A stretch of DNA of 64,000 bases from Sphaerisporangium perillae (GTDB lineage Bacteria > Actinomycetota > Actinomycetes > Streptosporangiales > Streptosporangiaceae). The notes under the pieces are model-generated. The model had not been told where the DNA came from. It saw only the letters and a list, made by a program, of their open reading frames with translations, and searched no databases. The translations under genes and the position numbers were made by a program. Location of the stretch: the NCBI RefSeq assembly GCF_023276435.1, contig NZ_JALLPO010000001.1, positions 341,601-405,600 on the forward strand, written 5' to 3'. Positions within the stretch are counted from its first letter, which is position 1, and every line of letters starts with the position of its first letter. Positions 1 through 64,000 of this stretch are shown here, piece by piece.

Positions 1-77
1 CCTCCGTCGACGCGGACGGCGCGGCTAGGGTCTCAGGCCTGCCGGCCGGGCCGGACGGTCAGGCGGCCGGGGCGCGG

Positions 78-1823
78 TCAGGCGGCGCTCGCGCCCGCGG
101 GATGCTCGGCGGGGGTATGGGCCGGGTTGACGATCAAGAGGTGCGAGCGGGTGTGCCGTCCCAGTTCGCGGCTCGCGCTGGCGTCCATCAGGGCGGCGAT
201 GCCCCCGTGGGTCGGGGCGCCGATCACGATGACGCTCGCCCCGATCTGGTTGGCGTGCTCGGCGACCAGGCGCCCGGCCCCGCCGTGGTCGGTGGCGCCC
301 AGCAGCACGTGGCCGACGGCGGGCACGTCGCTCGCCGCGAGCCGCTCCAGGTGACGCCGCATGGTCGCGCGTGCCGCGTCCAGGCTTTCGCCGTCCGCCG
401 CGCCTTCGGGGGTCACGGCGGCCTCAGCGGCGTGCAGGAGGTGGACCGGCCGCCCGCTCAGCCCCGCCAGCCGGGCCGCGGCCGCCGTCACCCGCTCGGC
501 GGCGGGGGAGTCGTCGATGGCGGCCACGATCGGCGCCCCGGTCCCGCCACGGGTGGCGGCTCCGTCGCCGTTCAAGGTGACCAGGATCGCGCGCGGGTCG
601 GCGGCGCCGGCCGGCTCGCCGGTTCCGGTGGCCTGCACCCGCTCGGCCTCGGCCAGGTGGCCGTGCGCCGTGGACAGGATCACGATGCCCAGCACCAGCG
701 CTCCGGCGCCGATGTAGAAGGGGACGTGGATGTTGGTGTGCTCGACGAGCTTGCCCGCCGCGAACGGAGCGAGGCCGCCGCCGATGAAGCGCACGAACCC
801 GTAGGCCGCCGACGCGACCGGCCGCTCGACCGGGGAGACGGTCATGACGGCCTGCGTGGTGACGGTGTTGTTCACGCCGATGAAGACGCCCGCCACGATG
901 ACCGCGGCGATGAGCACGGGCGGGTGCGTCGTCCAGATGGCGATGACGAGCACGGTCACCGCGAACAGGGCGAGGTTGGCGTACAGGGTGCGGGCGATGC
1001 CGAAGCGGCTCTGCAGCCACGGGGCGCCGAACACCGCGAAGAAGGCCACGAGAAGGCCCCAGCCGGTGAAGACGAAGCCGAGCTGGATGGCATCGAGCTC
1101 CATCGGGAACGGCGCGTAGCCGAGCACGGTGAAGAACGCCCAGTTGTAGCAGAGCGCGGTCAGCGACATCGTCAGCAGGCCGCGGTGCTTGAGCGCGCGC
1201 AGCGGGTCCATCAGGCTGGTCATGCGCGCGGGGCGTGGTGTGGGCTCCACCAGCACGGCGGTGGCGATCATGGCGATGGCCATCAGCGCCGCGACCCCGT
1301 AGAACGGGCCGCGCCAGCTGACGTGGCCGAGCAGGCCGCCGAGCAGCGGGCCGACCGCGATGCCGAGGCCGAGCGCGGCCTCGTACAGGATGATCGCGCC
1401 CGCGAAGCCGCCGCTGGCGGAGGCGACGATCACGGCGAGCGAGGTGGCGATGAACAGCGCGTTCCCGATGCCCCATCCCGCGCGGAAACCGACGATCGCC
1501 CCGATGCTGGGTGAGGCCCCGGCGAGCGCGCTGAAGACCACGATGATCGCCAGGCCGGCCAGCAGCGTGTACTTGGCGCCGATGCGGCTGGACACCCAGC
1601 CGGTGACCAGCATGGCGACCGCGGTGACGACCAGATAGCTCGTGAACAGCAGGGTGACCTGGCTCGGGGTCGCGTTCAGCTCGTGGGAGATCGCGGGCAG
1701 GATCGGGTCGACCAGACCGATGCCCATGAACGAGACCACGCAGGCGAAGGCGACGGCGAACACCGCCTTCGGCTGCTTGAACGGGCTCGCGCCCGCGCTC
1801 GTGCCGGTTGGGTGACCACTCAT
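78..1823 (-). CDS. MFS transporter fused to a universal stress protein (USP) domain
   Basis: Major facilitator superfamily permease, probably a drug or metabolite exporter in the cytoplasmic membrane. About twelve hydrophobic segments fill the first ~390 residues, with the MFS loop motif GWVSSRIGAKYT after the second segment. After a short linker the last ~150 residues form a USP-like domain: it starts IVAAIDDSPAAERV and ends in an ATP-loop-like IVIGAPTHGG followed by SHLLIVNP. The soluble domain would lie in the cytoplasm. The MarR gene lies 56 bases upstream on the same strand, so the pair is probably one self-regulated unit. I chose the second ATG because a GGAG sits six bases before it; an ATG four codons earlier (position 1835) is possible. 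Substrate unknown. The fusion is seen directly; a regulatory role for the USP domain is inference. Confidence 0.85.
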   Translation of the reverse strand: MSGHPTGTSAGASPFKQPKAVFAVAFACVVSFMGIGLVDPILPAISHELNATPSQVTLLFTSYLVVTAVAMLVTGWVSSRIGAKYTLLAGLAIIVVFSALAGASPSIGAIVGFRAGWGIGNALFIATSLAVIVASASGGFAGAIILYEAALGLGIAVGPLLGGLLGHVSWRGPFYGVAALMAIAMIATAVLVEPTPRPARMTSLMDPLRALKHRGLLTMSLTALCYNWAFFTVLGYAPFPMELDAIQLGFVFTGWGLLVAFFAVFGAPWLQSRFGIARTLYANLALFAVTVLVIAIWTTHPPVLIAAVIVAGVFIGVNNTVTTQAVMTVSPVERPVASAAYGFVRFIGGGLAPFAAGKLVEHTNIHVPFYIGAGALVLGIVILSTAHGHLAEAERVQATGTGEPAGAADPRAILVTLNGDGAATRGGTGAPIVAAIDDSPAAERVTAAAARLAGLSGRPVHLLHAAEAAVTPEGAADGESLDAARATMRRHLERLAASDVPAVGHVLLGATDHGGAGRLVAEHANQIGASVIVIGAPTHGGIAALMDASASRELGRHTRSHLLIVNPAHTPAEHPAGASAA

Positions 1824-1879
1824 CAATGGCTCCATCTCGGGGGTAACTGGGGGTGCGGGGCCTGACGGCTCGCGGTGAG

Positions 1880-2356
1880 TCAGAGGGCGTGCTGGGTGGC
1901 GGGCCGCTCGTCGGACAGCAGGCGCGTCAGGCTGTCGATGGCGGGCAGCGCCGCGACGAGGGCCGCCCGCTCGGCCTCGCCGAGCCTGCCCAGCAGCCGG
2001 GTGAGCGCGTCGGCGCGGGCGCGGCGGCGCGCGGCGAGCGCGGCCTCCCCGGCCTCGGTGATGTGCACCCGCACGACCCGCCGGTCGTCCGGATCGCCCG
2101 CGCGCGCCACCAGGCCGGCCTCCTGCAGGCGGGAGACGAGCTGGGTCATCGCCGGCTGGGTCACGCCCTCGTGCGCGGCCAGATCCGTCAGCCGGGAGGG
2201 CCCTGAGCGGGAGAGGGTGGCCAGCGTCGCCGCCGAGGTGAGCGAGAGCTCGCCTTGGGTGGTCAGCCGCAGGACCAGGCGCGTGAGCCGTTCCAGCGAC
2301 GAGGTGACCTCTGTGACGGGGAAGTCACGTGTGCTCACCGTGGTCGGTAAATCCAT
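1880..2356 (-). CDS. MarR-family transcriptional regulator
   Basis: Winged helix-turn-helix regulator of about 158 residues, the usual MarR length. The recognition region reads LAAHEGVTQPAMTQLVSRLQ and the wing carries the typical DPDDRRVVRVHITEAG. It lies directly upstream of the MFS-USP gene on the same strand and probably represses its own operon until a ligand binds. An AT-rich imperfect palindrome just upstream of the start codon is a likely operator. The ATG used here has no clear Shine-Dalgarno sequence; a TTG two codons earlier is an alternative. Ligand unknown. Confidence 0.85.
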   Translation of the reverse strand: MDLPTTVSTRDFPVTEVTSSLERLTRLVLRLTTQGELSLTSAATLATLSRSGPSRLTDLAAHEGVTQPAMTQLVSRLQEAGLVARAGDPDDRRVVRVHITEAGEAALAARRRARADALTRLLGRLGEAERAALVAALPAIDSLTRLLSDERPATQHAL

Positions 2357-2361
2357 AAGCA

Positions 2362-2388
2362 ACTTATATCAGCGCATTATGTATATGT
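2362..2388. promoter_or_regulatory. Candidate MarR operator
   Basis: AT-rich tract in a GC-rich neighbourhood immediately upstream of the MarR start. The outer arms are ACTTATA and TATATGT, which match as an inverted repeat at six of seven positions around a 13-base centre. Size and position fit a MarR dimer site; that MarR binds here is inferred. Confidence 0.4.
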
Positions 2389-2735
2389 CCACGGAGGGGT
2401 GGTGATGAGGCTCCTGGTGGTCAACGGGGAGATCGCCCTTCGTGCGGCGCTCCGTATCGCATGTCCCGGGCGTTCGAGGGCGGGATCGCCTTCTGATCGG
2501 CGTCTCCGGCCGTTATCATCCCGACAGATCTGACATATCGGGCGGAGCGGGCATAGGCAAACGGTAGCGAAGGATGCTGATCCGGCAGAGTCTCCGTACG
2601 GTAGAGATCATGGCCGGGGGCACGCGACAGGACGGGCGATTGTGCGGTACGACGGGAGAGGTGGCGGAGCCTCCTCGCACTACCATCTCGACTGCCCGGG
2701 ATCCCAATGGTGCGCTCGGCACCGGAACGGTGGAG

Positions 2736-3563
2736 ATGGACGGTTCTGAGCGCCGGCGGCTGCCCCCGGGCCTGCGCCGGTTGTTCCACGACGGCGGCGG
2801 CGGGCGGACCCTCTCGGTCGACCTCCCGCCCGGAGCGGTGGTGTGGCCCGACCCCACCTATGTCCGCCTCCCCACGCCCCGGCGGCCCGCGTTCTGGCTG
2901 AGCCAGGCCCCGGTGACCGGGGCCCTCTACGCCCGGCTGCGGGCCGACCACCCCCGCTCCGGGCTGTGGCCCGTGCTGCTCGAGGATTCCGTCCAGCCGT
3001 GGTCGGTCGGGCAGATCGCCCCCGACGCCGCCGCCGAGATCGACAACTACAACGTGGCCGCCTTCATGGACGAGGTGTGGGCCGACTGGGTCGAGCGGGC
3101 CGCGGAGGACCAGATCGAGATCCTCGACCCGTTCGGCCCCCACTGCCCGGGGCCCGCCGAGCCCGGGGAGCCGAGAGCCGACCCCGGCGCCCTCGCCGAC
3201 CGGTACGCCGCCATGCTGTCCGAGCAGGGGATGCCCGTCGGCCTGGCGGCGGTCGATCGCGGCGCGGACGCCCTCGCCGTCATGGGCTGGCAGGGCGCGC
3301 TGCACCACAACGAGTGGAACGTCCCCCTCGCCGCCGTGGTGCGGAGCTGGGAGGACCGCTTCGGCGCCCGGCTCGTCGGCCTGGGGTTCAACACGCTGGA
3401 CCTCAGCGTGGCCGCGCCCCCGGTCACCGAGCAGCACGCCCTGCACGTCGCCGCCGAGCACTGGGCCTTCTGCCCCGACGCCATCATCCAGGGCGCGGGC
3501 ACCCTGATCGACTACGCGGAACAGATCCGCGGCAGGCAGAGCTGGTCCTTCTGGTGGGACTGA
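2736..3563 (+). CDS. DUF4253 domain-containing protein
   Basis: Soluble protein of about 275 residues without signal peptide or membrane segments. The C-terminal half has the DUF4253 look: a Trp/Asp-rich block, NEWNVPLAAVVRSWEDRFGARLVGLGF-type core (shown here only in part as VVRSWEDRFGARLVGLGF), and an ending rich in Trp with AEHWAFCPDAI. The family is widespread in actinomycetes and has no assigned function. Several in-frame starts exist upstream (the open frame reaches 2574); I took the ATG at the beginning of the folded-looking region, so the start is uncertain. It stands alone between the MarR unit and a small DUF5302 gene. Confidence 0.7.
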   Translation: MDGSERRRLPPGLRRLFHDGGGGRTLSVDLPPGAVVWPDPTYVRLPTPRRPAFWLSQAPVTGALYARLRADHPRSGLWPVLLEDSVQPWSVGQIAPDAAAEIDNYNVAAFMDEVWADWVERAAEDQIEILDPFGPHCPGPAEPGEPRADPGALADRYAAMLSEQGMPVGLAAVDRGADALAVMGWQGALHHNEWNVPLAAVVRSWEDRFGARLVGLGFNTLDLSVAAPPVTEQHALHVAAEHWAFCPDAIIQGAGTLIDYAEQIRGRQSWSFWWD

Positions 3564-3574
3564 CCTCCCTGGGA

Positions 3575-3594
3575 CACGCCCGCCGGCGGGCGTG
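3575..3594. terminator. GC-rich hairpin after the DUF4253 gene
   Basis: A perfect 20-base palindrome (ten-base arms CACGCCCGCC and its complement, no loop) eleven bases past the stop codon. No U-tract follows. It may act as a terminator or only as an mRNA 3' end barrier. The remaining ~270 bases up to the next gene show no other coding signal. Confidence 0.45.
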
Positions 3595-3861
3595 ACGGCC
3601 GGACGCGAGCCGGTTCGGCCGTGGGAGGCCCGCAACCGGATTTTCGGACACAGAAGGCGAACGCCTGCTTGCCAAGCGTTGTCAGGAGAGGTCAGGACAC
3701 CGGTAGGAAGAGGGGGGACGAGTCGTGAGATGATGTGCCCGTGCTTCGCCGGGTCCGGGCCTGAATCGGAGGCGGAGTGCACGACACCGCCGTCCGGCGG
3801 GCGGTCACGCACGCGCATGTGCGAGGCTGAGTGGTTGCCCGTCAAACAGCAGGAGGTCCGC

Positions 3862-4092
3862 ATGACTGCCGACGCACCGGAGCCCGCGACCGAAATCTCG
3901 GAGGCCGAAACTCCGGCCGCCGAAACCCCGGAAGACGAGTTGAAGCGCAAGTTCCGTGAGGCCCTGGACCGCAAGCGCCAGACGCAGGCGGAGTCGAACG
4001 CCTCTGGCCGCGGCAATGACGCCTCCAAGATCCATGGCGCTCACGGTCCCGCCGCCAGCAAGCGCTCGTTCCGCCGCAAGAGCGGTGGCTGA
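3862..4092 (+). CDS. Small DUF5302 protein
   Basis: Highly charged protein of 76 residues: an acidic Glu/Ala/Pro/Thr N-terminus, then KRKFREALDRKR, and a basic tail with SKIHGAHGPA and RSFRRKSGG. This is the pattern of the actinobacterial DUF5302 family, whose function is not known. An AGGAGG lies five bases before the ATG, which fixes the start. No hydrophobic segment; likely cytoplasmic and possibly nucleic-acid binding because of the basic tail (inference). Confidence 0.75.
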   Translation: MTADAPEPATEISEAETPAAETPEDELKRKFREALDRKRQTQAESNASGRGNDASKIHGAHGPAASKRSFRRKSGG

Positions 4093-4189
4093 GCCGCGCC
4101 GCCCCACCGCACGATGAACGGCCGTTCAGGCCCCACGTCGGCGGAACGCCAGAGGCCCCTGGCCGCCGGGGAACGGTAGCCGGGGCGCC

Positions 4190-4354
4190 TCAGCCGCCCA
4201 GGGGCGTGACGGCGTCGCCGACGTGGATCTCGCCCGGGGCCTCCGGGATCAGGCGGATGCCGAAGAACACCTTCCCGTGCCATTTACGATGCCGGGAGAG
4301 GGTACGGATCGGCTCCTTGCCCGTGGTGAAGGTCTCCAGGTCGATGGTGGTGAG
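4190..4354 (-). pseudogene. Relic: C-terminal end of a MOSC-domain protein
   Basis: About 54 codons encode a recognisable end of an YcbX-type MOSC (molybdenum cofactor sulfurase C-terminal) protein: TTIDLETFTTGKEPIRTL, then RHRKWHGKVFFGIRLIPE and GEIHVGDAVTPL. Complete members are about 220-290 residues. Upstream of this stretch the frame loses all similarity and runs into an operator-like palindrome, so the N-terminal three quarters of the gene is missing. I see this as the remains of a deletion, not a functional gene. Confidence 0.6.
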
Positions 4355-4375
4355 CCCACGATACCGTCCGGGTTT

Positions 4376-4389
4376 TGGGAGCGCTCCCA
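4376..4389. promoter_or_regulatory. CebR-type LacI-family operator, copy 1
   Basis: Perfect 14-base palindrome TGGGAGCGCTCCCA. This is the published binding box of CebR, the cellobiose-responsive LacI-family repressor of Streptomyces, to my knowledge. It lies just upstream of the MOSC relic and 180 bases from a second identical copy. No cellulose or sugar-uptake gene is in this window. Confidence 0.6.
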
Positions 4390-4523
4390 GGGAGCGCCGG
4401 CTGTGGATGTGACAGATGGGGAAGCCGGGACGATTGTGCCCGTTGACCGGGGTTGATGCCGGGTTTCCGACACACCGGCCACCCTGCGAGCCCGAAACCG
4501 GGAAACAATCTTGTCGTGAGTGA

Positions 4524-4570
4524 TTCACATCACTGACTTATTGTCGTAATCTCTGTGGGAGCGCTCCCAC
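4524..4570 (+). promoter_or_regulatory. Promoter with CebR-type operator, copy 2
   Basis: A -35 element TTCACA and a -10 element TAATCT are separated by exactly 17 bases. The 16-base perfect palindrome GTGGGAGCGCTCCCAC starts two bases after the -10 and so covers the expected transcription start. This is a classic repressor-over-start layout for a LacI-family regulator. The transcript would lead into the ATP-binding protein gene, whose AAGGAG and GTG start follow directly. Confidence 0.6.
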
Positions 4571-4583
4571 TAAGGAGTTCCCG

Positions 4584-5033
4584 GTGTCGACCACCTTCCG
4601 CGCGAACTGCACGACCGGATCGGACGTGCTCGGCTGCCTCCCCCTGCGGACGGCCGAGTGGATCCTGTCCGCCGAAGCCGAGAGTGTCGGCGCGGCGCGC
4701 GTGCTGGTCTGCCAGGAACTGCGGCAGTGGGGCGCCGGAGAGCTCGCCGACGACTGCTCGCTGATCGTCAGCGAGCTCGTGACGAACGCCGTCCAGCACG
4801 GCGGCACCGCGTTCTCGCTCCGGCTCGGCAGCGACGGGTCGTGGGTGTACGGCGAGGTCTTCGACGCCGGCGACGGGCTGCCCCGCACGGGCTCCGGCGA
4901 CCTGGACGCCACCGGAGGCCGGGGGCTCCTGATCGTGGGCACGCTCGCCGACGACTGGGGCGTCGTCCAGGCGGACGGCGGCGGGAAGGTCGTCTGGTTC
5001 GTCGCCGGGCTCGGCGGCGATCCCATGAGCTGA
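4584..5033 (+). CDS. ATP-binding protein, RsbW/SpoIIAB-like (HATPase_c_2)
   Basis: Small GHKL-type ATPase of 149 residues, the size of actinomycete anti-sigma-factor-like kinases. The N-box reads LIVSELVTNAVQHGG, the G1 box VFDAGDGLP and the G2 box GGRGLLIVGTLADDWG. Many such proteins occur in Streptomyces-type genomes; some bind sigma factors or anti-anti-sigma factors, most are uncharacterised. GTG start with AAGGAG upstream. Its promoter carries a CebR-type operator, which is unusual for this family and would tie its expression to a sugar signal. No sigma factor or antagonist gene is adjacent. Confidence 0.8.
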   Translation: MSTTFRANCTTGSDVLGCLPLRTAEWILSAEAESVGAARVLVCQELRQWGAGELADDCSLIVSELVTNAVQHGGTAFSLRLGSDGSWVYGEVFDAGDGLPRTGSGDLDATGGRGLLIVGTLADDWGVVQADGGGKVVWFVAGLGGDPMS

Positions 5034-5104
5034 CCTCGCGGTTCGGGGGTCTGTGAGGTCCCGTCGAGGCGCGGTGATCACCGGGCGGTGCGTGCCTCGA
5101 CGAT

Positions 5105-5158
5105 CCGGTACGGCTTGCGCCGAAAGCGTAGCCCGCCCTTAGGGGCAAGCCGTACCGG
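5105..5158. terminator. Bidirectional terminator hairpin
   Basis: Perfect inverted repeat with 14-base arms (left CCGGTACGGCTTGC, right its complement) around a 26-base loop. It lies between two convergent genes, the ATP-binding protein and the acyl-CoA dehydrogenase, and probably ends both transcripts. Confidence 0.65.
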
Positions 5159-5170
5159 GACAAAACCGCC

Positions 5171-6334
5171 TCAGCGGAAGGCGTCCAGGCCGGTGAGGGC
5201 CCGGCCCAGGGTGAGCGCGTGGACCTCCTCGGTCCCCTCATAGGTGGCGACGGTCTCGAGGTTCACCATGTGGCGCATCACCGGATACTCCAGGGTGATG
5301 CCGTTGGCGCCGTGGATGCCGCGCGCGGTGGCCGCCACCCGCTGCGCCGCGCGGACGTTCGCGAGCTTGCCGAAGCTGATGTGCGCGTGGTGGGCGAGCC
5401 CGGCGTCCTTGAGTCGCCCGATGCGCAGGGCGGTCATCATGGCATGGTTGACGTCGATGAGCATGTCGGCGAGCTTGCGCTGGGTGAGCTGGAACCCGGC
5501 GATCGGCCGGTCGAACTGGACGCGGCTCTTGGAGTAGTCGATCGAGGCCAGCAGGCAGGCCCTGGCCGCGCCCGCGACTCCCCAGACGATGCCGTACCGC
5601 GCCTCCGACAGGCAGGACAGCGGCGCCTTCAGCCCCTGCGCGCCCGGCAGGAGCGCCTCCTTGGGCAGCCGCACCCCGTCGAGGACCAGCTCGGAGGTGA
5701 TCGAAGCGCGGAGCGACAGCTTCTTGTGGATCACGTTGGCGGAGAACCCAGGGGTCGACGTGGGCACCAGGAAACCGCGGATGCCCTCGTCGGTCCTGGC
5801 CCACACGACGGCCGCATCGGCGACCGACCCGTTGGTGATCCACATCTTGGTGCCGTCGAGCACCCAGTCGTCGCCGTCGCGGCGGGCGCGGGTGCGCATC
5901 GAGCCGGGGTCGCTGCCGGAGTCCGGCTCGGTCAGCCCGAAGCAGCCGAGGGCCTCGCCGGTCGCCATGCGCGGCAGCCACTCGTCCTTCTGCTCGTCGG
6001 TCCCGTACTTGTGGATCGCGGTCATCGCCAGCGACCCCTGCACCGAGACGAAGCTGCGCAGCCCGCTGTCCACGGCCTCCAGCTCGCGGCAGGCCAGCCC
6101 GTAGCTCACGGCGTTGGTACCGGCGCAGCCGTACCCGGAAAGATGCATGCCGAACACGCCCAGCTTGCCGAGCCCTCTGGCCAGGGCGCGCGGGTCGGGG
6201 ATCGTACCGGCGTCGAACCAGTCGGCGACGTGGGGGAGGAGCTCGGTGCTCCCGTAGTCGCGTACCGCATCGCGGATCGCGCGCTCCTCGTCGGACAGGT
6301 CACGGTCGACGTCGAGAAAGTCATGAGGGTTCAT
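5171..6334 (-). CDS. gcdH: Acyl-CoA dehydrogenase, glutaryl-CoA dehydrogenase type
   Basis: FAD-dependent acyl-CoA dehydrogenase of 387 residues, closest by eye to glutaryl-CoA dehydrogenase, which oxidises and decarboxylates glutaryl-CoA to crotonyl-CoA in lysine/tryptophan breakdown. Supporting motifs are SGLRSFVSVQGSL (the Arg/Ser pair that holds the substrate carboxylate in this subfamily), CFGLTEPDSGSDPGSM and MWITNGSVAD for FAD binding, and the C-terminal ATYEGTEEVHALTLGRALTG, whose Glu is the catalytic base. The gene stands alone with a terminator behind it. Other acyl-CoA substrates cannot be excluded. Confidence 0.8.
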   Translation of the reverse strand: MNPHDFLDVDRDLSDEERAIRDAVRDYGSTELLPHVADWFDAGTIPDPRALARGLGKLGVFGMHLSGYGCAGTNAVSYGLACRELEAVDSGLRSFVSVQGSLAMTAIHKYGTDEQKDEWLPRMATGEALGCFGLTEPDSGSDPGSMRTRARRDGDDWVLDGTKMWITNGSVADAAVVWARTDEGIRGFLVPTSTPGFSANVIHKKLSLRASITSELVLDGVRLPKEALLPGAQGLKAPLSCLSEARYGIVWGVAGAARACLLASIDYSKSRVQFDRPIAGFQLTQRKLADMLIDVNHAMMTALRIGRLKDAGLAHHAHISFGKLANVRAAQRVAATARGIHGANGITLEYPVMRHMVNLETVATYEGTEEVHALTLGRALTGLDAFR

Positions 6335-6500
6335 GTGCGGTCACCGTCACGGGGTCGCGGAGGTGCTCGTTGCGGACGCTCCTGTTACCCAGCACCCAAT
6401 CACAACCCCTCACCGCACTCGAAACGTCCCCGGCGTGAACGGGCGCCGCGGCGGTTCCCACCGCGCCCGCCCTCACGGGCGCACGCCGGTCGGGAGAGCC

Positions 6501-8756
6501 TCAGTCGAGGTCCTGGCGGCGCTTGGCCCGCGGGCTGAGGCGTTTGAGGGCGCGGTCGAAGGCGCTGCCGAAGGGGTTCTCCTGCACGAGGTAGGTCCAG
6601 GTGGCCGTCGGGCGCTTGAGACCGCTCTCCAGCGGGTCGAGGCCGTCCGTGGTGATCGTCGCCGTCTCGAACGTCTTCACCGAGCGCCGCTCGACCTCTT
6701 CCAGGAGGTTCCGGTACGCCGCGACCCCCTCGCGGTGGAACTCGTCCAGGGGCGCGAGCTTGTGGCCGAGAGCCCGCAGGTGGATGCCTTCCCGGATGTC
6801 GGACATGAAGCCGAGGTGCTCGGTCCAGCAGCGGTCGAGGTGGAACAGGACGATCTGGCGGGCCGCCTCCTTGAGCACGGGCTCGTCCACGTCGGCGGCG
6901 AGCCCGTTCCAGCGGCCGGGGGCCGCCTTGGCGAGGGCGTCGGCGGCGGCGTCGCCCCGCAGCACCTTGTCGCGCTGCTCGAGCACGAGATCGCGCTGGC
7001 GCTCGAGGAGCCGGGTGTAGCGCCAGGTGTTGCGGTGGATCTCCAGATGGGTGCCCTCGGCGACACGCTGGGCGTGGCCGACGACGTACGCGGCCCGCTT
7101 GTGGCGCACGACGCCGTCGTCACCGGCGGCGGGAAGCGGCTCGTCCGGGGCGTAGTGGGTGATCAGCGCGTCTTCGAGGCTCACGAGGAACACCGACCCG
7201 CCCGGGTCGCCCTGGCGGCCGGCGCGTCCCCTGAGCTGGTCGTCCAGGCGGCTGCTCGCGTGCCTGCCCGAGCCGATGACGTACAGGCCGCCGAGCTCGG
7301 CGACCCCTTCGCCGAGGCGGATGTCGGTGCCGCGCCCGGCCATCTGCGTGGACACGGTGATCGCCGCCCGCTCGCCGGCGCGCGAGATGATCGCGGCCTC
7401 CTCGGCGTCGTTCTTGGCGTTGAGCACGACGCAGTCGAGGCCTTTGCCCCCCAGGTCGAGCGCGAGGCGCTCGGACTCGGACACGTCCAGCGTGCCGACC
7501 AGGATCGGGCGGCCCGTGGCGTGGACGCGGGCGATCTCGGTGGCGAGCGCCCGCTCCTTGTCGGCGACCGTGCCGTACACGCGGTCGGGTTCGTCGACGC
7601 GGACGCAGGGCTTGTTGGAGGGGATGACGGCGACCTTCAGGCCGTAGAACTCCCTGAGCTGCTCCTCGACCGCCACCGCCGTGCCGGTCATGCCGCATAT
7701 TTCGGGGTATCGGCGGATGAGGCTCTGGACGGTGATCGAGTCGAGGATCTCGCCGGTCTCGCTCGCGGGCAGGGCCTCCTTGGCCTCGACCGCCGCCTGG
7801 AGGCCGTCCGGCCAGCGCTGCAGGGTCGCCACGCGGCCGCGCGACTGGCTGACCAGCTGGATGCGCCCGTCACGGACGAGGTAGTCGACGTCGCGGGTCA
7901 GCAGGGCGTGGGCGTGCAGGGCGAGGTTGATCCGGGTCAGCACGTCCGGGGCCTCGTACAGGTTGATGCCGCCCAGGGCCTTCTCGACCGCGTCGGTGCC
8001 CTTGGCGGTGAGGAAGACGTTGCGCCCCTGGTCGTCCAGCTCGTAGTGGTAGCCGCGGGAGAGCCGCCGGACCAGCTCGGCGGTCTCCGGCGCGTCGGCC
8101 CCGGGGTCGGCGGCGCCGGCGAGCACCAGCGGGACGCGCGCCTCGTCGACCAGCACGGAGTCGGCCTCGTCGATCAGCGCCACGGACGGCTCGGGGACGA
8201 CGAGGTCGCCGGCGGAGGTCGCGATGCGGTCGCGCAGCACGTCGAAGCCGATCTCGCTGACCGAGCCGTAGGTGACGTCCTTGGCGTACGCCTCCCTGCG
8301 CTCCTCGCGCGTCGAGGACTGCCCGATCCAGCCCACGGACACGCCGAGGGCCTCGTAGAGAGGCCCCATCCACTCGGCGTCACGCCGGGCCAGGTAGTCG
8401 TTCACGGAGATCACGTGGACGCGCTTGCCCCGCAGCGCGTGCCCCGCGGCGGCGATCGCGCCCGACAGGGTCTTGCCCTCGCCGGTGGCCATCTCGGCGA
8501 CCTGCCCGGACAGCAGGGCGAGGGCGCCGGCGAGCTGGACGTCGAAGGGGCGCATGTCGAGGGTGCGGCGGGCGGCCTCTCGGGCGATCGCGCAGAACTC
8601 GGCCAGATCGTCCATGCGAGGACGCGGCAGGTCGGTCAGCGCGCCAATGCGCTCTTCATGGCCACCCGCCTGGGCGGCCAGGCGCTGAAAGGGGCCGATG
8701 TTGGCACTTCCCGGACGATCCAGGATATTTCTCACAAATCGCGATATCGAGGGCAC
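6501..8756 (-). CDS. secA2: Accessory Sec translocase ATPase SecA2
   Basis: SecA-family motor ATPase of 751 residues, about 150 shorter than housekeeping SecA and lacking the C-terminal zinc-binding tail, as expected for SecA2. Walker A is EMATGEGKTLSG and Walker B LIDEADSVLVDEAR; QMAGRGTDIRLGEGV and RGRAGRQGDPGGSVF are the helicase motifs of the second nucleotide-binding fold, and the preprotein-crosslinking region reads YEAPDVLTRINLALHAHALL. It would power export of a subset of proteins through SecYEG. GTG start preceded by a strong GGAGGTGA. No SecY2 or glycosylation genes are nearby, as is usual for actinomycete SecA2. Confidence 0.9.
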   Translation of the reverse strand: MPSISRFVRNILDRPGSANIGPFQRLAAQAGGHEERIGALTDLPRPRMDDLAEFCAIAREAARRTLDMRPFDVQLAGALALLSGQVAEMATGEGKTLSGAIAAAGHALRGKRVHVISVNDYLARRDAEWMGPLYEALGVSVGWIGQSSTREERREAYAKDVTYGSVSEIGFDVLRDRIATSAGDLVVPEPSVALIDEADSVLVDEARVPLVLAGAADPGADAPETAELVRRLSRGYHYELDDQGRNVFLTAKGTDAVEKALGGINLYEAPDVLTRINLALHAHALLTRDVDYLVRDGRIQLVSQSRGRVATLQRWPDGLQAAVEAKEALPASETGEILDSITVQSLIRRYPEICGMTGTAVAVEEQLREFYGLKVAVIPSNKPCVRVDEPDRVYGTVADKERALATEIARVHATGRPILVGTLDVSESERLALDLGGKGLDCVVLNAKNDAEEAAIISRAGERAAITVSTQMAGRGTDIRLGEGVAELGGLYVIGSGRHASSRLDDQLRGRAGRQGDPGGSVFLVSLEDALITHYAPDEPLPAAGDDGVVRHKRAAYVVGHAQRVAEGTHLEIHRNTWRYTRLLERQRDLVLEQRDKVLRGDAAADALAKAAPGRWNGLAADVDEPVLKEAARQIVLFHLDRCWTEHLGFMSDIREGIHLRALGHKLAPLDEFHREGVAAYRNLLEEVERRSVKTFETATITTDGLDPLESGLKRPTATWTYLVQENPFGSAFDRALKRLSPRAKRRQDLD

Positions 8757-8804
8757 GTCACCTCCAACGCCTCCAACTGTAACGGCGTTCCGCTCGTGAT
8801 CGTC

Positions 8805-10334
8805 TCAGCCACTGTGCGCCGGGACGTCCTGCCGGGCCGACGCCGCGCGATTGGACAGCGGGATCTCCTTGACGAAGAAGGAGAGCACGAGACCGGCCAC
8901 GACGATCGGCGCCACGTACAGGAAGATCGGTGGCAGAGCCTGCGCGTAGGCCCGCACGATGACCTGGCGCACTGGCGCGGGCAACTGGTGGACCATCTGC
9001 GGGGTGATCGCGTTGACGCTCCGCACCGGCAGCCGGGCCCCGCTCGCCATGAGCGCGTCCGACAGGCGGTGGGTGAAGATCGAGCCGACCAGCGACGTGC
9101 CGAGGGAGGCGCCGGTCTGCCGGAAGTAGTTCACCGCGGAGGTGGCCGTGCCCACGTCGCGGTACTCGACGGAGTTCTGCACGATCAGCACGAGCGTCTG
9201 CATGACCAGGCCGAGGCCGAACCCGGTCACGAACATGTACAGCGCGTTGAGCACCATCGAGGAGTCGGCGGTCATCCGCGACAGCAGCGCCAGGCCGACC
9301 GCCATCACCGCCATGCCGGCGATCGGGAAGATCCGGTACCGCCCGGTCGCCGAGATGATCCGCCCCGACCCGATCGAGGTGATCGTCATGCCGGCGACCA
9401 TCGGCAGCATCAGCAGCCCCGACTGCGTGGCGCTCGCCCCGTTCACCATCTGCAGGAACGTCGGCAGGTACGCGATCGCGGCGAACATGCCGACGCCGAC
9501 GAACACCGCGATCGCGGCGGGAAGGACGAACAGGTTCTCGCGGAACAGGTGCAGCGGGATGATCGGCTCGGCCGCCACCCGCTCGGCCAGCACGAAGCCC
9601 ACGGCGAGGACCACCGCGCCGGCCGCGAGGGCGATGATCACGGGCGAGCCCCAGTCGTACTGGGTGCCGCCCCAGCTCGTGACCAGCACGACGCAGGTGG
9701 AGGTGCCCGCGAGCAGCGCCGTGCCGAGGACGTCGAGCTTCGGCCGCGCCGTCGGCTTCGGCAGCCGCAGCACGACGGCGGTGACGGCCAGCGCGAGCAG
9801 CCCGAGCGGCAGGTTGACGTAGAAGCACCAGCGCCAGCTCGCGTGGTCGGTGAAGAAACCGCCGATGAGCGGGCCGATGACCGACGACAGACCCCACACC
9901 GCGCCGATGACGCCGACGTAGCGGCCGCGCTCGCGCGGGGAGACCAGGTCGGCCACGATCGCCTGCACGCCGATCATGAGCCCGCCGCCTCCGAGGCCCT
10001 GCAGGGCGCGGAAGCCGATCAGCTCCGGCATGTTCCGCGCCATGCCGCAGAGCACCGACCCCACCAGGAAGATCACGATGGCGGCCTGGAAGACGATCTT
10101 GCGACCGAGCAGGTCGCCCAGCTTGCCGTAGATCGGCAGGCCGATGGTCGAGGCCAGGATGTAGGCGGTGACGATCCAGCCGATGTGCTCAAGGCCCTTC
10201 AGGTCGCCGACGATCGTCGGCAGGGCGGTGGACACGATCGTCTGGTCGAGTGCCGCCAGCAGCAGGGCCACCATCAGGCCCGCGAAGACCAGGCGGACCT
10301 GCCGGCGGTTCAGCCTCGCTCCATCGGCGCTCAT
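8805..10334 (-). CDS. DHA2-family (EmrB/QacA-like) MFS exporter
   Basis: Drug:H+ antiporter of about 509 residues with 14 predicted membrane segments. Motif A is [13 protein letters not shown], and motif C-like [18 protein letters not shown] marks exporters. The [16 protein letters not shown] stretch is typical for DHA2 proteins. Start set at the ATG before [11 protein letters not shown], with AAGGAAGG upstream; the open frame extends further but that part is not protein-like. Substrate unknown. It lies between secA2 and an EamA transporter on the same strand, with gaps large enough for separate promoters. Confidence 0.85.
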
Positions 10335-10459
10335 CCACGGCACCTTCCTTGTAGGGGCCGGACGGTTCCATCCAGCGTACGCAGGGACAGACCTTCGTAC
10401 CCGGCTTCGCCCCGGTCGCACCGAACCATGGAACGACCAGGGCGAGGCCCCGCCGATCG

Positions 10460-11404
10460 CTACGCGTACTTGCCCGCCCGCGAGTCCCCGCGTGACTCAC
10501 CGAGGGCGAGGAGCGCCACCGAGGCCAGCAGGACGGCCGTGCCCGCCGCCGATGCGGCCGTCAGGCGCTCGCCGAGCAGCAGGACGCCGATCGCCGTGGC
10601 CCCCGCCGGTTCCAGCAGCGCCACCACCGAGGCCGTCGTCGCCCGCACCGACGACAGCCCGGTGAAGAACAGGCCGTAGGCCAGGGCCGTCGGCATCGCG
10701 CCGAGGTAGCCGAGCAGCGCCACCGTCGCCACCTCGCCGCCGCTCGGCAGCAGTCCCTCGACCACGGCCAGCGGCAGCAGCAGCACCCCGCCGGCGGCGA
10801 ACCCCCACATGGCCGTCCCGTACGCCTCCCGCACAGCCCCGGCCCGCTCCGCGACGGGGGCGGGCTGCGTGGAGGCGTCCGGACGCGCCGACGCGCGGGA
10901 GTGGAGGGTGACCCCGGCGTAGGCGACGGCGGACAGCAGCGCGAGGCCCGCGCCGGTCGCCGAGACGGCCGAGGGGCCTCCCACCAGCAGCAGCAGACCG
11001 GTGAGGGCCAGCACCATGCCGGCCGCGCCCGTACGGCCGAGCCTCTCGGCGAGCGCGAGCCGCGCCCCGAGGGCAACCAGCGCGGGGCTGGCTCCGAGCG
11101 TGATCACGGTCGCCACGGCGACCCCGCTCGCGGCGACCGCGGCGAAGTAGGCGGCCTGCGAGATCGCCAGCCCGGCGCCGACGGTGAGCAGACCGCTCCA
11201 CCGCGGGCGCCACCCGCCGAGCCGCAGCAGCCGGGCGGCGCCGAACAGCAGGCCGGCGCCGAAGACGAATCGCCAGAAGGAGACCGCCACCGGGCCGAGG
11301 CCGCTGAGCCGGTACAGAAGCGCCGCCGCGGGGCCGCCCGTGCCCCAGATGGTGGCGGCGATGGTGACGTACAGCATGCCTCGCCGTACGGAGACGTGCG
11401 TCAT
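10460..11404 (-). CDS. EamA/DMT-family transporter, probably an amino acid or metabolite exporter
   Basis: Ten-segment drug/metabolite transporter with two EamA repeats (roughly residues 1-140 and 190-310), 314 residues from the ATG chosen for its GGAGAG. The conserved [16 protein letters not shown] opens the first repeat and [23 protein letters not shown] closes the second. The leader region carries a short reading frame ending in a stem-forming sequence (see 11405-11547) that looks like a ribosome-mediated attenuator for branched-chain amino acids; this would make the protein a candidate branched-chain amino acid or related exporter/importer. That link is inference. Confidence 0.85.
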
Positions 11405-11547
11405 GAACTCTCTCCAGAGGGGTGGTAGCGAAGAAGGGCCCAGAACGCGGGCAGCCGCCACCCACCGGACCGTCCAGGCCCGGATTCAAGGAGAGGAACC
11501 GCCCGCTAGTGGGCGGCGGGCGGAGAGATGATCAAAATCGGACGCAT
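11405..11547 (-). promoter_or_regulatory. Candidate branched-chain amino acid attenuator with leader peptide
   Basis: On the minus strand a 13-codon frame (11547 down to 11506) encodes MRPILIISPPAAH. It has an Ile-Leu-Ile-Ile run and ends in PPAAH, the same ending as Streptomyces trp leader peptides (NWWWTAHPAAH type), whose codons form the first hairpin arm. Here the stop lies inside a stem of CCGCCC and GGGCGG, and the following ~90 bases before the EamA start can form further GC-rich stems. Ribosome stalling at the Ile/Leu codons would switch the structure. No strong ribosome site is seen for the leader, so this remains a hypothesis. The rest of the ~400-base gap shows no other coding signal. 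Confidence 0.5.
11506..11547 (-). CDS. Putative leader peptide MRPILIISPPAAH
   Basis: Thirteen-residue frame with four consecutive branched-chain codons (Ile, Leu, Ile, Ile). Its likely role is regulatory: the ribosome position on it would decide which RNA stem forms upstream of the EamA gene. Too short to judge by itself; the support is the resemblance of its tail to actinomycete trp leader peptides and its place ~100 bases before a transporter gene. Confidence 0.45.
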   Translation of the reverse strand: MRPILIISPPAAH

Positions 11548-11809
11548 GGCCGCCAGCGTAGCGGCACTGGCCGGAAGCGGTGAATGTCGGCCTTCCCTTT
11601 CCCGGCGCGCGGAATAAGAGGATGTTCGATGGCGGGTATCTCGGCCACGGGAGGCGGGCATTGACGAAGGTCGTGTGCACGGCCGATGGCAGACGGCTCG
11701 CAGTCGAGGAAAAGGGGAAGCCCGCCGGGAGTGAAGGGCGCGGGGACGGCTTCGGAAGAGTCTTGCGTACCTGACAGCGGGTGACAGGTATGGCGTCCAC
11801 GATGGACCC

Positions 11810-12169
11810 ATGACGACGAAAGCCGCACTCATCGCAGTGACCATCGACTGTGCCGAGCCGAAGAAGCTCGCCGAGTTCTATTCCGCGATCACCGGGTTCG
11901 AGGTGCAGTACGCCGAGGACGAGTACGCCGGCATCGGCGACGGGACGACCAGCATCTACTTCGCGCGGGTGCCCGAGCGCAAGCCCGCGGTGTGGCCGGG
12001 GCCGGACAAGCAGTTCCACCTCGACTTCCGCGTGCCGGATGTCGACAAGGCCGTACAGGAGTACATCGAACTGGGCGCCACCAAGCCCGACCACCAGCCC
12101 GGCCAGGGCTGGATCATCCTCGCCGACCCCGAGGGGCACGTCTTCTGCGTGTGCCCGGAACGATCCTGA
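11810..12169 (+). CDS. VOC/glyoxalase-fold protein
   Basis: Protein of 119 residues with two beta-alpha-beta-beta-beta units of the vicinal oxygen chelate fold: AVTIDCAEPKKLAEFYSAITGF opens the first half, LDFRVPDVDKAVQEYIELGA the second, and it ends with the typical LADPEGHVFCVC. Relatives include glyoxalases, dioxygenases and resistance proteins; the function here cannot be assigned. Monocistronic by context. Confidence 0.8.
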   Translation: MTTKAALIAVTIDCAEPKKLAEFYSAITGFEVQYAEDEYAGIGDGTTSIYFARVPERKPAVWPGPDKQFHLDFRVPDVDKAVQEYIELGATKPDHQPGQGWIILADPEGHVFCVCPERS

Positions 12170-12195
12170 TCCGGGCACGCGTACCTTCCCGCCAC

Positions 12196-12300
12196 GGGTG
12201 ACCGGACCACGCGCAGCTAGCTATGCCTAGGGATGGCCGGACCGCGCGAACCATGGAGGGTGACCGGACCGCGTGCCTCGGGTGGCCGGGGTGCGTGGCG
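12196..12300. repeat. Degenerate short direct repeats
   Basis: Four related units of the form GGGTGACCGGACCGCGTG, beginning near 12196, 12230, 12258 and 12280, with decreasing spacing (34, 28, 22 bases). They lie in the 400-base non-coding gap between the VOC gene and the next transporter. No function is evident. Confidence 0.45.
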
Positions 12301-12443
12301 CCGGTGGTGGCGGCGTCTTCGGGGTGTCTTTGATTACGAGGCCGTTTCCGGGGAAGCGGAAGACGCCATGTGCGGCATCGTGAAACGCCCGTGGAGCAGT
12401 GGTCCGTGCCGTACGCGCACGGGTGAGGCCGCCGGGGGAGTGA

Positions 12444-12468
12444 CCCCCTATAAAGGGGTAATAGGGGG
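12444..12468. promoter_or_regulatory. Palindromic element upstream of the NIPA-like transporter
   Basis: Perfect eight-base arms CCCCCTAT and ATAGGGGG flank a nine-base centre (AAAGGGGTA). It stands about 110 bases upstream of the transporter start in otherwise featureless DNA. It could be an operator or an RNA hairpin in the leader; which one is not decided by the sequence. Confidence 0.4.
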
Positions 12469-12575
12469 AACGACGACCGCGTTCCTCACTTTTGTCCCTA
12501 AGCTGGCTGGGTGCGCCCACTGATGACCCCACACGTGCTCCCCGCTGCCCGCATGCTCCCGAGCGGCGGTCGCTC

Positions 12576-13460
12576 GTGATCTGGCTGGGCGTCTCGATCG
12601 CGCTGGTCGGCGCCCTCGGGTACGCGGGGGGCGCGGCGTTGCAGCAGTACGAGGCCGTCCACGGGGGCGCGAACCTCAAGCTCGTCAGGCGGCCGCGGTG
12701 GCTGATCGGCGGGGTCATCGGGCTGCTCGGCGCATCCTTGCACGCGGTGGCGCTGAGCTTCGCGCCCCTGGTGCTGATCCAGCCGGTGAGCGTGGCGACG
12801 CTCGTCTTCGCCGTGCCGCTGGCGGCGCTCCTGCACGGCAGGCGTCCCCACAAGGCCGAGGTGCTGGGCTCGGCCGCGGTGGCCGCAGGGCTGCTGGGGC
12901 TCATGCTGCTGATCCCGCAGAGCAATACGCGTCCCGTCCTGTCCACCCCGGCCGCGCTCGGCTTCCTGGCCGTGATCGGCGTGGTGGTCGCGGTGTGCCA
13001 TCTCGGGGCGCGGCGCGCCCGCGGTCCGGGCAAGGCGCTGCTGCTCTCCATCGGCGCGGGGTCGGTGACGGCGTCGGTCTCCACGTTCGTCCGGGTCGTC
13101 GGGGGAGGGCTGGGTGGTGACCTGTCGCGGCTCGTCCACTGGTTCACGGCGGCCATCCCGGTGCTCCTGGTCTTCGCCATCGTGCTGCTCCAGAAGTCGT
13201 ACGCGGTCGGCTACTTCGGGATCGCCTACGCGGGAGTGCAGGTGGTGGACCCGATCACCTCGGTGCTCGCGGGAACGGTCCTCCTCGGCGAGCCGCTGCC
13301 GACCGGCGTCGGGAACATCGTCCCGGCCCTCCTCTCGGCGGCGGTGCTGATCGCCGGGACGATCACTTTGAGCCGCCTCACCCCGGAGACCACCCAGGTG
13401 GCCGCCCCTCCCCACCCCGAGCTCCCCGTCCCCGTCCCCACCCGGGCAGCGGCCAGATAG
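12576..13460 (+). CDS. DMT-superfamily / NIPA-like membrane transporter
   Basis: Nine to ten hydrophobic segments in about 294 residues. The opening IWLGVSIALVGALGYAGGAALQQYEA and the later GYFGIAYAGVQVVDPITSVLAGTVLLGEPL are typical for actinomycete DMT proteins related to the eukaryotic NIPA magnesium transporters. Substrate not known. GTG start with no clear ribosome site; the frame is open upstream to 12492, so a longer N-terminus is possible. The Pro/Val-rich tail is probably cytoplasmic. Confidence 0.7.
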   Translation: MIWLGVSIALVGALGYAGGAALQQYEAVHGGANLKLVRRPRWLIGGVIGLLGASLHAVALSFAPLVLIQPVSVATLVFAVPLAALLHGRRPHKAEVLGSAAVAAGLLGLMLLIPQSNTRPVLSTPAALGFLAVIGVVVAVCHLGARRARGPGKALLLSIGAGSVTASVSTFVRVVGGGLGGDLSRLVHWFTAAIPVLLVFAIVLLQKSYAVGYFGIAYAGVQVVDPITSVLAGTVLLGEPLPTGVGNIVPALLSAAVLIAGTITLSRLTPETTQVAAPPHPELPVPVPTRAAAR

Positions 13461-13499
13461 GGACCGCCCGTCCGTATGCCGAGTTGCCTGTCCTCGTCC

Positions 13500-14702
13500 T
13501 CACACGGGTGGCCGCCAGGTGAACACGTCCTGGAACTGGCGCAGGGTGACGTCGTCGCCGAGGCGTCCGGCCAGTGACATGGCGGCCTCCCTGGCGCGTA
13601 CGGCCAGCGGGTTGGACCACCGGGTCAGACGGCAGATGGTCCGCGACCTGCGCATGATCTTCGTGGTGCGGCCGAGCCGGGCCGCGGTGTAGGAGGGCAG
13701 ATCGCCCGAGAGATGGGCGAGGACCACCGCGTCCTCGATCGCCTGGCAGGCGCCCTGCCCCATGTTGGGGGTCATCGCGTGCGCCGCGTCGCCGAGCAGG
13801 GCCACCTTGCCCGAGTGGAAGGCCGGCAGGGGAGCGGCCAGGCAGAAGATGTCATGCCTGAGGATCCTGTCCTCCTCCGCGGCCGCGATCAGCCGGGGGA
13901 TCGGGTCGTGCCAGTCCCCGAACAGCCGCGCCAGCTCGCCCTTCCGCCCTCCGCCGCCCGCGTCCGCGCCGTTCGACGGAGTCGAGCCGTTGTCCAGAGT
14001 CGCTTGGTTCGGTGGAGTCGTGGGGTTCGCACGGTCCGCGCGGGTCCGGTGGGCGGGTGCGGTGGCGTAGCAGTACACCAGGCCGTCGGCGAGGGGCATG
14101 ATCCCGAACACCTGGCCCGGCCCCCAGGACTCGCTGCCGCGTAGCTCGCCCTCGGGCCGCTCGACGACGGCCCGCCAGCTCGTCACCCCGGAGTGCACCG
14201 GCCCCGGATGCGCCGGGAAAAGGGCGCCGCGCACGGCCGAGTTGATGCCGTCGGCCGCCACCACCAGGTCGGCTTCCAGATCGCCGTCGTCGGTGGAGAC
14301 CCGCCCGGTGTGCGGGTCGACGGCATGGACGGTCGTGCCGAGGCGCAGCGCCCCGGCGGGCAGCCGGCTCGCGAGCAGGTCGACCAGGGTGGCGCGGAGC
14401 AGTAGCACGGTGGGATCGCCGAACCGGGCCAGCGCGGCCTCGGCGCTCGTGCGTAGCAGCCACCGGCCGTCCGCCGCGCGCAGCCCGGCCTCCCCTTGCA
14501 TCGCGGACAGCTCCCGCACCTTGTCGCCCACGCCGATCGTGTCGAGCGCCTTGAGCGCGTTGGGCGCGATGGCGATGCCGGAGCCGACGGGTTCCAGGGA
14601 CCCGGCCCGCTCGCACACCGTCACCGACCAGCCTTGGCGCGAGAGAGCCGCCGCGGCGGTCAGGCCGCCGATCCCGCCGCCGATCACTACCGCATGGGAC
14701 AT
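13500..14702 (-). CDS. FAD-dependent aromatic-type monooxygenase (PHBH fold)
   Basis: Flavoprotein hydroxylase of 400 residues. The N-terminal AVVIGGGIGGLTAAAALSRQG binds the FAD ADP part; VVAADGINSAVRG is the DG motif and KVALLGDAAHAMTPNMGQG the GD motif. This class hydroxylates aromatic or polyketide-like substrates with NAD(P)H. Between about residues 222 and 260 it carries an odd low-complexity Asn/Thr/Pro/Gly insertion. It is divergent from a TetR gene with twin operator copies between them, so it is almost certainly the TetR target. Substrate unknown; detoxification is a reasonable guess. Confidence 0.85.
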   Translation of the reverse strand: MSHAVVIGGGIGGLTAAAALSRQGWSVTVCERAGSLEPVGSGIAIAPNALKALDTIGVGDKVRELSAMQGEAGLRAADGRWLLRTSAEAALARFGDPTVLLLRATLVDLLASRLPAGALRLGTTVHAVDPHTGRVSTDDGDLEADLVVAADGINSAVRGALFPAHPGPVHSGVTSWRAVVERPEGELRGSESWGPGQVFGIMPLADGLVYCYATAPAHRTRADRANPTTPPNQATLDNGSTPSNGADAGGGGRKGELARLFGDWHDPIPRLIAAAEEDRILRHDIFCLAAPLPAFHSGKVALLGDAAHAMTPNMGQGACQAIEDAVVLAHLSGDLPSYTAARLGRTTKIMRRSRTICRLTRWSNPLAVRAREAAMSLAGRLGDDVTLRQFQDVFTWRPPV

Positions 14703-14714
14703 GACCCCTCCTTC

Positions 14715-14748
14715 ACTACACCTGTAGTTAGCTTACTACACGTGTAGT
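14715..14748. promoter_or_regulatory. Twin TetR operators in a divergent promoter
   Basis: Two copies of a 14-base palindrome: ACTACACCTGTAGT and, 20 bases on, the perfect ACTACACGTGTAGT. They fill the 54-base gap between the monooxygenase and tetR start codons and would control both genes. A centre distance of 20 bases puts two dimers on nearly the same helix face. Confidence 0.8.
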
Positions 14749-14756
14749 CTGGGCTC

Positions 14757-15422
14757 ATGCGCAGGGAGGAGATCGTGGCGGAGGCGGCCATAACGCTGCT
14801 GGTCGAACGGGGGATGCGCGGTCTCACCCACCGCGCCGTGGACGAGGCGGCAGGGCTGCCCCTGGGGTCCACATCCAACCTCGCCCGCACCCGCGCGGCG
14901 CTTCTCGCCCTCACGCTCGCCCGGCTCACCGCTCTCGAGGAGGGATACTTCACCGCCATCCCGCAGAGCAGCGGTGGAGCAGACGCCTCCGTCGGCGGGG
15001 TGAGCGCGTCCATCGGTGATTTGAGCTCCGACAGAGGGGCGGCTGCATCGGGCAGAGAGGCGGGCGCGTCCGGCGGCGGGGTGGGTGGGCCTGGCGAGCT
15101 CGCCGATCTGATGGCAGGCCTGCTGCACCGACAGCTCACCGACGGCCGCCGCACCACGCTCGCCCGGTACGAGCTCGCCCTGGAGGCCACCCGCCGCCCG
15201 GAGCTCCGCGAGGTGTACGACCAGGCGGGGCGCCGCTTCCGCGAGGTGGCCATCGCCGTGCTGGCCGCGGCCGGCTCCCGCGACCCCGACCGGCATGGCA
15301 AGCAGCTCGTCGCCTTCGGCGAGGGGGTGCTCTTCGACGCGATCGCGGGCGCCGGCGCCGTCCCCACCTTGGAGGAACTGCGCAGCGGCATGCGCGAACT
15401 GCTCAGGGGCATGCTCTCCTGA
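14757..15422 (+). CDS. TetR-family repressor
   Basis: Regulator of 221 residues with an N-terminal helix-turn-helix (MRGLTHRAVDEAAGLPLGSTSN) and an all-helical ligand domain. Residues about 65-115 are a Gly/Ala/Ser-rich low-complexity insertion, unusual for TetR proteins; the neighbouring monooxygenase has a similar kind of insertion. It probably represses itself and the divergent monooxygenase through the twin palindromes. No Shine-Dalgarno is visible before the ATG and the gap is short, so the mRNA could be nearly leaderless. Confidence 0.85.
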   Translation: MRREEIVAEAAITLLVERGMRGLTHRAVDEAAGLPLGSTSNLARTRAALLALTLARLTALEEGYFTAIPQSSGGADASVGGVSASIGDLSSDRGAAASGREAGASGGGVGGPGELADLMAGLLHRQLTDGRRTTLARYELALEATRRPELREVYDQAGRRFREVAIAVLAAAGSRDPDRHGKQLVAFGEGVLFDAIAGAGAVPTLEELRSGMRELLRGMLS

Positions 15423-15489
15423 CCTCGCAAGGTCAGCGCGGACGGTCGGGTGTGCGGGGTTGTCGTGCGGGGGCGTTGGTTGTGGTGGT

Positions 15490-16080
15490 TCAGCGGGTGA
15501 GGGCGTGCTCTAGGCGGTCTCGGCATGCGGGCCACTCGTCGTCGAGGATGCCGAAGTGGACGGTGTCCCGCCAGGTGCCGTCGGGGCGTTGGCGGTGCCT
15601 GCGAAGTGTGCCCTCGTAGACGCCGCCGATGCGCCTGATGGCCTGCTGCGAGCGGGTGTTGAGCACGTCGGTCTTGAGCAGGACGCGGTTGTGGCCGAGC
15701 TTGTCGAAGGCGTGGCCGAGCAGGAGCAGCTTGCATTCGGTGTTCACGGCGGTCCGCCAGTAGGCCCTGCCGTACCAGGTCCAGCCGATCTCCAGGCTCT
15801 GGTCGAATGTCGGCACGTCGTGCAGGGTGCTCCACCCGATGGCGCGTTCGGTGTCCCTCAGGATGACCGAGAACGGCACGATGCCGGGGTTCTCGATCAG
15901 GGACTGGGCGATCCGCCGCATCTCCTCCTCGCTACGGGGGGTCGCCGCCGGCATCCAGCGCCATACTTCGTCGTCGTTCCCCCCTGCGGCGTACAGGTCG
16001 GTGAGGTGTTCCAGGCCGAGCGGCTCCAGCCGTACGACCCGGCCCGAGAGGGTGGTGGGTTCGGGCATCTTCGCGGTCAT
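15490..16080 (-). CDS. GNAT-family N-acetyltransferase, RimJ/RimL-like
   Basis: Acetyltransferase_3-type protein of 196 residues. RVVRLEPLGLEHLTDLYAAG is the usual opening, LEIGWTWYGRAYWRTAVNTECK precedes the acetyl-CoA site, and VLNTRSQQAIRRIGGVYEGTLRRH is the conserved C-terminal block of this subfamily. Acceptor unknown (ribosomal protein N-termini, antibiotics and small amines are all known in the family). Convergent with the TetR gene. Confidence 0.85.
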   Translation of the reverse strand: MTAKMPEPTTLSGRVVRLEPLGLEHLTDLYAAGGNDDEVWRWMPAATPRSEEEMRRIAQSLIENPGIVPFSVILRDTERAIGWSTLHDVPTFDQSLEIGWTWYGRAYWRTAVNTECKLLLLGHAFDKLGHNRVLLKTDVLNTRSQQAIRRIGGVYEGTLRRHRQRPDGTWRDTVHFGILDDEWPACRDRLEHALTR

Positions 16081-16344
16081 GATGGAAGTGTGGCCGGTGA
16101 AGTGGCCTGGGTGGCAGGACCACTGAACGGCCTTTCACGGCGACCACTTGTGCGGCGAGGCGGTGACCACCGATGGCGACAGGTTACGGGTTACGGATTG
16201 CCAGGAAGCCGAGGCCGGTGGTCGGTCACTTGCTCGGGAAGCCGGGGCCGGGGCGGGCCGCTTGGGCGGGGAGGTGAGGCTGGTGGTCGACAGGCATACC
16301 GTCCGGTCGGTACGCTCACCGTATCGGGATGATTGGGGAGCGCG

Positions 16345-17322
16345 ATGCCGGCACATATCGACACCAGCCCGCCGGGACTCGACCTAGGCCGGCTCAAAGA
16401 GTATCTCGGCAGGCACGACCTCGCCGAGGGCGAGCTGGCCGCCGAGGTGATTCATGGCGGCAAGTCGAACCTTACCTATCTGGTGCGGGATGGCGAGCGC
16501 CGGTTCGTCGTACGCAGGCCGCCGCTCGGGCACGTCCTCGCCACGGCGCACGACATGGGCCGGGAGTACCGCGTCATGACCGCGCTCCGCGACACCGGCG
16601 TGCCCGTCCCGCGTACGTACCACCTCTGCGAAGACCCGGACATCATCGGGGCGCCGTTCTACGTCATGGAGTACGTCGAGGGCGGCCAGCCCCCGACGAC
16701 GCCGGCCATCGAGGCCGAGCTCGCCGACATCCTCGCCCGGCTGCACGCCCTGGACCCCGCCGCCGTCGGGCTCGCAGACTTCGGCCGGCCGGAGGGCTTC
16801 CTGGAGCGGCAGGTCAAGCGGTGGAAGCGGCAGCTCGACGCCTCCCGCAGCCGGGACATCCCCGACATCGACCGGCTGTTCGACCGGCTGGCCGGCGCCG
16901 TGCCGGCCACGCAGCGCCACACGATCGTGCACGGCGACTACAAGCCCGGCAACACGCTGATCGCTGACGGGCACGTGCGCGCCGTCCTCGACTGGGAGAT
17001 GTCCACGCTCGGCGACCCGCTCACCGACCTCGCCCTTTACCTGCTCTACGGCGACATGGCGGCCCTGGGCACCGGCCGGCCCTTCGAGACGAGCGGCCCC
17101 TCCCCGCTGGCGGAGCGGTACGCGCGCGGCGCCGGCCTCGACATCTCCCGGCTCGGCTGGTACGTCGGGCTCGCCTGTTTCAAGCTCGCGGTGATCTCCG
17201 AGGGCATCTACTTCCGCTACACCCAGGGCCTGACCGTCGGAGAGGGGTTCGCCCAGGTGGGCGAGCACGTCGCTCCGCTCGTGGCCCACGGCCTGCACAC
17301 ACTGGAGTCCCTGGAGGGCTGA
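16345..17322 (+). CDS. Phosphotransferase (APH fold), ACAD10/11- and LvaA-like
   Basis: Kinase-fold protein of 325 residues. HTIVHGDYKPGNTLI is the catalytic loop with Asp and Asn, and AVLDWEMSTLGDPLTDLA the metal-binding DxD-like block. This is the acyl-CoA-dehydrogenase-associated branch of the aminoglycoside phosphotransferase family. In Pseudomonas LvaA and mammalian ACAD10/11, related kinases phosphorylate 4-hydroxyacyl-CoA so that a partner dehydrogenase-fold protein can remove the phosphate. Here the next gene is such a partner and overlaps by one base (TGATG). GGGGAG precedes the ATG. First gene of a four-gene operon. Confidence 0.8.
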   Translation: MPAHIDTSPPGLDLGRLKEYLGRHDLAEGELAAEVIHGGKSNLTYLVRDGERRFVVRRPPLGHVLATAHDMGREYRVMTALRDTGVPVPRTYHLCEDPDIIGAPFYVMEYVEGGQPPTTPAIEAELADILARLHALDPAAVGLADFGRPEGFLERQVKRWKRQLDASRSRDIPDIDRLFDRLAGAVPATQRHTIVHGDYKPGNTLIADGHVRAVLDWEMSTLGDPLTDLALYLLYGDMAALGTGRPFETSGPSPLAERYARGAGLDISRLGWYVGLACFKLAVISEGIYFRYTQGLTVGEGFAQVGEHVAPLVAHGLHTLESLEG

Positions 17323-18533
17323 TGGAGTTCGGCTACGACAGCACCACAGAGGAGCTGCGCAAGCGGCTGCTGGAGTTCATGGACGAGTGCGTGTACCCGG
17401 CGGAGGAGGCTTTCGCGCTCCAAGCGGCCGAGAGCGGCTGGAGCGCCCCGCCCATCCTGGAGGATCTCAAGGACGAGGCGCGCGGGCGCGGCCTGTGGAA
17501 CCTCTTCCTGCCGGGCGAGCACGGCGCGGGCCTGACCAACCTGCAGTACGCGCCCCTGGCCGAGATCATGGGCCGCAGCCCGCGCATCGCCCCGGCCGCC
17601 ACCAACTGCGCCGCCCCCGACACCGGGAACATGGAGGTCCTCTCCATGTTCGGGAACGAGTGGCAGCGCACGACGTGGCTGGATCCGCTGCTCAACGGCG
17701 AGATCAGGTCGGCGTTCGCGATGACGGAGCCGGACGTCGCCTCCTCCGACGCGACCAACATCTCGACGTCGATCGTGCGCGACGGCGGCGAGTACGTCAT
17801 CAACGGCCGCAAGTGGTTCGCCTCCGGCGCGATGGACCCGCGTTGCGCGATCTTCATCGTGATGGGGAAGACCTCCCAGGAGGGGTCGAAGCACCGGCAG
17901 CAGAGCATGGTGCTCGTCCCGCGCGACACCCCTGGGCTGACCGTCAAGCGGGGCATGCACGTCTTCGGGTACACCGACGGCGACCACGGTGGCCACGCCG
18001 AGGTGCTGTTCGAGGACGTCCGCGTCCCGGTGGACCATCTCATCGGCGAGGAGGGCGGCGGGTTCGCCATCGCCCAGGCGCGCCTGGGCCCCGGCCGCAT
18101 CCACCACTGCATGCGCCTGATCGGCATGGCCGAGCGGGCGATCGAGCTCATGTGCGCGCGTGCCCTGTCCCGTACGGCGTTCGGCAAGCAGGTGGCCCGG
18201 CAGGGCGTGGTCCAGGACTGGATCGCCGAGTCGCGGGTCAGGGTGGAGCAGCTGCGGCTGCTGGTGCTCAAGACCGCCTGGCTGATGGACACCGTCGGCA
18301 ACCAGGGCGCGCACACCGAGATCCAGGCCATCAAGATCGCCACCCCGGCGGCGGTGGAGTGGATCCTCGACAAGGCCATCCAGGTCCACGGGGCGGGCGG
18401 GGTCAGCCAGGACTTCCCGCTGGCCGGGCTGTGGGCGTCCGCCCGTGCGTTGCGGCTAGCCGACGGACCCGACGAGGTGCACAAGCGCTCCCTCGCGTAT
18501 CGCGAGCTCAAGAAGCACATGCCCGCCGAGTGA
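17322..18533 (+). CDS. Acyl-CoA dehydrogenase, ACAD10/11-like partner of the kinase
   Basis: Acyl-CoA dehydrogenase fold, 403 residues: AFAMTEPDVASSDATNI and YVINGRKWFASGAMDPRC bind FAD, QVHGAGGVSQDFPLAGLWA and RLADGPDEVHKRSLA form the C-terminal cofactor region. By sequence feel it belongs with the dehydrogenase half of ACAD10/ACAD11. Translation is coupled to the kinase gene (stop and start share one base). Together they may convert a 4-hydroxyacyl-CoA to an enoyl-CoA; ordinary dehydrogenation is the alternative. Confidence 0.85.
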   Translation: MEFGYDSTTEELRKRLLEFMDECVYPAEEAFALQAAESGWSAPPILEDLKDEARGRGLWNLFLPGEHGAGLTNLQYAPLAEIMGRSPRIAPAATNCAAPDTGNMEVLSMFGNEWQRTTWLDPLLNGEIRSAFAMTEPDVASSDATNISTSIVRDGGEYVINGRKWFASGAMDPRCAIFIVMGKTSQEGSKHRQQSMVLVPRDTPGLTVKRGMHVFGYTDGDHGGHAEVLFEDVRVPVDHLIGEEGGGFAIAQARLGPGRIHHCMRLIGMAERAIELMCARALSRTAFGKQVARQGVVQDWIAESRVRVEQLRLLVLKTAWLMDTVGNQGAHTEIQAIKIATPAAVEWILDKAIQVHGAGGVSQDFPLAGLWASARALRLADGPDEVHKRSLAYRELKKHMPAE

Positions 18534-18561
18534 CATGCCGGCAGATCGGAAGGGACTTCTC

Positions 18562-19740
18562 GTGACAGTGGATGAGGCGGCGATCAAGGAACGGGTCCGC
18601 GCGTTCCTGGCGCGGCACGATCCCGCGGCGACCGAACCGCTGGACTTCCTGCGGGCGCGGTACGACGCCGGGCTGGCCTGGGTGCACTTCCCCGAGGGCC
18701 TCGGCGGTCTCGGTGCCCCCCGCGAGCTGCAGAACGTCGTGGAACGCGAGCTCGAAGGCACCCCGCAGCCCGAGCCCGGCAAGCTGGTCATCGGGCTCGG
18801 CATGGCGGCGCCCACGATCCTCGCCTTCGGCACCGAGGAGCAGAAGAAGCGCTTCCTGCGGCCCCTGTGGACCGGGGAGGAGATCTGGTGCCAGCTCTTC
18901 AGCGAGCCGGGCGCCGGATCCGACCTCGCCACCCTGGCCACCAGGGCGGTGCGCGACGGCGACGAGTGGATCGTGGACGGGCAGAAGGTCTGGACCTCCA
19001 GCGCCCACCACGCCCGCTGGGCCATCCTGGTCGCCCGCACCGATCCGGACGTCCCGAAGCATCGCGGCCTGACGTACTTCATCTGCGACATGAAGGCCCC
19101 TGGCGTCGACGTACGGCCGCTGCGTCAGATCACCGGCGAGGCGGAGTTCAACGAGGTCTTCCTCACCGGCGTGCGGCTGCCCGACACGCTGAGGCTGGGC
19201 ACGGTCGGGGACGGCTGGCGGGTGGCCCAGACCACGCTGATGAGCGAGCGCGTCGCCATCGGCGGCTCGCCGACGCGGCGCGGCGGCGGCGCGATGAGCA
19301 CCGTCGCGGACACCTGGCGGCAGCGTCCTGAGCTCCGCACCCACGACCTTCACCAGCGCCTCCTGCGGCTCTGGGTCGAGGCCGAGGTCACCCGGCTCGC
19401 CGGTGTGCGGCTGCGCGAGCAGCTCGCCGCCGGGGCGCCGGGACCGGAGGGCTCGGGCATGAAGCTCGCCTTCGCCCACCTGAACCAGGCGATCTCCGGC
19501 CTGGAGGTGGAGATGCTCCGTGAGGAGGGGCTCGCCTACGACGACTGGTCCTTCCGGCGGTCGGACACGGTCGACTTCTTCGGCCGGGGGGCGGGCTATC
19601 GCTACCTGCGCGCCAGGGGCAACTCGATCGAGGGCGGGACCTCCGAGATCCTGCGCAACATCATCGCCGAGCGCGTCCTCGGCCTGCCCTCCGAACCCCG
19701 CGTCGACAAGAACGTCCCCTGGAAGGACCTCCCACGATGA
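18562..19740 (+). CDS. Acyl-CoA dehydrogenase (catalytic-type subunit of a FadE pair)
   Basis: Acyl-CoA dehydrogenase of about 392 residues. QLFSEPGAGSDLATLATRAV and WIVDGQKVWTSSAHHA are the FAD segments and GNSIEGGTSEILRNIIAERVLG near the C-terminus carries the catalytic-type Glu. It overlaps the following, shorter dehydrogenase by four bases (ATGA). Such adjacent pairs form alpha2beta2 enzymes in mycobacterial steroid side-chain breakdown (FadE26/27, FadE28/29 type). I used the GTG with GGAAGGGA upstream; an ATG nine codons earlier is possible. Confidence 0.85.
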   Translation: MTVDEAAIKERVRAFLARHDPAATEPLDFLRARYDAGLAWVHFPEGLGGLGAPRELQNVVERELEGTPQPEPGKLVIGLGMAAPTILAFGTEEQKKRFLRPLWTGEEIWCQLFSEPGAGSDLATLATRAVRDGDEWIVDGQKVWTSSAHHARWAILVARTDPDVPKHRGLTYFICDMKAPGVDVRPLRQITGEAEFNEVFLTGVRLPDTLRLGTVGDGWRVAQTTLMSERVAIGGSPTRRGGGAMSTVADTWRQRPELRTHDLHQRLLRLWVEAEVTRLAGVRLREQLAAGAPGPEGSGMKLAFAHLNQAISGLEVEMLREEGLAYDDWSFRRSDTVDFFGRGAGYRYLRARGNSIEGGTSEILRNIIAERVLGLPSEPRVDKNVPWKDLPR

Positions 19741-20831
19741 CCCTCCTGTATTCCGAGGTCGAGGAGGAGCTGCGGGCGGCCGTCCGCGATCTGCTGGCCG
19801 ACAGGTGCCCGCCGGCCACGGTGCTCGCCAGGGTCGAGAGCGCCTCTTCGTACGACGCCGACCTGTGGAAGGCGCTGGCCCGGGACATCGGGGCGGCCGG
19901 GCTGCTGATCCCCGAGGAGCTCGGCGGCGCGGGCGCGTCCGCGCGGGAGGCGGCGGTGGTGCTGGAGGAGCTCGGCCGCGCGGTCACGCCGGTGCCGTTC
20001 CTGACCAGCGCCGTCCTGGCGACGGGGGCGCTGGCCGGTTCGGGCTCCGGCGCCGCCCGCGACCTGCTCGCGGAGCTGGCGACCGGTGAGAGGACGGCGG
20101 CGCTCGCCGTGTCGTTCGCGGCCTCGCCGTACGCGCCGGCCGGTGGGACGTCCGGGGTGCGTGCCGAGGGAGGCAGGCTGACCGGCCGGGTCGCCGCCGT
20201 CGCGGGGGCCGATGCCGCGGACGTGCTGATCGTCCCCGCCTCCGGCGCGCTCTACGCCGTCGACGCGGCGGACGCGACCGTCGAGCCGGCCGTCTCGCTC
20301 GACCTCACCCGGCCGATCGCCGCCGTGACGTTCAGCGACGCACTGGGCCAGCCGGTCGCCGATGACCTCGCGTCGCTGCGCGCGGCGCTGGAACTCGGCG
20401 CGGGACTGCTGGCCTCCGAGCAGCTCGGAGTGGCCGAGTGGTGCCTGACCACGACCGTGGCCTACGTCAAGGAACGCCACCAGTTCGCCCGGCCGGTGGG
20501 CTCGTTCCAGGCGCTGAAGCACCGGCTCGCGGACCTGTGGATGGAGGTCGTCCAGGCGCGGGCCGCGGCGCGCGATGCCGCCGACGCGCTCGCGGGGGGC
20601 GGCGACGCCGCCACGGCGGTCGCCGTCGCGCAGGCATGGTGCGGGGAGGTCGCCGTGCACGCGGCGGAGGAGTGCCTGCAACTGCACGGCGGCATCGGGA
20701 TGACCTGGGAGCATCCCGTACACCTCTACCTGAAGCGCGCCAAGGCCGATGAGATCGCGCTCGGGACGCCGGGCGACCACCGCGACGCCCTCGCTCATCT
20801 CGCCGACCTCCCCGGCCCGCCGGCCTCCTGA
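19737..20831 (+). CDS. Acyl-CoA dehydrogenase (FadE27-like partner subunit)
   Basis: Dehydrogenase-fold protein of 364 residues with weak FAD motifs. The end reads CLQLHGGIGMTWEHPVHLYLKRAK, like the second subunit of heteromeric actinobacterial FadE pairs, which does not hold the catalytic Glu seen in the partner. ATGA overlap with the previous gene supports a fixed 1:1 complex. Bulky or branched acyl-CoA substrates are expected for such pairs (known for the family); the substrate here is open. Confidence 0.85.
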   Translation: MTLLYSEVEEELRAAVRDLLADRCPPATVLARVESASSYDADLWKALARDIGAAGLLIPEELGGAGASAREAAVVLEELGRAVTPVPFLTSAVLATGALAGSGSGAARDLLAELATGERTAALAVSFAASPYAPAGGTSGVRAEGGRLTGRVAAVAGADAADVLIVPASGALYAVDAADATVEPAVSLDLTRPIAAVTFSDALGQPVADDLASLRAALELGAGLLASEQLGVAEWCLTTTVAYVKERHQFARPVGSFQALKHRLADLWMEVVQARAAARDAADALAGGGDAATAVAVAQAWCGEVAVHAAEECLQLHGGIGMTWEHPVHLYLKRAKADEIALGTPGDHRDALAHLADLPGPPAS

Positions 20832-20933
20832 GGAGGGTTCGCGGTCCGGGGCTCCTGGCGGCGCACGCGCACACCCGCGCGCGTGCGCCGTCAGGGTCGC
20901 GCCGTCAGGGCCGGCGGCTCAGCGGCGGCGGCT

Positions 20934-20973
20934 CAAGGACCGAACCGCAAGGACCGAACCGCAAGGACCGACC
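20934..20973. repeat. 14-base tandem repeat
   Basis: CAAGGACCGAACCG repeated twice and followed by a partial third copy, directly against the stop codon of the TetR gene. Short slippage-type repeat between convergent genes; no function evident. Confidence 0.7.
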
Positions 20974-21615
20974 TCAAGGGCGGAGTGAGGCCAGGAGGAG
21001 GTCGGCGAAGTGGCGGCCTACGTCGGCGCCCGAGAGCGGCCCGTCGGCGTGGAACCAGGTGCCGAGGTGGTGGACCGAGCCGAAGAAGAAGTCGACCACG
21101 AGGTCGGCCGGCACGTCGTCGCGGAACACCTTGGCTTGCTGGCCCTCGATCAGCAGGTCCCGGAAGCGCTCGTGGTAGCGGCGCCGCTCGGCCCGCACGG
21201 CCTTCTGCGTCTCGGGCGCGAGCTGGTGCATCGAGCGGAAGAAGATCTTGGAGTCGTCGAGGTTCTCGATCGTGGTGGCGATCACGTCCGCGGCGGCGGC
21301 GTGCATGCGCTCGGCGACCGGCCCCGGGGCGCCCGCGAACCTGGTGAGCCGTTCCATCTGCAGGCGGAGCACGCGGGCGTAGATCTCCTGGAGCAGATCA
21401 TCCTTAGAGCCGAAATAGTGGTACATCGCGCCCTTGGTGACACCGGCGGCGGCCACGACCTCCTGTACCGATGTGCTCTCGAAGCCCTTCTCCGCGAACA
21501 GCCGTGTCGCCTCGGCCAGCAGCCGCTGCCGTACCGGCTCGTCGGGCTTCGCCCCGTCGTCGCCTGCTCTGTCCGGTGTCGCGGTGGCGATCAGCCGGGC
21601 TCCGTTGCGCGCCAT
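20974..21615 (-). CDS. TetR-family regulator, fatty-acid/acyl-CoA type
   Basis: Regulator of 213 residues with helix-turn-helix SVQEVVAAAGVTKGAMYHYFGSKDDL and a ligand domain of the TetR_C type seen in acyl-CoA responsive repressors. It is convergent with the acyl-CoA dehydrogenase operon and has a clean palindrome just upstream of its own start. Control of the dehydrogenase operon is plausible, but no copy of the palindrome is seen before 16345. Confidence 0.8.
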   Translation of the reverse strand: MARNGARLIATATPDRAGDDGAKPDEPVRQRLLAEATRLFAEKGFESTSVQEVVAAAGVTKGAMYHYFGSKDDLLQEIYARVLRLQMERLTRFAGAPGPVAERMHAAAADVIATTIENLDDSKIFFRSMHQLAPETQKAVRAERRRYHERFRDLLIEGQQAKVFRDDVPADLVVDFFFGSVHHLGTWFHADGPLSGADVGRHFADLLLASLRP

Positions 21616-21653
21616 CTCGCACGCCTCCCCTGGGTCTCGATGCCCCCCAGCAT

Positions 21654-21667
21654 ACCGACTGGTCGGT
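21654..21667. promoter_or_regulatory. TetR operator, autoregulatory
   Basis: Palindrome ACCGACTGGTCGGT, arms perfect around a TG centre, 39 bases before the tetR start. ACCGAC-YR-GTCGGT sites are common for actinobacterial lipid-related TetR regulators. Binding by the adjacent TetR is inferred. Confidence 0.65.
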
Positions 21668-21839
21668 TAACGGACTGTGGCATCCCTGTCTTCCCGTGTG
21701 CTCTTTTACGGGGGATCGAGAAACTTCGCACACTCAAGCTATGTCGGGGGTGTGCTACTTCCGTAACCTTGGGAAAGTTGGAGCCCCGACTTGGGTATCC
21801 AGACGTAGTCGACTGAGCCCGAAATCGTGGGGGTTTCCG

Positions 21840-22604
21840 GTGCCCAATGGTTCCATCTACGTGCCGCAGGACGACAAGTTCAAGTGGGGCTCGCCATCGG
21901 TGATGTACGAGCTCCGGTGGCGCGAGACCAGGTCGGAGCGCCGCCGCCGGCGCCACGTCATGGCGGGTGCGGGATTCGTCCTCATCACCGCCCTCGCCTT
22001 CTACCGGTCCCTGCCGGTGCCCTTCCTCGTGGGGCTCCTCGGCGGCGGCGCGGTCTGGGTCGCCGACGCGTTCATCTCCTGGCGCATGTTCGAGGCCACG
22101 GCCGTCTGGCGCGGCAAGCGCAGCGGCGCGGCGCGCACCGGACGCCTGTTACGCCGAGGGCTCGGTCAGTACGGCTACCGCGTGCTCGACGGCCGGGCCG
22201 TACCGGGCAAGGCCTCCATCGACCACCTGGTCATCGGCCCCGGCGGGGTGTGGATCGTCGACAACGAGGCGTGGCCTCCCGACACCCACATCGCGGCGTA
22301 CGGAGGCAAGCTCTTCTTCGGCGAGCGGTCCGGCACCTCGGTGGCCAAGGGGCTCGTGGACGCCGCCGCCACCATGGCGGATCTGCTGTCGCGCGAGTCC
22401 GGCATCCCCGTCGACATCACGCCCCTGCTCGTCGTGCACGGCGGTCGCGTCAAGGACCCCTCGGTGACCGCGGAGGGGCTGACGCTGTTCCTGCCCCGCA
22501 AGGCGGCCAGGTGGATCCTCGGCGACGCGTACGCCGAGCTGACCGAGGACGAGGTCGAGATCCTGGCCCGTACCGCCGCCCGCATCCTGCGCAGGATGAC
22601 CTAG
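21840..22604 (+). CDS. Membrane-anchored NERD-domain protein
   Basis: About 254 residues. A hydrophobic hairpin near residues 42-80 (FVLITALAFYRSLPVPFLVG and following) is followed by a nuclease-related NERD domain with SIDHLVIGPGGVWIVDNEAW, where Asp and the later acidic residue correspond to restriction-like nuclease positions. The domain ends around residue 190, and a basic tail closes the protein. Function in the family is not settled; DNA processing has been proposed. GTG start chosen; an ATG 21 codons later is possible. Confidence 0.7.
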   Translation: MPNGSIYVPQDDKFKWGSPSVMYELRWRETRSERRRRRHVMAGAGFVLITALAFYRSLPVPFLVGLLGGGAVWVADAFISWRMFEATAVWRGKRSGAARTGRLLRRGLGQYGYRVLDGRAVPGKASIDHLVIGPGGVWIVDNEAWPPDTHIAAYGGKLFFGERSGTSVAKGLVDAAATMADLLSRESGIPVDITPLLVVHGGRVKDPSVTAEGLTLFLPRKAARWILGDAYAELTEDEVEILARTAARILRRMT

Positions 22605-22693
22605 GCGGCGAGGCCGGCTCGCCGGCCGAAGTCCACGCGCGGCCCGGCCACCTGTCGTAGTCCCGTACGGGCCGCACGTTGGCGGTGCCGGTC

Positions 22694-24076
22694 CTAGGCG
22701 AGCTCCTCGATGAAGGCGGCGAGCTGGGCGACGTTGCGGCACTCGTGCATCGGGACCACACCGCCGTAGGACGTCGCCACCGAGTCGCCGGTGTCCCACT
22801 GCGCGCGCGGCTCCGGGTTGAGCCAGTACGCGTGCCGCGCCTCGCCGGCGAGCCGCTTCAAGGTGGCGAGCTGGGGCCGCTGGTAGTTGGACCGGGCGTC
22901 GCCCAGGATCAGCAGCGAGGTCTTCGGCCCGATGGCGTCGCCGTACTTCTCGGCGAACCTCTCCAGCGAGTGCCCGTAGTCGCTGCGGCCGAAGCGGGTG
23001 ATGTCCGCCTCCCGCGTCATCCGGGTGATCGCCTCCACGACGTCGGCGCCGGGCGCGAAGAACCGGGTGATCTCGTCCACCGTGTCCACGAAGGCGAACG
23101 CGCGCACCTTGGTGAACTGCTCCCGCAGCGCGTACGTCAGCAGCAGCGTGAAGTGGGAGAACGCGGCGACCGAGTCGCTGGCGTCGCACAGCACGACCAG
23201 CTCGGGCTTGTGCGGGCGGCGCGGCCGCATGTGGGTGACGATCGGGACGCCGCCGGTGCTCAGCGAGGCCCTGACCGTGCGCCGGAAGTCCAGCCGGCCC
23301 CGATGGCCGTGCCGGTGCTTGATCGTCAACCGGGTGGCCAGGCGGCGCGCCAGCGGGTACACCTCGCGCCGCAGCCGGGCCAGGTCGGCCTTGGTGACCC
23401 GCAGGAAGTCGATCTGGTCCACGGGCGGCCGCACCACGGACCTGGCGATCTTCTCCACGCCGGAGTCCTCGGCGATCCTCCTGCGCACGTCCGAGGCGAC
23501 GGCCTCCTCGAAGCCGGCGATGTTGTCGGCGAGCCGGCGGCGGGCCACCGTCTCGGCCATCCCGCCACGATCCCGGCCGAGCAGCACCTCGTTGAGCATC
23601 CGCGCCATCAGCGTGCCGGGGGACAGGGCGCGCAGCACGGAGTAGGAGAACCAGTTCTGCCGCCCCGCACCCGCCGGCTGGTTGCCGAACCGCTCGACCA
23701 TCGCCCGGACGAACTCGCCGAACGCGGGATCGCCCGTGGCGCCCGCGTCGTTCAGCAGCAGCTCGGCCAGCCGGTCGCGCAGCTCGGGCACCTCGGCGGT
23801 CGCCAGGTCCGGTCCGTCCTCGTCCCGGCCCGCGCCCGACACGTGCAGGCCGCTCGTCACCGGCGGGTACCACAGGTCGAAGAGCGTGTCGAAGCCGGGC
23901 CGGTGCGCCGGCCGCTTCACGAGCGTCGCCGCGTACGCCTCGCGTAGCGTGTCCCGCTCGGTCAGATCGATCACCTCGAGCGCGCGGGCGGCGTCCAGCC
24001 CTTCGGCCAGCGACACCGGCAGCCCGGCCCGGCGCAGCGCGTCCACGAACCCCACATGCCTGTCGAGCAGCGACAC
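22694..24076 (-). CDS. VWA-domain protein, CoxE-like, partner of MoxR
   Basis: Protein of 460 residues. The C-terminal half is a von Willebrand A / CoxE-type domain with a MIDAS-like LVVLCDASDSVAAFSHF and LLILGDARSNY. The N-terminal part is helical. MoxR-VWA pairs work as chaperones or cofactor-insertion machines; in carboxydotrophs CoxD/CoxE mature the Cu-Mo centre. The MoxR ATPase gene is 33 bases upstream in the same operon. GTG start with GGGGAGG. Whether it serves the Mo hydroxylase 13 kb away is unknown. Confidence 0.85.
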   Translation of the reverse strand: MSLLDRHVGFVDALRRAGLPVSLAEGLDAARALEVIDLTERDTLREAYAATLVKRPAHRPGFDTLFDLWYPPVTSGLHVSGAGRDEDGPDLATAEVPELRDRLAELLLNDAGATGDPAFGEFVRAMVERFGNQPAGAGRQNWFSYSVLRALSPGTLMARMLNEVLLGRDRGGMAETVARRRLADNIAGFEEAVASDVRRRIAEDSGVEKIARSVVRPPVDQIDFLRVTKADLARLRREVYPLARRLATRLTIKHRHGHRGRLDFRRTVRASLSTGGVPIVTHMRPRRPHKPELVVLCDASDSVAAFSHFTLLLTYALREQFTKVRAFAFVDTVDEITRFFAPGADVVEAITRMTREADITRFGRSDYGHSLERFAEKYGDAIGPKTSLLILGDARSNYQRPQLATLKRLAGEARHAYWLNPEPRAQWDTGDSVATSYGGVVPMHECRNVAQLAAFIEELA

Positions 24077-24109
24077 CGCACGCCTCCCCTCTCGTCCCGC
24101 CCCGTCCGC

Positions 24110-24976
24110 TCAGCGGGCGGGAAGGCCGAGTTCCTTGACCGCCCGCGCCTGGTCGGACGCGTGCTTGAGCACCACGCCGAGCGTGTCGGCGGTCGTGGTC
24201 TCGTCGAGCTCGGTACGCCCGAGCGCGAGGAGCGTGTGGGCCCAGTCGATGGTCTCGGCGATCGACGGCGACTTCTTCAGCTCCAGCGCGCGCAGCGTGG
24301 CGACCGTACGCGCGAGCTGCTCGGCCAGCGCGGCCTCGATGCCGGGCACCTGCGCGAGCACGATGTCCCGCTCGCGTTCGGGCGAGGGGTAGTCCAGGTG
24401 GAGGTACAGGCAGCGCCGCTTCAGCGCCTCCGACAGCTCGCGTGTCGCGTTCGAGGTGAGCACGACGTACGGCCGGCGCGTCGCGGCGATCGTGCCGAGT
24501 TCGGGGATCGTCACCTGGTAGTCCGAAAGGATCTCCAGCAGCAGCCCCTCGACCTCGACGTCGGCCTTGTCGGTCTCGTCGATCAGCAGCACCGTGGGCT
24601 CGGTCCGCCTGATCGCCTTCAGCAGCGGACGCTCCAGGAGGAACTCCTGGCTGAAGATGTCGTCGTGGGTCTCCTCCCAGGCCTGCTCGCCGGACGCCTG
24701 GATGCGCAGGAGCTGCTTCTTGTAGTTCCACTCGTAGAGGGCGCGGGCCTCGTCCAGGCCCTCGTAGCACTGCAACCTGATCAGCTCGGCTCCGGTCGCC
24801 TCCGCGACGGCCTTGGCGAGCTGGGTCTTGCCCACACCGGCCGGTCCTTCGGCCAGCAGCGGCTTGCCCAGCGCCGCGGCCAGGAAGACCGACGTCGCGA
24901 TGCCGTCGTCGGCCAGGTAGTCCACGGCGGCGAGCCGTTCCCCGGCGTCGGCGGGCGAGGTGAACCACGACGTCAT
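24110..24976 (-). CDS. MoxR-family AAA+ ATPase
   Basis: AAA+ ATPase of 288 residues: Walker A LLAEGPAGVGKTQLAKAV, Walker B VLLIDETDKADVEVEGLLLE, sensor VVLTSNATRELSEALKRRC. CoxD-like branch. It is the first gene of a two-gene operon with the VWA protein, which it presumably remodels. Target complex not known from this context. Confidence 0.88.
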   Translation of the reverse strand: MTSWFTSPADAGERLAAVDYLADDGIATSVFLAAALGKPLLAEGPAGVGKTQLAKAVAEATGAELIRLQCYEGLDEARALYEWNYKKQLLRIQASGEQAWEETHDDIFSQEFLLERPLLKAIRRTEPTVLLIDETDKADVEVEGLLLEILSDYQVTIPELGTIAATRRPYVVLTSNATRELSEALKRRCLYLHLDYPSPERERDIVLAQVPGIEAALAEQLARTVATLRALELKKSPSIAETIDWAHTLLALGRTELDETTTADTLGVVLKHASDQARAVKELGLPAR

Positions 24977-25072
24977 CGGTGCTCCAGTCAGTAACCCGAA
25001 TGATGTTCTACTCTAACGTGCCCGACCGGTACGAAGCGGGTCACAGGGTGCGCTAATCTTGTCGTGCTTCCT

Positions 25073-25146
25073 GCGCCGCTAGCTCAGTTGGTTAGAGCAG
25101 CTGACTCTTAATCAGCGGGTCCGGGGTTCGAGTCCCTGGCGGCGCA
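25073..25146 (+). tRNA. tRNA-Lys (anticodon CTT)
   Basis: Complete cloverleaf of 74 bases. The acceptor stem pairs GCGCCGC with GCGGCGC; then TA, the D arm GCTCAGTTGGTTAGAGC, an anticodon loop CTCTTAA with CTT at 25107-25109, and a T arm around GGTTCGAGTCC. The discriminator is A and CCA is not encoded. It stands at the left edge of the catabolic island, a usual integration point, but no duplicated 3' end or integrase was found. Confidence 0.97.
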
Positions 25147-25329
25147 CCTCGGTTCAGACCGATGACCTGGGCATTCTCTCCACCGGGGAGGATGCCCACA
25201 GTCATTTCCGGGCGACCCGCCAGAGGTGCGGAGATCGCCGTCACAAACTTGCCGGGGCCCTGGGTACTCGCGCGATCCACGCCGGGTTCACCCAGTCCGG
25301 CCTGGCCGGCGCCCGCGGGACGTTCGACG

Positions 25330-28125
25330 TCATCGCCTGCCGGAGGCGGCCAGCAATTCGGCGACATGGTGGGCTGTCCGGTCGGTCAACTGGGCGATCT
25401 GGGTTCGGCAGCTGAACCCGTCGGCGAGCACGACCGTTTCGGCTGAGGCACCTCGAACCTGGGGGAGCAACACCTGTTCGGCCGCCGCCACCGACACCTC
25501 GTAGTGCCCGCGTTCAAAACCGAAGTTGCCCGCGAGACCGCAGCAGCCGGACGCCAGTTCGATGTTGTCCACACCGGCTCGGCGCAGAAGCTCGCTGTCG
25601 GCCGCAGTCCCCGAGTCGGCGTGCTGGTGGCAATGGGTCTGGCTCAGTGAACGCACGTCCAGTCGCGATGGTTCGTAGTCGCTGTCAACCAGAAGCTCGG
25701 CGAAAGTGGTGACACGACCTGCGGTTCGTCGTGCGGCGGCCGTGTCCAGCAAGTTGGGCAGATCCGACCGCAGTGCCGCGGTGCAGCTCGGCTCGAGACC
25801 GACGATGGGCATGTCCGGGAGGCGTTCCACGGCGGCGACGGTTCGAGCCCCGACGCGGCGGGCCTTGCCGAGCTGGCCGGTGGTCAGCCAGGTCAACCCG
25901 CAGCACTGGGTTCCCGGCGGCACGTGCACCTGGAACCCGGCGGATTCGAGCACCTCGACTCCCGCACGCAGCACTTGAGGACTGAAGTGATTGTTGAACG
26001 AGTCCACCCACAGCAGCACCGGCCGCCCTGACGGCCCTTGCGGACGGCTGCGGAACCAGCGCAGAAAAGTCTGGCCGGCGAACGAAGGAATGGGGCGCTG
26101 CGGGGCGATGCCACCGAGCCGTTTCAGCGCGGGCGCCAACGCCGAGTGGGTCACGGCGTTGGCCAGCCGAGGTGTCCGCCCCGCCAGCCGCGACCAGAAC
26201 GGAAGCCAACCCATCGAGTAGTGCGACAACGGGCGTAGCCGGTGCCGATAATGGTGGTACAGGAACTCGGACTTGTAGCTCGCCACGTCCACACCGACCG
26301 GACAGTCGGAGCTGCATCCCTTGCAGGACAGGCACAAATCCAGTGCGTCCCGGACTTCGCGGGAACGCCAGCCGTTGGTGATCACCTCGCCCTGCAGCCG
26401 GGCGCGGCCACGGGTGGAGTCACGTTCGTTTCGGGTCACCCGGTAGCTGGGGCACATCACCGATCCGGTCGCGGCGGTCGTCCGGCATTTGCCGACGCCG
26501 ACACAGCGGCGGGTCGCCCGGGCGAAATCCCCACCGTCCTCGGGAAAGCGGAGCACCGTCGCCAGCGGCAGCGGAACACGCTGAGGCGAGACGCGCAAGT
26601 CCTGATCGGACCGTCGCGGATGGACGACGACCCCCGGGTTGAGCCGGCCCTCGGGATCCCAGATCTGCTTGAAACGCGCCATCAGGCCGATGGCCTGCGG
26701 GCTGTAGACCAGATCGAGAAACTCCGAGCGCGCCTGGCCGTCGCCGTGTTCGCCGGACGGCGAGCCGCCGTGCGCCGCGACCAGCCGAGCGGCCTCGGCG
26801 AGAAACGCCCGGAACCGGGTCGTTCCCGCCTCGGTGCTGAAGTCGAAGTCGATCCGGACGTGCAGACAGCCTTCGCCGAAATGCCCATAGACGGCGCCGC
26901 GAAGCGCGTACCGGTCCAGCAGGGCCACGAAATCGCGCAGGTAGGCGCCGAGATTGTCCGGTGGGACGGCGGCGTCCTCCCAGCCGGGCCATGCCTCCGA
27001 TCCGTCGGGCAGCCGCGTCGCCAGGCCGGCTCCGTCCTCCCGGATGCTCCACAGCGCACGTTGGTCATCGGGGGCGACGGCCACATACGTGCCGCGGAAA
27101 CCCGCTGTGTTCTCCGCAGCGGACACCAGTTCCGCCGGATCGTCGGTGTCGATCTCGGCGAACAACCACGCGTCGCCCTCCGGAAGCCGGTCGAGTGCCG
27201 CGGGCCGGGCGACCATCTGGGTCAGGCTGCGGTCCAGGCCTTCCAACGTCATCGGCGCGCACTTGATCAACGCGGGCACGGCGTCCGCAGCGGCGAACGA
27301 GTCCGCGTATCCGAGCACGACCAGGGTACGCGTCGCCGGCCGTGCCACCAGTTCGAGGGTCGCCGAGAGCACCACCACGCACGTGCCCTCGGTGCCGACC
27401 AGCGCACGGGCGAGGTCGAACCGGTTCTCCGGCAACAGATGCTCGAGCGCGTAACCCGATACCTGCCGCGGAAACCGGCCGAATTCGGTCCGCAGAGTGC
27501 TCAGGTCGCCCAGCGCGAGGTCCCGGGCGGCCGCGAGGACGCGCCCGCGTTCGCCGCCCTCGGCGATCGCGTGATCGAGTTCCGCGCGGGTCATCGGGCC
27601 GACGGTCAGTATCGTCCCGTCATAGGTGAGCACTTCGAGTTCGAGGACGTTGTCGCTGGTCTTTCCCCAGGCCAAGGAGTGCGAGCCGCAGGCGTTGTTG
27701 CCGATCATCCCGCCGATCGTGCACCGCCCGTGCGTGGATGGATCCGGCCCGAATATCAAGCCGTGCCCTGCGACCGCGGACTGCAGGTCGTCCAGCACAA
27801 TGCCCGGTTCGACGCGCGCGGTCCGCGCGTCCGGGTCGATCGACAGGATCCGCGAGTAATGCCGGGAGAAATCCAGCACTACACCCTCGCCTACAGCCTG
27901 GCCTGACGTGCTGGTTCCGCCGCCGCGAGACGTGATCGACGCGCCATGGCGACGGCACGCGGCCACCGCGGCGATCACATCATCACGGTCGAGCGGAAAC
28001 ACGACCGCCACCGGGATCCGGCGGTAGTTGGAGGCGTCCGCCGAGTACAGGGCGCGGGCGCCTACGTCGGCGGCCACCTCGCCCCGGACGGCGGCCCGCA
28101 GATCGGCGATCAGTTCAGTACTCAT
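25330..28125 (-). CDS. D-2-hydroxyglutarate dehydrogenase, YdiJ-like FAD/Fe-S enzyme
   Basis: Large two-part oxidoreductase of 931 residues. The N-terminal half is an FAD-linked oxidase: ITSRGGGTSTSGQAVG and THGRCTIGGMIGNNACGSH bind FAD. The C-terminal half has a ferredoxin-like segment (LCLSCKGCSSDCPVGVD) and two CCG-type blocks (GTQCCGLTW, SGCCGLAGNFGF). This order matches E. coli YdiJ, shown to oxidise D-2-hydroxyglutarate to 2-oxoglutarate with electrons going to a carrier. The upstream neighbour makes D-2-hydroxyglutarate from 2-oxoadipate and overlaps by four bases (ATGA), so the two form a two-step unit. D-lactate or glycolate oxidation is the alternative for the family. Confidence 0.85.
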   Translation of the reverse strand: MSTELIADLRAAVRGEVAADVGARALYSADASNYRRIPVAVVFPLDRDDVIAAVAACRRHGASITSRGGGTSTSGQAVGEGVVLDFSRHYSRILSIDPDARTARVEPGIVLDDLQSAVAGHGLIFGPDPSTHGRCTIGGMIGNNACGSHSLAWGKTSDNVLELEVLTYDGTILTVGPMTRAELDHAIAEGGERGRVLAAARDLALGDLSTLRTEFGRFPRQVSGYALEHLLPENRFDLARALVGTEGTCVVVLSATLELVARPATRTLVVLGYADSFAAADAVPALIKCAPMTLEGLDRSLTQMVARPAALDRLPEGDAWLFAEIDTDDPAELVSAAENTAGFRGTYVAVAPDDQRALWSIREDGAGLATRLPDGSEAWPGWEDAAVPPDNLGAYLRDFVALLDRYALRGAVYGHFGEGCLHVRIDFDFSTEAGTTRFRAFLAEAARLVAAHGGSPSGEHGDGQARSEFLDLVYSPQAIGLMARFKQIWDPEGRLNPGVVVHPRRSDQDLRVSPQRVPLPLATVLRFPEDGGDFARATRRCVGVGKCRTTAATGSVMCPSYRVTRNERDSTRGRARLQGEVITNGWRSREVRDALDLCLSCKGCSSDCPVGVDVASYKSEFLYHHYRHRLRPLSHYSMGWLPFWSRLAGRTPRLANAVTHSALAPALKRLGGIAPQRPIPSFAGQTFLRWFRSRPQGPSGRPVLLWVDSFNNHFSPQVLRAGVEVLESAGFQVHVPPGTQCCGLTWLTTGQLGKARRVGARTVAAVERLPDMPIVGLEPSCTAALRSDLPNLLDTAAARRTAGRVTTFAELLVDSDYEPSRLDVRSLSQTHCHQHADSGTAADSELLRRAGVDNIELASGCCGLAGNFGFERGHYEVSVAAAEQVLLPQVRGASAETVVLADGFSCRTQIAQLTDRTAHHVAELLAASGRR

Positions 28126-29450
28126 ACCGGTGGCAGTCCAAGCTTCTTGCGGGCATGTCGAAGCGACTGTCGCTGTTGCGCCTCATACAGTTCGAACGGA
28201 TCCAGGACCTGCCTGCCGATCATCTCCGACAGCCGGCCCTCGTCGTAGGCGGTGGCGGCCTGGGTCGAGTCCCGAGTGCCCTCGTCGGTGAGGTTGGACT
28301 GGAAGATCCCGGCTGCGGAGCGGGGCAGGAAGTCCTCGTACACAATCGGAGTCGCGGTGATCGTGCCGTCGTCGAGAACGGCTTGATACGTGAAGTACGC
28401 CAGCCCCTGGTCAGCGAGCCCGCGCTCGTCCGCAGGCAAGTGCGCGCGCCACACGCCCTCCGCGACGTCCTGCCTGGACTTGCCGGACTCGGTCACGAGC
28501 CGGTCGGTCTCCGCCACCATGCGGTCGTACAGCGCCCTGCCTTCGCGCGTCAAAGCGACGCCACGGGCCTCGACTTCCCCGAAACGAACGCGAAGTGTGC
28601 CGTCGGTGACCGAACCGTCGGCCGCGCGGAACTTCCGGGGTTCGGCCAGCGCCCGGAACGACGTCTGTCGCAACAGGACATCCGGCCCGGCCCACCGTGG
28701 CGGGCCCTGGATCTGGTCGATCATGGTGATCCCGCGTTCGCTCATCCGCCGGTACAGCTCGTCGATGTCCAACACCCTTGGCGTCAGGTGGTTGACGTGC
28801 GTGCTGCGCACGCCGCCGATGTCGGCGGCCACGGCAGAAATCCGCTCCAGTTCGGCGTACCACGTCTGGTCCACAGGCTCCGGGGAGAGTTCGAACGCTC
28901 CGACGGCCAGGTGGAGGAATCGCTCGGCCGCGGGATCATCGAGTTCGCCGTTCCGCTCGGCCCGCGCTGCCAGCTCCAGCAGCTCGGGAGAGAACAGCTC
29001 CCGGCGCTCCAGGAAGGCTTCCAGCCGGGCCTGCAGGTCCGCGTCGAAGAAGCGGCGGTCGGCAGTGGTGAGCATCGAGGTGAAGACCCGGAACGGGTTG
29101 CGCGCCAGCTCATCCGCCGCGATCGGGCGGAAGGCGGTGGACACCACCGGCACCGAACTGCTGGCGGCGTCCCGCAGGTCGTAGAAGCCGACCGGATGCA
29201 TGCCCAGCGCCGCGAAGATCTGCGCTGCCTGACGCATCTCCCGCGGACTGCCCACCCGGATCGCACCGTGTCGCTCAGCGGTCACCCGGCTGATGTCGCC
29301 CAAGCGCATGGCGTCCGCGTCACGCCGCAGCACCTCCTGGTTGATCTCGCCGGCCACGTCGAGCAGCGTCGTGTACGCGGGCACCTCGGCGCCGTACATA
29401 TCGGACAGACGAACGGCGAACGCGGCCCGCAGCTGCGAAGTCTGAGGCAT
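28122..29450 (-). CDS. hglS: 2-oxoadipate dioxygenase/decarboxylase, HglS family (DUF1338)
   Basis: Non-heme iron enzyme of 442 residues of the HglS/YdcJ family, which turns 2-oxoadipate into D-2-hydroxyglutarate with O2 and loss of CO2, a VOC-like fold. Key residues are present: HGAIR (His61 and Arg65, matching the His/Arg spaced by four that bind iron and substrate), STHVNHLTPRVLDIDELY (His218/His221 region) and FGEVEARGVALT (Glu292). The downstream YdiJ-like gene uses the product. In Pseudomonas these steps end lysine breakdown; no lysine-pathway enzyme is seen here, and the other neighbours point to a heterocycle as source. Confidence 0.88.
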   Translation of the reverse strand: MPQTSQLRAAFAVRLSDMYGAEVPAYTTLLDVAGEINQEVLRRDADAMRLGDISRVTAERHGAIRVGSPREMRQAAQIFAALGMHPVGFYDLRDAASSSVPVVSTAFRPIAADELARNPFRVFTSMLTTADRRFFDADLQARLEAFLERRELFSPELLELAARAERNGELDDPAAERFLHLAVGAFELSPEPVDQTWYAELERISAVAADIGGVRSTHVNHLTPRVLDIDELYRRMSERGITMIDQIQGPPRWAGPDVLLRQTSFRALAEPRKFRAADGSVTDGTLRVRFGEVEARGVALTREGRALYDRMVAETDRLVTESGKSRQDVAEGVWRAHLPADERGLADQGLAYFTYQAVLDDGTITATPIVYEDFLPRSAAGIFQSNLTDEGTRDSTQAATAYDEGRLSEMIGRQVLDPFELYEAQQRQSLRHARKKLGLPPV

Positions 29451-29462
29451 CGGTTTTTCCTT

Positions 29463-30626
29463 TCAGTGCCACCGGACAGCGGACCGTGGTGGGGGAGTCT
29501 GTTCACTGCGGCCGGACACCAGGGCCTCGCCGTCGACGAGCACCGCCGCGATACCGGGAAGATCGCCCACCGCGAACGACTCCAACGCGTCGTTGGCGTC
29601 GGAGCCGGTGATCGGACCGAGTACGACCAGGTCGGCAGGCCGGCCGGGCGCCAGCACACCGGTGTCCAGCCTGTGGGCCGCGGCGGTCACGCCGGTGGCC
29701 GCAGCGACCGCGTCGGCGGGATCGACTCCGCAGACCGACGCGAGGAAACAGATGTTGCGGAGCATGCCCCGCGGGATCACGCCGGTCCCGCCGGGGGTAT
29801 CGGTCCCCAGCGTGAGCCTGGCCAGCTCGTCCCGGGCATGCAGTTCGTCGACCACGACCCGGGTGGCGCGGTAGTTCATCGAACTGCACACCTCCAGCGC
29901 GCAGGTCGTCGTGCGGACCACCGCACGGATGTCGTCGTCGCGCATCGGGATCGGCCCGCCGGAGATGTGCCCGACGATGTCCGGGCCGACCGCCGCCACG
30001 ATCTCGTGGCCGGCTACCCGGCTCGATCCGGACCGCGAGACGCCGCCGGAGTGCATCTTGACGGTCATCCCGCGCTCGTGTGCCCAGGCGACATACCGGA
30101 CCGCTTCGCCGTCGTCCAGCCGGTTCCAGTCGTAGAAGATGAACTTCAACTGGTCGACGCCCTCGGCGGCCAGCCGGTCGAAGTGCTGCTCGGTCATGCC
30201 TGGCACAAGCAGCGCCGTGCCCGCGCTGACCTTGACCCCGGATGGGCGCATCCGGCCGGTGGTGTGCTTGGACACGATCGCGATGCTGACCACCAGCTCG
30301 GGGGTGAGCTGGTCGAACGCCAGCCCGGGAATGTGCAGCTCTCCTGCGGACACCATCGAGGTGGTGCCGCCATGCAGGTAGTTGTGGATCCAGCCGATCG
30401 CGTCCTGGGCGGGAGTCCACTCGCCGAAGGTCGGGTGCACGTGCCCATCGACGAGCCCAGGGATCACCGTGAGACCGCCCGCGTCGAGGACACGGTCTGC
30501 CTGGTGCGTGCCGCCGATGGCGGCGATCACGCCGTCCTCGATGAGCATGGAGGTGTCCCGCGCCACCGGTGCACCGGGCAGTCCGGTGGCCAGCGTGCCG
30601 ATGTTGTCGATCACGATCGAGGTCAT
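29463..30626 (-). CDS. Enamidase-type cyclic amidohydrolase
   Basis: Amidohydrolase-superfamily enzyme of 387 residues. The metal ligands are visible: HVH at 62 and 64, a candidate carbamylated Lys161 (DQLKFIFYD), His192 (VKMHSGG), His220 (IVGHISGGPIP) and Asp276 (LGTDTPGGTG). From the metal site to the C-terminus (GTGVIPRGMLRNICFLAS, DTGVLAPGRPADLVVL, AVGDLPGIAAVLVDGEA) it resembles the Eubacterium barkeri enamidase of nicotinate fermentation, which opens 6-oxo-1,4,5,6-tetrahydronicotinate. Here the likely substrate is the matching tetrahydro-pyridone acid that leads to 2-oxoadipate. First gene of the leftward operon with hglS and the ydiJ-like gene. Confidence 0.85.
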   Translation of the reverse strand: MTSIVIDNIGTLATGLPGAPVARDTSMLIEDGVIAAIGGTHQADRVLDAGGLTVIPGLVDGHVHPTFGEWTPAQDAIGWIHNYLHGGTTSMVSAGELHIPGLAFDQLTPELVVSIAIVSKHTTGRMRPSGVKVSAGTALLVPGMTEQHFDRLAAEGVDQLKFIFYDWNRLDDGEAVRYVAWAHERGMTVKMHSGGVSRSGSSRVAGHEIVAAVGPDIVGHISGGPIPMRDDDIRAVVRTTTCALEVCSSMNYRATRVVVDELHARDELARLTLGTDTPGGTGVIPRGMLRNICFLASVCGVDPADAVAAATGVTAAAHRLDTGVLAPGRPADLVVLGPITGSDANDALESFAVGDLPGIAAVLVDGEALVSGRSEQTPPPRSAVRWH

Positions 30627-30671
30627 GCGTGGCTCCGCGAGATGAGAAGATGGTTCGTATAAACTATTAAC
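30627..30671. promoter_or_regulatory. Divergent control region of the catabolic island
   Basis: Only 45 bases separate the amidohydrolase and gntR start codons. The AT-rich core TTCGTATAAACTATTAAC (30654-30671) stands out in GC-rich DNA and must hold promoters for both directions. Related AT-rich tracts precede the LLM-oxidoreductase gene and the importer operon. A GntR site here is inferred. Confidence 0.5.
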
Positions 30672-31370
30672 ATGAGCGACGAGGGTGGAATCGGCGTGGT
30701 TCGTGCCAATGGGGTGGCGTACGTCCGGCCCACCACCGCGCACCAGGCAGTTCTGGTCGAACTGCGCAAGATGGTGATCAACGGCGAGCTGGCGCCCGGC
30801 ACCGCGATCCGGCAGGACGAGATCGCGGAACGGTTCAATGTGAGCCGAGTGCCGGTGCGTGAGGCGCTGAAGATGCTCGAGGGCGAAGGGCATGTCACCT
30901 ACCTGCCGCACCACGGGTTCCGTGTCACGCAGCTGACCATCGCCGAGCTCATCGAGGTCTACGACATGCGCGAATGGCTCGAGACAGGCCTGGTCCGCGC
31001 CAGCGTCCCGCGGCTGGGTCGCGCCGAGCTCGCCACGATGCAGGACGCGATGGCCCGGATGGCGCAGGCCGCCGCCGACTCCGACGTGACCACGGTCAAC
31101 GAGCAGAACCGGCGGTTTCACTTCCAGCTGCTCGAGCCGAGCGGGCTGCACCGCGCGGTGCACACCGTGAGCCAGCTCTGGGACACCACCGACCCGTACC
31201 GGCAGCTCTACTTCGGCGATCAATTCAACGCCGAGACGGTCAACGACGATCATCAGGCGATCCTCGAAGCCGCGTTCGCCCATGACGTCGGCCAGACCGT
31301 GCGCCTGCTGAACCTGCACCGCGGCGATTCGGTGGCGCACCTGCGCAGCCTGCTGGGAGACGGAAAGTGA
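30672..31370 (+). CDS. GntR-family regulator (FadR/FCD type)
   Basis: Regulator of 232 residues: winged helix with IAERFNVSRVPVREALKMLEGEGHVTY and a helical FCD ligand domain with the metal-binding style residues Asp97 region (IEVYDMREWLETG), RFHFQLLEPSG and NDDHQAILEAAFAHD. FCD regulators usually sense an organic acid that is the substrate or an intermediate of the pathway they control. Position at the divergent centre of the island makes it the probable pathway-specific repressor. Confidence 0.85.
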   Translation: MSDEGGIGVVRANGVAYVRPTTAHQAVLVELRKMVINGELAPGTAIRQDEIAERFNVSRVPVREALKMLEGEGHVTYLPHHGFRVTQLTIAELIEVYDMREWLETGLVRASVPRLGRAELATMQDAMARMAQAAADSDVTTVNEQNRRFHFQLLEPSGLHRAVHTVSQLWDTTDPYRQLYFGDQFNAETVNDDHQAILEAAFAHDVGQTVRLLNLHRGDSVAHLRSLLGDGK

Positions 31371-31840
31371 CCGTCAGCCCGCAGATTCAGGACGCGTTGA
31401 CCGAGCTCGGCTTGGAGTTGCACGCGGGGCTCGGCGTGCGCGGCGCCTACGCCCCGACCCGCCAGGTCGGCACCATGTTGTGGGTGTCGGGTGTAACCGG
31501 TCGAAGCCCGGCCGGTCCGGGGGTCGTCGGCGTCGTGGGGGAGGGCGTGACGGTCGAACAGGCCAGGGAAGGTGCCCGGCAGGCGGCGGTGAACCTGCTC
31601 GCGGCCATCGAATCGACGGTCGGGCTGCATAGGGTGACCGCGCTCGGCCATCTGCGTGGGTACGTCCGGGCGGTGGCTGACTTCGATCGGCATCCAGCCG
31701 TGATCGACGCGGCTTCGGAGGTCCTGGTCCGTGCGCTCGGCCCGGAGATCGGCGCGCACGCGAGGACCGCGCTCGGCGTCGCCTCGCTGCCCGGCGGTGC
31801 GGCTGTGGAGCTGGATCTGGTCGCCCATGTGACGGCCTAG
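31367..31840 (+). CDS. RidA/YjgF-family enamine/imine deaminase
   Basis: RidA-fold protein of 157 residues, longer than classical RidA (about 130). The C-terminal ARTALGVASLPGGAAVELD has the conserved Arg that binds the carboxylate of 2-imino acids. Family members hydrolyse enamines or imines to ketones and ammonia. In this island it would finish ring opening by turning 2-iminoadipate into 2-oxoadipate. GTGA overlap with gntR. The TAG stop lies in a CTAG that is also the stop of the convergent CoxG-like gene. Confidence 0.82.
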   Translation: MTVSPQIQDALTELGLELHAGLGVRGAYAPTRQVGTMLWVSGVTGRSPAGPGVVGVVGEGVTVEQAREGARQAAVNLLAAIESTVGLHRVTALGHLRGYVRAVADFDRHPAVIDAASEVLVRALGPEIGAHARTALGVASLPGGAAVELDLVAHVTA

Positions 31841-32466
31841 CTCCGCGCCGCGTGCAGGCGGACGGACTGCTGGTCCAACGCTCGTCGGCAGGCGAACCCG
31901 AGCAGGAAGGCGCCCAACGCGGCGCCGGCCACCGGTGCCAGCACAGCGAACAGATTGATCGCCGGTCGGTCGTGCCCGGCGCTGAACTGGTGCGGGTCTG
32001 CTGATCGGGCGCCGGTCATCACGTCGGCGAACTGCTGTTCCAGCCGGACGGCGAACTGCCGCACGATCCGGCCGCTGACCTTCTCGATCATGCCCGCGCC
32101 GTACTGGGCGACCTTGCCGGTCAGATCGACGTCGGTGCGGACGTCCACAGTGGTGCGTTCTTCGGCAGCGGCTGCCAGCCTCACCGTGACCACGGCTGTC
32201 AGCCCGCCTTGGCCCAGATGATCCCTGGCTGATGCCCGTATCGCCAGCGTGTGCGTGCTGGGGTCGACACTGGTGACCTCGGCCGCGCCCGCGAACCGCA
32301 GGTTCACCGGTCCGACCCGGACGCTGATGTGGCCGCGGTAGACGTCGCCTTCGTGGCTGTCGAGCTCGGCACCGGGGACGCAGGACACCAGCCGCTCGAT
32401 GTCGGTCATCAGCGGCCAGGCCGTGGCCAGGGACGCTGGGATATCGAACGTGTTGACCAGCCGCAC
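31837..32466 (-). CDS. CoxG-like SRPBCC protein with C-terminal membrane anchor
   Basis: About 209 residues. The SRPBCC/CoxG domain spans residues 1-150: VNTFDIPASLATAWPLMTDI, then LVSCVPGAELDS, and VDVRTDVDLTGKVAQYGAGMI. It ends with a single hydrophobic segment (LFAVLAPVAGAALGAFLLG). CoxG anchors carbon monoxide dehydrogenase to the membrane or carries quinone; relatives accompany many xanthine-dehydrogenase-type hydroxylases. GTG start with GGAGGGAG upstream; the longer frame is not protein-like. Its stop codon is shared, as CTAG, with that of RidA on the other strand. Confidence 0.82.
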   Translation of the reverse strand: MRLVNTFDIPASLATAWPLMTDIERLVSCVPGAELDSHEGDVYRGHISVRVGPVNLRFAGAAEVTSVDPSTHTLAIRASARDHLGQGGLTAVVTVRLAAAAEERTTVDVRTDVDLTGKVAQYGAGMIEKVSGRIVRQFAVRLEQQFADVMTGARSADPHQFSAGHDRPAINLFAVLAPVAGAALGAFLLGFACRRALDQQSVRLHAARS

Positions 32467-32510
32467 CCGGTACTCCCTCCGCGAACCTCGCCTTGGCGAG
32501 GAGCCTCTGC

Positions 32511-32530
32511 TACTTTTTATAAAGAATACA
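32511..32530. promoter_or_regulatory. AT-rich promoter/operator region before the LLM oxidoreductase
   Basis: TACTTTTTATAAAGAATACA contains the palindrome TTTATAAA and sits between the divergent CoxG-like and oxidoreductase genes. Its TTTATAAAGAA resembles the complement TTTATACGAA of the tract before gntR. Candidate GntR site and -10 region; not decisive. Confidence 0.35.
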
Positions 32531-32542
32531 CTTGGAGGCTGC

Positions 32543-33544
32543 ATGAGCAACATCAGCAAGGGTGTGGGCCTTTTCCCCACCGAACCGGTTGGCGCGATGC
32601 GCGAGTATGTCCAGGTCGCGGAGGGCCTTGGCTACGACAACGTGTGGTTCGGCGACTCACAGAACATCTGGCGGGAGTCCGGGATCGCGATGGGCGCCGC
32701 GGCAGTGGGTACCGAGCGGATCGTATTCGGTACGGGCGTGACGAACGCGGTGACCAGGCACCGGTCGCTGCTGGCATCCCAGTGGGCGACCCTGGCGGAA
32801 TTCACCGGCGGCCGGGTCGCGCTGGGCATCGGCACCGGCGACTCGTCGTTGCGGACCATGGGTCTCAAGCCCCTCAAGCTGGCCGAACTCGAGGACGCGA
32901 TCGAAGAGCTGCGCACCCTTTTCCGGGGCGAGAGCGTCAAGGAAGCCTCCAGCGGCGCGGACTTCCACCTGAACTACCTGACCGAGCCGACCCCGATCCC
33001 GATCTACATCGCCGCGTCCGCGCCGAAGATCCTCGAGATGTCCGGGCGCGTGGCCGACGGCGTGATCGTGCTGGTGGGCACCGCCCCGCAGTTCATCGAA
33101 GGCGCGCTGAAGCAGATCGAAAAGGGCGCGAAGGCAAGCGGCCGCACCCTGGCCGACCTGCGGATAGTCCTGTGGACACCGACCGCGATCCAGGACGACC
33201 CAAAGGAAGCACGTGACCTGGTGCGGGCGCATGTGTCGCGAGTGGTGATCCGGCCGCTGCCCGCGGAGATCGACCCGGAGCTTCAGGGCGCGGTCGACCG
33301 CATCCGGCAGAGCTACGACTACTACCACCACATGGACACGGAGGCCGACCACGCCGACCTGGTCCCGGACGCCCTGGTGGACCTGTTCGCGCTGGCCGGC
33401 ACGCCCGACGAGTGCCGCGACCGGGTCAAGCAGATCCACGCCATGGGCGTGGACCAGATCTCGATCGTGCCGTTCGTCCGACCAGGCCAAAGCAAGACCG
33501 CGACGATCACTCAGTTCGCCGAGATCTGTGCGTCACTGGGATGA
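32543..33544 (+). CDS. LLM-class (luciferase-like) oxidoreductase, probably F420-dependent reductase
   Basis: TIM-barrel flavin/F420 protein of 333 residues: FPTEPVGAMREYVQVAEGLGYDNVWFGDS, FGTGVTNAVTRHRSLLA, GGRVALGIGTGDSSLRTMG and ASAPKILEMSGRVADGVIV are typical of the methylene-tetrahydromethanopterin-reductase-like branch, which mostly uses coenzyme F420 in actinomycetes. In the proposed pathway it would reduce one ring double bond of the hydroxylated pyridine acid, giving the substrate of the enamidase-type enzyme. A flavin-dependent monooxygenase role is the alternative. GGAGG lies five bases before the ATG; a hairpin terminator follows the gene. Confidence 0.8.
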   Translation: MSNISKGVGLFPTEPVGAMREYVQVAEGLGYDNVWFGDSQNIWRESGIAMGAAAVGTERIVFGTGVTNAVTRHRSLLASQWATLAEFTGGRVALGIGTGDSSLRTMGLKPLKLAELEDAIEELRTLFRGESVKEASSGADFHLNYLTEPTPIPIYIAASAPKILEMSGRVADGVIVLVGTAPQFIEGALKQIEKGAKASGRTLADLRIVLWTPTAIQDDPKEARDLVRAHVSRVVIRPLPAEIDPELQGAVDRIRQSYDYYHHMDTEADHADLVPDALVDLFALAGTPDECRDRVKQIHAMGVDQISIVPFVRPGQSKTATITQFAEICASLG

Positions 33545-33569
33545 AACCCCAGGACAGCGGCATTTTCCC

Positions 33570-33597
33570 AGCGCCGGGCAGCTCGGCTCCCGGCGCT
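33570..33597 (+). terminator. Hairpin terminator after the LLM oxidoreductase gene
   Basis: Perfect nine-base arms AGCGCCGGG and CCCGGCGCT with a ten-base loop, 25 bases past the stop. The rest of the 357-base gap up to the importer genes holds an AT-rich promoter region but no further gene that I can support. Confidence 0.65.
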
Positions 33598-33854
33598 CCG
33601 CCGGCACTGCGCTCAGCCCGGTCAACGCCGGTGGCTCCGGACCAGATACCGCTCCCGGTGCCTCGGCAGCCCCTGGTGGCTGACCGCCCCACCGACTCTC
33701 CCAGGTCCGCCGAGGCGGTGGGCTGGGAGCGGGTGCTCGTCAGCCCTGGCTTTTTGGTGGGGGTCGCCTGCGCTGCCGCCGCAGTTGGTGTGGTTCTCGC
33801 GGGCAGAAGGAGTGCTGTTACCTGCTCGTTACGTGCGGTATGTCGCATTCCAGA

Positions 33855-33897
33855 GTAGGAACGTCTACTTTATTAAATCTCGCCGTGCCTAGGAGGT
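33855..33897 (+). promoter_or_regulatory. Promoter region of the importer/hydroxylase operon
   Basis: GTCTACTTTATTAAATCT (33863-33880) is the only AT-rich stretch in the gap and lies just before an AGGAGG and the substrate-binding-protein start. It shares the ACTTTWTWAA look with the tract before the LLM gene, which suggests common control of the three transcription units. Confidence 0.4.
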
Positions 33898-33901
33898 CCT
33901 C

Positions 33902-34879
33902 ATGCGCCACCCCCGTCTCGTTTCCCTAGCGGCCGGACTGGCGGTTTTCCCATTGCTGCTCACCGGCTGCGGGGGCAGCAACTCCGGATCGGGCGGTACC
34001 ACCACCAAGCTGAGCATCTCCGCGACCGGCACCGACAGCCTGCCGTTCATGGCGATCCTCCAGGTGGGCATCGACAAGGGCTGGTTCAAGGAAGCCGGTC
34101 TGGACGTCGACCTCTACAACGGCGGTGGCGGCGGCAACACGCTGCGCGTGGTGACCACCGGCGACGCGGACATGGCCATCGCGGGCAACACGTCGGTGCT
34201 GCTGGCCGCCCGGCAGGGCGGGTCGAACCTGAAGATCGTCGCGCCGTGGTTCCAGGTCAACGACTTCTACTGGATCGCGCCGCCCGGCCGCTCGGCCACC
34301 GGCGCGAAACTCGGGTTCTCCTCGGCCGGTTCGTCCACCGAGTTGCTGGTCAAGGGCCTGGAGAAGAAGCTCGGCACGACGTCACAGGCTGTGGGCACCA
34401 TGGGCGACAACTGGACGGCGGCCAAGGCCGGCCAGGTCACCGCAGGCTGGGCGATGCACCCGTTCGTCACCGACAAGCAGGTCAAGGAAGGCGCCAAGGT
34501 CCTGGTCGCGGCCCGCGATCAGCTGGGTGACACACCCGCGGACCTGGTGGCGGTGAACACCGGCTACGCGGCCGACAACCCGGACAACATCAAGGCTTTC
34601 TTCACGGTGGCCGAACGCCTCAACAAGTGGGTCGTGGACAACACCGACGAGGCGGCCAAGACGCTGGCCCCGCTGGTGAAGGTGTCGCCGGAGGTCATGG
34701 CGCAGGCTCTGAAGGACACGCCGGAGCTGGCCAAAGCCTATTCGCTGAAAGTCGACGCCCAGGCGCTGAACAACCTGTCCACGCTGATGGTCGCCGCCGG
34801 TCAGCTCACCGAACCGGTCGACTGGGCCAAGACGATGGACCAGCAGTACCTGCCGGAGAACGCCCGCGCCGCCCTCTGA
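33902..34879 (+). CDS. ABC importer substrate-binding lipoprotein (NMT1/SsuA/TauA type)
   Basis: Extracytoplasmic binding protein of 325 residues. A lipoprotein signal peptide ends at the lipobox LLTGC (Cys23). The fold is that of the nitrate/sulfonate/taurine/thiamine-precursor group: SLPFMAILQVGIDKGWFKEAGLDVDLYN at the start of the mature protein and GDADMAIAGNTSVLLAARQG. This group binds small organic acids and aromatic carboxylates. It opens a seven-gene rightward operon with the transporter and the Mo hydroxylase, so it probably captures the pathway substrate. Confidence 0.88.
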   Translation: MRHPRLVSLAAGLAVFPLLLTGCGGSNSGSGGTTTKLSISATGTDSLPFMAILQVGIDKGWFKEAGLDVDLYNGGGGGNTLRVVTTGDADMAIAGNTSVLLAARQGGSNLKIVAPWFQVNDFYWIAPPGRSATGAKLGFSSAGSSTELLVKGLEKKLGTTSQAVGTMGDNWTAAKAGQVTAGWAMHPFVTDKQVKEGAKVLVAARDQLGDTPADLVAVNTGYAADNPDNIKAFFTVAERLNKWVVDNTDEAAKTLAPLVKVSPEVMAQALKDTPELAKAYSLKVDAQALNNLSTLMVAAGQLTEPVDWAKTMDQQYLPENARAAL

Positions 34880-34899
34880 CGAGAAGACAAGGGGTTCTC

Positions 34900-35688
34900 A
34901 TGCAAGGTATCCACCTCAACGACGTACACGTCCACTTCGACCATCCCAGTGGCATCACCATCGCGGTGGACGGTGTCACCCAGCAGGTGCCGCCCCGCAG
35001 CTTCGTGTCCATCGTCGGTCCCAGCGGCTGCGGGAAGTCCACACTGCTCGCGGTGATCGCCGGCCTGCAGCCGGCCACCTCCGGCAGCGTGGACGTCAAC
35101 GGGCGGCGCGTTACCGGGCCGGACCGTGACATCGGCGTGGTGTTCCAAGAGGACTCCACGCTGCCGTGGCGAAACGTCAGGGAGAACGTCGAGTTCGCCA
35201 TGCAGATGGCAGGCGTGTCCAAAGGTGAGCGTGCGGCCAAGGCGGCTGCGGCCATCGAACTCGTCGGACTGAAAGGGTTCGAGCACTCCTACCCGGCGAC
35301 GTTGTCCGGCGGCATGCGCCAGCGTGTGGCGCTCGCCCGTACCCTCGCGCTGCAGCCCGGGGTGGTGCTGATGGACGAGCCGTTCGCCGCGCTGGACCAG
35401 CAGACCCGGATCTTCCTGGGCGCCGAGGTGCGCCGGATCTGGGAGCAGACACATCAGACAGTCCTGTTCGTCACCCACGACATCTCCGAGGCGATTCTGC
35501 TCAGCCAGCAGATCTGGGTGATGTCCTACCGGCCGGGCCACGTCATCGACGTGATCGACATCGACCTGCCGGACGAGCGCGACGCCTCGATCGTGTCCTC
35601 CCCGCGGTTCAACGAACTGCACAACCGGGTCTGGGCCTCGCTGCAGAAGGAATCCATGCGCGGGTTCCAGGACGTGGAGACGGCGTGA
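34900..35688 (+). CDS. ABC importer ATPase (SsuB/TauB type)
   Basis: Nucleotide-binding subunit of 262 residues: Walker A IVGPSGCGKSTLLAVIAGL, Q-loop GVVFQEDSTLPWRNV, signature LSGGMRQRVALARTLA, Walker B VVLMDEPFAALDQQTR and switch His in LFVTHDISEA. Its stop overlaps the next permease start by one base. Confidence 0.92.
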   Translation: MQGIHLNDVHVHFDHPSGITIAVDGVTQQVPPRSFVSIVGPSGCGKSTLLAVIAGLQPATSGSVDVNGRRVTGPDRDIGVVFQEDSTLPWRNVRENVEFAMQMAGVSKGERAAKAAAAIELVGLKGFEHSYPATLSGGMRQRVALARTLALQPGVVLMDEPFAALDQQTRIFLGAEVRRIWEQTHQTVLFVTHDISEAILLSQQIWVMSYRPGHVIDVIDIDLPDERDASIVSSPRFNELHNRVWASLQKESMRGFQDVETA

Positions 35689-36518
35689 TGGCGGTGCGGA
35701 TCGAGCCAAGGCAGGAGGTGCCTGCCAAGCACCTGACCCGGCCGCGGCGTGCTCGATGGCGTCCCTCCCAGGGTGTTCGCAGTGCGGCGGCGAGTGCGGT
35801 GCTGCTCGCCGTGCTGTTCGTACTTGTCCAAATCGGTGTGGCGACCGGCGCACTGAGGCAGACGGGCCTGCCGGTGCCGACCGACGTGGTCGGCAGCACC
35901 CTTGGGTTGCTGGGCACCGGCGCGTTCTGGAGCGACTTCGGCCGGACCTGCCTGGAGATCGGGGCGTCCATTGCGGCCGGTTGTGCCCTCGGTTTCGGCG
36001 CGGGCATCGTGTTCTGGAAACTTCCGTTGCTGGGCCGGGTGTTCGAGCCGTATCTGGTGTCGTTCTACGCCGTGCCGCTGGTGTTGTTCTACCCGATGAT
36101 GATCGTTCTGGTCGGCATCAACGCCGGGTCGATCATCATCCTGTCGTCGGTCATGGCGGCTATTCCGCTGGCGCTCAACACCCGCACCGGCCTGCAGGGC
36201 ATCCGGCCGGTACACCTCAAACTGGCCAGGACGCTGCAGTGCAACGCCAGGCAGACGCTGTTCAGCATCGCCATCCCGGCGGCGGCGCCGATGATTGTGG
36301 CCGGGATGCGGATGGCTGTGGTGTACGCGTTGATCGGGTCGATCGCGATGGAGTTCACCACCGCGCAGAACGGCTTGGGCTACCGCATCCGGTACCTGTA
36401 CGAGACTTTCGACAACAAGACCATGTTCGCCTACATCCTCGTCGTGCTGATCCTGTCGGTCGTGCTGACCGTCCTGATGGCGCTGGTCGAGCGAGTGCTG
36501 CTGAGGGGGCGTCGATGA
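35688..36518 (+). CDS. ABC importer permease 1
   Basis: Membrane permease of 276 residues (SsuC/TauC type) with about six segments. The cytoplasmic coupling loop reads TGLQGIRPVHLKLARTLQCNARQTLFSIAIPAAAP (EAA-like; only the key parts quoted: LKLARTLQCNARQTL). The N-terminus has an extra basic stretch of ~35 residues. It overlaps permease 2 by four bases (ATGA). Two different permease genes imply a heterodimeric channel, while most relatives use a homodimer. Confidence 0.88.
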   Translation: MAVRIEPRQEVPAKHLTRPRRARWRPSQGVRSAAASAVLLAVLFVLVQIGVATGALRQTGLPVPTDVVGSTLGLLGTGAFWSDFGRTCLEIGASIAAGCALGFGAGIVFWKLPLLGRVFEPYLVSFYAVPLVLFYPMMIVLVGINAGSIIILSSVMAAIPLALNTRTGLQGIRPVHLKLARTLQCNARQTLFSIAIPAAAPMIVAGMRMAVVYALIGSIAMEFTTAQNGLGYRIRYLYETFDNKTMFAYILVVLILSVVLTVLMALVERVLLRGRR

Positions 36519-37255
36519 CCAGGCTCACCAAGCTTCGTGAGTCACAATTCGCCGGCGCCGCGGTTGTGGCCTTGGTGGCGTCGGCGATCTGGCAGGTCTC
36601 GTCAGGCCTCAGCTTCGTCATCCCGTCGCCTGCGGCCACGGCGGAGGCGTTCGTGCAGAACTTCGCCGACCCTAGGTACCTGAGTGACATAGGGGAGACG
36701 GCGCAGGCAGTCGCGCAGGCGTTCGTCATCGGAACCGTGCTCGGTGGTGCGATCGGACTGCTGCTCGGGTTGTCGGCCGCGGCCCGCACCTGGCTGGAGC
36801 CACTGCTGATCGCCTTCAACGGCGTGCCGAAGATCGTGCTGTACCCGGTGCTGCTGCCCATTTTCAGCCTGGGCGGCTCCAAGATCGTGATGGGCGTGCT
36901 CTTCGCGCTGTTCCCGGTGCTGATCAACGTCGCGGTGGGCGTGCGCACTATCCCGCCGGTGTACTGGAAGCTCGGCCGGACCGTGCAGGCCTCCAAATGG
37001 CAACTGTTCGTGCACATCCTGCTGCCGGCGATCCGGCTTCCGCTGCTGACCGGTGTCCGGCTCGCGATCAGCCTGGCGGTGGTGGGCGTGGTGCTTTCGG
37101 AGTTCTTCGCCACCCGCTTCGGGCTGGGCCGTGTGGTGCTGCAGGCCTACAGCCACGGTGAATACGCGCAGATGGTCAGCACGATCTTGCTGCTGATCCT
37201 GGTCGCCTTCACGATGTCGGTGCTGCTGTGGCGGCTGGAACGGCGCGTCCGGTGA
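36515..37255 (+). CDS. ABC importer permease 2
   Basis: Second permease of 246 residues with the same topology; the coupling loop contains YWKLGRTVQASKWQLFVHIL. Sequence is clearly different from permease 1, so this is not a recent duplication. GTGA overlap with the hydroxylase large-subunit gene ties transport and first catabolic step to one mRNA. Confidence 0.88.
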   Translation: MTRLTKLRESQFAGAAVVALVASAIWQVSSGLSFVIPSPAATAEAFVQNFADPRYLSDIGETAQAVAQAFVIGTVLGGAIGLLLGLSAAARTWLEPLLIAFNGVPKIVLYPVLLPIFSLGGSKIVMGVLFALFPVLINVAVGVRTIPPVYWKLGRTVQASKWQLFVHILLPAIRLPLLTGVRLAISLAVVGVVLSEFFATRFGLGRVVLQAYSHGEYAQMVSTILLLILVAFTMSVLLWRLERRVR

Positions 37256-39552
37256 CTCTCATCGGCACGTCCGTGCCGCGCAGGGAGGACGAGCGTCTCC
37301 TTGCCGGCAAAGGGTCGTTTCTCGCTGACCAGGCGCAGGGCGCATATCACGTAATGTTCGTCCGTTCGGACATCGCCCACGGCGAACTGCGGCATATCGA
37401 CGTCTCCGCCGCGCAGGACATGCCGGGTGTCGTCGGTGTCTTCACCGCCGACCAACTCGGCTTGCGTGACAATTACATCGCGCCGTTGCACGAGCCCCAT
37501 CCGGAGTTCGTCGCGGCCACTGCTTTCGCCATGGCTGATCAACGGCTGGCGCTCATGGCCGACCGGCGTGTGCACTATGTCGGTCAGATCGTGGCGGCCG
37601 TCGTTGCTTCGGACCGGTATCTCGCCGAGGACGCGGCGGAACTCGTGAACGTCGGTTACGCCGCGTTGCCGGTCGTTGTCGAGATGGAAGACGCGCTCGA
37701 CGCCGACGCGCCCGTGCTGCACGAACAGCTTTCCAGCAACGAAGCCGCTTCGCTGTCCTATACCTTCGGCGACCCGGATTCGGCTCGCGCCCAAGCCGCG
37801 GTGACCGTGGCCGAGACGTACCGGATCGGTCGGCATGGCGCTGTGCCGTTGGAATGCCGCGGGGTGCTCACCCGGATCGACCATCGCACGGGCGAGGTGG
37901 ACGTGTGGACCTCCACCCAGATCCCGCACATGGTCCGGCGCGGGATCTGTGCCGCCACCGGATGGACGACGGACGCGGTACGGGTGCATGTCCCTGACGT
38001 CGGCGGCGGCTTCGGCACCAAGGCCAACGTGTACCCCGAGGAAGTCCTGGTGCCGCTGCTGGCGCGGCTGACCGGCCGGGACGTGGTGTGGGTCGAGGAC
38101 CGCCATGAACACCTGACCGCCGCCGCCCAAGGGCGGGACCAGGTCCACCGCTGCGTGCTGTCGGTGGACGCCGACGGCCGGATCCTCGCGCTGGAGGACG
38201 ACTTTCTGGTCAACATCGGCGCGGGCAGCCTGTGGGTCGCCGGGATCATCGCGAACACCGCGATCCACATCCTCGGGCCGTACCGCGTGCCCGCCGCGCG
38301 GGTCAGCGGGAAAGGGATCTTCACCAACAAGGCGATCGTCGCGCAGTACCGCGGTGCCGGCCGGCCCGAAGCGTCGTTCGTGCTTGAACGCAGCCTCGAT
38401 GCCGCGGCGCGCCGGCTGGGGCTCACGAACGTCGAGATCCGGCGGCGGAACCTGTTGACCGCGCAGGACATGCCGTATCCGCAGCCGTTGCCGTACCGGG
38501 ACGGGGTGCCGATCGTCTACGACGGCGGCGACTACCGGGCGTGCCTGGACGCCGCCTTGGAACTGTTGCCCACCAGCGTGGTGGCGCAGGAACAAGCCGC
38601 GCATCCGGAGCTGCTGATCGGCCACGGCGTCGGCTGCTACTTGGAGGCGACCGGGCGCGGTCCTTATGAGGCCGCGAAGATCAGCGTCACGCCGCAAGGC
38701 CGGATCGAGGTGATGACGGGCGCGGCATCGGCCGGACAAGGCCATGAGACCAGCTTCGCGCAGGTCGCCGCACAAAGCCTCGGCCTGCCCATGGAGGCGG
38801 TCCGGGTGTTGCCCACCGACACCGGATCACTCGCGCACGGAATCGGGAGCTTCGGCAGCCGATCCGCCGTGCTGGCAGGCAATGCGATCGCTCAGACGGC
38901 CGCGCTGCTCGTGGACAACGGCAGGCGCCGGTTCGCCCAAGCGACCGGCGCGGATCTGGCCGAGGTCGGCTACCGCGAAGGGATCTTCCAAGCGCCTGGC
39001 CGTGATCCGGTCGGCTGGCGCGAACTCGCGCAGCTCGGTGCGCCAGGAAAAGCGCTGGAAGGCGAGCCGCCGCTGTACGCGGCGAGCATGTACCGCTGCG
39101 ACACGGTGACGTGGACCATGGGCGCCCACGCCACTGTGGTCGGTGTGCATCCGGGGACGGGGATCGTGCGGGTGCTGCGTTATGCGGTGGCCCACGAAGG
39201 GGGAGTCGAGATCAACCCGCTCGTCGTGGAAGGCCAAGTGCTCGGCGGTGTGGCACAGGGAGTCGGAGGGACGTTGTACGAGGAGTTCCGCTATGGGGCC
39301 GATGGCAGCCCGCGGTCGACGACGTTCGCCGAATACGGTCTGCCGGGCTCAAACGAGGTTCCGGAGGTGCTGATCCGGCATCTCGGCGTGCCCACGGACA
39401 ATCCGCTTGGGGTGCGCGGCGCGGGGGAAAGCGGCACCATCGCGGTCGCCGCGGCTGTGGCCGCCGCGATCGACGCGGCGACCGGCTGCACGCACGTCAC
39501 CGCGACCCCCATCGCCCCTCGAACAATCAAGACCGCCCTTGAGGCCACATGA
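37252..39552 (+). CDS. Molybdenum hydroxylase large subunit (xanthine dehydrogenase/CoxL family)
   Basis: Molybdopterin-cytosine-dinucleotide subunit of 766 residues. Mo-cofactor contacts are visible in VGGGFGTKANVYPEE, AQYRGAGRPEASFVLER and the active-site GAGESGTIAVAAAVA with its catalytic Glu. The true carbon monoxide dehydrogenase signature AYXCSFR is absent (AQYRGAGR instead), so this is a hydroxylase of the form II / heterocycle type. Family members hydroxylate C-N ring carbons with water as oxygen source, for example nicotinate, quinoline and picolinate dehydrogenases. The order L-M-S with ATGA couplings makes one complex. Confidence 0.9.
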   Translation: MTLIGTSVPRREDERLLAGKGSFLADQAQGAYHVMFVRSDIAHGELRHIDVSAAQDMPGVVGVFTADQLGLRDNYIAPLHEPHPEFVAATAFAMADQRLALMADRRVHYVGQIVAAVVASDRYLAEDAAELVNVGYAALPVVVEMEDALDADAPVLHEQLSSNEAASLSYTFGDPDSARAQAAVTVAETYRIGRHGAVPLECRGVLTRIDHRTGEVDVWTSTQIPHMVRRGICAATGWTTDAVRVHVPDVGGGFGTKANVYPEEVLVPLLARLTGRDVVWVEDRHEHLTAAAQGRDQVHRCVLSVDADGRILALEDDFLVNIGAGSLWVAGIIANTAIHILGPYRVPAARVSGKGIFTNKAIVAQYRGAGRPEASFVLERSLDAAARRLGLTNVEIRRRNLLTAQDMPYPQPLPYRDGVPIVYDGGDYRACLDAALELLPTSVVAQEQAAHPELLIGHGVGCYLEATGRGPYEAAKISVTPQGRIEVMTGAASAGQGHETSFAQVAAQSLGLPMEAVRVLPTDTGSLAHGIGSFGSRSAVLAGNAIAQTAALLVDNGRRRFAQATGADLAEVGYREGIFQAPGRDPVGWRELAQLGAPGKALEGEPPLYAASMYRCDTVTWTMGAHATVVGVHPGTGIVRVLRYAVAHEGGVEINPLVVEGQVLGGVAQGVGGTLYEEFRYGADGSPRSTTFAEYGLPGSNEVPEVLIRHLGVPTDNPLGVRGAGESGTIAVAAAVAAAIDAATGCTHVTATPIAPRTIKTALEAT

Positions 39553-40412
39553 AGCCCGCAGCAGTCGACTACGTCCGCGCGGAGTCCGTCGCGCAGGTTC
39601 TGGACCTGCTCGCGGACGCCGAGGACGCCCGGGTTATCGCCGGTGGGCAGAGCCTGATCACGATGATGAACCTGCGCCTGGCCAGGCCACGTCTGCTGGT
39701 GGACATCATGGGCCTGGCCGAGCTCGCGCGCACGTTCGACGATGGCGACTCGATGATCCTCGGCGCGCTCGTCCGGCACCGGACGTTGGAGACGGATCCG
39801 TTGCTCACGCATCGCCTCCCGCTCGCCGCCGATGCCGTACGGCACACCGGGCACGTGGCCATCCGCAACCGGGGGACGCTCGGCGGAGCCCTCGCCTACG
39901 CCGACCCGTCGGGGGAGCTCCCGCTCGTCGCACTTGTCAGCGACGCGACCATCCATCTGGAATCCCGTGACCGCGGCCGTCGCGAGGTGCGTGCCGAGGA
40001 CTTCTTCCTGTCGTACTACACAGCCGACGTCGAAGCCGACGAGCTGCTCACCTGGATACGCATGCCGGTCCAACCCCCCGGTCACGGCTGGGGATTCACC
40101 GAACACGCCCAGCGGCACGGGGAATACGGCATCGCCGGGGCCGGCGCGTTGGTCACCACCGACGAGCAGGGCAGAGTCACCAGTGTCCGTGCGGGTCTTC
40201 TGCACGCCGCGGACCGCCCCTTGCTGGTCAGCGTGGAAGCGGATGTCGTCGGCGAGTCACCCTCGCCCGAGGCATGGTCCCGGATCGCTCGCTCCTGGGT
40301 GCGCGCGGCAGAACCGGTCGAGGACCCCGACTACGTGCGCGCCGTCGCCGCGGACGCGCTCAGCACCAGTCTCATCCTGGCCCACGGCCGTGCTCGGGAG
40401 GAACGACAATGA
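39549..40412 (+). CDS. Molybdenum hydroxylase FAD subunit (CoxM family)
   Basis: FAD-binding medium subunit of 287 residues. RVIAGGQSLITMMNLRLARP and AIRNRGTLGGALAYADPSGELP are the two flavin-contact motifs. It passes electrons from the iron-sulfur subunit to an acceptor, possibly a membrane quinone with help of the CoxG-like protein. Confidence 0.92.
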   Translation: MKPAAVDYVRAESVAQVLDLLADAEDARVIAGGQSLITMMNLRLARPRLLVDIMGLAELARTFDDGDSMILGALVRHRTLETDPLLTHRLPLAADAVRHTGHVAIRNRGTLGGALAYADPSGELPLVALVSDATIHLESRDRGRREVRAEDFFLSYYTADVEADELLTWIRMPVQPPGHGWGFTEHAQRHGEYGIAGAGALVTTDEQGRVTSVRAGLLHAADRPLLVSVEADVVGESPSPEAWSRIARSWVRAAEPVEDPDYVRAVAADALSTSLILAHGRAREERQ

Positions 40413-40894
40413 CCGACCATGTCATCCGCTTAGCTGTCAACGACAAGCAGATCGAGGCGACCGTGCCCGCCCGCCTGACGCTGGCGGACTTCCTACGCGA
40501 TCGCCTCGGCCTGACCGGCACCCACCTCGGTTGCGAACATGGCGTGTGCGGGGCCTGCACAGTCCTGGTGGACGAACGAAGCGTGCGCGCCTGCATAACC
40601 CTGGCCGTGCAAGTCGACGGCTGTTCGATCACGACGGTCGAAGGCCTGACCGGGCCACTCGCCGACCGGTTGCGTGCCGCGTTCAGCCGCCGCCACGGCC
40701 TGCAATGCGGCTTCTGCACGCCGGGTTTCCTCGTCACGGCAACGGAGATGATCCAGAACGACTCCCGCCCGAAGCCGTTGACCGCCGACTACGTCCGGGA
40801 AACCCTGTCGGGCAACACATGCCGGTGCACCGGATACCAAGGCATCGTCCAGGCAGTGCTGGACGCCGAGGCGCACGACCACATCACCGGTTGA
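40409..40894 (+). CDS. Molybdenum hydroxylase [2Fe-2S] subunit (CoxS family)
   Basis: Iron-sulfur subunit of 161 residues with both clusters: plant-type GCEHGVCGACTVLVD plus a later Cys, and the alpha-helical CGFCTPGFLVTA with CRCTGYQGIVQA. Last gene of the importer/hydroxylase operon. No Mo-cofactor maturation gene (XdhC/MocA-like) is in the window. Confidence 0.93.
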   Translation: MTDHVIRLAVNDKQIEATVPARLTLADFLRDRLGLTGTHLGCEHGVCGACTVLVDERSVRACITLAVQVDGCSITTVEGLTGPLADRLRAAFSRRHGLQCGFCTPGFLVTATEMIQNDSRPKPLTADYVRETLSGNTCRCTGYQGIVQAVLDAEAHDHITG

Positions 40895-41015
40895 ATCAGC
40901 CACCCGGACACCAGGTGTTCCCGGCCGCCGTCACCGACGTCCTGTTAGCCCGCTCGGAGATGAGCCGCGTGGTCACGGGCAAAGTTGGCGAACGACCTGG
41001 CCTGGCGGCCCATCA

Positions 41016-41444
41016 CTACTGGATGGCCCGCTCGGTGCCGGGGTGATCGGCGTCCCAGCTGCTGCGGGCGGCGGCAATGGCGTTCTTGTTGTCACGGGAC
41101 CAGTCGGCCAGGCCGAAGATGGCGCCGGCGAGGCTGCGTCCCATCTCCGTGAGGCGATAGTCCACCTGCGGTGGGATGGTCGGATAGGCGTTCCGTTCGA
41201 CGAGCCCGTCCCGGCAGAGGCGCTTCGTGGTCAGCGTCAGCATCCGCTGTGAGATCCCCGGAATCGCTCGCTCCAACTCGCGGAACCGGCGTGTGCCCTT
41301 CGACAGTTCCACGATCACCAGCACGGTCCACCGGTCGCCGAGCCGGTCGAGCACGTCTCGGATACCGCAGTCGTCACCGCCACACGGCCCTGCGGGAATA
41401 GGCCCGCTGACCTGGGAAGTTACGGGCGTGTTCGTGACTGACAC
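41016..41444 (-). CDS. HxlR-family regulator, QorR-like
   Basis: Winged-helix regulator of 142 residues: CGIRDVLDRLGDRWTVLVIVEL and RFRELERAIPGISQRMLTLTTKRL. Two cysteines just before the DNA-binding domain (Cys21, Cys26) recall thiol-based sensors such as corynebacterial QorR. It is divergent from an NAD(P)-binding oxidoreductase gene, the same arrangement as qorR-qorB-type pairs that answer quinone or disulfide stress. The trailing 120 bases to the hydroxylase operon contain no gene. Confidence 0.88.
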   Translation of the reverse strand: MSVTNTPVTSQVSGPIPAGPCGGDDCGIRDVLDRLGDRWTVLVIVELSKGTRRFRELERAIPGISQRMLTLTTKRLCRDGLVERNAYPTIPPQVDYRLTEMGRSLAGAIFGLADWSRDNKNAIAAARSSWDADHPGTERAIQ

Positions 41445-41526
41445 GAGAGTGCCTCCTTACGGCCCCGCCGACTTGCGGGGATGCTCGGCCTTGTTTCCAA
41501 ATCAAATCAACGCAAGGAACATCCCG

Positions 41527-42441
41527 ATGATTCTCGTTACCGGTGTTACCGGAGCGCTCGGCGGCCTGGTTCTCGGAGGCCTGTCCGCGGTCGACGGCCT
41601 GGAGGTGGTGGCGGGCACCCGCTCCGGCGACGGAACGACCGCGCGGCGGATCGACTTCGACGACCCGGCGACCCTGGCCGAGGGTTTCAAAGGCGTCGAT
41701 GTGCTGGTGTTCATCTCGGCCGGGTACGCCGAGGACGACGTGGTGCTCGCTCGCCACGGGGCCGTGACCGACGCGGCCACCGCAGCGGGTGTTCGGCATG
41801 TGATCTACACCAGCCTGGCAGGCTCGGGTGATCTGATGAGCATCGCGCTCCCGCACCGCTGGACAGAGGCCCGCCTGGCCGCCGCCCCGTTCGACGTGAC
41901 CATCCTGCGCAATGGACTGTACAGCGAGATACCGGCCGGTTTCGCCATGGTGGGAGCCGAATCAGCCGCCGCCACCGGTGTCTTCGCGGCCCCCCTCGGC
42001 GATGGCAGGATGTCGGTCGTGGCCAAGGAGGACCTCGCGGACGTGGCCGTACGCGTGGCGGCCGAGACCCAGCGTGACCTCGAAGCAGACGGCCGCAGCC
42101 GCCACGCGCACAAGACCTACGAACTCGAGGGCGTCACCGCGATCAGCGGGCACGACCTCGCCGAGGTGCTCACCAGAGCACTCGGCCGCACCGTCGAATA
42201 CCAGACCGTCTCCCTCTACGACACACGCGAGGCACTGGCGGGCATCGGCATGGAGTCCTACCAGGTCACCCACGCGATCTCGATGTTCTCCAACGCCAAC
42301 GCCGGTCTTCTCGAAGCCCACGACACCGACCTGACCACTCTCCTGCCGACCGAGCCCCGGCCCGTCCACGACCCCATCGTCAAGGCCGTTGAGGCTGCCG
42401 CGATGGCTACCGGGAGGGCCCCTGCGACCAAAGGTCGCTAG
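41527..42441 (+). CDS. NmrA/QorB-like NAD(P)-binding oxidoreductase
   Basis: Atypical short-chain dehydrogenase of 304 residues with MILVTGVTGALGGLVLGGL as dinucleotide site and HVIYTSLAGSGDLMSIALPHRWTEARL, like quinone oxidoreductase 2 (QorB/YtfG) and azoreductase-type proteins. Probably reduces quinones or related electrophiles. Likely target of the divergent HxlR regulator. Confidence 0.85.
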   Translation: MILVTGVTGALGGLVLGGLSAVDGLEVVAGTRSGDGTTARRIDFDDPATLAEGFKGVDVLVFISAGYAEDDVVLARHGAVTDAATAAGVRHVIYTSLAGSGDLMSIALPHRWTEARLAAAPFDVTILRNGLYSEIPAGFAMVGAESAAATGVFAAPLGDGRMSVVAKEDLADVAVRVAAETQRDLEADGRSRHAHKTYELEGVTAISGHDLAEVLTRALGRTVEYQTVSLYDTREALAGIGMESYQVTHAISMFSNANAGLLEAHDTDLTTLLPTEPRPVHDPIVKAVEAAAMATGRAPATKGR

Positions 42442-42528
42442 TGCGGTCTGGTCGCGGTGAGGGCCTGCGGGAGATGGCGGATCGGAGCGCTGGGTGGCCC
42501 GGGTGGGGATGCCTCAACGCACGTAGTG

Positions 42529-42560
42529 ACGGGGGCCATCCCTGTGGGATGGGCCCCCGT
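42529..42560. terminator. Bidirectional hairpin terminator
   Basis: ACGGGGGCC-ATCCC pairs with GGGATGGGCCCCCGT across a TGT loop with one bulged base. It lies between the convergent NmrA-like and antiporter genes. Confidence 0.7.
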
Positions 42561-42584
42561 ACTCAGTGGGTGAGGCGTGGAGGG

Positions 42585-43958
42585 TCACAGGATCGGCTCG
42601 GCCTCGCCTACCGGCTGCCTGGTCCAGGCTTGGTGCTCGGACTCGCGGATCTTCTCCTCGGCGGTCTGCTCCACCCTGGCCATGGCGATCCGCAGGATCG
42701 GCGGGGCCATCAGTGAGGTCACGATCGCGACGAGCACCACGATGGTGTACGCCTCGACGCTGAGGATGCCCAGCCGCAGGCCGACCATGGCGACCACGAC
42801 CTCGATCACGCCGCGGGCGTTGAGCCCGGCGCCGAGCGCGAGCGCCTCCCATCTGCTGAGCCTGCTCAGCCGCGCCCCGGCGTAGGCACCGAGGAATTTG
42901 CCGATGATCGCGATGGCCAGTATGGCGAGCCCGGCGAACAGCACTTCGGGCTTGACCAGTGCGGTCAGGTCCATCCGCAGGCCGGCGGTGGCGAAGAAGA
43001 TCGGCGCGAACCCTGACAGCACGACCGTACGAAGCGGGGCGAGCTTGGACGGGTCGATCCTGCCCGCGCTGCCGATGAGGATGCCGCAGACGAACGCGCC
43101 GAAGACCGCCTCAAGGCCCAGGGCGTGGGTCCCTGCCGCGGAGAGAAGGATGAGCACGGCCGCGGTGGCGACGGTCGGTCCGGGTTCGTTCGCTTTATCG
43201 GTGAGCCGCAGCGCGCCCCTGACCAGCGGGCGGCCGAGCGTGAGCGCGAACACGGCGATGGCGACCAGGTAGGCGAACGAGGTCAGCACGGTGCCGGTGG
43301 ACACCGAGTTCACGGCCATCGCGCTCACGATCGACAGCATGAACCAGCCGAAGGCGTCGTCGATCATGCCGGCGGTCAGTGTGAGCTGGCCGATGTTGCG
43401 GTGCAGCAGCTTCATGTCCATGAGGGTCTTGGCGATGACCGGGATCGCGCTGACGCACATCGCCACGCCCAGGAACAGCGCGAAGACGGTGGTGTCGGTG
43501 CCATCCGGGATCAACGTCTTGGGCAGCAGGAAGCCGGCGCCGATGCCGAAGCCGAGCGGGACGATGAGGCCACCGATGCTGACCCCGGCGGCCGTGGCGC
43601 CGCGACGGCGGACCAGGCCCATGTCCATGTGGATGCCGGTGAGGCCGACCAGCAGCAGCACGCCGATCTGACCGATGGCGTCGAGCAGGTGGAACTGCTC
43701 GGGGTTGGCAGGGAACAACCAGCCCTGCACGTCCGGTGCGACGTGCGCCAGGAAGGAGGGGCCGAGGACCACGCCGACGAACAGCTCGCCGACGACGGCG
43801 GGCATGCCGAACCGGGTGGCGAGTCGGCCGAGGGCCAGTGCCAGCAGGAGCAGCAGACCGACCTGGAGCAGGAAGACAAGCAGACTGTGGGCAGCGATCG
43901 GCGCTACGGGAGCACCCAGCGAGACGAGCATCATCCCCCTTAAGGGTAAGTAATTCAT
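42585..43958 (-). CDS. CPA2-family cation/proton antiporter
   Basis: Membrane antiporter of up to 457 residues with about 12-13 segments. GELFVGVVLGPSFLA and GQIGVLLLVGLTGIHMDM are typical N-terminal repeats; GLNARGVIEVVVAMVGLRLGIL is the conserved C-terminal helix. Related to MibN-like antiporters in antibiotic clusters and paralogous to the one at 51957. The first ATG is followed by two rare TTA codons (codons 4 and 6) and has no ribosome site; the ATG pair at codons 9-10 is preceded by AAGGGGG, so translation may begin there. Membership in the peptide cluster is possible but not shown. Confidence 0.85.
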   Translation of the reverse strand: MNYLPLRGMMLVSLGAPVAPIAAHSLLVFLLQVGLLLLLALALGRLATRFGMPAVVGELFVGVVLGPSFLAHVAPDVQGWLFPANPEQFHLLDAIGQIGVLLLVGLTGIHMDMGLVRRRGATAAGVSIGGLIVPLGFGIGAGFLLPKTLIPDGTDTTVFALFLGVAMCVSAIPVIAKTLMDMKLLHRNIGQLTLTAGMIDDAFGWFMLSIVSAMAVNSVSTGTVLTSFAYLVAIAVFALTLGRPLVRGALRLTDKANEPGPTVATAAVLILLSAAGTHALGLEAVFGAFVCGILIGSAGRIDPSKLAPLRTVVLSGFAPIFFATAGLRMDLTALVKPEVLFAGLAILAIAIIGKFLGAYAGARLSRLSRWEALALGAGLNARGVIEVVVAMVGLRLGILSVEAYTIVVLVAIVTSLMAPPILRIAMARVEQTAEEKIRESEHQAWTRQPVGEAEPIL

Positions 43959-44372
43959 AAAAAATCTACCGTTGGCCGCTTGGAGTCAACTTGTAGATGA
44001 GTCGCAGCGGTGAGGTCGTTCAGTACGCCCACGGTGTCCGGCAAGCCGCGGGGAAGCGGGGATGCGGCGGAGAACGCGCGTCGCGGACGAAAACGATGCG
44101 GATGAGCACGCGCGGTGACCCGCGCGGCTCCGGCCACGTGCAGGTGGAGGCACCGTGGAGCCGGCACGGATGGTCACTGGATGCGCGCGTGGTCAACGCC
44201 GGCCTCCTTGCGGGTGGAGGCGAAACAGTGGTCATAACGAAATGAAAACCGGCTCCTATAGATTCCGGATCCGAGAGATCGAAGGCGGCGGGCCGGCCCG
44301 GTGAGGGCGACGGAGACTTCACCGTCGCAATTTCGCCGGCCGGCGCGGGTCCGGAGTACGAGGAGGCCTCAC
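43959..44372. other. Non-coding gap at the left border of the peptide cluster
   Basis: About 410 bases between divergent antiporter and methyltransferase genes. No frame here looks coding. The part near 44240-44265 (TATAGATTCC and AATGAAAACCGG) is relatively AT-rich and probably contains the methyltransferase promoter. Confidence 0.5.
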
Positions 44373-45113
44373 TTGAACGGAACATCTGTCGAAAGCCTGG
44401 AAGGCTCGGGTGCGGACGCGTCCGAGCTGAATCTCGGCTTCGTCATCGACCTCTATCGGAAATACGCCGAGGACCTGCGGACCGTACGCGGCGAGCAGCA
44501 GAAACTCCGCGCCGCGAATCCGGACGCCGCCACGAAGCTGGACGATCTCGAGGCGGAGATCACCTATCTGATGGTGCGCGAGCACCGTCCCGAAGTGGTG
44601 GTGGAGATCGGCTCGCTCGACGGCTGGTCGACCACCTGGCTGCTGCGCGCTCTGCGGGACAACGGGACCGGGCACCTGTACACCTACGACCTGGTCGACA
44701 ACGCCCGGAACAACGTGCCGGAGGAGCTCGCCGCCGATCGCTGGACGTTCGTGCACGGCGACGCGCGCGAGAAGCTCGCCGGCCACGACCACGAGATCGA
44801 CTATCTGTTCGTCGACGCCGCGCACACGAGGAACTTCGCGCGCTGGTACGTGAACGAGCTGTTCCCCACCGTCCCGCCCGGCGTGCCCGTCAGCGTGCAC
44901 GACGTCTTCCACACCCGGCGGCCATGGCCGTTCAGCGAGGGCCGGGTCGTGCTCTCGTGGCTGGCCGACCGCGGCATCGAGTACTTCACCGCCTCACGCG
45001 CCGCGGCCCCGCAGGTCAACCAGAGCCTGTTCGCGCTGAAGGAGACCCTCGACCTCAGCGAGGCGGTGCACTCGGGCCGCAACGACCCGATGCTGTGCTT
45101 CTACATGAATTGA
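44373..45113 (+). CDS. Class I SAM-dependent methyltransferase (Methyltransf_24 / CmcI-like)
   Basis: Methyltransferase of 246 residues. PEVVVEIGSLDGWSTTWLLRAL is motif I for S-adenosylmethionine, YTYDLV the acidic residue after strand 2, and IDYLFVDAAHTRNFARWYV the post-motif with a metal-type Asp. CmcI- and catechol-O-methyltransferase-like members methylate hydroxyl groups in secondary metabolites. A TTG start is used: it has AGGAGG six bases upstream, and the ATG-less frame before it is not protein-like. Probable tailoring enzyme of the cluster; stands apart from the other genes behind a stem-loop. Confidence 0.8.
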   Translation: MNGTSVESLEGSGADASELNLGFVIDLYRKYAEDLRTVRGEQQKLRAANPDAATKLDDLEAEITYLMVREHRPEVVVEIGSLDGWSTTWLLRALRDNGTGHLYTYDLVDNARNNVPEELAADRWTFVHGDAREKLAGHDHEIDYLFVDAAHTRNFARWYVNELFPTVPPGVPVSVHDVFHTRRPWPFSEGRVVLSWLADRGIEYFTASRAAAPQVNQSLFALKETLDLSEAVHSGRNDPMLCFYMN

Positions 45114-45180
45114 CTTCCTCTCCCACCTGAGGGCGGGGGATTCTCGCCCTCACGGGGGAGGTTTCCTGCTTCACGCGCGG
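45111..45180. mobile_element. IS200/IS605-end-like stem-loop remnant, also a likely terminator
   Basis: Starting at the methyltransferase stop codon, the sequence TTGACTTCCTCTCCCACC is followed by the hairpin TGAGGGCG-loop-CGCCCTCA and then GGGGGAGGTTTCCTGCTTCA. The GACTTCCTC...GCGGGGGATTC pattern with flanking G/C runs resembles the subterminal hairpins at the ends of IS200/IS605 and TnpB-type elements in actinomycetes. No transposase or tnpB is present, so this would be a solo end or a short non-autonomous copy. Its hairpin may serve as terminator for both flanking genes. Confidence 0.4.
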
Positions 45181-45189
45181 AGGCCTCAG

Positions 45190-46161
45190 TCAGACCCATC
45201 CCCGCCGGGTGGCCTCGGTGCCGGCCTGGAAGCGGCTGACCGCGTTGAGCCGCTCGGTCAGGGCGTTCATCATGCGCTGGACGCTCCGCAGCGAGATCGC
45301 GAGGCTCCGGGCCGCCGACTCGTCGGTGTGGCCGTCGGCGAGGAGCCGCAGGAGACTGTGCTCCTGCGGCGTGAGGCCGTGCTCGTTGCGCGAGGGCGGC
45401 TCGGTGATGGGGGTGCCCGTCGACCACACCTGTTCGAACAGGGCGTACAGGCCGGTGACCACTCCCCGGCTGTGCATCTCGAGGGCGCCCAGAGTGGGAT
45501 CGATGGGGTCGAGGGGGACCAGCGCGATCTCGCGGTCGACGATGACCAGCCGCATGGGCAGGTTCGGGACCGTCCGGCACTCCTCTCCGAGGGCCACCAT
45601 CGAGCGGGCGTAGGACAGGGTGACCGGGTCGTTCCGGATGCTGTCCAGGTACACCGTGCGGATCTTCACCCCTCGGGCGAGCGCGACCTGGTTGAGCGGC
45701 TTCTCCGACTCGATGGTGCTTGGATTCTGCGCGCCGCCGGGGCTCAGTGACACGCATTCGATCTGGGCGCTGTGGGACAGCTCGGTGAGCCGGTCGCGCA
45801 CCGAGTCGAGCCCGGTGAGCCGGCGGCCCTCCTCGTGCTGCTCCTGCTCGGCGTACGCCGCCGCTATCGAGGCGATCGAGGCGCGGGCTCCCTCGAGTTG
45901 CTGCTGGCGGGTGCCGAGTTCGGCCTCGACCCGGGCCAGCAGCGCCGTCAGGCCCGCCTGCGGGCGCACGGCCCGCACAGTGTCCTCGTCGATGGTGGAG
46001 CGGACCAGCGCGAGGTCGATGAGGGTGTTGAGGGCCTCGCGGACGTCGTCGTTCGTCAAGTCCAGGTGCGCGGCGATGTCGGCCACGCCGAACTCCGGGT
46101 GGCTCAACATGGTGCGGTAGATCGCTTCGTCCCGTACGGATAGCCCCAGCGCACTCAGCAC
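45190..46161 (-). CDS. LuxR-type regulator with TrmB-like N-terminal domain
   Basis: Regulator of 323 residues. The first ~75 residues form a TrmB-like winged helix (YRTMLSHPEFGVADIAAHLDLTNDDVREALNTL), the middle part a PLD-like sensor region common in this actinomycete family, and the C-terminus a LuxR helix-turn-helix (LTPQEHSLLRLLADGHTDESAARSLAISLRSVQRMM, quoted in key parts). Such TrmB-LuxR proteins are frequent in peptide and lantibiotic clusters. GTG start with GGGAGG upstream. Divergent from the small-protein/SARP operon across 518 bases; likely cluster regulator. Confidence 0.82.
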   Translation of the reverse strand: MLSALGLSVRDEAIYRTMLSHPEFGVADIAAHLDLTNDDVREALNTLIDLALVRSTIDEDTVRAVRPQAGLTALLARVEAELGTRQQQLEGARASIASIAAAYAEQEQHEEGRRLTGLDSVRDRLTELSHSAQIECVSLSPGGAQNPSTIESEKPLNQVALARGVKIRTVYLDSIRNDPVTLSYARSMVALGEECRTVPNLPMRLVIVDREIALVPLDPIDPTLGALEMHSRGVVTGLYALFEQVWSTGTPITEPPSRNEHGLTPQEHSLLRLLADGHTDESAARSLAISLRSVQRMMNALTERLNAVSRFQAGTEATRRGWV

Positions 46162-46679
46162 TGATACCTCCCTGCACAGTGAAACCGGCGCCTCCTGCGC
46201 CTTTCAATGACCCACTGTTAACCCGGGAGATGGTGGCGGTTAGTTCAATTTTAAAATGCAATGCAGATCGCGCAGGGTGACTATCGTTGACAGGTGGTAA
46301 CGCTGCGCATGACAGTATCTATTGCTGCTGGTTCACCCCGTAGATCTTCCTTCCATCCCCGGTCCGCCAATATAGATCATGTCACCATTGTCTAGCAAGG
46401 TCAGCCGAAATCCCCTCCTCGCTTACGGTGCGTAGTTCCTCTTGTGAAGGCGTGCTCAGGAGCACGTCGTCGGCGCGTCGACCTTGGAGGCCGGGACTAC
46501 AGGCCGCTATCACGCAGCGCTCCGGCGCGGTTGGCGGAAGGCCGCCAGGCGGCCTCGCGCCAAGGCGAAACCGATGACAGCACGGGGCTTGCGAAGCATT
46601 CTTGTTTCAGCCGCCCGGGAATGTAGTGCGCAAGGGGTGGGCGGTCGAAGAGTCCTACACGAAGGAGAGTGTAAGAAGC
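46162..46679. promoter_or_regulatory. Regulatory gap between LuxR and the small-protein/SARP operon
   Basis: A 518-base gap without a credible gene. At 46288 and 46310 the hexamer TGACAG occurs twice, 22 bases apart, i.e. two 11-base periods, the spacing used in SARP binding sites (7-base units with 4-base gaps), followed at once by a -10-like TATCTA. It is rich in AT between 46235 and 46390 compared with the surroundings. Promoters for both directions must lie here. Confidence 0.4.
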
Positions 46680-46928
46680 ATGACTAACCTCGTGAAGATC
46701 GGCAAGCGCCTCGTTTCTGTCGTAATTGTTCCGTTTGCACTTTTCGGAGTCGTCGTATTCTGTGTCAACCAAGACGTCTCCGGCCCGGACAAGGGCTTCG
46801 GATGGGGCGAGCAGCTGGCCTTCGTGCTCGACGAAAGCGGATTCGGGTGGGGCGACATTCCGGCGAGCGTCCAGGCTGACAGCCGTGGCTGGGGGGGCGC
46901 ACCGCCTTCCTCGTCGACGAGCGTCTGA
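46680..46928 (+). CDS. Small membrane-leader protein with three GFGWG-type repeats
   Basis: Protein of 82 residues, family not recognised. Residues 11-28 (LVSVVIVPFALFGVVVFC) form one hydrophobic segment or an uncleaved signal. After it come three similar units around D-K-GFGWG-E (Trp42), E-S-GFGWG-D (Trp57) and D-S-RGWG-G (Trp71), a period of 14-15 residues, and a Ser/Pro-rich tail. A GGAGAG stands before the ATG. The stop overlaps the next start by one base. It could be an exported signal or structural peptide, or a precursor peptide whose Trp residues are modified; a Trp halogenase is in the cluster but no RiPP maturase or protease is visible. Confidence 0.7.
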   Translation: MTNLVKIGKRLVSVVIVPFALFGVVVFCVNQDVSGPDKGFGWGEQLAFVLDESGFGWGDIPASVQADSRGWGGAPPSSSTSV

Positions 46929-47179
46929 TGCGGATGTCTACTCTGCGGGTCGCACCGCTGGTCTCGTGCGATGCGGAGATGTGGCGTGAGCTGGTGCGGC
47001 GCAACGCCGACAGCGGGGCCGGTCTCGAACACATCCAGGTTCGAGCCGGCCCGCAGGGGCTGGACATCTTCGCCTTTTTCCGGGTGGCCACGGCCGAGGA
47101 GGCCGACGCCCGTCTCAGACGACTGGTCGAGACCACGATCGCCAGCACACCCGAGCTCCAGTTCTGGAGAATCGTCTAA
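46928..47179 (+). CDS. Small hypothetical protein coupled to the GFGWG protein
   Basis: Protein of 83 residues (81 if translation begins at the second ATG), no recognised family. The predicted fold is alpha/beta, with HIQVRAGPQGLDIFAFFRVA and a helix rich in Arg/Glu (EEADARLRRLVETTIA); no membrane segment. The TGATG junction with the repeat protein means both are made together. It precedes the SARP gene by 24 bases. Small ferredoxin-like proteins of this kind next to SARP genes may modulate the regulator; this is only inference. Confidence 0.7.
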   Translation: MRMSTLRVAPLVSCDAEMWRELVRRNADSGAGLEHIQVRAGPQGLDIFAFFRVATAEEADARLRRLVETTIASTPELQFWRIV

Positions 47180-47203
47180 TTCACGAACTTTGAAGGTGGT
47201 CTC

Positions 47204-49078
47204 GTGAGTGAGCTGTCCGAAACCTCTCTTCCGTCACTCGGCTTTCGTTATCTCGGTCCACTGGAGGTGCAGGCGGACGGCCGGCGCCTGCGGATAGGCA
47301 GCCCTCGCCAGCGCGTCGTACTGGCCATGTTGTTGCTGGCGTCCGACTGCGTGGTCTCCGTGGACCACCTCGTCGACGCCGTCTGGGGCGGCTCCCCGCC
47401 CGCGACCGGGCGGACACAGGTGGCCATCTGCATCGCCGCCCTGCGCAAGATGTTCGCCGCCGCCGGCTATCACGACGTGATAGCCACCGTCTCTCCCGGC
47501 TACAAGCTGGTGTCGGACGGTTGCGGCATCGACGGCGTGCAGTTCTCGCGGCTGGTGGACGAGGGACAGACGGCCCTGCAACAGGGGCGCACCGCCGAGG
47601 CCAGCGCGAAGCTGGACCAGGCGTTGAAACTCTGGTGGGGCCCCGCGCTCGCCGGCGTCCCGAGCGCGGTCGTCGAGGGAAAGGCGATCAGGCTCGAGGA
47701 GACGCGCCTGGCCGTCTACGAGGAGTCCCTCGCGCTCAAGCTGGAACTACGGCAGCACACCGACCTGGTTCCCGAGCTGGCGGCCCTGGTCAGGGAGCAC
47801 CCGCTCCGGGAGCGCGCGCGTGCGCTGCTGATGCTGGCGCAATATCGTGCCGGTCGGCGCAGCGAGGCGCTGGAGATATTCAACGAGGGCCGCCGCCGTC
47901 TCGTCGAGGACCTCGGGCTTGAGCCGGGGCCCATCCTGCGCGACATGCAGACGGCGATCTTCCGCGACGATCCCAAGCTCGCCTCCGCCAAGCCCGTCCC
48001 CTCCGTGTGGACCAGGGTCGTGCCCGCGCAGCTCCCGCCCACGGCGCCCCTGTTCACCGGCAGGCAGACCGAGCTGACGGCGCTCGACCGGCTGCTCGAC
48101 CAGCGGGCCCGCGGCGGCTCGCTGCCCGTGGGAGTGCTCACCGGCCAGGTGGGCGTCGGCAAGACGGCGCTGGCGGTGCACTGGGCGCGCGGCGCCGCCG
48201 ACCACTTCCCCGACGGCCAGCTGTTCGCCGACCTCCGGGGGTGGGACCCCGACCATCCTGCCGCCGAGGCGACGGCCGTGCTCAGCGGGTTCCTGCACGC
48301 CCTCGGCGTGCCGCTCGCCGAGATCCCGGTCCGGCTCGACGAGCAGACCTCGCTGTACAACAGCCTGGTGGACGGCCGCAGGGTGCTGGTCGTGATCGAC
48401 AACGTCCAGAACGCCGCCCAGGCGCGCCCGCTGATGCCGGGCAGCGGAACATGCTGCGTGCTGATGACCGGCCGCACGTTGCCCGACTCGCACGGCAGCG
48501 TACGGCTGCACCTCAAGCCGTTCAGGACGGACGAGTCGTCGGCCCTGCTGCGCGGCATCATCGGCGAGGAACGCACGCGCGACGATCCGGAGTCGCTGGA
48601 GCGGCTGGGCGAGCTCTGCGACGGGATGCCGCTGGCCCTCTGGAGCGCCGCACTACGGCTGGCCGCCAGGACCCACTGGACGGTGAAGGACCTGCTGTCC
48701 AGGCTGGAGGACCCCGACCGGCGGCTGAACGAGATCAGCCATGGCATCTGGGACGTCCGGGCCCAGATCGGCGCGAGCTACCGCTACCTGCCGCCTCGGG
48801 CGGCTCTGGTGCTGCGCCGCCTGGGGTCGCTCGGCAGCTGCGATGTCACACCGCGGATGACGGCCACGCTGCTGGACTGCGGGCCGGCCGAGGCCGAGGA
48901 CCTGATGGAACAGCTCCACGAGGCCGGCTTCCTGGAGGTGGCCGCGCGAGGCCAGGACGGATACCGCCGGTACCGGCTGCCGGGCCTGTTCGCGCAGTAT
49001 GCCCGGGAGAGGGGCCGTACGGAGGACGTGGGGGACGGCGTGAAGAGCCTGGCCCTGGTCCGCGCCCAGTTCGCCTGA
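47204..49078 (+). CDS. AfsR/SARP-family transcriptional regulator with NB-ARC ATPase
   Basis: Cluster-type activator of 624 residues. The OmpR-like DNA-binding domain fills residues 1-100 (LLASDCVVSVDHLVDAVWGG), the bacterial transcriptional activator (BTAD) domain runs to ~255, and an NB-ARC ATPase follows with Walker A VGVLTGQVGVGKTALAVHWA and RVLVVIDNVQNAAQ. Full AfsR proteins carry an additional TPR region which is absent here, so it is a medium-size SARP. GTG start with GAAGGTGG. It is the third gene of the small-protein operon and probably drives the biosynthetic operons. Confidence 0.9.
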   Translation: MSELSETSLPSLGFRYLGPLEVQADGRRLRIGSPRQRVVLAMLLLASDCVVSVDHLVDAVWGGSPPATGRTQVAICIAALRKMFAAAGYHDVIATVSPGYKLVSDGCGIDGVQFSRLVDEGQTALQQGRTAEASAKLDQALKLWWGPALAGVPSAVVEGKAIRLEETRLAVYEESLALKLELRQHTDLVPELAALVREHPLRERARALLMLAQYRAGRRSEALEIFNEGRRRLVEDLGLEPGPILRDMQTAIFRDDPKLASAKPVPSVWTRVVPAQLPPTAPLFTGRQTELTALDRLLDQRARGGSLPVGVLTGQVGVGKTALAVHWARGAADHFPDGQLFADLRGWDPDHPAAEATAVLSGFLHALGVPLAEIPVRLDEQTSLYNSLVDGRRVLVVIDNVQNAAQARPLMPGSGTCCVLMTGRTLPDSHGSVRLHLKPFRTDESSALLRGIIGEERTRDDPESLERLGELCDGMPLALWSAALRLAARTHWTVKDLLSRLEDPDRRLNEISHGIWDVRAQIGASYRYLPPRAALVLRRLGSLGSCDVTPRMTATLLDCGPAEAEDLMEQLHEAGFLEVAARGQDGYRRYRLPGLFAQYARERGRTEDVGDGVKSLALVRAQFA

Positions 49079-49196
49079 GCCTTCGGCGGCCGGCACGCCG
49101 GGGCCGGTCCGCGGAGTCCCGAGGAACATCTTCGGAGGTCGGCAGTCTCGGTAGGTCCTGAAGTCTCGGGGAACTCGCGGAGCTCAAGGAAAGGAA

Positions 49197-49225
49197 GGGC
49201 TGGGCGCGACGGCCGCGCCCAGCCC
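49197..49225. terminator. Bidirectional terminator between SARP and MbtH genes
   Basis: Perfect 12-base arms GGGCTGGGCGCG and CGCGCCCAGCCC with loop ACGGC, placed between two convergent transcripts. Confidence 0.8.
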
Positions 49226-49237
49226 TCCCGCGGTCCG

Positions 49238-49459
49238 CTAGGCGTTGGCCTTCTCCATCAGCCGGATCAGGCTGTTCGGTCGCATGTCGGTCCAGTTGGC
49301 CTCGATGTAGTCCAGGCAGGCCTGCCTGCCGTCCTCGCCGAACACGCTGTTCCAGCCGGCCGGGATCTCTATGAAGGACGGCCACAGGGAGTGCTGCCCT
49401 TCATCGTTGATCAGGACGAGGTAGGTGCCGTCGTTGTTCTCGAAGGGATTGGTCGTCAT
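49238..49459 (-). CDS. MbtH-family NRPS accessory protein
   Basis: Protein of 73 residues with the full MbtH signature: [21 protein letters not shown] and the closing [10 protein letters not shown], with the three conserved Trp. MbtH proteins bind and activate adenylation domains. It is the last gene of the two-gene operon with the cysteine-synthase-like gene and should serve the A domain at 56575 and others beyond the window. Confidence 0.96.
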
Positions 49460-49469
49460 GGTCGTCTCC

Positions 49470-50489
49470 TCAGGTGCTGGGCGTGGGTGGCGCCTGGACG
49501 TCGTGGGCGATCTCGCGGAGGTCCCAGCAGGGCGGCCCCCACTCCTCGCCGCTGTAGTGGTCGTGCAGCCAGGTCTCGGAGTAGATGGAGTCGAGGTAGC
49601 GTTCCCCCAGGTCGGGGGCTATGGTCAGCGCGGTCCGCTCCTCGTCGCGCGGGTTGGCGGACAGCCACCGCAGCGCGCCGCTGACCACCGTGCCCGTCGA
49701 CCCTCCGAAGAGGAACCCGTTGCTGGCCATGCGGTGGCAGGCCTGGATGGTGTCCGCCTCGCTCACGTGCACGACATCGTCCACGTAGGACTCGTCGAGC
49801 AGGGGAGGGCGCAGGCTGGTGCCCACCCCCGGGATCATCCTCGGAGTCGCGGGGCCGCCGAAGGTGACCGAGCCGACGGCGTCGACCGCCACCACGGTCA
49901 CCTTGGGGGAGTGCTCGCGGAAGTAGCGCGCGCATCCCATGAGGGTCCCGGTGGTACCCGTGCCGACGAACAGCACGTCGAGGTCGGGGAAGGCCGCGGC
50001 GATGGCCGGCGCGGTACGCCGGTAGTGGGCCATCCAGTTGCTGGGGTTGTCGTACTGGTTGAGCCATACGTAACGGTCGTCCTCGGCGCAGAGGCTCTTG
50101 ACGTAGTCGATGCGGGCACCGAGAAGGCCGCTGACGGGGTCAGGGGTGGTGATCACATGTACCCGCGTGCCGTACAGCTCCATCATGCTTCGCACGGTGG
50201 GGTTGCAGCGGGCATCGGTCACGCACACGAACCCGTAACCCCTGCTGGCCGCGATGATGCTCAGGGCCAGGCCGAGGTTCCCCGACGAGGACTCCACAAG
50301 CGTCGAGCCCGGCAGGAGCCGCCCGCTCTCTTCGGCGGCCATGACCATCTCGGCCGCCGCCTTCATCTTGATGGAACCGCCGAAATTGAATCCTTCGTAC
50401 TTGAGATAGAGGCATTGCCCGAAGGTGGGCCGCAGATCGACGTAGACGTCTTCTGCGTTGTACTGGAGTGGATCGCTGATCACCGGCAC
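49470..50489 (-). CDS. Cysteine-synthase-like PLP enzyme, SbnA-type (copy 1)
   Basis: Fold-type II PLP enzyme of 339 residues. The Schiff-base Lys is in [15 protein letters not shown], the substrate loop in [17 protein letters not shown] and the phosphate site in [12 protein letters not shown]. It resembles SbnA-like enzymes that replace the phosphate of O-phosphoserine or a similar group by an amine nucleophile on the way to diaminopropionate. A second, different copy at 62413 is in the threonine-kinase operon. Substrate of this copy unknown; a second diamino acid or a beta-substituted amino acid is possible. GTG start close to an AT-rich promoter, no clear ribosome site. Confidence 0.82.
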
Positions 50490-50605
50490 GATAAAAGGCT
50501 ATACGGCCTCGATTTCTTGTGGTTATCAAAGCCTTTTCACCGCGCAGCGGAAACGTCGTCCCCGCTGCTAGCATTTCAATGGAAAAATGACCAGAGGAGG
50601 GCTCG
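50490..50605. promoter_or_regulatory. Divergent promoter with cluster-shared motif
   Basis: AT-rich 116-base gap between the cysteine-synthase-like and thioesterase genes. It has GATAAAAG (50490-50497) and TTTTCACCG (50534-50542). The same two words in inverse orientation, CTTTTATC and CGGTGAAAA, occur in the divergent gap 59935-60059, which suggests a shared regulator. Confidence 0.4.
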
Positions 50606-51349
50606 ATGGCCACGACCAGTCAGCGGTGGATTTCCTGGCGTCAGCAGAATCCGGCGGCCCCGGTCCGCCTTTACTGCCTACCGTACGCCGGCGGCGGGAC
50701 CCGGATGTTCGATTCCTGGGCCGATGCGCTCGGCCCCGGCGTCGAGGTGTGCCCCGTGGTGCTGCCCGGCAGGGAGGACCGCATCGGCGAGGAGCCCGTG
50801 GCGCGGCTGGAGGAGCTGCTCCCCATGCTCATCGACGGTCTCGCGCCGACCATGACCAAGCCGTTCGCGCTGTACGGGCACAGCATGGGCGGGCTCATCG
50901 CCTTCGAGCTCGCGCTGCGGCTGTGCGAGAAGGGGAACGACCTCCCGCTGCACGTCTACCTGTCCGGTTGCGGCCCCGCGCCCATTCCCGAAGGGCGGCG
51001 CCATCACCTCCTGCCGGACGAGGACTTCATCGAGGAATTGCGGCGGATGAACGGCACGCCGCCGGAGTTCTTCGAGGACCGTGATCTGGTCGACCTGCTT
51101 CTTCCCACCATTCGCGCCGATTTCGAGCTGTCGGAGACCTCCGCGGCGCGGGAGGGGGCCCTGTTGCCGGTTCCCATCACCGCGTTCGCCGGCGAGCAGG
51201 ACCCGAGCGCGCCCGCGGACCAGGTGCGGGAATGGCGCGCGCACGCCGGCGCGGGTTTCGATTTCCACACCTACCGGGGCGACCATTTCTTCGTGCACGA
51301 CTGCCCGGAGATGCTCGGCGTCGTCCGGGAGACCCTGCCGAGGTCCTGA
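50606..51349 (+). CDS. Type II thioesterase
   Basis: Alpha/beta hydrolase of 247 residues. YCLPYAGGGTRMFDSWAD opens the fold, the nucleophile is in ALYGHSMGGLIAFELA, an Asp lies in FAGEQDPSAPADQV and the His in TYRGDHFFVHD. This is a stand-alone editing thioesterase of NRPS systems. Besides clearing misprimed carriers it could free the hydroxylated amino acid from the A-PCP-hydroxylase protein, as in nikkomycin-type systems. GAGGAGG precedes the ATG. Single-gene unit ending in a strong terminator. Confidence 0.92.
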   Translation: MATTSQRWISWRQQNPAAPVRLYCLPYAGGGTRMFDSWADALGPGVEVCPVVLPGREDRIGEEPVARLEELLPMLIDGLAPTMTKPFALYGHSMGGLIAFELALRLCEKGNDLPLHVYLSGCGPAPIPEGRRHHLLPDEDFIEELRRMNGTPPEFFEDRDLVDLLLPTIRADFELSETSAAREGALLPVPITAFAGEQDPSAPADQVREWRAHAGAGFDFHTYRGDHFFVHDCPEMLGVVRETLPRS

Positions 51350-51353
51350 CCGC

Positions 51354-51393
51354 GCGGAAAAGGCTGAAGTCACTCGACTTCAGCCTTTTCCGC
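51354..51393. terminator. Strong bidirectional terminator
   Basis: Perfect 18-base arms with a four-base loop ACTC; the stem contains AAAAGGCTGAAGTC and its complement, so each strand ends in a TTTT run. It lies between the convergent thioesterase and flavin reductase genes. Confidence 0.92.
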
Positions 51394-51414
51394 CCGGCCG
51401 GCGCCTCGGCGCGG

Positions 51415-51960
51415 TCAGAAATCGACGGCCCAGCGGCTGTACCGCCGCAGCCCGTAGAGCAGGGGCTCGGTCTCGGCCAGGTCGTAGATGTGGAACGGCT
51501 CGCCGAACACGATGCGCTGGCGGCCGACCAGCACGCTGTCGCTGACCCTGCAGTCCGCCACGGCGTGCGCGTCGTCCAGCAGGTGCGGCCCTCCGTAGCC
51601 GGGACGGCTCTCCCACCGCACCTCGTCGAAGCGGTCGGGCGCGCCCGAGGCGAACAGCTCCGCTGTGTTCCTCGCCCTCTCGTGCAGCAGGTTCACCGCG
51701 AAGGCGCGGCTCTCCAGCAGGGCCTTCAGCGTCGGGCTCTCCGCGCGTATCCCGACGATCAGCGTCGGCGGATCGGTGGTCGCGCTGCACAGCGCCGAGC
51801 AGGTCATGCCCCACGGGCTGCCCTGGCGGTCCGTCGCCGTGATGATCGCCACCCCGCTCGGGAAGCCCGACATGAAGCTGCGAAAGCTGTCGGGGGTGCT
51901 CTCGCGAGCATGGTCGGTGCCCTCTCGTACGCCTCCCGGAGTCATGGTCATCGTGATCAC
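51415..51960 (-). CDS. Flavin reductase, partner of the halogenase
   Basis: FMN/FAD reductase-like protein of about 181 residues. SFMSGFPSGVAIITATDRQGSP, GMTCSALCSATTDPPTLIVGI and FAVNLLHERARNTAELFASG are the family blocks. It would supply reduced FAD to the tryptophan halogenase upstream. Proposed start is a GTG that overlaps the antiporter stop as GTGA; ATGs three and five codons later are alternatives. Last gene of the leftward biosynthetic operon. Confidence 0.9.
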   Translation of the reverse strand: MITMTMTPGGVREGTDHARESTPDSFRSFMSGFPSGVAIITATDRQGSPWGMTCSALCSATTDPPTLIVGIRAESPTLKALLESRAFAVNLLHERARNTAELFASGAPDRFDEVRWESRPGYGGPHLLDDAHAVADCRVSDSVLVGRQRIVFGEPFHIYDLAETEPLLYGLRRYSRWAVDF

Positions 51961-53204
51961 CGCTCGACTAGTCGGATGTTCGGGTTCACGGCCGCGCCGC
52001 GGGCGGTACGGCCGTACCACTCCGCCGCCAGCAGCAGCGGGCCGCTGAGCCCCGTGGTGACCAGTGCCATGACCAGCAGCGCGAGGTACAGCGCGGGGGA
52101 CAGGATCCCGGCGCTGAACCCAGCCTGCAGGACCACGATCTCGGTCAGCCCACGGGTGTTCATGAGGGCCGCCAGCCGCATGCCCGAGGCGGGGGACCGC
52201 CCGCCCAACCTCGCGCCCGCGTAAGCGCCGCCCAGCTTCGCCGCGATCGCCAGCGCGGTGGCGATCACGGTGGCCTGCCACGAGAAGACCCTCTCGGGGC
52301 CGGCCACCACGACGGTTCCGGTGACCACGAACAGGACCGGCAGCAGCGCCCGGCCCACGCGGCCCAGCGTCTCCGCCGTCTCGGTCCACGGGCTCGGCCC
52401 GCCGGACCGGGACCTCGCGGGCAGGGCCAGCCCGACGATCACCGCCCCGAACACCTCGGTGAGGCCGAGCCGCTGGGTGGCGAGGGCCGCGGCGACCCCG
52501 GCCGCCGCCACCAGGACGAGCAGGACGCCCCGATGACGGTCGGCCAGGGCACTGACCACCTCGGTCGCGGCCAGGCGGCGCAGCAGCAGGGTGACCGCGC
52601 CGCCGGCGAGGACCACCAGGATGGTGACGAGCCCGTCACCGCCCCTCATGAGTCCGATGGCGACCGCGAGCAGTATCCCGGTGACGACGTCGATGCCGGC
52701 CGCGCTCATGAGGGCCAGCCGCCCGTCCTCGGTGTGCTGGATGCCCCGGTCGCGCAGGATGCCGGCCAGGACCGGCACCGCGGTGACCGTCAGCGCGATC
52801 GCCAGCATCAGCACGAACGCCGGCGTCGGCGCCCCGCCCCGCAGCAGCGGGTCGCCGGTGCCGAGCACCCACACCGCGAAGAGCGCTCCCGCGGCGAGCG
52901 GGACGATGACCGAGCCCGCGGACAGCCACGCCACGGTGCGGAGGGACCGCCGGCCGAACCCCTCGCGCATCTGGTGTCCCACCCCGACGAGGAACAGGGC
53001 GAGGCCCAGGTGCCCGAGCCAGTACAGGATGTCCTTCCCCGCCGACTCGGTGACACCCCAGCCCAGCCGGCCCGCCAGCAGCCCGCCGAGGGCCAGGCAG
53101 AGGGCGATCTCCACGACCACTTCCGGCTGGTTCAGCCGTCTGGCGACCCAGCCTCCCAGGACCACGGCGACCGCGATCGCCGGGAGTATGAGCAACGCGT
53201 CCAT
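51957..53204 (-). CDS. CPA2-family cation/proton antiporter in the cluster operon
   Basis: Membrane antiporter of 415 residues with about 12 segments: LNQPEVVVEIALCLALGGLL, GHLGLALFLVGVGHQMREG, and GMRLAALMNTRGLTEIVVLQAG near the end. Similar genes (MibN) stand with halogenase genes in the microbisporicin cluster. It lies between halogenase (8 bases) and flavin reductase (overlap), so a role linked to halide or ion balance during export is suggested; this is inference. Confidence 0.88.
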   Translation of the reverse strand: MDALLILPAIAVAVVLGGWVARRLNQPEVVVEIALCLALGGLLAGRLGWGVTESAGKDILYWLGHLGLALFLVGVGHQMREGFGRRSLRTVAWLSAGSVIVPLAAGALFAVWVLGTGDPLLRGGAPTPAFVLMLAIALTVTAVPVLAGILRDRGIQHTEDGRLALMSAAGIDVVTGILLAVAIGLMRGGDGLVTILVVLAGGAVTLLLRRLAATEVVSALADRHRGVLLVLVAAAGVAAALATQRLGLTEVFGAVIVGLALPARSRSGGPSPWTETAETLGRVGRALLPVLFVVTGTVVVAGPERVFSWQATVIATALAIAAKLGGAYAGARLGGRSPASGMRLAALMNTRGLTEIVVLQAGFSAGILSPALYLALLVMALVTTGLSGPLLLAAEWYGRTARGAAVNPNIRLVER

Positions 53205-53211
53205 CTTTCTC

Positions 53212-54810
<1,599 letters not shown>

Positions 54811-55587
54811 CTAGCTGCGGCGGGAGTACTTCATGACAGAGACCGGGATGAAGACGACGAGGATCGCGGCTATCCACGCGAGCGCGCCGAGAATCGAGGG
54901 CAGGCCCGGGGTGCCGTCCAGCAGGCCTCGTGAGGCGTTCACCACCAGGGTCACCGGGTTGACGTCGGCGAACGCGCGCAGCCAGGCGGGCATGCCGGTG
55001 GTCGGCACGAGGGCGGAGCTGCCGAACTGGAAGGGGAGCACCCACAGGGAGGTGAGCGTCGAGACGGTGGTGACGCTCTTGACCGACACGCCGATGCAGA
55101 CGGCTATCCAGGACAGGGCGACGCCGAACGCCAGCAGCAGCGCCACGGCCCCGGCCGCGCCGGCGAGGCCGCCGTGGACGCGGAAGCCGATGAGCGTCGA
55201 GCAGGCGAGGATGACGACGAGGCTCAGCAGCATCCGCAGGGCGTCCGCGGCGACCCTGCCCGAGAGCAGTGCCGAACGGGCGACGGGCAGCGAGCGGAAC
55301 CGGTCGACGACGCCGGAGTTGAAGTCGACGGCCATCCCGACGCCCGTGTTCCGGGAGACGATCATGAGGTTGATGGCCATGATGCCCGGCACGAAGAACT
55401 GCGCGTAGTCCGCCGTGCCTCCGGAGATGGCTCCGCCGAAGACCGACACGAAGATCACCGAGATCAGGACGGGGGTCAGCGTCGCGTCGAGCACCAGGCC
55501 GGGGTCGCTCTTGAACTGGACGACGTTGCGCCGGGTCATCACGGACGCGTGCCGGAAGGCGTCCGTCACGGTCAGAGCCTGGCTCAC
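54811..55587 (-). CDS. ABC-2 type exporter permease (DrrB-like)
   Basis: Membrane subunit of 258 residues with six segments; QFFVPGIMAINLMIVSRNTG and DRFRSLPVARSALLSGR are characteristic of DrrB-like antibiotic exporters. GTG start with GAGGAGGAG. Works with the ATPase encoded directly upstream for efflux of the product. Confidence 0.9.
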   Translation of the reverse strand: MSQALTVTDAFRHASVMTRRNVVQFKSDPGLVLDATLTPVLISVIFVSVFGGAISGGTADYAQFFVPGIMAINLMIVSRNTGVGMAVDFNSGVVDRFRSLPVARSALLSGRVAADALRMLLSLVVILACSTLIGFRVHGGLAGAAGAVALLLAFGVALSWIAVCIGVSVKSVTTVSTLTSLWVLPFQFGSSALVPTTGMPAWLRAFADVNPVTLVVNASRGLLDGTPGLPSILGALAWIAAILVVFIPVSVMKYSRRS

Positions 55588-55627
55588 CGGTACTCCTCCT
55601 CACCGTGCTGGCAGGTCAGGGCGTTGG

Positions 55628-56578
55628 TCACAGGTCCTCCTCGTCGCCGTGCGCGCCGGTCAGCGCGAGGAACGCCTCGTCGAGGCTCGGGGTCCGGGTC
55701 TCGAACCCGGTGACCACGATGTCGCCGCCGGCCAGGGCCTTCAGCGCGGCGGTCAGGTCGCCGTCGCGCGTGAGCGTCATGCGCAGCACGTTCTCCTCGG
55801 CGTCGGCCACCGGCGTCAGGTCCGCGGCGCGCAGGGCCGCCCGCGCGGCCGCGAGGTCGGTGGTGGCGGCCAGGCGGACGTGCAGCATCTGCCCGCCGAT
55901 GCGGGAGCGCAGCTCCTTCGGGGTGCCGGCCGCGACGACGCGCCCGCCGTCGACGACCACCACGTCACCGGCGAGGGCCTCGGCCTCCTCCATGTGCTGG
56001 GTGGTCAGGAGCAGGGTCATGCCCTCATGGGTCATGCCGCGGATGAGGTCCCACAGCTCCTTGCGGCTGTGCGGGTCGAGCCCGGTGGACGGCTCGTCGA
56101 GGTAGAGGATGCCGGGCCTGCCGATCAGGCTGGCGGCCAGGTCGAGGCGGCGGCGCAGGCCACCGGAGTACCCGCCCGCCGAGCGCCCGCCCACCGCGCC
56201 CAGCTCGAACAGTTCCAGCATCTCGTCGGCACGGGCCCGCGCCTGGCGGGGGCGCAGGCCGAGCAGCCGGGCCACCAGGTAGAGGTTCTCCCGGCCGGAG
56301 ATGCTCTCGTCGACGGTGGCGTACTGGCCGACGACCGCGATGGCCTTTCTGACCAGGTGCGGGTGCCGTACGACGTCGTGGCCGGCGACGAAGGCCGAGC
56401 CGGAGTCGGGACGCTCCAGGGTGGACAGGATCCGGACGATGGTCGTCTTGCCCGCGCCGTTGGGTCCGAGCAGGCCGAGCACCGTCCCGGGTCGTACCTC
56501 CAGGTCGACGCCGCGGAGCGCGTGGACCTTGCCGAACCGCTTCGTCAGCGCCTCTACCCGGATGCCACCGCCGTTCAC
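55628..56578 (-). CDS. ABC exporter ATPase (DrrA-like)
   Basis: ATPase of 316 residues: Walker A LLGPNGAGKTTIVRIL, signature GGYSGGLRRRLDLAASL, Walker B ILYLDEPSTGLDPHSR, and a C-terminal domain of DrrA type. The GTG start overlaps the NRPS stop codon (GTGA). A longer open frame exists upstream but it is the NRPS gene in another frame. Confidence 0.92.
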   Translation of the reverse strand: MNGGGIRVEALTKRFGKVHALRGVDLEVRPGTVLGLLGPNGAGKTTIVRILSTLERPDSGSAFVAGHDVVRHPHLVRKAIAVVGQYATVDESISGRENLYLVARLLGLRPRQARARADEMLELFELGAVGGRSAGGYSGGLRRRLDLAASLIGRPGILYLDEPSTGLDPHSRKELWDLIRGMTHEGMTLLLTTQHMEEAEALAGDVVVVDGGRVVAAGTPKELRSRIGGQMLHVRLAATTDLAAARAALRAADLTPVADAEENVLRMTLTRDGDLTAALKALAGGDIVVTGFETRTPSLDEAFLALTGAHGDEEDL

Positions 56579-59500
56579 CGGGCCGGCGCCAGACGCACGG
56601 GGCCGCCCATGGCGACGAGCACCTCGCGCGGGCCCTGGTAGGGCTCCCGGCTGTGTGCCATCCGGAGGTTGTCGACGATCATCAAATCCCCCTTTCGCCA
56701 CGGTTCGCGCAGTGTGCACGTCTCGTAGACCTTGTTGATCAGATCCACCTCGCCGGCTCCGATGGGCTCGCCGTCGCCGTGGAAGGTGTTGAAGGGCAGC
56801 CGTTCGGCGCCGTACACCTCGACGAGGTACTCCCTGACCTCGGGGGCCATCGTCCAGGCGTTGAGGAAGGCGATCTGGTTGAACCAGGACCGCCGGCCGG
56901 TGAGCGGGTGGGCCAGGACCGCGGCCCTGCGCTGGCGGGTGTACAGCGTGTCGCCCTCGCCCCACTCGTACTCGATCGCGTTGTCCCGGCAGTACTCCTC
57001 GACCTCGGCGCGGTCGCCGGTGCCGAAGGCGTCCTGCCATCTCAGGCCCACCTCGTCGCCGTAGTGACGGGCGAGCAGCCATCCCCGCTCCTCGAACCGC
57101 TCGACGAGCTCGCCGCCCAGCCGGGAGAGGACGGCGCCGCCGTCGGCGAGCGCGGTGGCGCCTCCGGTGGCGGGGGCGGTCAGGCAGCCGAACAGCAGCA
57201 GGCGGGGCACGGTGAGCGCGTAGCTCAGCTCGTGGTGCATGCACATCGGCTGGTCGGCGGGCCATTCCGCCGAGGAGTACAACCCGTCGCCGTGACCGGC
57301 GCGCGGGGCGAACCCCTCCCGCTCGATGACCGGCTCGTCGAGGAGCTCGGCCGCGATCCGCCGCATGTCCGGCAGGTCGTTCAGCTCGAGGCCGCGCACC
57401 AGCACGGCGCCGTGCTCGGTGACCGTCGCGTACAGCTCCTCGCGGTGGTCGCGGAGCCAGTCCGCGCCGGCGCCGGGTGGAGCGCCGAGGATCGGGGGCT
57501 TGTCGGGGTGGAGCGCGAGAGGCGACATCTGCTGACTCCCTCCATCGATGAATGCCGCGAAGTCCGCGAGCACGGGGTGGCCGGCGAGTTCGCGCACGGT
57601 CGTCACCCGGCCGAGCCTGGCCAGGAACCTGATCGCCGACAGCGACGTCCCGCCCAGCGCGAAGAAGTCGTCGCCGCGGCCGACGCGGTCCGCCGGGAGG
57701 GCGAGCACCTCCGCCCAGAGCGCGGCGACGCGCCGTTCGGCGGGGGTCCTCGGGGCGGCCGTCTCCGCGGGCGGCGGCAGGTGCTCCGCCACCGTGGCCA
57801 GCCGCTTCTTGTCGATCTTGCCGTTGCCGGTCAGCGGCAGGGACTCCATCCAGTGGAACCGCTCGGGAAGCATGTACACCGGCAGCGCCCTGCCGAGCGC
57901 CGCGCGCATCTCCTCCTCGGGGATGGGCCCGCCCGCCGTGTAGAACGCCACGAGCCGCCGGCCGCCGCCGGCCTCGGCGACCAGGACGGCGCCGCCGCGC
58001 ACCCCGGGGACGCGCAGCAGCCGGTTCTCGACCTCACCCAGCTCGACGCGGTGCCCCCGGATCTTCACCTGGGCGTCCCTGCGGCCGAGGAAGGCCAGCT
58101 TGCCGTCCGCGCGCCAGTAGCCGTAGTCGCCCGAGCGGTACAGCCGCAGGCCGGGCCGGTGCGGATCCTCGGAGAAGGCCAGACGCGTGCGCTCGGCGTC
58201 GCCGATGTAGCCCCGGGCCACACACTGGCCGGAGAAGGCGATCTCGCCGGGGGACCCGAGCGGCGCCGGCCGCTGGTCCTCGTCCAGGACGTAGACGCGC
58301 GCGCCCGGGATGGGCGCCCCGAGCGGGACCCCCTCCCCGTCCGGCGCGCGCTCCAGCATCTCGTGGTTGGTGTCGTCGTGCGTCTCGGTCAGCCCGTAGG
58401 CGTTGAGCACACCGACACCGGGGAAGCGGGCGAACCAGCGGACCAGCAGCTCCTTCTTCACCGCCTCGCCCGTGACCGAGACGAAGCGCAGGGCGGGAAG
58501 CGGCCGCGGCTCGTCGTCGAGATGGGCGAGGACGGCCTCCAGGTAGGAGGGGACGAGCTGCGCGACGTTGACGCGCCGGTCGGTGAGCGTCCGGACGAAG
58601 CGGCGGACGTCCAGGATGACGTCCTGCTCGACGATCAACGTCCGCGCCCCCGCCATGGGGGCGGCGAGGAGCTGCCACAGGGAGATGTCGAAGCACTGGG
58701 GGGCGGTCTGCGCGACCACGTCCCCCGGTCCGATCCGCAGGTCCTCGATCTTGGCGAGGAGATGGTTGAGCATGCCCGCGTGCTCGCACACCGCCCCCTT
58801 GGGCAGGCCCGTGGATCCCGAGGTGAAGTAGATGTAGGCCGCCTGGCCGGCGGTGACGGCGACGCCCGGGTCGTCCTCGCGGGTGACGCCCGCGACGACG
58901 TCCGCGAACGTGATCACCCGGCCGGCGCCCTCGACGGGGCCGGCCGCCAGCACGAAGCGGCACGAACTGCGTTCCAGCATGGTGGCGACGCGATCTGCGG
59001 GGAATCGCGGGTCGACGGGCAGGTAGGTGCCGCCCGCCTTGAGGATCGCGATGACGGCGGCCATCCAGTCCAGGTCGCGCTCCGCCGCCACGGCGACGAC
59101 GTCCTCGGCGGCCAGGCCCCGCCCGAGCAGCCCCCAGGCGATCCGGTTGGCGCGGGCGTTCAACTCGGCGTAGGTCAGTTCCTGCTCGCCGCAGGCCGCG
59201 GCCACCTCGGCGGGGTGCTCGCGGACCCGCTCCTCGAAAAGCTCGTGGAATCGCCGGTCGGGCAGGTCGCGCGGCGGCCCCGCCAGGACGTCGAGCTGGT
59301 GGCGCAGCTCCTGCGCCGACAGCAGGCTCCGCTCCGCGTGGCGCGCGGCCGGAGCCGCGACGGCCAGGTCCAGCGCGGCCTGGTAGTAGCCGGCGATCCT
59401 GCGGGCGTACTCCTCGTCCAGCACGTCCGTGCGGTAGCGCAGCCGCAGCCGCCCGCCGGGAACGTCGACCTCGGCCCGCAGCGCGATCTCGCCGAGGTCG

Positions 59501-59934
59501 CCCTCGTCCGGATCGCCGCCGCCGAGGTCGAGGACCGTCTCGAACGACTGGGCCGCCGGGCCGAGCTCGCGCCGGAGGGCGGCCACGGGGAAGTCCGCGT
59601 GCCGCAGCAGCTCCTCCTCCGCGCGGCGGGCCTCGGCGATCAGCTCCTGCCACGAACCGTCGTGCAGGGTGATCCGGCAGGGAAGCGCCTCGGCTGCCCG
59701 CGGGGGGCGGTAGCCGGTGGCCACCGTCGTCTCTCCCGCGACCGCCGCGAGCACCTTGGCGTGCACGGCGAGCAGCAGGGCGGGCGTCGGCTCCTGCGCC
59801 TCGGGTGATCTCAGTGCCAGGGGGAAACTGCGCGCGGCCTCACCCGCGGGTCCAGACGACCAGCGCGGCAGACGTGTGCAGCCGCCGGCTGTGAGAGTGT
59901 CGCGCCAGTATTCTTGGTTTCCCCTGTCGGCCAC
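56575..59934 (-). CDS. Stand-alone NRPS module: partial C - adenylation - carrier - TauD/SyrP-type hydroxylase
   Basis: Protein of 1119 residues. Residues 1-210 look like the C-terminal half of a condensation domain without the HHxxxDG motif. The A domain (about 230-730) has YIYFTSGSTGLPKG, NAYGLTETHDD, YRSGDYGYWRADGKL and LTGNGKIDKK; specificity residues read by eye against GrsA are D-I-W-Q-S-T-A-D-D, where two acidic positions hint at a basic side chain, but I cannot name the amino acid. The carrier domain has DDFFALGGTSLSAIRF. Residues ~802-1119 are an Fe(II)/2-oxoglutarate hydroxylase with iron ligands in CMHHELSYAL and RMAHSREPY. It would load one amino acid and beta-hydroxylate it on the carrier. 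GTG start with GGAGGTGG. Confidence 0.88.
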   Translation of the reverse strand: MADRGNQEYWRDTLTAGGCTRLPRWSSGPAGEAARSFPLALRSPEAQEPTPALLLAVHAKVLAAVAGETTVATGYRPPRAAEALPCRITLHDGSWQELIAEARRAEEELLRHADFPVAALRRELGPAAQSFETVLDLGGGDPDEGDLGEIALRAEVDVPGGRLRLRYRTDVLDEEYARRIAGYYQAALDLAVAAPAARHAERSLLSAQELRHQLDVLAGPPRDLPDRRFHELFEERVREHPAEVAAACGEQELTYAELNARANRIAWGLLGRGLAAEDVVAVAAERDLDWMAAVIAILKAGGTYLPVDPRFPADRVATMLERSSCRFVLAAGPVEGAGRVITFADVVAGVTREDDPGVAVTAGQAAYIYFTSGSTGLPKGAVCEHAGMLNHLLAKIEDLRIGPGDVVAQTAPQCFDISLWQLLAAPMAGARTLIVEQDVILDVRRFVRTLTDRRVNVAQLVPSYLEAVLAHLDDEPRPLPALRFVSVTGEAVKKELLVRWFARFPGVGVLNAYGLTETHDDTNHEMLERAPDGEGVPLGAPIPGARVYVLDEDQRPAPLGSPGEIAFSGQCVARGYIGDAERTRLAFSEDPHRPGLRLYRSGDYGYWRADGKLAFLGRRDAQVKIRGHRVELGEVENRLLRVPGVRGGAVLVAEAGGGRRLVAFYTAGGPIPEEEMRAALGRALPVYMLPERFHWMESLPLTGNGKIDKKRLATVAEHLPPPAETAAPRTPAERRVAALWAEVLALPADRVGRGDDFFALGGTSLSAIRFLARLGRVTTVRELAGHPVLADFAAFIDGGSQQMSPLALHPDKPPILGAPPGAGADWLRDHREELYATVTEHGAVLVRGLELNDLPDMRRIAAELLDEPVIEREGFAPRAGHGDGLYSSAEWPADQPMCMHHELSYALTVPRLLLFGCLTAPATGGATALADGGAVLSRLGGELVERFEERGWLLARHYGDEVGLRWQDAFGTGDRAEVEEYCRDNAIEYEWGEGDTLYTRQRRAAVLAHPLTGRRSWFNQIAFLNAWTMAPEVREYLVEVYGAERLPFNTFHGDGEPIGAGEVDLINKVYETCTLREPWRKGDLMIVDNLRMAHSREPYQGPREVLVAMGGPVRLAPAR

Positions 59935-60059
59935 TGCGGCCCACCTCCGTTTTTTCTACCTGCCGTGCAGACTATGGACCGCTTTTATCCGGCACATATC
60001 ATCTGCTTTTCATAGGCCGGTGAAAACGAGCCGATAAGTCACCGCCCTAGCGTTCGGGC
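59935..60059. promoter_or_regulatory. Divergent promoter between NRPS and diaminobutyrate operons
   Basis: AT-rich 125-base gap holding CTTTTATC (59982-59989) and CGGTGAAAA (60018-60026), the same words as in the gap 50490-50605. It must drive the leftward NRPS-exporter-halogenase operon and the rightward diaminobutyrate operon. Confidence 0.45.
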
Positions 60060-61541
60060 ATGGCTATGGTGACCGGCCGAATTGGCGGCGCTCCCGCGGA
60101 CCTGCTGAACGAGGAAGTCCTGGAGCCGCAGTTCTCCTATGAAGTGCGGCATCTCCTGCCGCACTACCTCCACATCGAGAAGGTCCTGCTGCTGGAATAC
60201 CGGCGGATGGGGATTCTGGGTCCGGAGGAGGTCGCGGGGATCGCGCGCGCCTTGCACGCGATAAGACCCGAGGACCTCGCCGCCGACCCCGAGGAGAATC
60301 TGTCCGACATCTCCTTCGGCATCGAGCGCCTGGTGGGCGAGCGGCTGCCCGCGCCGGCGCCGAGATGGCACGTCGACCGCAGCAGGAACGACGCCCAGGC
60401 GTGCGCGCAGCTCATGTTCGGCCGCGAGCGGACCCTGCGGATCGCCGAGGGGCTGCTCGGCTGCGTAGCGGCCGCGCACCGGCTGGCCGCCGGGCACACC
60501 GAGGCGCCGATGCCGGGCTACACCCACCTCCAGGCCGCCCAGGTGATCACCCCGGGCTTCTACGTCAGCGCGCTGTCGGAGCACCTGCTGCACACCCTGC
60601 ACCGCCTGCTGGCGACCTACGACCACGCCGACCTCGCCCCTCTCGGAGCGGGCGCCATGGCCGGCCAGGAACTGCCGTGGGACAGGATGGCCATGGCCCG
60701 CCATCTCGGCTTCGCCGCGCCGCGGACGCACGCGCTGGCCGCCGTCGCCTCCCGCGCCTGGATGCTGGAGCTGGCAGCCGAGGCGGCGACCTTCGCCACC
60801 GGCCTGAACAGGTTCGTGACCGACCTGATGACCTGGGCCGGCGGCCGCTACGGGCTGGTCGAGCTGCCCGACGAGCTGGCCGGAATCTCCTCGGCGATGC
60901 CGCAGAAGAAGAACTATCCGCTCCTGGAGCGCATCCGCGGCAGGACGGCGCACCTGTTCTCCTGGTACGTCGACGTGGCCGCCGCGCAGCGCGGCACGCC
61001 GTACAGCAACACGGTCGAGGTGGGCAAGGAGGCGGGCGCGCAGCTCGCCACGGCGACCGGCACGATGGAGTCGATCCTTCGCCTGCTCACGCTCGTGCTC
61101 GACCACATCGTCTTCCCCGCCGGGCGGGGACGCGACCTGTGCGCGGGTGAGCACCTCGGCGGCTTCTCCCTCGCCAACCGGCTCACCCTGGACGAGGGCG
61201 TGCCGTGGCGGACGGCGCAGGTCATCGCGGGCAAGTACATCGTCGCCATGATCGAGAGCGGCAGCCCGGCCGACCCGGACGCGCTGATGAAGATCTGCGC
61301 CGACCACGGCCACCCGGTGGCCGATCCCGCCGGCCTGCTGGCCGGCACGCTGGAGCCCGAGGACGGCCTGCGGCGCAAGTGCTCGCAGGGGTCGGCGGAG
61401 CCGGGCGAGGTCCGGTCGATGCTGGCCGAGCAGGGCGAGGAGCTGGCCGTCCTCGCGAAGGAGTGGTCGGCGCGCCGCCGGCGGGTGGAGGCGGCGGCGG
61501 CCTCGGCCGACGAGCTCCTCGGTCTCGAGAAGCGGTCGTGA
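60060..61541 (+). CDS. Argininosuccinate-lyase-like enzyme of 2,3-diaminobutyrate synthesis
   Basis: Fumarase/aspartase-superfamily lyase of 493 residues: HVDRSRNDAQACAQLM, PGYTHLQAAQ and the mobile catalytic loop GISSAMPQKKNYP with its Ser. True argininosuccinate lyases have GSSxMPQKxN; the neighbours are not arginine genes. In friulimicin and pacidamycin-type clusters such a lyase releases fumarate from an aspartate adduct, leaving 2,3-diaminobutyrate. GTGA overlap with the kinase gene follows. No ribosome site before the ATG; the transcript may be leaderless. Confidence 0.85.
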   Translation: MAMVTGRIGGAPADLLNEEVLEPQFSYEVRHLLPHYLHIEKVLLLEYRRMGILGPEEVAGIARALHAIRPEDLAADPEENLSDISFGIERLVGERLPAPAPRWHVDRSRNDAQACAQLMFGRERTLRIAEGLLGCVAAAHRLAAGHTEAPMPGYTHLQAAQVITPGFYVSALSEHLLHTLHRLLATYDHADLAPLGAGAMAGQELPWDRMAMARHLGFAAPRTHALAAVASRAWMLELAAEAATFATGLNRFVTDLMTWAGGRYGLVELPDELAGISSAMPQKKNYPLLERIRGRTAHLFSWYVDVAAAQRGTPYSNTVEVGKEAGAQLATATGTMESILRLLTLVLDHIVFPAGRGRDLCAGEHLGGFSLANRLTLDEGVPWRTAQVIAGKYIVAMIESGSPADPDALMKICADHGHPVADPAGLLAGTLEPEDGLRRKCSQGSAEPGEVRSMLAEQGEELAVLAKEWSARRRRVEAAAASADELLGLEKRS

Positions 61542-62431
61542 TCGGCACAGGGGTGGCCTACGGAACCTTCGGCGAGCTGCTGCAGGGTCAGCTCGCCGAA
61601 GGCGGCCTCGACTTCCTCGTGACGCTGCCGATCCCGAGGTCCAGCAGGGCCACCTTCCGCCTCGACCCCGACGCCACCCAGGTCACCGTGGCGCCCGGGC
61701 ACAAGAGCAAGTCGCTGCGGGTGGCCCAGGCGCTGCTGGAAGGGCACGGCGTGCGAGCCGGCGGCGTGCTCACCGTGGAGAGCGACCTGCCGGAGGGCAA
61801 GGGCTTCAGCAGCTCCTCCGCCGACCTGGTCGCGACGGCGCGCGCGGTGGGCGAGGCCATCGGGGCCGTACCCGGTCCGGCGGACATCGAGGCGCTGCTG
61901 CGGCCGATCGAACCCACCGACGGGGTGATGTACGACGGCGCCGTCGCCTTCCTGCACCGCGAGGTCCGGTTGCTGGCCAGGCTGGGGCACCTGCCTCCCC
62001 TGACGATCGTCAGCGTCGATGAGGGCGGGAGCGTCGACACCATCGCCTTCAACCGGCGGCCCAAGCCCTTCTCCGACGCCGACCGGAAAGAGTACGCGCG
62101 GTTGCTCGACCTGCTCGTGGTGGCCGTCGCCGCCGGCGACGTCGGCGACATCGGCTACGTCGCCACCCGCAGCGCGCTCCTCAACCAGCGGCTCAACCCC
62201 AAGAGCACGATGCGGGACATGCGCCAGATCTGCGACGACGTCGGCGGTCTCGGCGTCGCGGTCGCCCACAGCGGCACCGCCATCGGGCTGCTGCTCGACG
62301 TCACGGACCCGTGCTACCGCGACCGGCTGGGCCGCGCCGAACGGGCGTGCGCGCGGCTGGCGGGACACGCGCACGTCGACCATTCGCTCACCGCCGACTC
62401 CGAGGAGGTCCGGTGCTTCACAAGAACGTGA
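61538..62431 (+). CDS. GHMP-family L-threonine kinase, PduX-like
   Basis: GHMP kinase of 297 residues. GVAYGTFGELLQGQL is the PduX-type N-terminus and LPEGKGFSSSSADLVATARA the ATP-binding loop (P-x-G-x-G-x-x-S-S type); the C-terminal GGLGVAVAHSGTAIGLLLD is motif 3. PduX makes O-phospho-L-threonine. In this operon the phosphothreonine would be the substrate of the PLP enzyme that follows. GTG start inside the lyase stop region; its own end overlaps the next gene by 19 bases. Confidence 0.85.
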   Translation: MIGTGVAYGTFGELLQGQLAEGGLDFLVTLPIPRSSRATFRLDPDATQVTVAPGHKSKSLRVAQALLEGHGVRAGGVLTVESDLPEGKGFSSSSADLVATARAVGEAIGAVPGPADIEALLRPIEPTDGVMYDGAVAFLHREVRLLARLGHLPPLTIVSVDEGGSVDTIAFNRRPKPFSDADRKEYARLLDLLVVAVAAGDVGDIGYVATRSALLNQRLNPKSTMRDMRQICDDVGGLGVAVAHSGTAIGLLLDVTDPCYRDRLGRAERACARLAGHAHVDHSLTADSEEVRCFTRT

Positions 62432-63462
62432 TCGACGCGATCGGGCACACACCGCTGGTCTCGCTCGACCTGGGCGGGGCCGCCGCCTACGCCAAGCTGG
62501 AACTGCAGAACCTGTTCGCGATGAAGGACAGGGTCGCGCGGCAGATCATCCTGGCCGCGCGCGAGTCGGGGGAGCTCGCCCCCGGCGCGGCCATCGTCGA
62601 GAGCTCCTCCGGGACGATGGCGCTCGGCATCGCCCTGGTCGGCACCGCCCTCGGTCACCCGGTGCACATCGTCACCGACCCGAGGATCGACCCGATCACC
62701 TTGGCCAAGCTCCGTTTCCTCGGCTGCTCGGTGCACGTCGTGGAGAAGATGACCTCGCACGGCTGGCAGAGCGCCCGGCTGGAACGACTGGAGCTGCTGC
62801 GCGCCGAGCTGCCCGGCTCCTTCTGGCCCCGGCAGTACAGCAACCCCGAGAACCCGCGGGCCTACGCCACCCTCGCCGCCGAACTGGTCGCCGACCTCGG
62901 GCGCATCGACGTGCTCGTCGGCGCGGTCGGCAGCGGCGGATCGCTGTGCGGCACGGCGAGGGCCCTTCGCGAGACGTTGCCCGACCTGTGGACGGTGGGG
63001 GTGGACTGCGTCGGCAGCGTCATCTTCGGCCAGCCGGACCTGCCCGGGCGGCTGCAGAGCGGCCTCGGCAACAGCCTGATCCCGGACAACGTGGACCACG
63101 CGGTGATCGACGAGATCCACTGGCTCAACGACCGCGAGGCCTTCCAGGCGACGGCCGACCTCGCGGCCGAGCAGCAGATCTTCGGCGGCAACACCGCCGG
63201 CTCGGTCTACGGCGTGCTGCGCTACCTCGCCGCGCGGGAGAGCCCCGGGACCAGGATCGTCGGCATCATGCCCGACCGGGGCGACCGCTACTGCGCCACG
63301 GTCTACGACGAGGGCCACTGGCTGGAGAAGGATCTGCACAGCCTGCCCGTCGCCGTCGCGCCGGTGGAGGTCGACCCCTCGCAGACCGTGTGGAGCTGGT
63401 CGCACTGCTTCCCCGGCGCCAGGCGCGGGGAGGTGCGATGCGAGGCCGCCTTGCCTGCGTAG
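62413..63462 (+). CDS. Cysteine-synthase-like PLP enzyme of 2,3-diaminobutyrate synthesis (copy 2)
   Basis: Fold-type II PLP enzyme of 349 residues. The cofactor Lys is in LQNLFAMKDRVARQI; the substrate loop reads IVESSSGTMALGIAL, with Thr where cysteine synthases have Asn; the phosphate loop is VGAVGSGGSLCGTAR. Expected reaction: replacement of the phosphate of O-phosphothreonine by the amino group of aspartate, giving the adduct cleaved by the lyase. GTG start with GAGGAGG inside the kinase gene. The changed loop residue fits a substrate other than O-acetylserine. Confidence 0.85.
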   Translation: MLHKNVIDAIGHTPLVSLDLGGAAAYAKLELQNLFAMKDRVARQIILAARESGELAPGAAIVESSSGTMALGIALVGTALGHPVHIVTDPRIDPITLAKLRFLGCSVHVVEKMTSHGWQSARLERLELLRAELPGSFWPRQYSNPENPRAYATLAAELVADLGRIDVLVGAVGSGGSLCGTARALRETLPDLWTVGVDCVGSVIFGQPDLPGRLQSGLGNSLIPDNVDHAVIDEIHWLNDREAFQATADLAAEQQIFGGNTAGSVYGVLRYLAARESPGTRIVGIMPDRGDRYCATVYDEGHWLEKDLHSLPVAVAPVEVDPSQTVWSWSHCFPGARRGEVRCEAALPA

Positions 63463-64000
63463 AGGCCAACACCACGGGCACCGGCATGATCGCGCTGCGG
63501 ACCGCGGGCGAACTCGGCCTCGACCCGCTGTTCCTCACCGGGAAGCCCGAGCGCTACCAGGGCCTCGCGGAGTCCGGGGCGCAGGTGGTGCGCTGCGACA
63601 CCAACGACGCCGGGGAACTGCTCGCCGCCCTCGCCCCCCGCGCGGGGGACCTGTGCGGCGTGACCACGACCAGCGACTTCTACGTCGCCACCGTCGCGGA
63701 GCTCGCGGCCCAGCTCGGGCTGCCGGGCAACCCGCCGGAGGCCGTACGGCTCTGCCGCGACAAAGGCCGGATGCGGCGCGCGCTGGCCAAGGCCGGAGCG
63801 CGGCGGCCGCGCTTCGCGGTGCTCCACGACCAGAGCGAGACCGCCGAGGCGGTCACGCGGGTGGGGCTGCCGTGCGTGGTCAAGCCCGTCAGCGGCTCGG
63901 GCTCGGAGAACGTGCGGCTGTGCGCGTCGCAGGCCGAGGTGCGGGCGCAGGTCGCGCAGGTGCTGTCCGTGCGCACCAACATCAGGGGCCAGGCGTGCGA
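63438..64000 (+). CDS. ATP-grasp ligase, truncated by the window end
   Basis: The first 187 residues are visible: a Rossmann-like N-terminus (ACVEANTTGTGMIALRTAGE), a linker, and the start of the ATP-grasp fold with GLPCVVKPVSGSGSENVRL, where Lys binds ATP. Such ligases join amino acids through acyl-phosphates and often accompany lyase-type genes in peptide clusters. It overlaps the previous gene by 25 bases. It may couple 2,3-diaminobutyrate to another acid; the partner is unknown. The gene is incomplete only because the window stops. Confidence 0.8.
   Translation, partial: MRGRLACVEANTTGTGMIALRTAGELGLDPLFLTGKPERYQGLAESGAQVVRCDTNDAGELLAALAPRAGDLCGVTTTSDFYVATVAELAAQLGLPGNPPEAVRLCRDKGRMRRALAKAGARRPRFAVLHDQSETAEAVTRVGLPCVVKPVSGSGSENVRLCASQAEVRAQVAQVLSVRTNIRGQAC

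Follow-up and report, generated by a model that had tools for sequence, protein, structure and literature searches.

Picolinate, a chelator and a pyridine vitamin isomer, is made by animals and microbes. Two described pathways lie close to the locus analysed here: the reductive nicotinate pathway employs a molybdenum hydroxylase at C6 and a ferredoxin-linked Fe-S reductase, and in D-lysine breakdown YdiJ converts D-2-hydroxyglutarate to 2-oxoglutarate. Eubacterium barkeri and Azorhizobium caulinodans partly saturate the nicotinate ring and open it hydrolytically (PMC9304392, excerpt), and bacterial D-lysine breakdown uses HglS to turn 2-oxoadipate into D-2-hydroxyglutarate (PMC7286885, excerpt). 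The studied genes for picolinate degradation (pic) are Proteobacterial, and the pathway of Alcaligenes faecalis JQ135 and Bordetella runs on from 6-hydroxypicolinate through the PicB monooxygenase, the PicC decarboxylase and 2,5-dihydroxypyridine to fumarate; picolinate degradation has further been ascribed to Arthrobacter, Streptomyces and Rhodococcus (PMC10142695, excerpt). LLM-family enzymes of Rhodococcus, Nocardia and Nocardioides transfer a hydride from F420H2 to the electron-poor nitroaromatic ring of picrate, for growth, and according to the same 2021 review LLM enzymes can also work as F420-dependent oxidising enzymes, and the role of the remaining actinobacterial LLM-type F420 enzymes is unknown (PMC8498797).

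Here, we describe a block of 14 genes (25330-40894; Table 1) in a 64,000-nt stretch of Sphaerisporangium perillae DNA, the window, which we read, at a probability of about 0.72, as encoding an F420H2-dependent, reductive and aerobic route that starts from a pyridine-2-carboxylate, with picolinate as the likeliest candidate, and leads to 2-oxoadipate, a compound within reach of ordinary metabolism; reactions and substrate are those that we infer from gene content. The ABC importer would take up the substrate, the three-subunit molybdenum hydroxylase, with CoxG, would form 6-hydroxypicolinate, and the LLM-family enzyme would place a hydride from F420H2 and a proton on the ring to give 6-oxo-1,4,5,6-tetrahydropicolinate. 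This cyclic enamide would be hydrolysed by the enamidase to 2-aminohex-2-enedioate / 2-iminoadipate, the imine would break down to 2-oxoadipate and ammonia, spontaneously or via RidA, and HglS (releasing CO2) and the YdiJ-type enzyme would lead through D-2-hydroxyglutarate to 2-oxoglutarate, with the GntR-FCD protein as the likely regulator. Other hosts may differ in the two last steps: there, either oxidative decarboxylation would give glutaryl-CoA for a glutaryl-CoA dehydrogenase, or a TPP enzyme would act together with a semialdehyde dehydrogenase. Searches of an open-access library turned up no such route.

Table 1. Predicted genes of the block, with positions in the window.
Predicted product	Position	Strand	Basis
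YdiJ-type FAD/Fe-S D-2-hydroxyglutarate dehydrogenase, predicted	25330..28125	-	FAD_binding_4, FAD-oxidase_C, Fer4, CCG domains; NF049975
HglS, 2-oxoadipate dioxygenase/decarboxylase	28122..29450	-	NF050083; alignment to 6w1g
Enamidase-type amidohydrolase	29463..30626	-	PDB 2VUN; HHKHHD at presumed metal-ligand columns
GntR/FCD regulator	30672..31370	+	PF00392, PF07729
Rid-family protein (RidA-like)	31367..31840	+	PF01042; PDB 9bk9
CoxG-like protein, Mo-hydroxylase accessory	31837..32580 (ORF limits; true start probably inside)	-	PF06240, E 1e-12
LLM oxidoreductase, F420-dependent type	32543..33544	+	PF00296; TIGR03842, Mer; PDB 1z69
ABC importer binding protein, NMT1/SsuA type	33902..34879	+	PF09084
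ABC importer ATPase	34900..35688 (start inferred from L060 ortholog length)	+	PF00005 in ORF 34627-35688
ABC importer permease 1	35685..36518	+	PF00528
ABC importer permease 2	36515..37255	+	PF00528 in ORF 35756-37255
Molybdenum hydroxylase large subunit	37228..39552	+	PF02738, PF20256, PF01315; PDB 7dqx, 1t3q
Molybdenum hydroxylase FAD subunit	39549..40412	+	PF00941
Molybdenum hydroxylase [2Fe-2S] subunit	40409..40894 (start inferred from overlap with FAD gene stop)	+	PF01799, PF00111 in ORF 40274-40894

The initial annotation had placed a nine-gene route in this block, and family matches bear out both the genes and their position. Its order of steps is likewise supported, by the kinship of the enamidase, the F420 type of the LLM enzyme, CofH in 14 of 15 host genomes, F420 genes inside two clusters, the residues of HglS and the co-occurrence of the genes. 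Third-position GC served as coding filter and was passed by 11 of the 14 genes; the ABC ATPase, second permease and Fe-S subunit genes rest on family matches, their longest open reading frames starting too far upstream. The starts of the enamidase and LLM genes were set by eye, and both genes are shorter than the longest frames. The CoxG-like gene was absent from the initial annotation. A shared GntR operator was considered and rejected, as only AT-rich stretches and no convincing motif lie 5' of the enamidase/GntR, LLM and binding-protein genes.

The link to F420 is drawn by the LLM protein and by the genomes that carry it. All six of its best solved relatives are F420-dependent Mer (E 9e-41 to 2e-30, 1z69 on top); solved proteins without F420 in their name start at 3e-12 ("Luciferase family protein") and then at 2e-5 and weaker, and the best NCBIfam matches, TIGR03842 and Mer, each stay below cut-off. 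CofH scores above cut-off in the window genome (5.6e-163) and in 14 of the 15 host genomes of LLM-linked loci; the exception, Georgenia, host of locus L068, has the LLM gene and two CofD-family matches, with no CofH match. Among Proteobacterial hosts, CofH occurs in 3/3 with an LLM gene versus 2/8 without one in the fetched stretch. F420 biosynthesis genes even lie inside the cluster on two Hyphomicrobiales contigs, between a piece of the molybdenum-hydroxylase large subunit and the enamidase/LLM genes: FbiC, CofC and CofD genes in one (L074) and an F420 ligase in the other (L083), with the FbiC, CofC and CofD families common to both. The LLM enzyme is predicted to reduce 6-hydroxypicolinate by two electrons.

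Could the LLM enzyme instead use oxygen? RutA (uracil) and PyrA (pyridine breakdown) are FMN-dependent, oxygen-using ring-opening monooxygenases, and the combination of LLM, RidA and amidohydrolase found here recurs in Rut/Pyr-type pathways. A Rut-like pathway, with such a monooxygenase, RidA and an amidohydrolase acting on an acyclic amide, is nevertheless improbable, given that the closest solved LLM relatives are uniformly Mer, that F420 genes accompany the Hyphomicrobiales clusters and that no flavin reductase family was found among the cluster genes. On its side also stands KpiC, a 28% amidohydrolase relative of the enamidase, which is reported as a ring-cleaving dioxygenase (PMC7356986, excerpt).

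In the F420H2-dependent route, the enamidase would open the ring by hydrolysis. Against the PDB, the window amidohydrolase matches the enamidase 2VUN with an E value of 9e-80 over residues 2-384 (383 residues), the second-best match being at 1e-6. In the alignments, the window protein retains H62, H64, H192, H220 and D276, which we take to be metal ligands, and has Lys instead of Glu at the remaining site; Lys versus Glu at the fourth strand was discarded as a subfamily mark, since among 90 enamidases of at least 300 residues each Lys is common in other relatives too. The predicted substrate is 6-oxo-1,4,5,6-tetrahydropicolinate. In a tree of 48 hand-picked rows from the 90 plus the window, with 2VUN not included and L045 omitted as a second copy of L072_16683, the window clade is separate from the clostridial enamidases (support 100/100), and the LLM-linkage label requires four changes. 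Eight Proteobacterial loci have a related enamidase (55-60%) and no LLM gene within the fetched stretch; the idea that near enamidase relatives are all LLM-linked was rejected.

The shared enamidase family, together with partial ring saturation and hydrolytic opening, makes the nicotinate pathway the obvious comparison, and hydroxylation would occur at C6 in both. A reductive nicotinate route as in E. barkeri, with an enamidase that leads to 2-formylglutarate, is however very unlikely for this locus: HglS with R74 indicates 2-oxoadipate, the other ends described below carry E1 and TPP enzymes of 2-oxo-acid type, and the window enamidase falls outside the clostridial clade in the tree without 2VUN. 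The 14 genes gave no family match to a ferredoxin-type 6-hydroxynicotinate reductase or to 2-formylglutarate enzymes. In the route that we favour, an F420-type LLM enzyme would take the place of the ferredoxin-linked Fe-S reductase, the hosts are presumably aerobic, and a carboxyl group adjacent to the nitrogen would lead to 2-oxoadipate instead of 2-formylglutarate; by this skeleton logic, picolinate is the probable substrate.

The molybdenum hydroxylase would act at C6 of this ring. Its large subunit matches best 6-hydroxypseudooxynicotine dehydrogenase (7dqx) and then quinoline 2-oxidoreductase (1t3q), both of which presumably react with aromatic nitrogen rings. No firm grouping with purine or CO enzymes appears, but CO dehydrogenases follow directly in this ranking, and the top-scoring NCBIfam model stands for a CO dehydrogenase group (NF040766, 629 bits, below the cut-off of 950; TIGR02416 is also below cut-off). 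AYRCSFR, the active-site loop motif in the large subunit of form I aerobic CO dehydrogenase, is missing, and the window protein and its orthologs have AQYRGAGRPEA. Among the 55 hits kept (frames shorter than 600 residues or interrupted by a stop excluded), orthologs share at least 55% identity versus at most 40% for all others; kinship is read here from bit-score order and this identity gap, and the nicotinate enzyme consists of two chains, so that its score is not strictly comparable. In the Alphaproteobacterial LLM loci the large subunits, two of them pieces, are just 33-39% identical, and the nicotine-pathway enzyme is equally close (36%). As in the pic (3,6-dihydroxypicolinate) pathway, 6-hydroxypicolinate is the presumed first product. 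The 14 genes showed no family match to a PicB monooxygenase, PicC decarboxylase, PicD ring dioxygenase or maleate enzyme, and the sole amidohydrolase of the window is of enamidase type.

What becomes of the opened ring? HglS scores 719 bits with NF050083 (cut-off 600) and 388 with NF049974 (below its cut-off of 550), is the single PF07063 match in the genome, and by hand count aligns H70, R74, H226 and E294 to identical residues of 6w1g, in whose numbering we take the ligands of the HHE metal triad. In P. putida, 2-oxoadipate was the sole HglS substrate in a panel of 2-oxo acids and R74 was required (PMC7286885, excerpt), so that the conserved R74 points to 2-oxoadipate. The YdiJ-like protein, predicted to oxidise D-2-hydroxyglutarate to 2-oxoglutarate, has FAD and Fe-S domains, and its best NCBIfam match, NF049975 (482 bits), misses the cut-off of 1350. 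The HglS/YdiJ end had been proposed to fix a 2-oxoadipate skeleton; the residues tied to this substrate are kept, but the end is one among at least three interchangeable ones. Beside the core we find HglS(/YdiJ), an E1 dehydrogenase with a glutaryl-CoA dehydrogenase, or a TPP enzyme with a semialdehyde dehydrogenase, and 2-oxoadipate is their common denominator. The 23 fetched mycobacterial loci contain E1 in 21 and a glutaryl-CoA-dehydrogenase-type gene in 19, with HglS in precisely the two that have no E1. The glutaryl-CoA-dehydrogenase-type protein matches best the solved 3sf6 ("Glutaryl-CoA dehydrogenase", 6e-210); this protein and the E1, TPP and aldehyde dehydrogenase proteins are below cut-off for every NCBIfam model shown, and E2/E3 were not found among the scanned neighbours of E1. 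HglS lies outside the fetched stretch in E1/glutaryl-CoA dehydrogenase genomes (G407, G412, G417) and in a TPP genome (G416), so the ends exclude each other within the cluster but not genome-wide.

The end genes might also be mere neighbours of a heterocycle cluster, an independent lysine-type HglS/YdiJ pair encoded on the strand opposite to the importer and molybdenum hydroxylase; some carriers indeed have no end module beside the core, and in L064 and L069 no recognised 2-oxoadipate enzyme was found within the fetched stretch. We regard this as highly improbable, because enamidase, HglS and YdiJ follow one another on the minus strand, with 12 bases between one pair of genes and 4 shared by the other, because one of the three ends adjoins the enamidase in 9 of 11 loci with at least 66% identity (window counted; L062 and L067 are cut), and because HglS or E1 is present in 23/23 further mycobacterial loci. 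YdiJ and glutaryl-CoA dehydrogenase are both lysine-breakdown enzymes, and a lysine/pipecolate pathway, in which F420 accepts electrons from a cyclic imine or 6-oxopipecolate before the enamidase opens the ring on the way to 2-oxoadipate, is very unlikely for other reasons: transaminase, pipecolate oxidase and piperideine dehydrogenase families were not found among the window cluster genes, and the solved relatives of the molybdenum hydroxylase presumably work on aromatic rings. Such a pathway would agree with the place of HglS in lysine breakdown (PMC7286885, excerpt) and with the oxidising capacity of LLM enzymes (PMC8498797, excerpt). In the picolinate route, HglS would perform the same reaction as in D-lysine breakdown, on 2-oxoadipate that comes from ring opening and not from lysine.

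For the imine step, the block holds a Rid-family gene (PF01042, 30 bits, cut-off 27; PDB 9bk9, PA0814, E 4e-21, with the common stretch HAR.A.GVA.LP) whose product may hydrolyse 2-iminoadipate. RidA had been given a fixed place in the route; the gene is there, but it seems optional, as it was not found in loci L060, L064, L068 and L069.

The LLM, importer, molybdenum hydroxylase and enamidase genes co-occur in other actinobacterial genera, and because the set recurs the block is not a chance arrangement. Many soil actinobacteria are carriers, among them Nonomuraea NEAU-A123, Streptomyces endocoffeicus and Pseudonocardia acaciae. LLM adjoins the enamidase in 10 of 12 actinobacterial loci with at least 66% identity (E <1e-20), the contig edge lying 0.6-0.8 kb short of the enamidase in the other two, and in 0/51 loci with 34-44%. 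In one mycobacterial genus, 27 of 248 sampled genomes are carriers, and all core genes are present in the 23/23 loci fetched from these (after removal of any hit of which over half coincided with a better one), which excludes a lack of co-occurrence. The block has its nearest relative on a Nonomuraea contig, where all proteins but RidA, 13 of the 14, were found at 86-98% identity. Across 10 further genomes sampled from the window's genus, the enamidase matches at best a 70-residue fragment (E 6e-9); the block was therefore probably acquired horizontally. Plasmid matches are distant, with 36.4-41.3% identity for the enamidase among the best 20 of 25 records, at most 34.4% for LLM among the best 15 of 211 and at most 39.6% for the large subunit among the best 25 of 1030; of these records, the analysis used one named kdhC gene. 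A scan of viral contigs with the enamidase gave 22 pattern matches and zero relatives. Somewhat less firmly than the route itself, we favour a widespread, horizontally moving aerobic actinobacterial pathway in which F420H2 would dearomatise 6-hydroxypicolinate on the way to 2-oxoadipate, with at least three host ends and with F420 biosynthesis genes in two Hyphomicrobiales loci. What the sequences themselves show is which genes are present, that they are conserved, that one end can stand in for another and that the cluster is tied to F420.

In conclusion, a precedent for the ring reduction is the picrate system, to which we liken the locus by its described reaction: a nitroaromatic is reduced there, and a pyridone, followed by enamidase and 2-oxoadipate enzymes, would be here. 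If the proposed route is true, one more way of reducing a ring becomes known, and the route would explain picolinate use by Gram-positive bacteria, for which the literature surveyed names no genes. F420, a rare cofactor, would gain a natural role in actinobacterial ring catabolism, and 6-hydroxypicolinate would perhaps be the first known case in which it serves to break a natural heteroaromatic ring.

Using ORF and family searches, we confirm a block of fourteen genes where the initial annotation had placed a catabolic gene set (see the table), and we find a conserved core in other genomes that points to a probable F420H2-dependent route from picolinate to 2-oxoadipate. Third-position GC is 0.82–0.91 in the 11 block genes passing the filter, compared with 0.91–0.98 for most upstream ORFs listed. 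A full-length enamidase is absent from the 10 other sampled genomes of the window's genus (best match E 6e-9), and 13 of the 14 genes recur on a Nonomuraea contig (L060) with 86–98% identity. Recent horizontal transfer of the block is the simplest reading. The neighboring CoxE-like and CoxD-like genes have third-position GC of 0.98 and 0.95, above that of the cluster.

Features of the gene block, its surroundings and related loci (L, loci from other genomes)
Location	Strand	Feature	Remark
Window 25330-40894		Fourteen-gene block	
	minus	YdiJ-like, HglS, enamidase-type amidohydrolase	Nearly overlapping run
	plus	GntR-FCD, RidA, LLM oxidoreductase, four-gene ABC importer, three-subunit Mo hydroxylase	
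	minus	CoxG-like gene	Between RidA and LLM
Window 22694-24976	same strand	CoxE-like VWA, CoxD-like AAA	End beside cluster; possible host Mo-hydroxylase maturation genes
Window 47204-49078		BTAD-domain (SARP-type) regulator close to PLP-dependent enzyme and thioesterase	Possible edge of a natural-product cluster
L072:15148-20368		Second, diverged enamidase (44%) and LLM (39%)	About 5.5 kb from first enamidase
L074:2038-6153		FbiC, CofC, CofD	Hyphomicrobiales MAG; between Mo large-subunit piece (33%) and enamidase/LLM
L083:980-6896		FbiC, CofC, CofD families, F420 ligase, second LLM gene	Hyphomicrobiales MAG; in cluster
L077:11228-12196		Ornithine cyclodeaminase/mu-crystallin family gene	Directly after enamidase; host without CofH
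L078:11183-12157		Ornithine cyclodeaminase/mu-crystallin family gene	Directly after enamidase; host without CofH
L082:8943-10004		FUSC-family gene	

Scanning the genome collection with an alignment of three enamidase rows gave 147 relatives, of which the best 80 loci were taken; in these 80, identity is 55–94% in 24 loci and 34–44% in 51 (L084-L134), and five are weak. The LLM gene adjoins the enamidase in 10 of the 12 actinobacterial loci with at least 66% identity among these 80, a contig edge lying just upstream of the enamidase in the remaining two, and the Mo large subunit is present in eight of the 12, the other four being cut before reaching that gene. No LLM gene was found in the 51 distant loci among the best 80 of 147, some of which are short. 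In a midpoint-rooted tree of 48 chosen enamidase rows, leaving out the solved Eubacterium barkeri enamidase 2VUN, a 100/100 branch separates a group of 26 rows, which holds all LLM-linked enamidases and 10 without LLM link, from a side with the clostridial enamidases. The actinobacterial LLM-linked enamidases fall within a 14-row set (100/99); the second, diverged enamidase of L072 lies outside it.

Among 248 genomes sampled from one mycobacterial genus, 27, counting the centre, carry the enamidase at E below 1e-100, and we newly fetched the 23 beyond the loci already compared (L175-L197). CoxG, LLM, binding protein, ATPase, both permeases, the three Mo subunits, enamidase (split in two pieces in L197) and RidA each occur in all 23, and GntR in 22, the exception being L188, whose fetched stretch starts at RidA. 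Co-occurrence across actinobacterial genomes, set as a test by the initial annotation, is thus borne out for the core genes. Several observations count against the proposed route: the Mo subunits in Alphaproteobacteria are only distant, Proteobacterial enamidases exist without LLM in the fetched stretch, and RidA was not found in L060, L064, L068 (Georgenia) or L069. Fusaric acid is a butylpicolinate, and in 22 of the 23 mycobacterial loci, and also in L082, a FUSC-family (fusaric-acid-resistance-like) gene stands between those for the enamidase and the Fe-S subunit.

What does the pathway produce? The enzymes adjoining the core differ between loci: HglS (2-oxoadipate dioxygenase/decarboxylase) and YdiJ in the window and L060; HglS in L068; a fused E1 2-oxo-acid dehydrogenase with a glutaryl-CoA-dehydrogenase-type gene (GCDH) in L061, L063, L065, L066 and L082; and in L070 a TPP-dependent enzyme with an aldehyde dehydrogenase nearest 2-oxoglutarate-semialdehyde dehydrogenase. 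None of these was found in the fetched stretches of L064 and L069, a further point against the route, and L062 and L067 are cut. The originally proposed HglS/YdiJ end is seen in the window and L060; other hosts carry E1/GCDH or TPP/aldehyde dehydrogenase instead. The 2-oxoadipate skeleton assigned to that end is supported: HglS R74 is kept, and the alternative ends would converge on 2-oxoadipate, the compound shared by HglS, a 2-oxo-acid decarboxylase and an E1 that supplies glutaryl-CoA dehydrogenase. The strongest new argument, drawn from sequence comparison, is that end enzymes unrelated to one another are all predicted to use 2-oxoadipate or compounds formed directly from it.

Of two HglS models, the window HglS passes the cut-off for one and falls short for the other. 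Its alignment with Pseudomonas putida HglS (6w1g) retains the ERHGAIRVG stretch, a His in HVNHLTPR and the RFGEVE Glu, which are H70, R74, H226 and E294 in 6w1g numbering, counted by hand. According to PMC7286885, the P. putida enzyme used 2-oxoadipate and none of the other 2-oxo acids tested, and it requires Arg74, which touches the distal carboxylate. The acyl-CoA dehydrogenase has 'Glutaryl-CoA dehydrogenase' 3sf6 as top solved match (6e-210), and 8 of the next 9 are named likewise, one as 'putative'. E1, TPP enzyme and aldehyde dehydrogenase each miss the cut-offs of all NCBIfam models shown, their matches leaving the substrates unfixed, and no E2/E3 was found beside E1 among the neighbors scanned; both results count against the route. 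Of the 23 new mycobacterial loci, 21 have E1 and 19 glutaryl-CoA dehydrogenase; HglS, confirmed as PF07063, is in exactly the two without E1. At the whole-genome level this exclusion fails: HglS occurs in 8 of 20 hosts searched, including E1/GCDH-cluster hosts G407, G412 and G417 and the TPP-version host G416. It is also in the genome of the L064 host (G410), whose core shows no adjoining end module, and was not found in that of the L069 host (G415).

If an enamide opens to 2-imino/2-oxoadipate, its carboxyl must sit on the carbon next to nitrogen, giving 6-oxo-1,4,5,6-tetrahydropyridine-2-carboxylate; other ring substituents are disfavored because the product chain is unsubstituted. By established chemistry, picolinate would be converted to 6-hydroxypicolinate, which is two electrons above this tetrahydropyridine and would be reduced to it before ring opening. 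The window amidohydrolase matches 2VUN over its whole length (9e-80; next solved protein 1e-6). The Mo large subunits of these clusters are 55–91% identical to that of the window, and other kept matches reach at most 40%. Among solved proteins the window subunit is closest to 6-hydroxypseudooxynicotine dehydrogenase (446 bits), with quinoline 2-oxidoreductase (383) second, followed by CO dehydrogenases (300–339) and a putative oxidoreductase (309); far weaker are a xanthine enzyme (124) and a nicotinate enzyme with split chain (122). Its top NCBIfam model, an aerobic CO dehydrogenase group (629 bits, under the cut-off of 950), counts against the proposed role; the second is glyceraldehyde dehydrogenase (568, under 790). 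At the position of the Cys-bearing active-site loop of CO dehydrogenase form I, the subunit has AQYRGAGRPEA.

The ring reductant is predicted to be F420H2. The six best solved matches of the window LLM protein are all F420-dependent methylene-tetrahydromethanopterin reductases (9e-41 to 2e-30), although it is below the NCBIfam cut-off of each LLM group shown. CofH, of F420 biosynthesis (TIGR03551, over cut-off), is in 18 of 25 host genomes, among them 14 of the 15 hosts with LLM at the locus; both lines favor the probable F420H2 dependence first suggested for this enzyme. CofH is also present in the hosts of the two cut loci L063 and L065, and in 2 of 8 Proteobacterial hosts without LLM in the fetched stretch (L076, L080) versus 3 of 3 with LLM. 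The exception is Georgenia, which has LLM and no CofH match; its two CofD-family matches belong to a family that also matches in E. coli. F420 distribution in Proteobacteria is patchy. Two of the three Alphaproteobacterial LLM loci carry F420 biosynthesis genes (L074, whose FbiC comprises two radical-SAM stretches plus CofH_C, and L083); none were seen on the third, the 8.5 kb contig L071. The F420 standard potential is -340 mV, and F420H2-dependent LLM enzymes transfer hydride to the picrate ring, according to PMC8498797.

Some related loci differ. In L072 a homocitrate/isopropylmalate-synthase-like gene separates the second enamidase and LLM, and an aldehyde dehydrogenase adjoins; these genes may form a sister pathway that acts on a different ring. 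L077 and L078 may use another reductant or substrate, as members of the ornithine cyclodeaminase/mu-crystallin family (assigned by scan in L078 and by clustering with L078 in L077) can reduce cyclic ketimines. The L080 contig bears the title of a Klebsiella pneumoniae MAG, probably through a mistake in binning or naming; its enamidase shares 60% identity with that of the window, and its genome bin has CofH.

The reductive nicotinate route follows the same logic as the route proposed here but differs in regiochemistry, electron donor and product (PMC9304392), and the pic route (PMC10142695) has at most the first step in common. In titles and abstract openings of the open-access literature we found no bacterial route from picolinate to 2-oxoadipate; papers with both terms deal, by title, with the metabolism of humans, animals, plants or fungi, and as subscription papers are mostly outside this search, absence is unproven. 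Reductive catabolism of N-heteroaromatics is itself already known, and F420-dependent ring reduction would be the new element. If the pathway depends on F420, the retention of F420 genes in Proteobacterial loci would be understandable.
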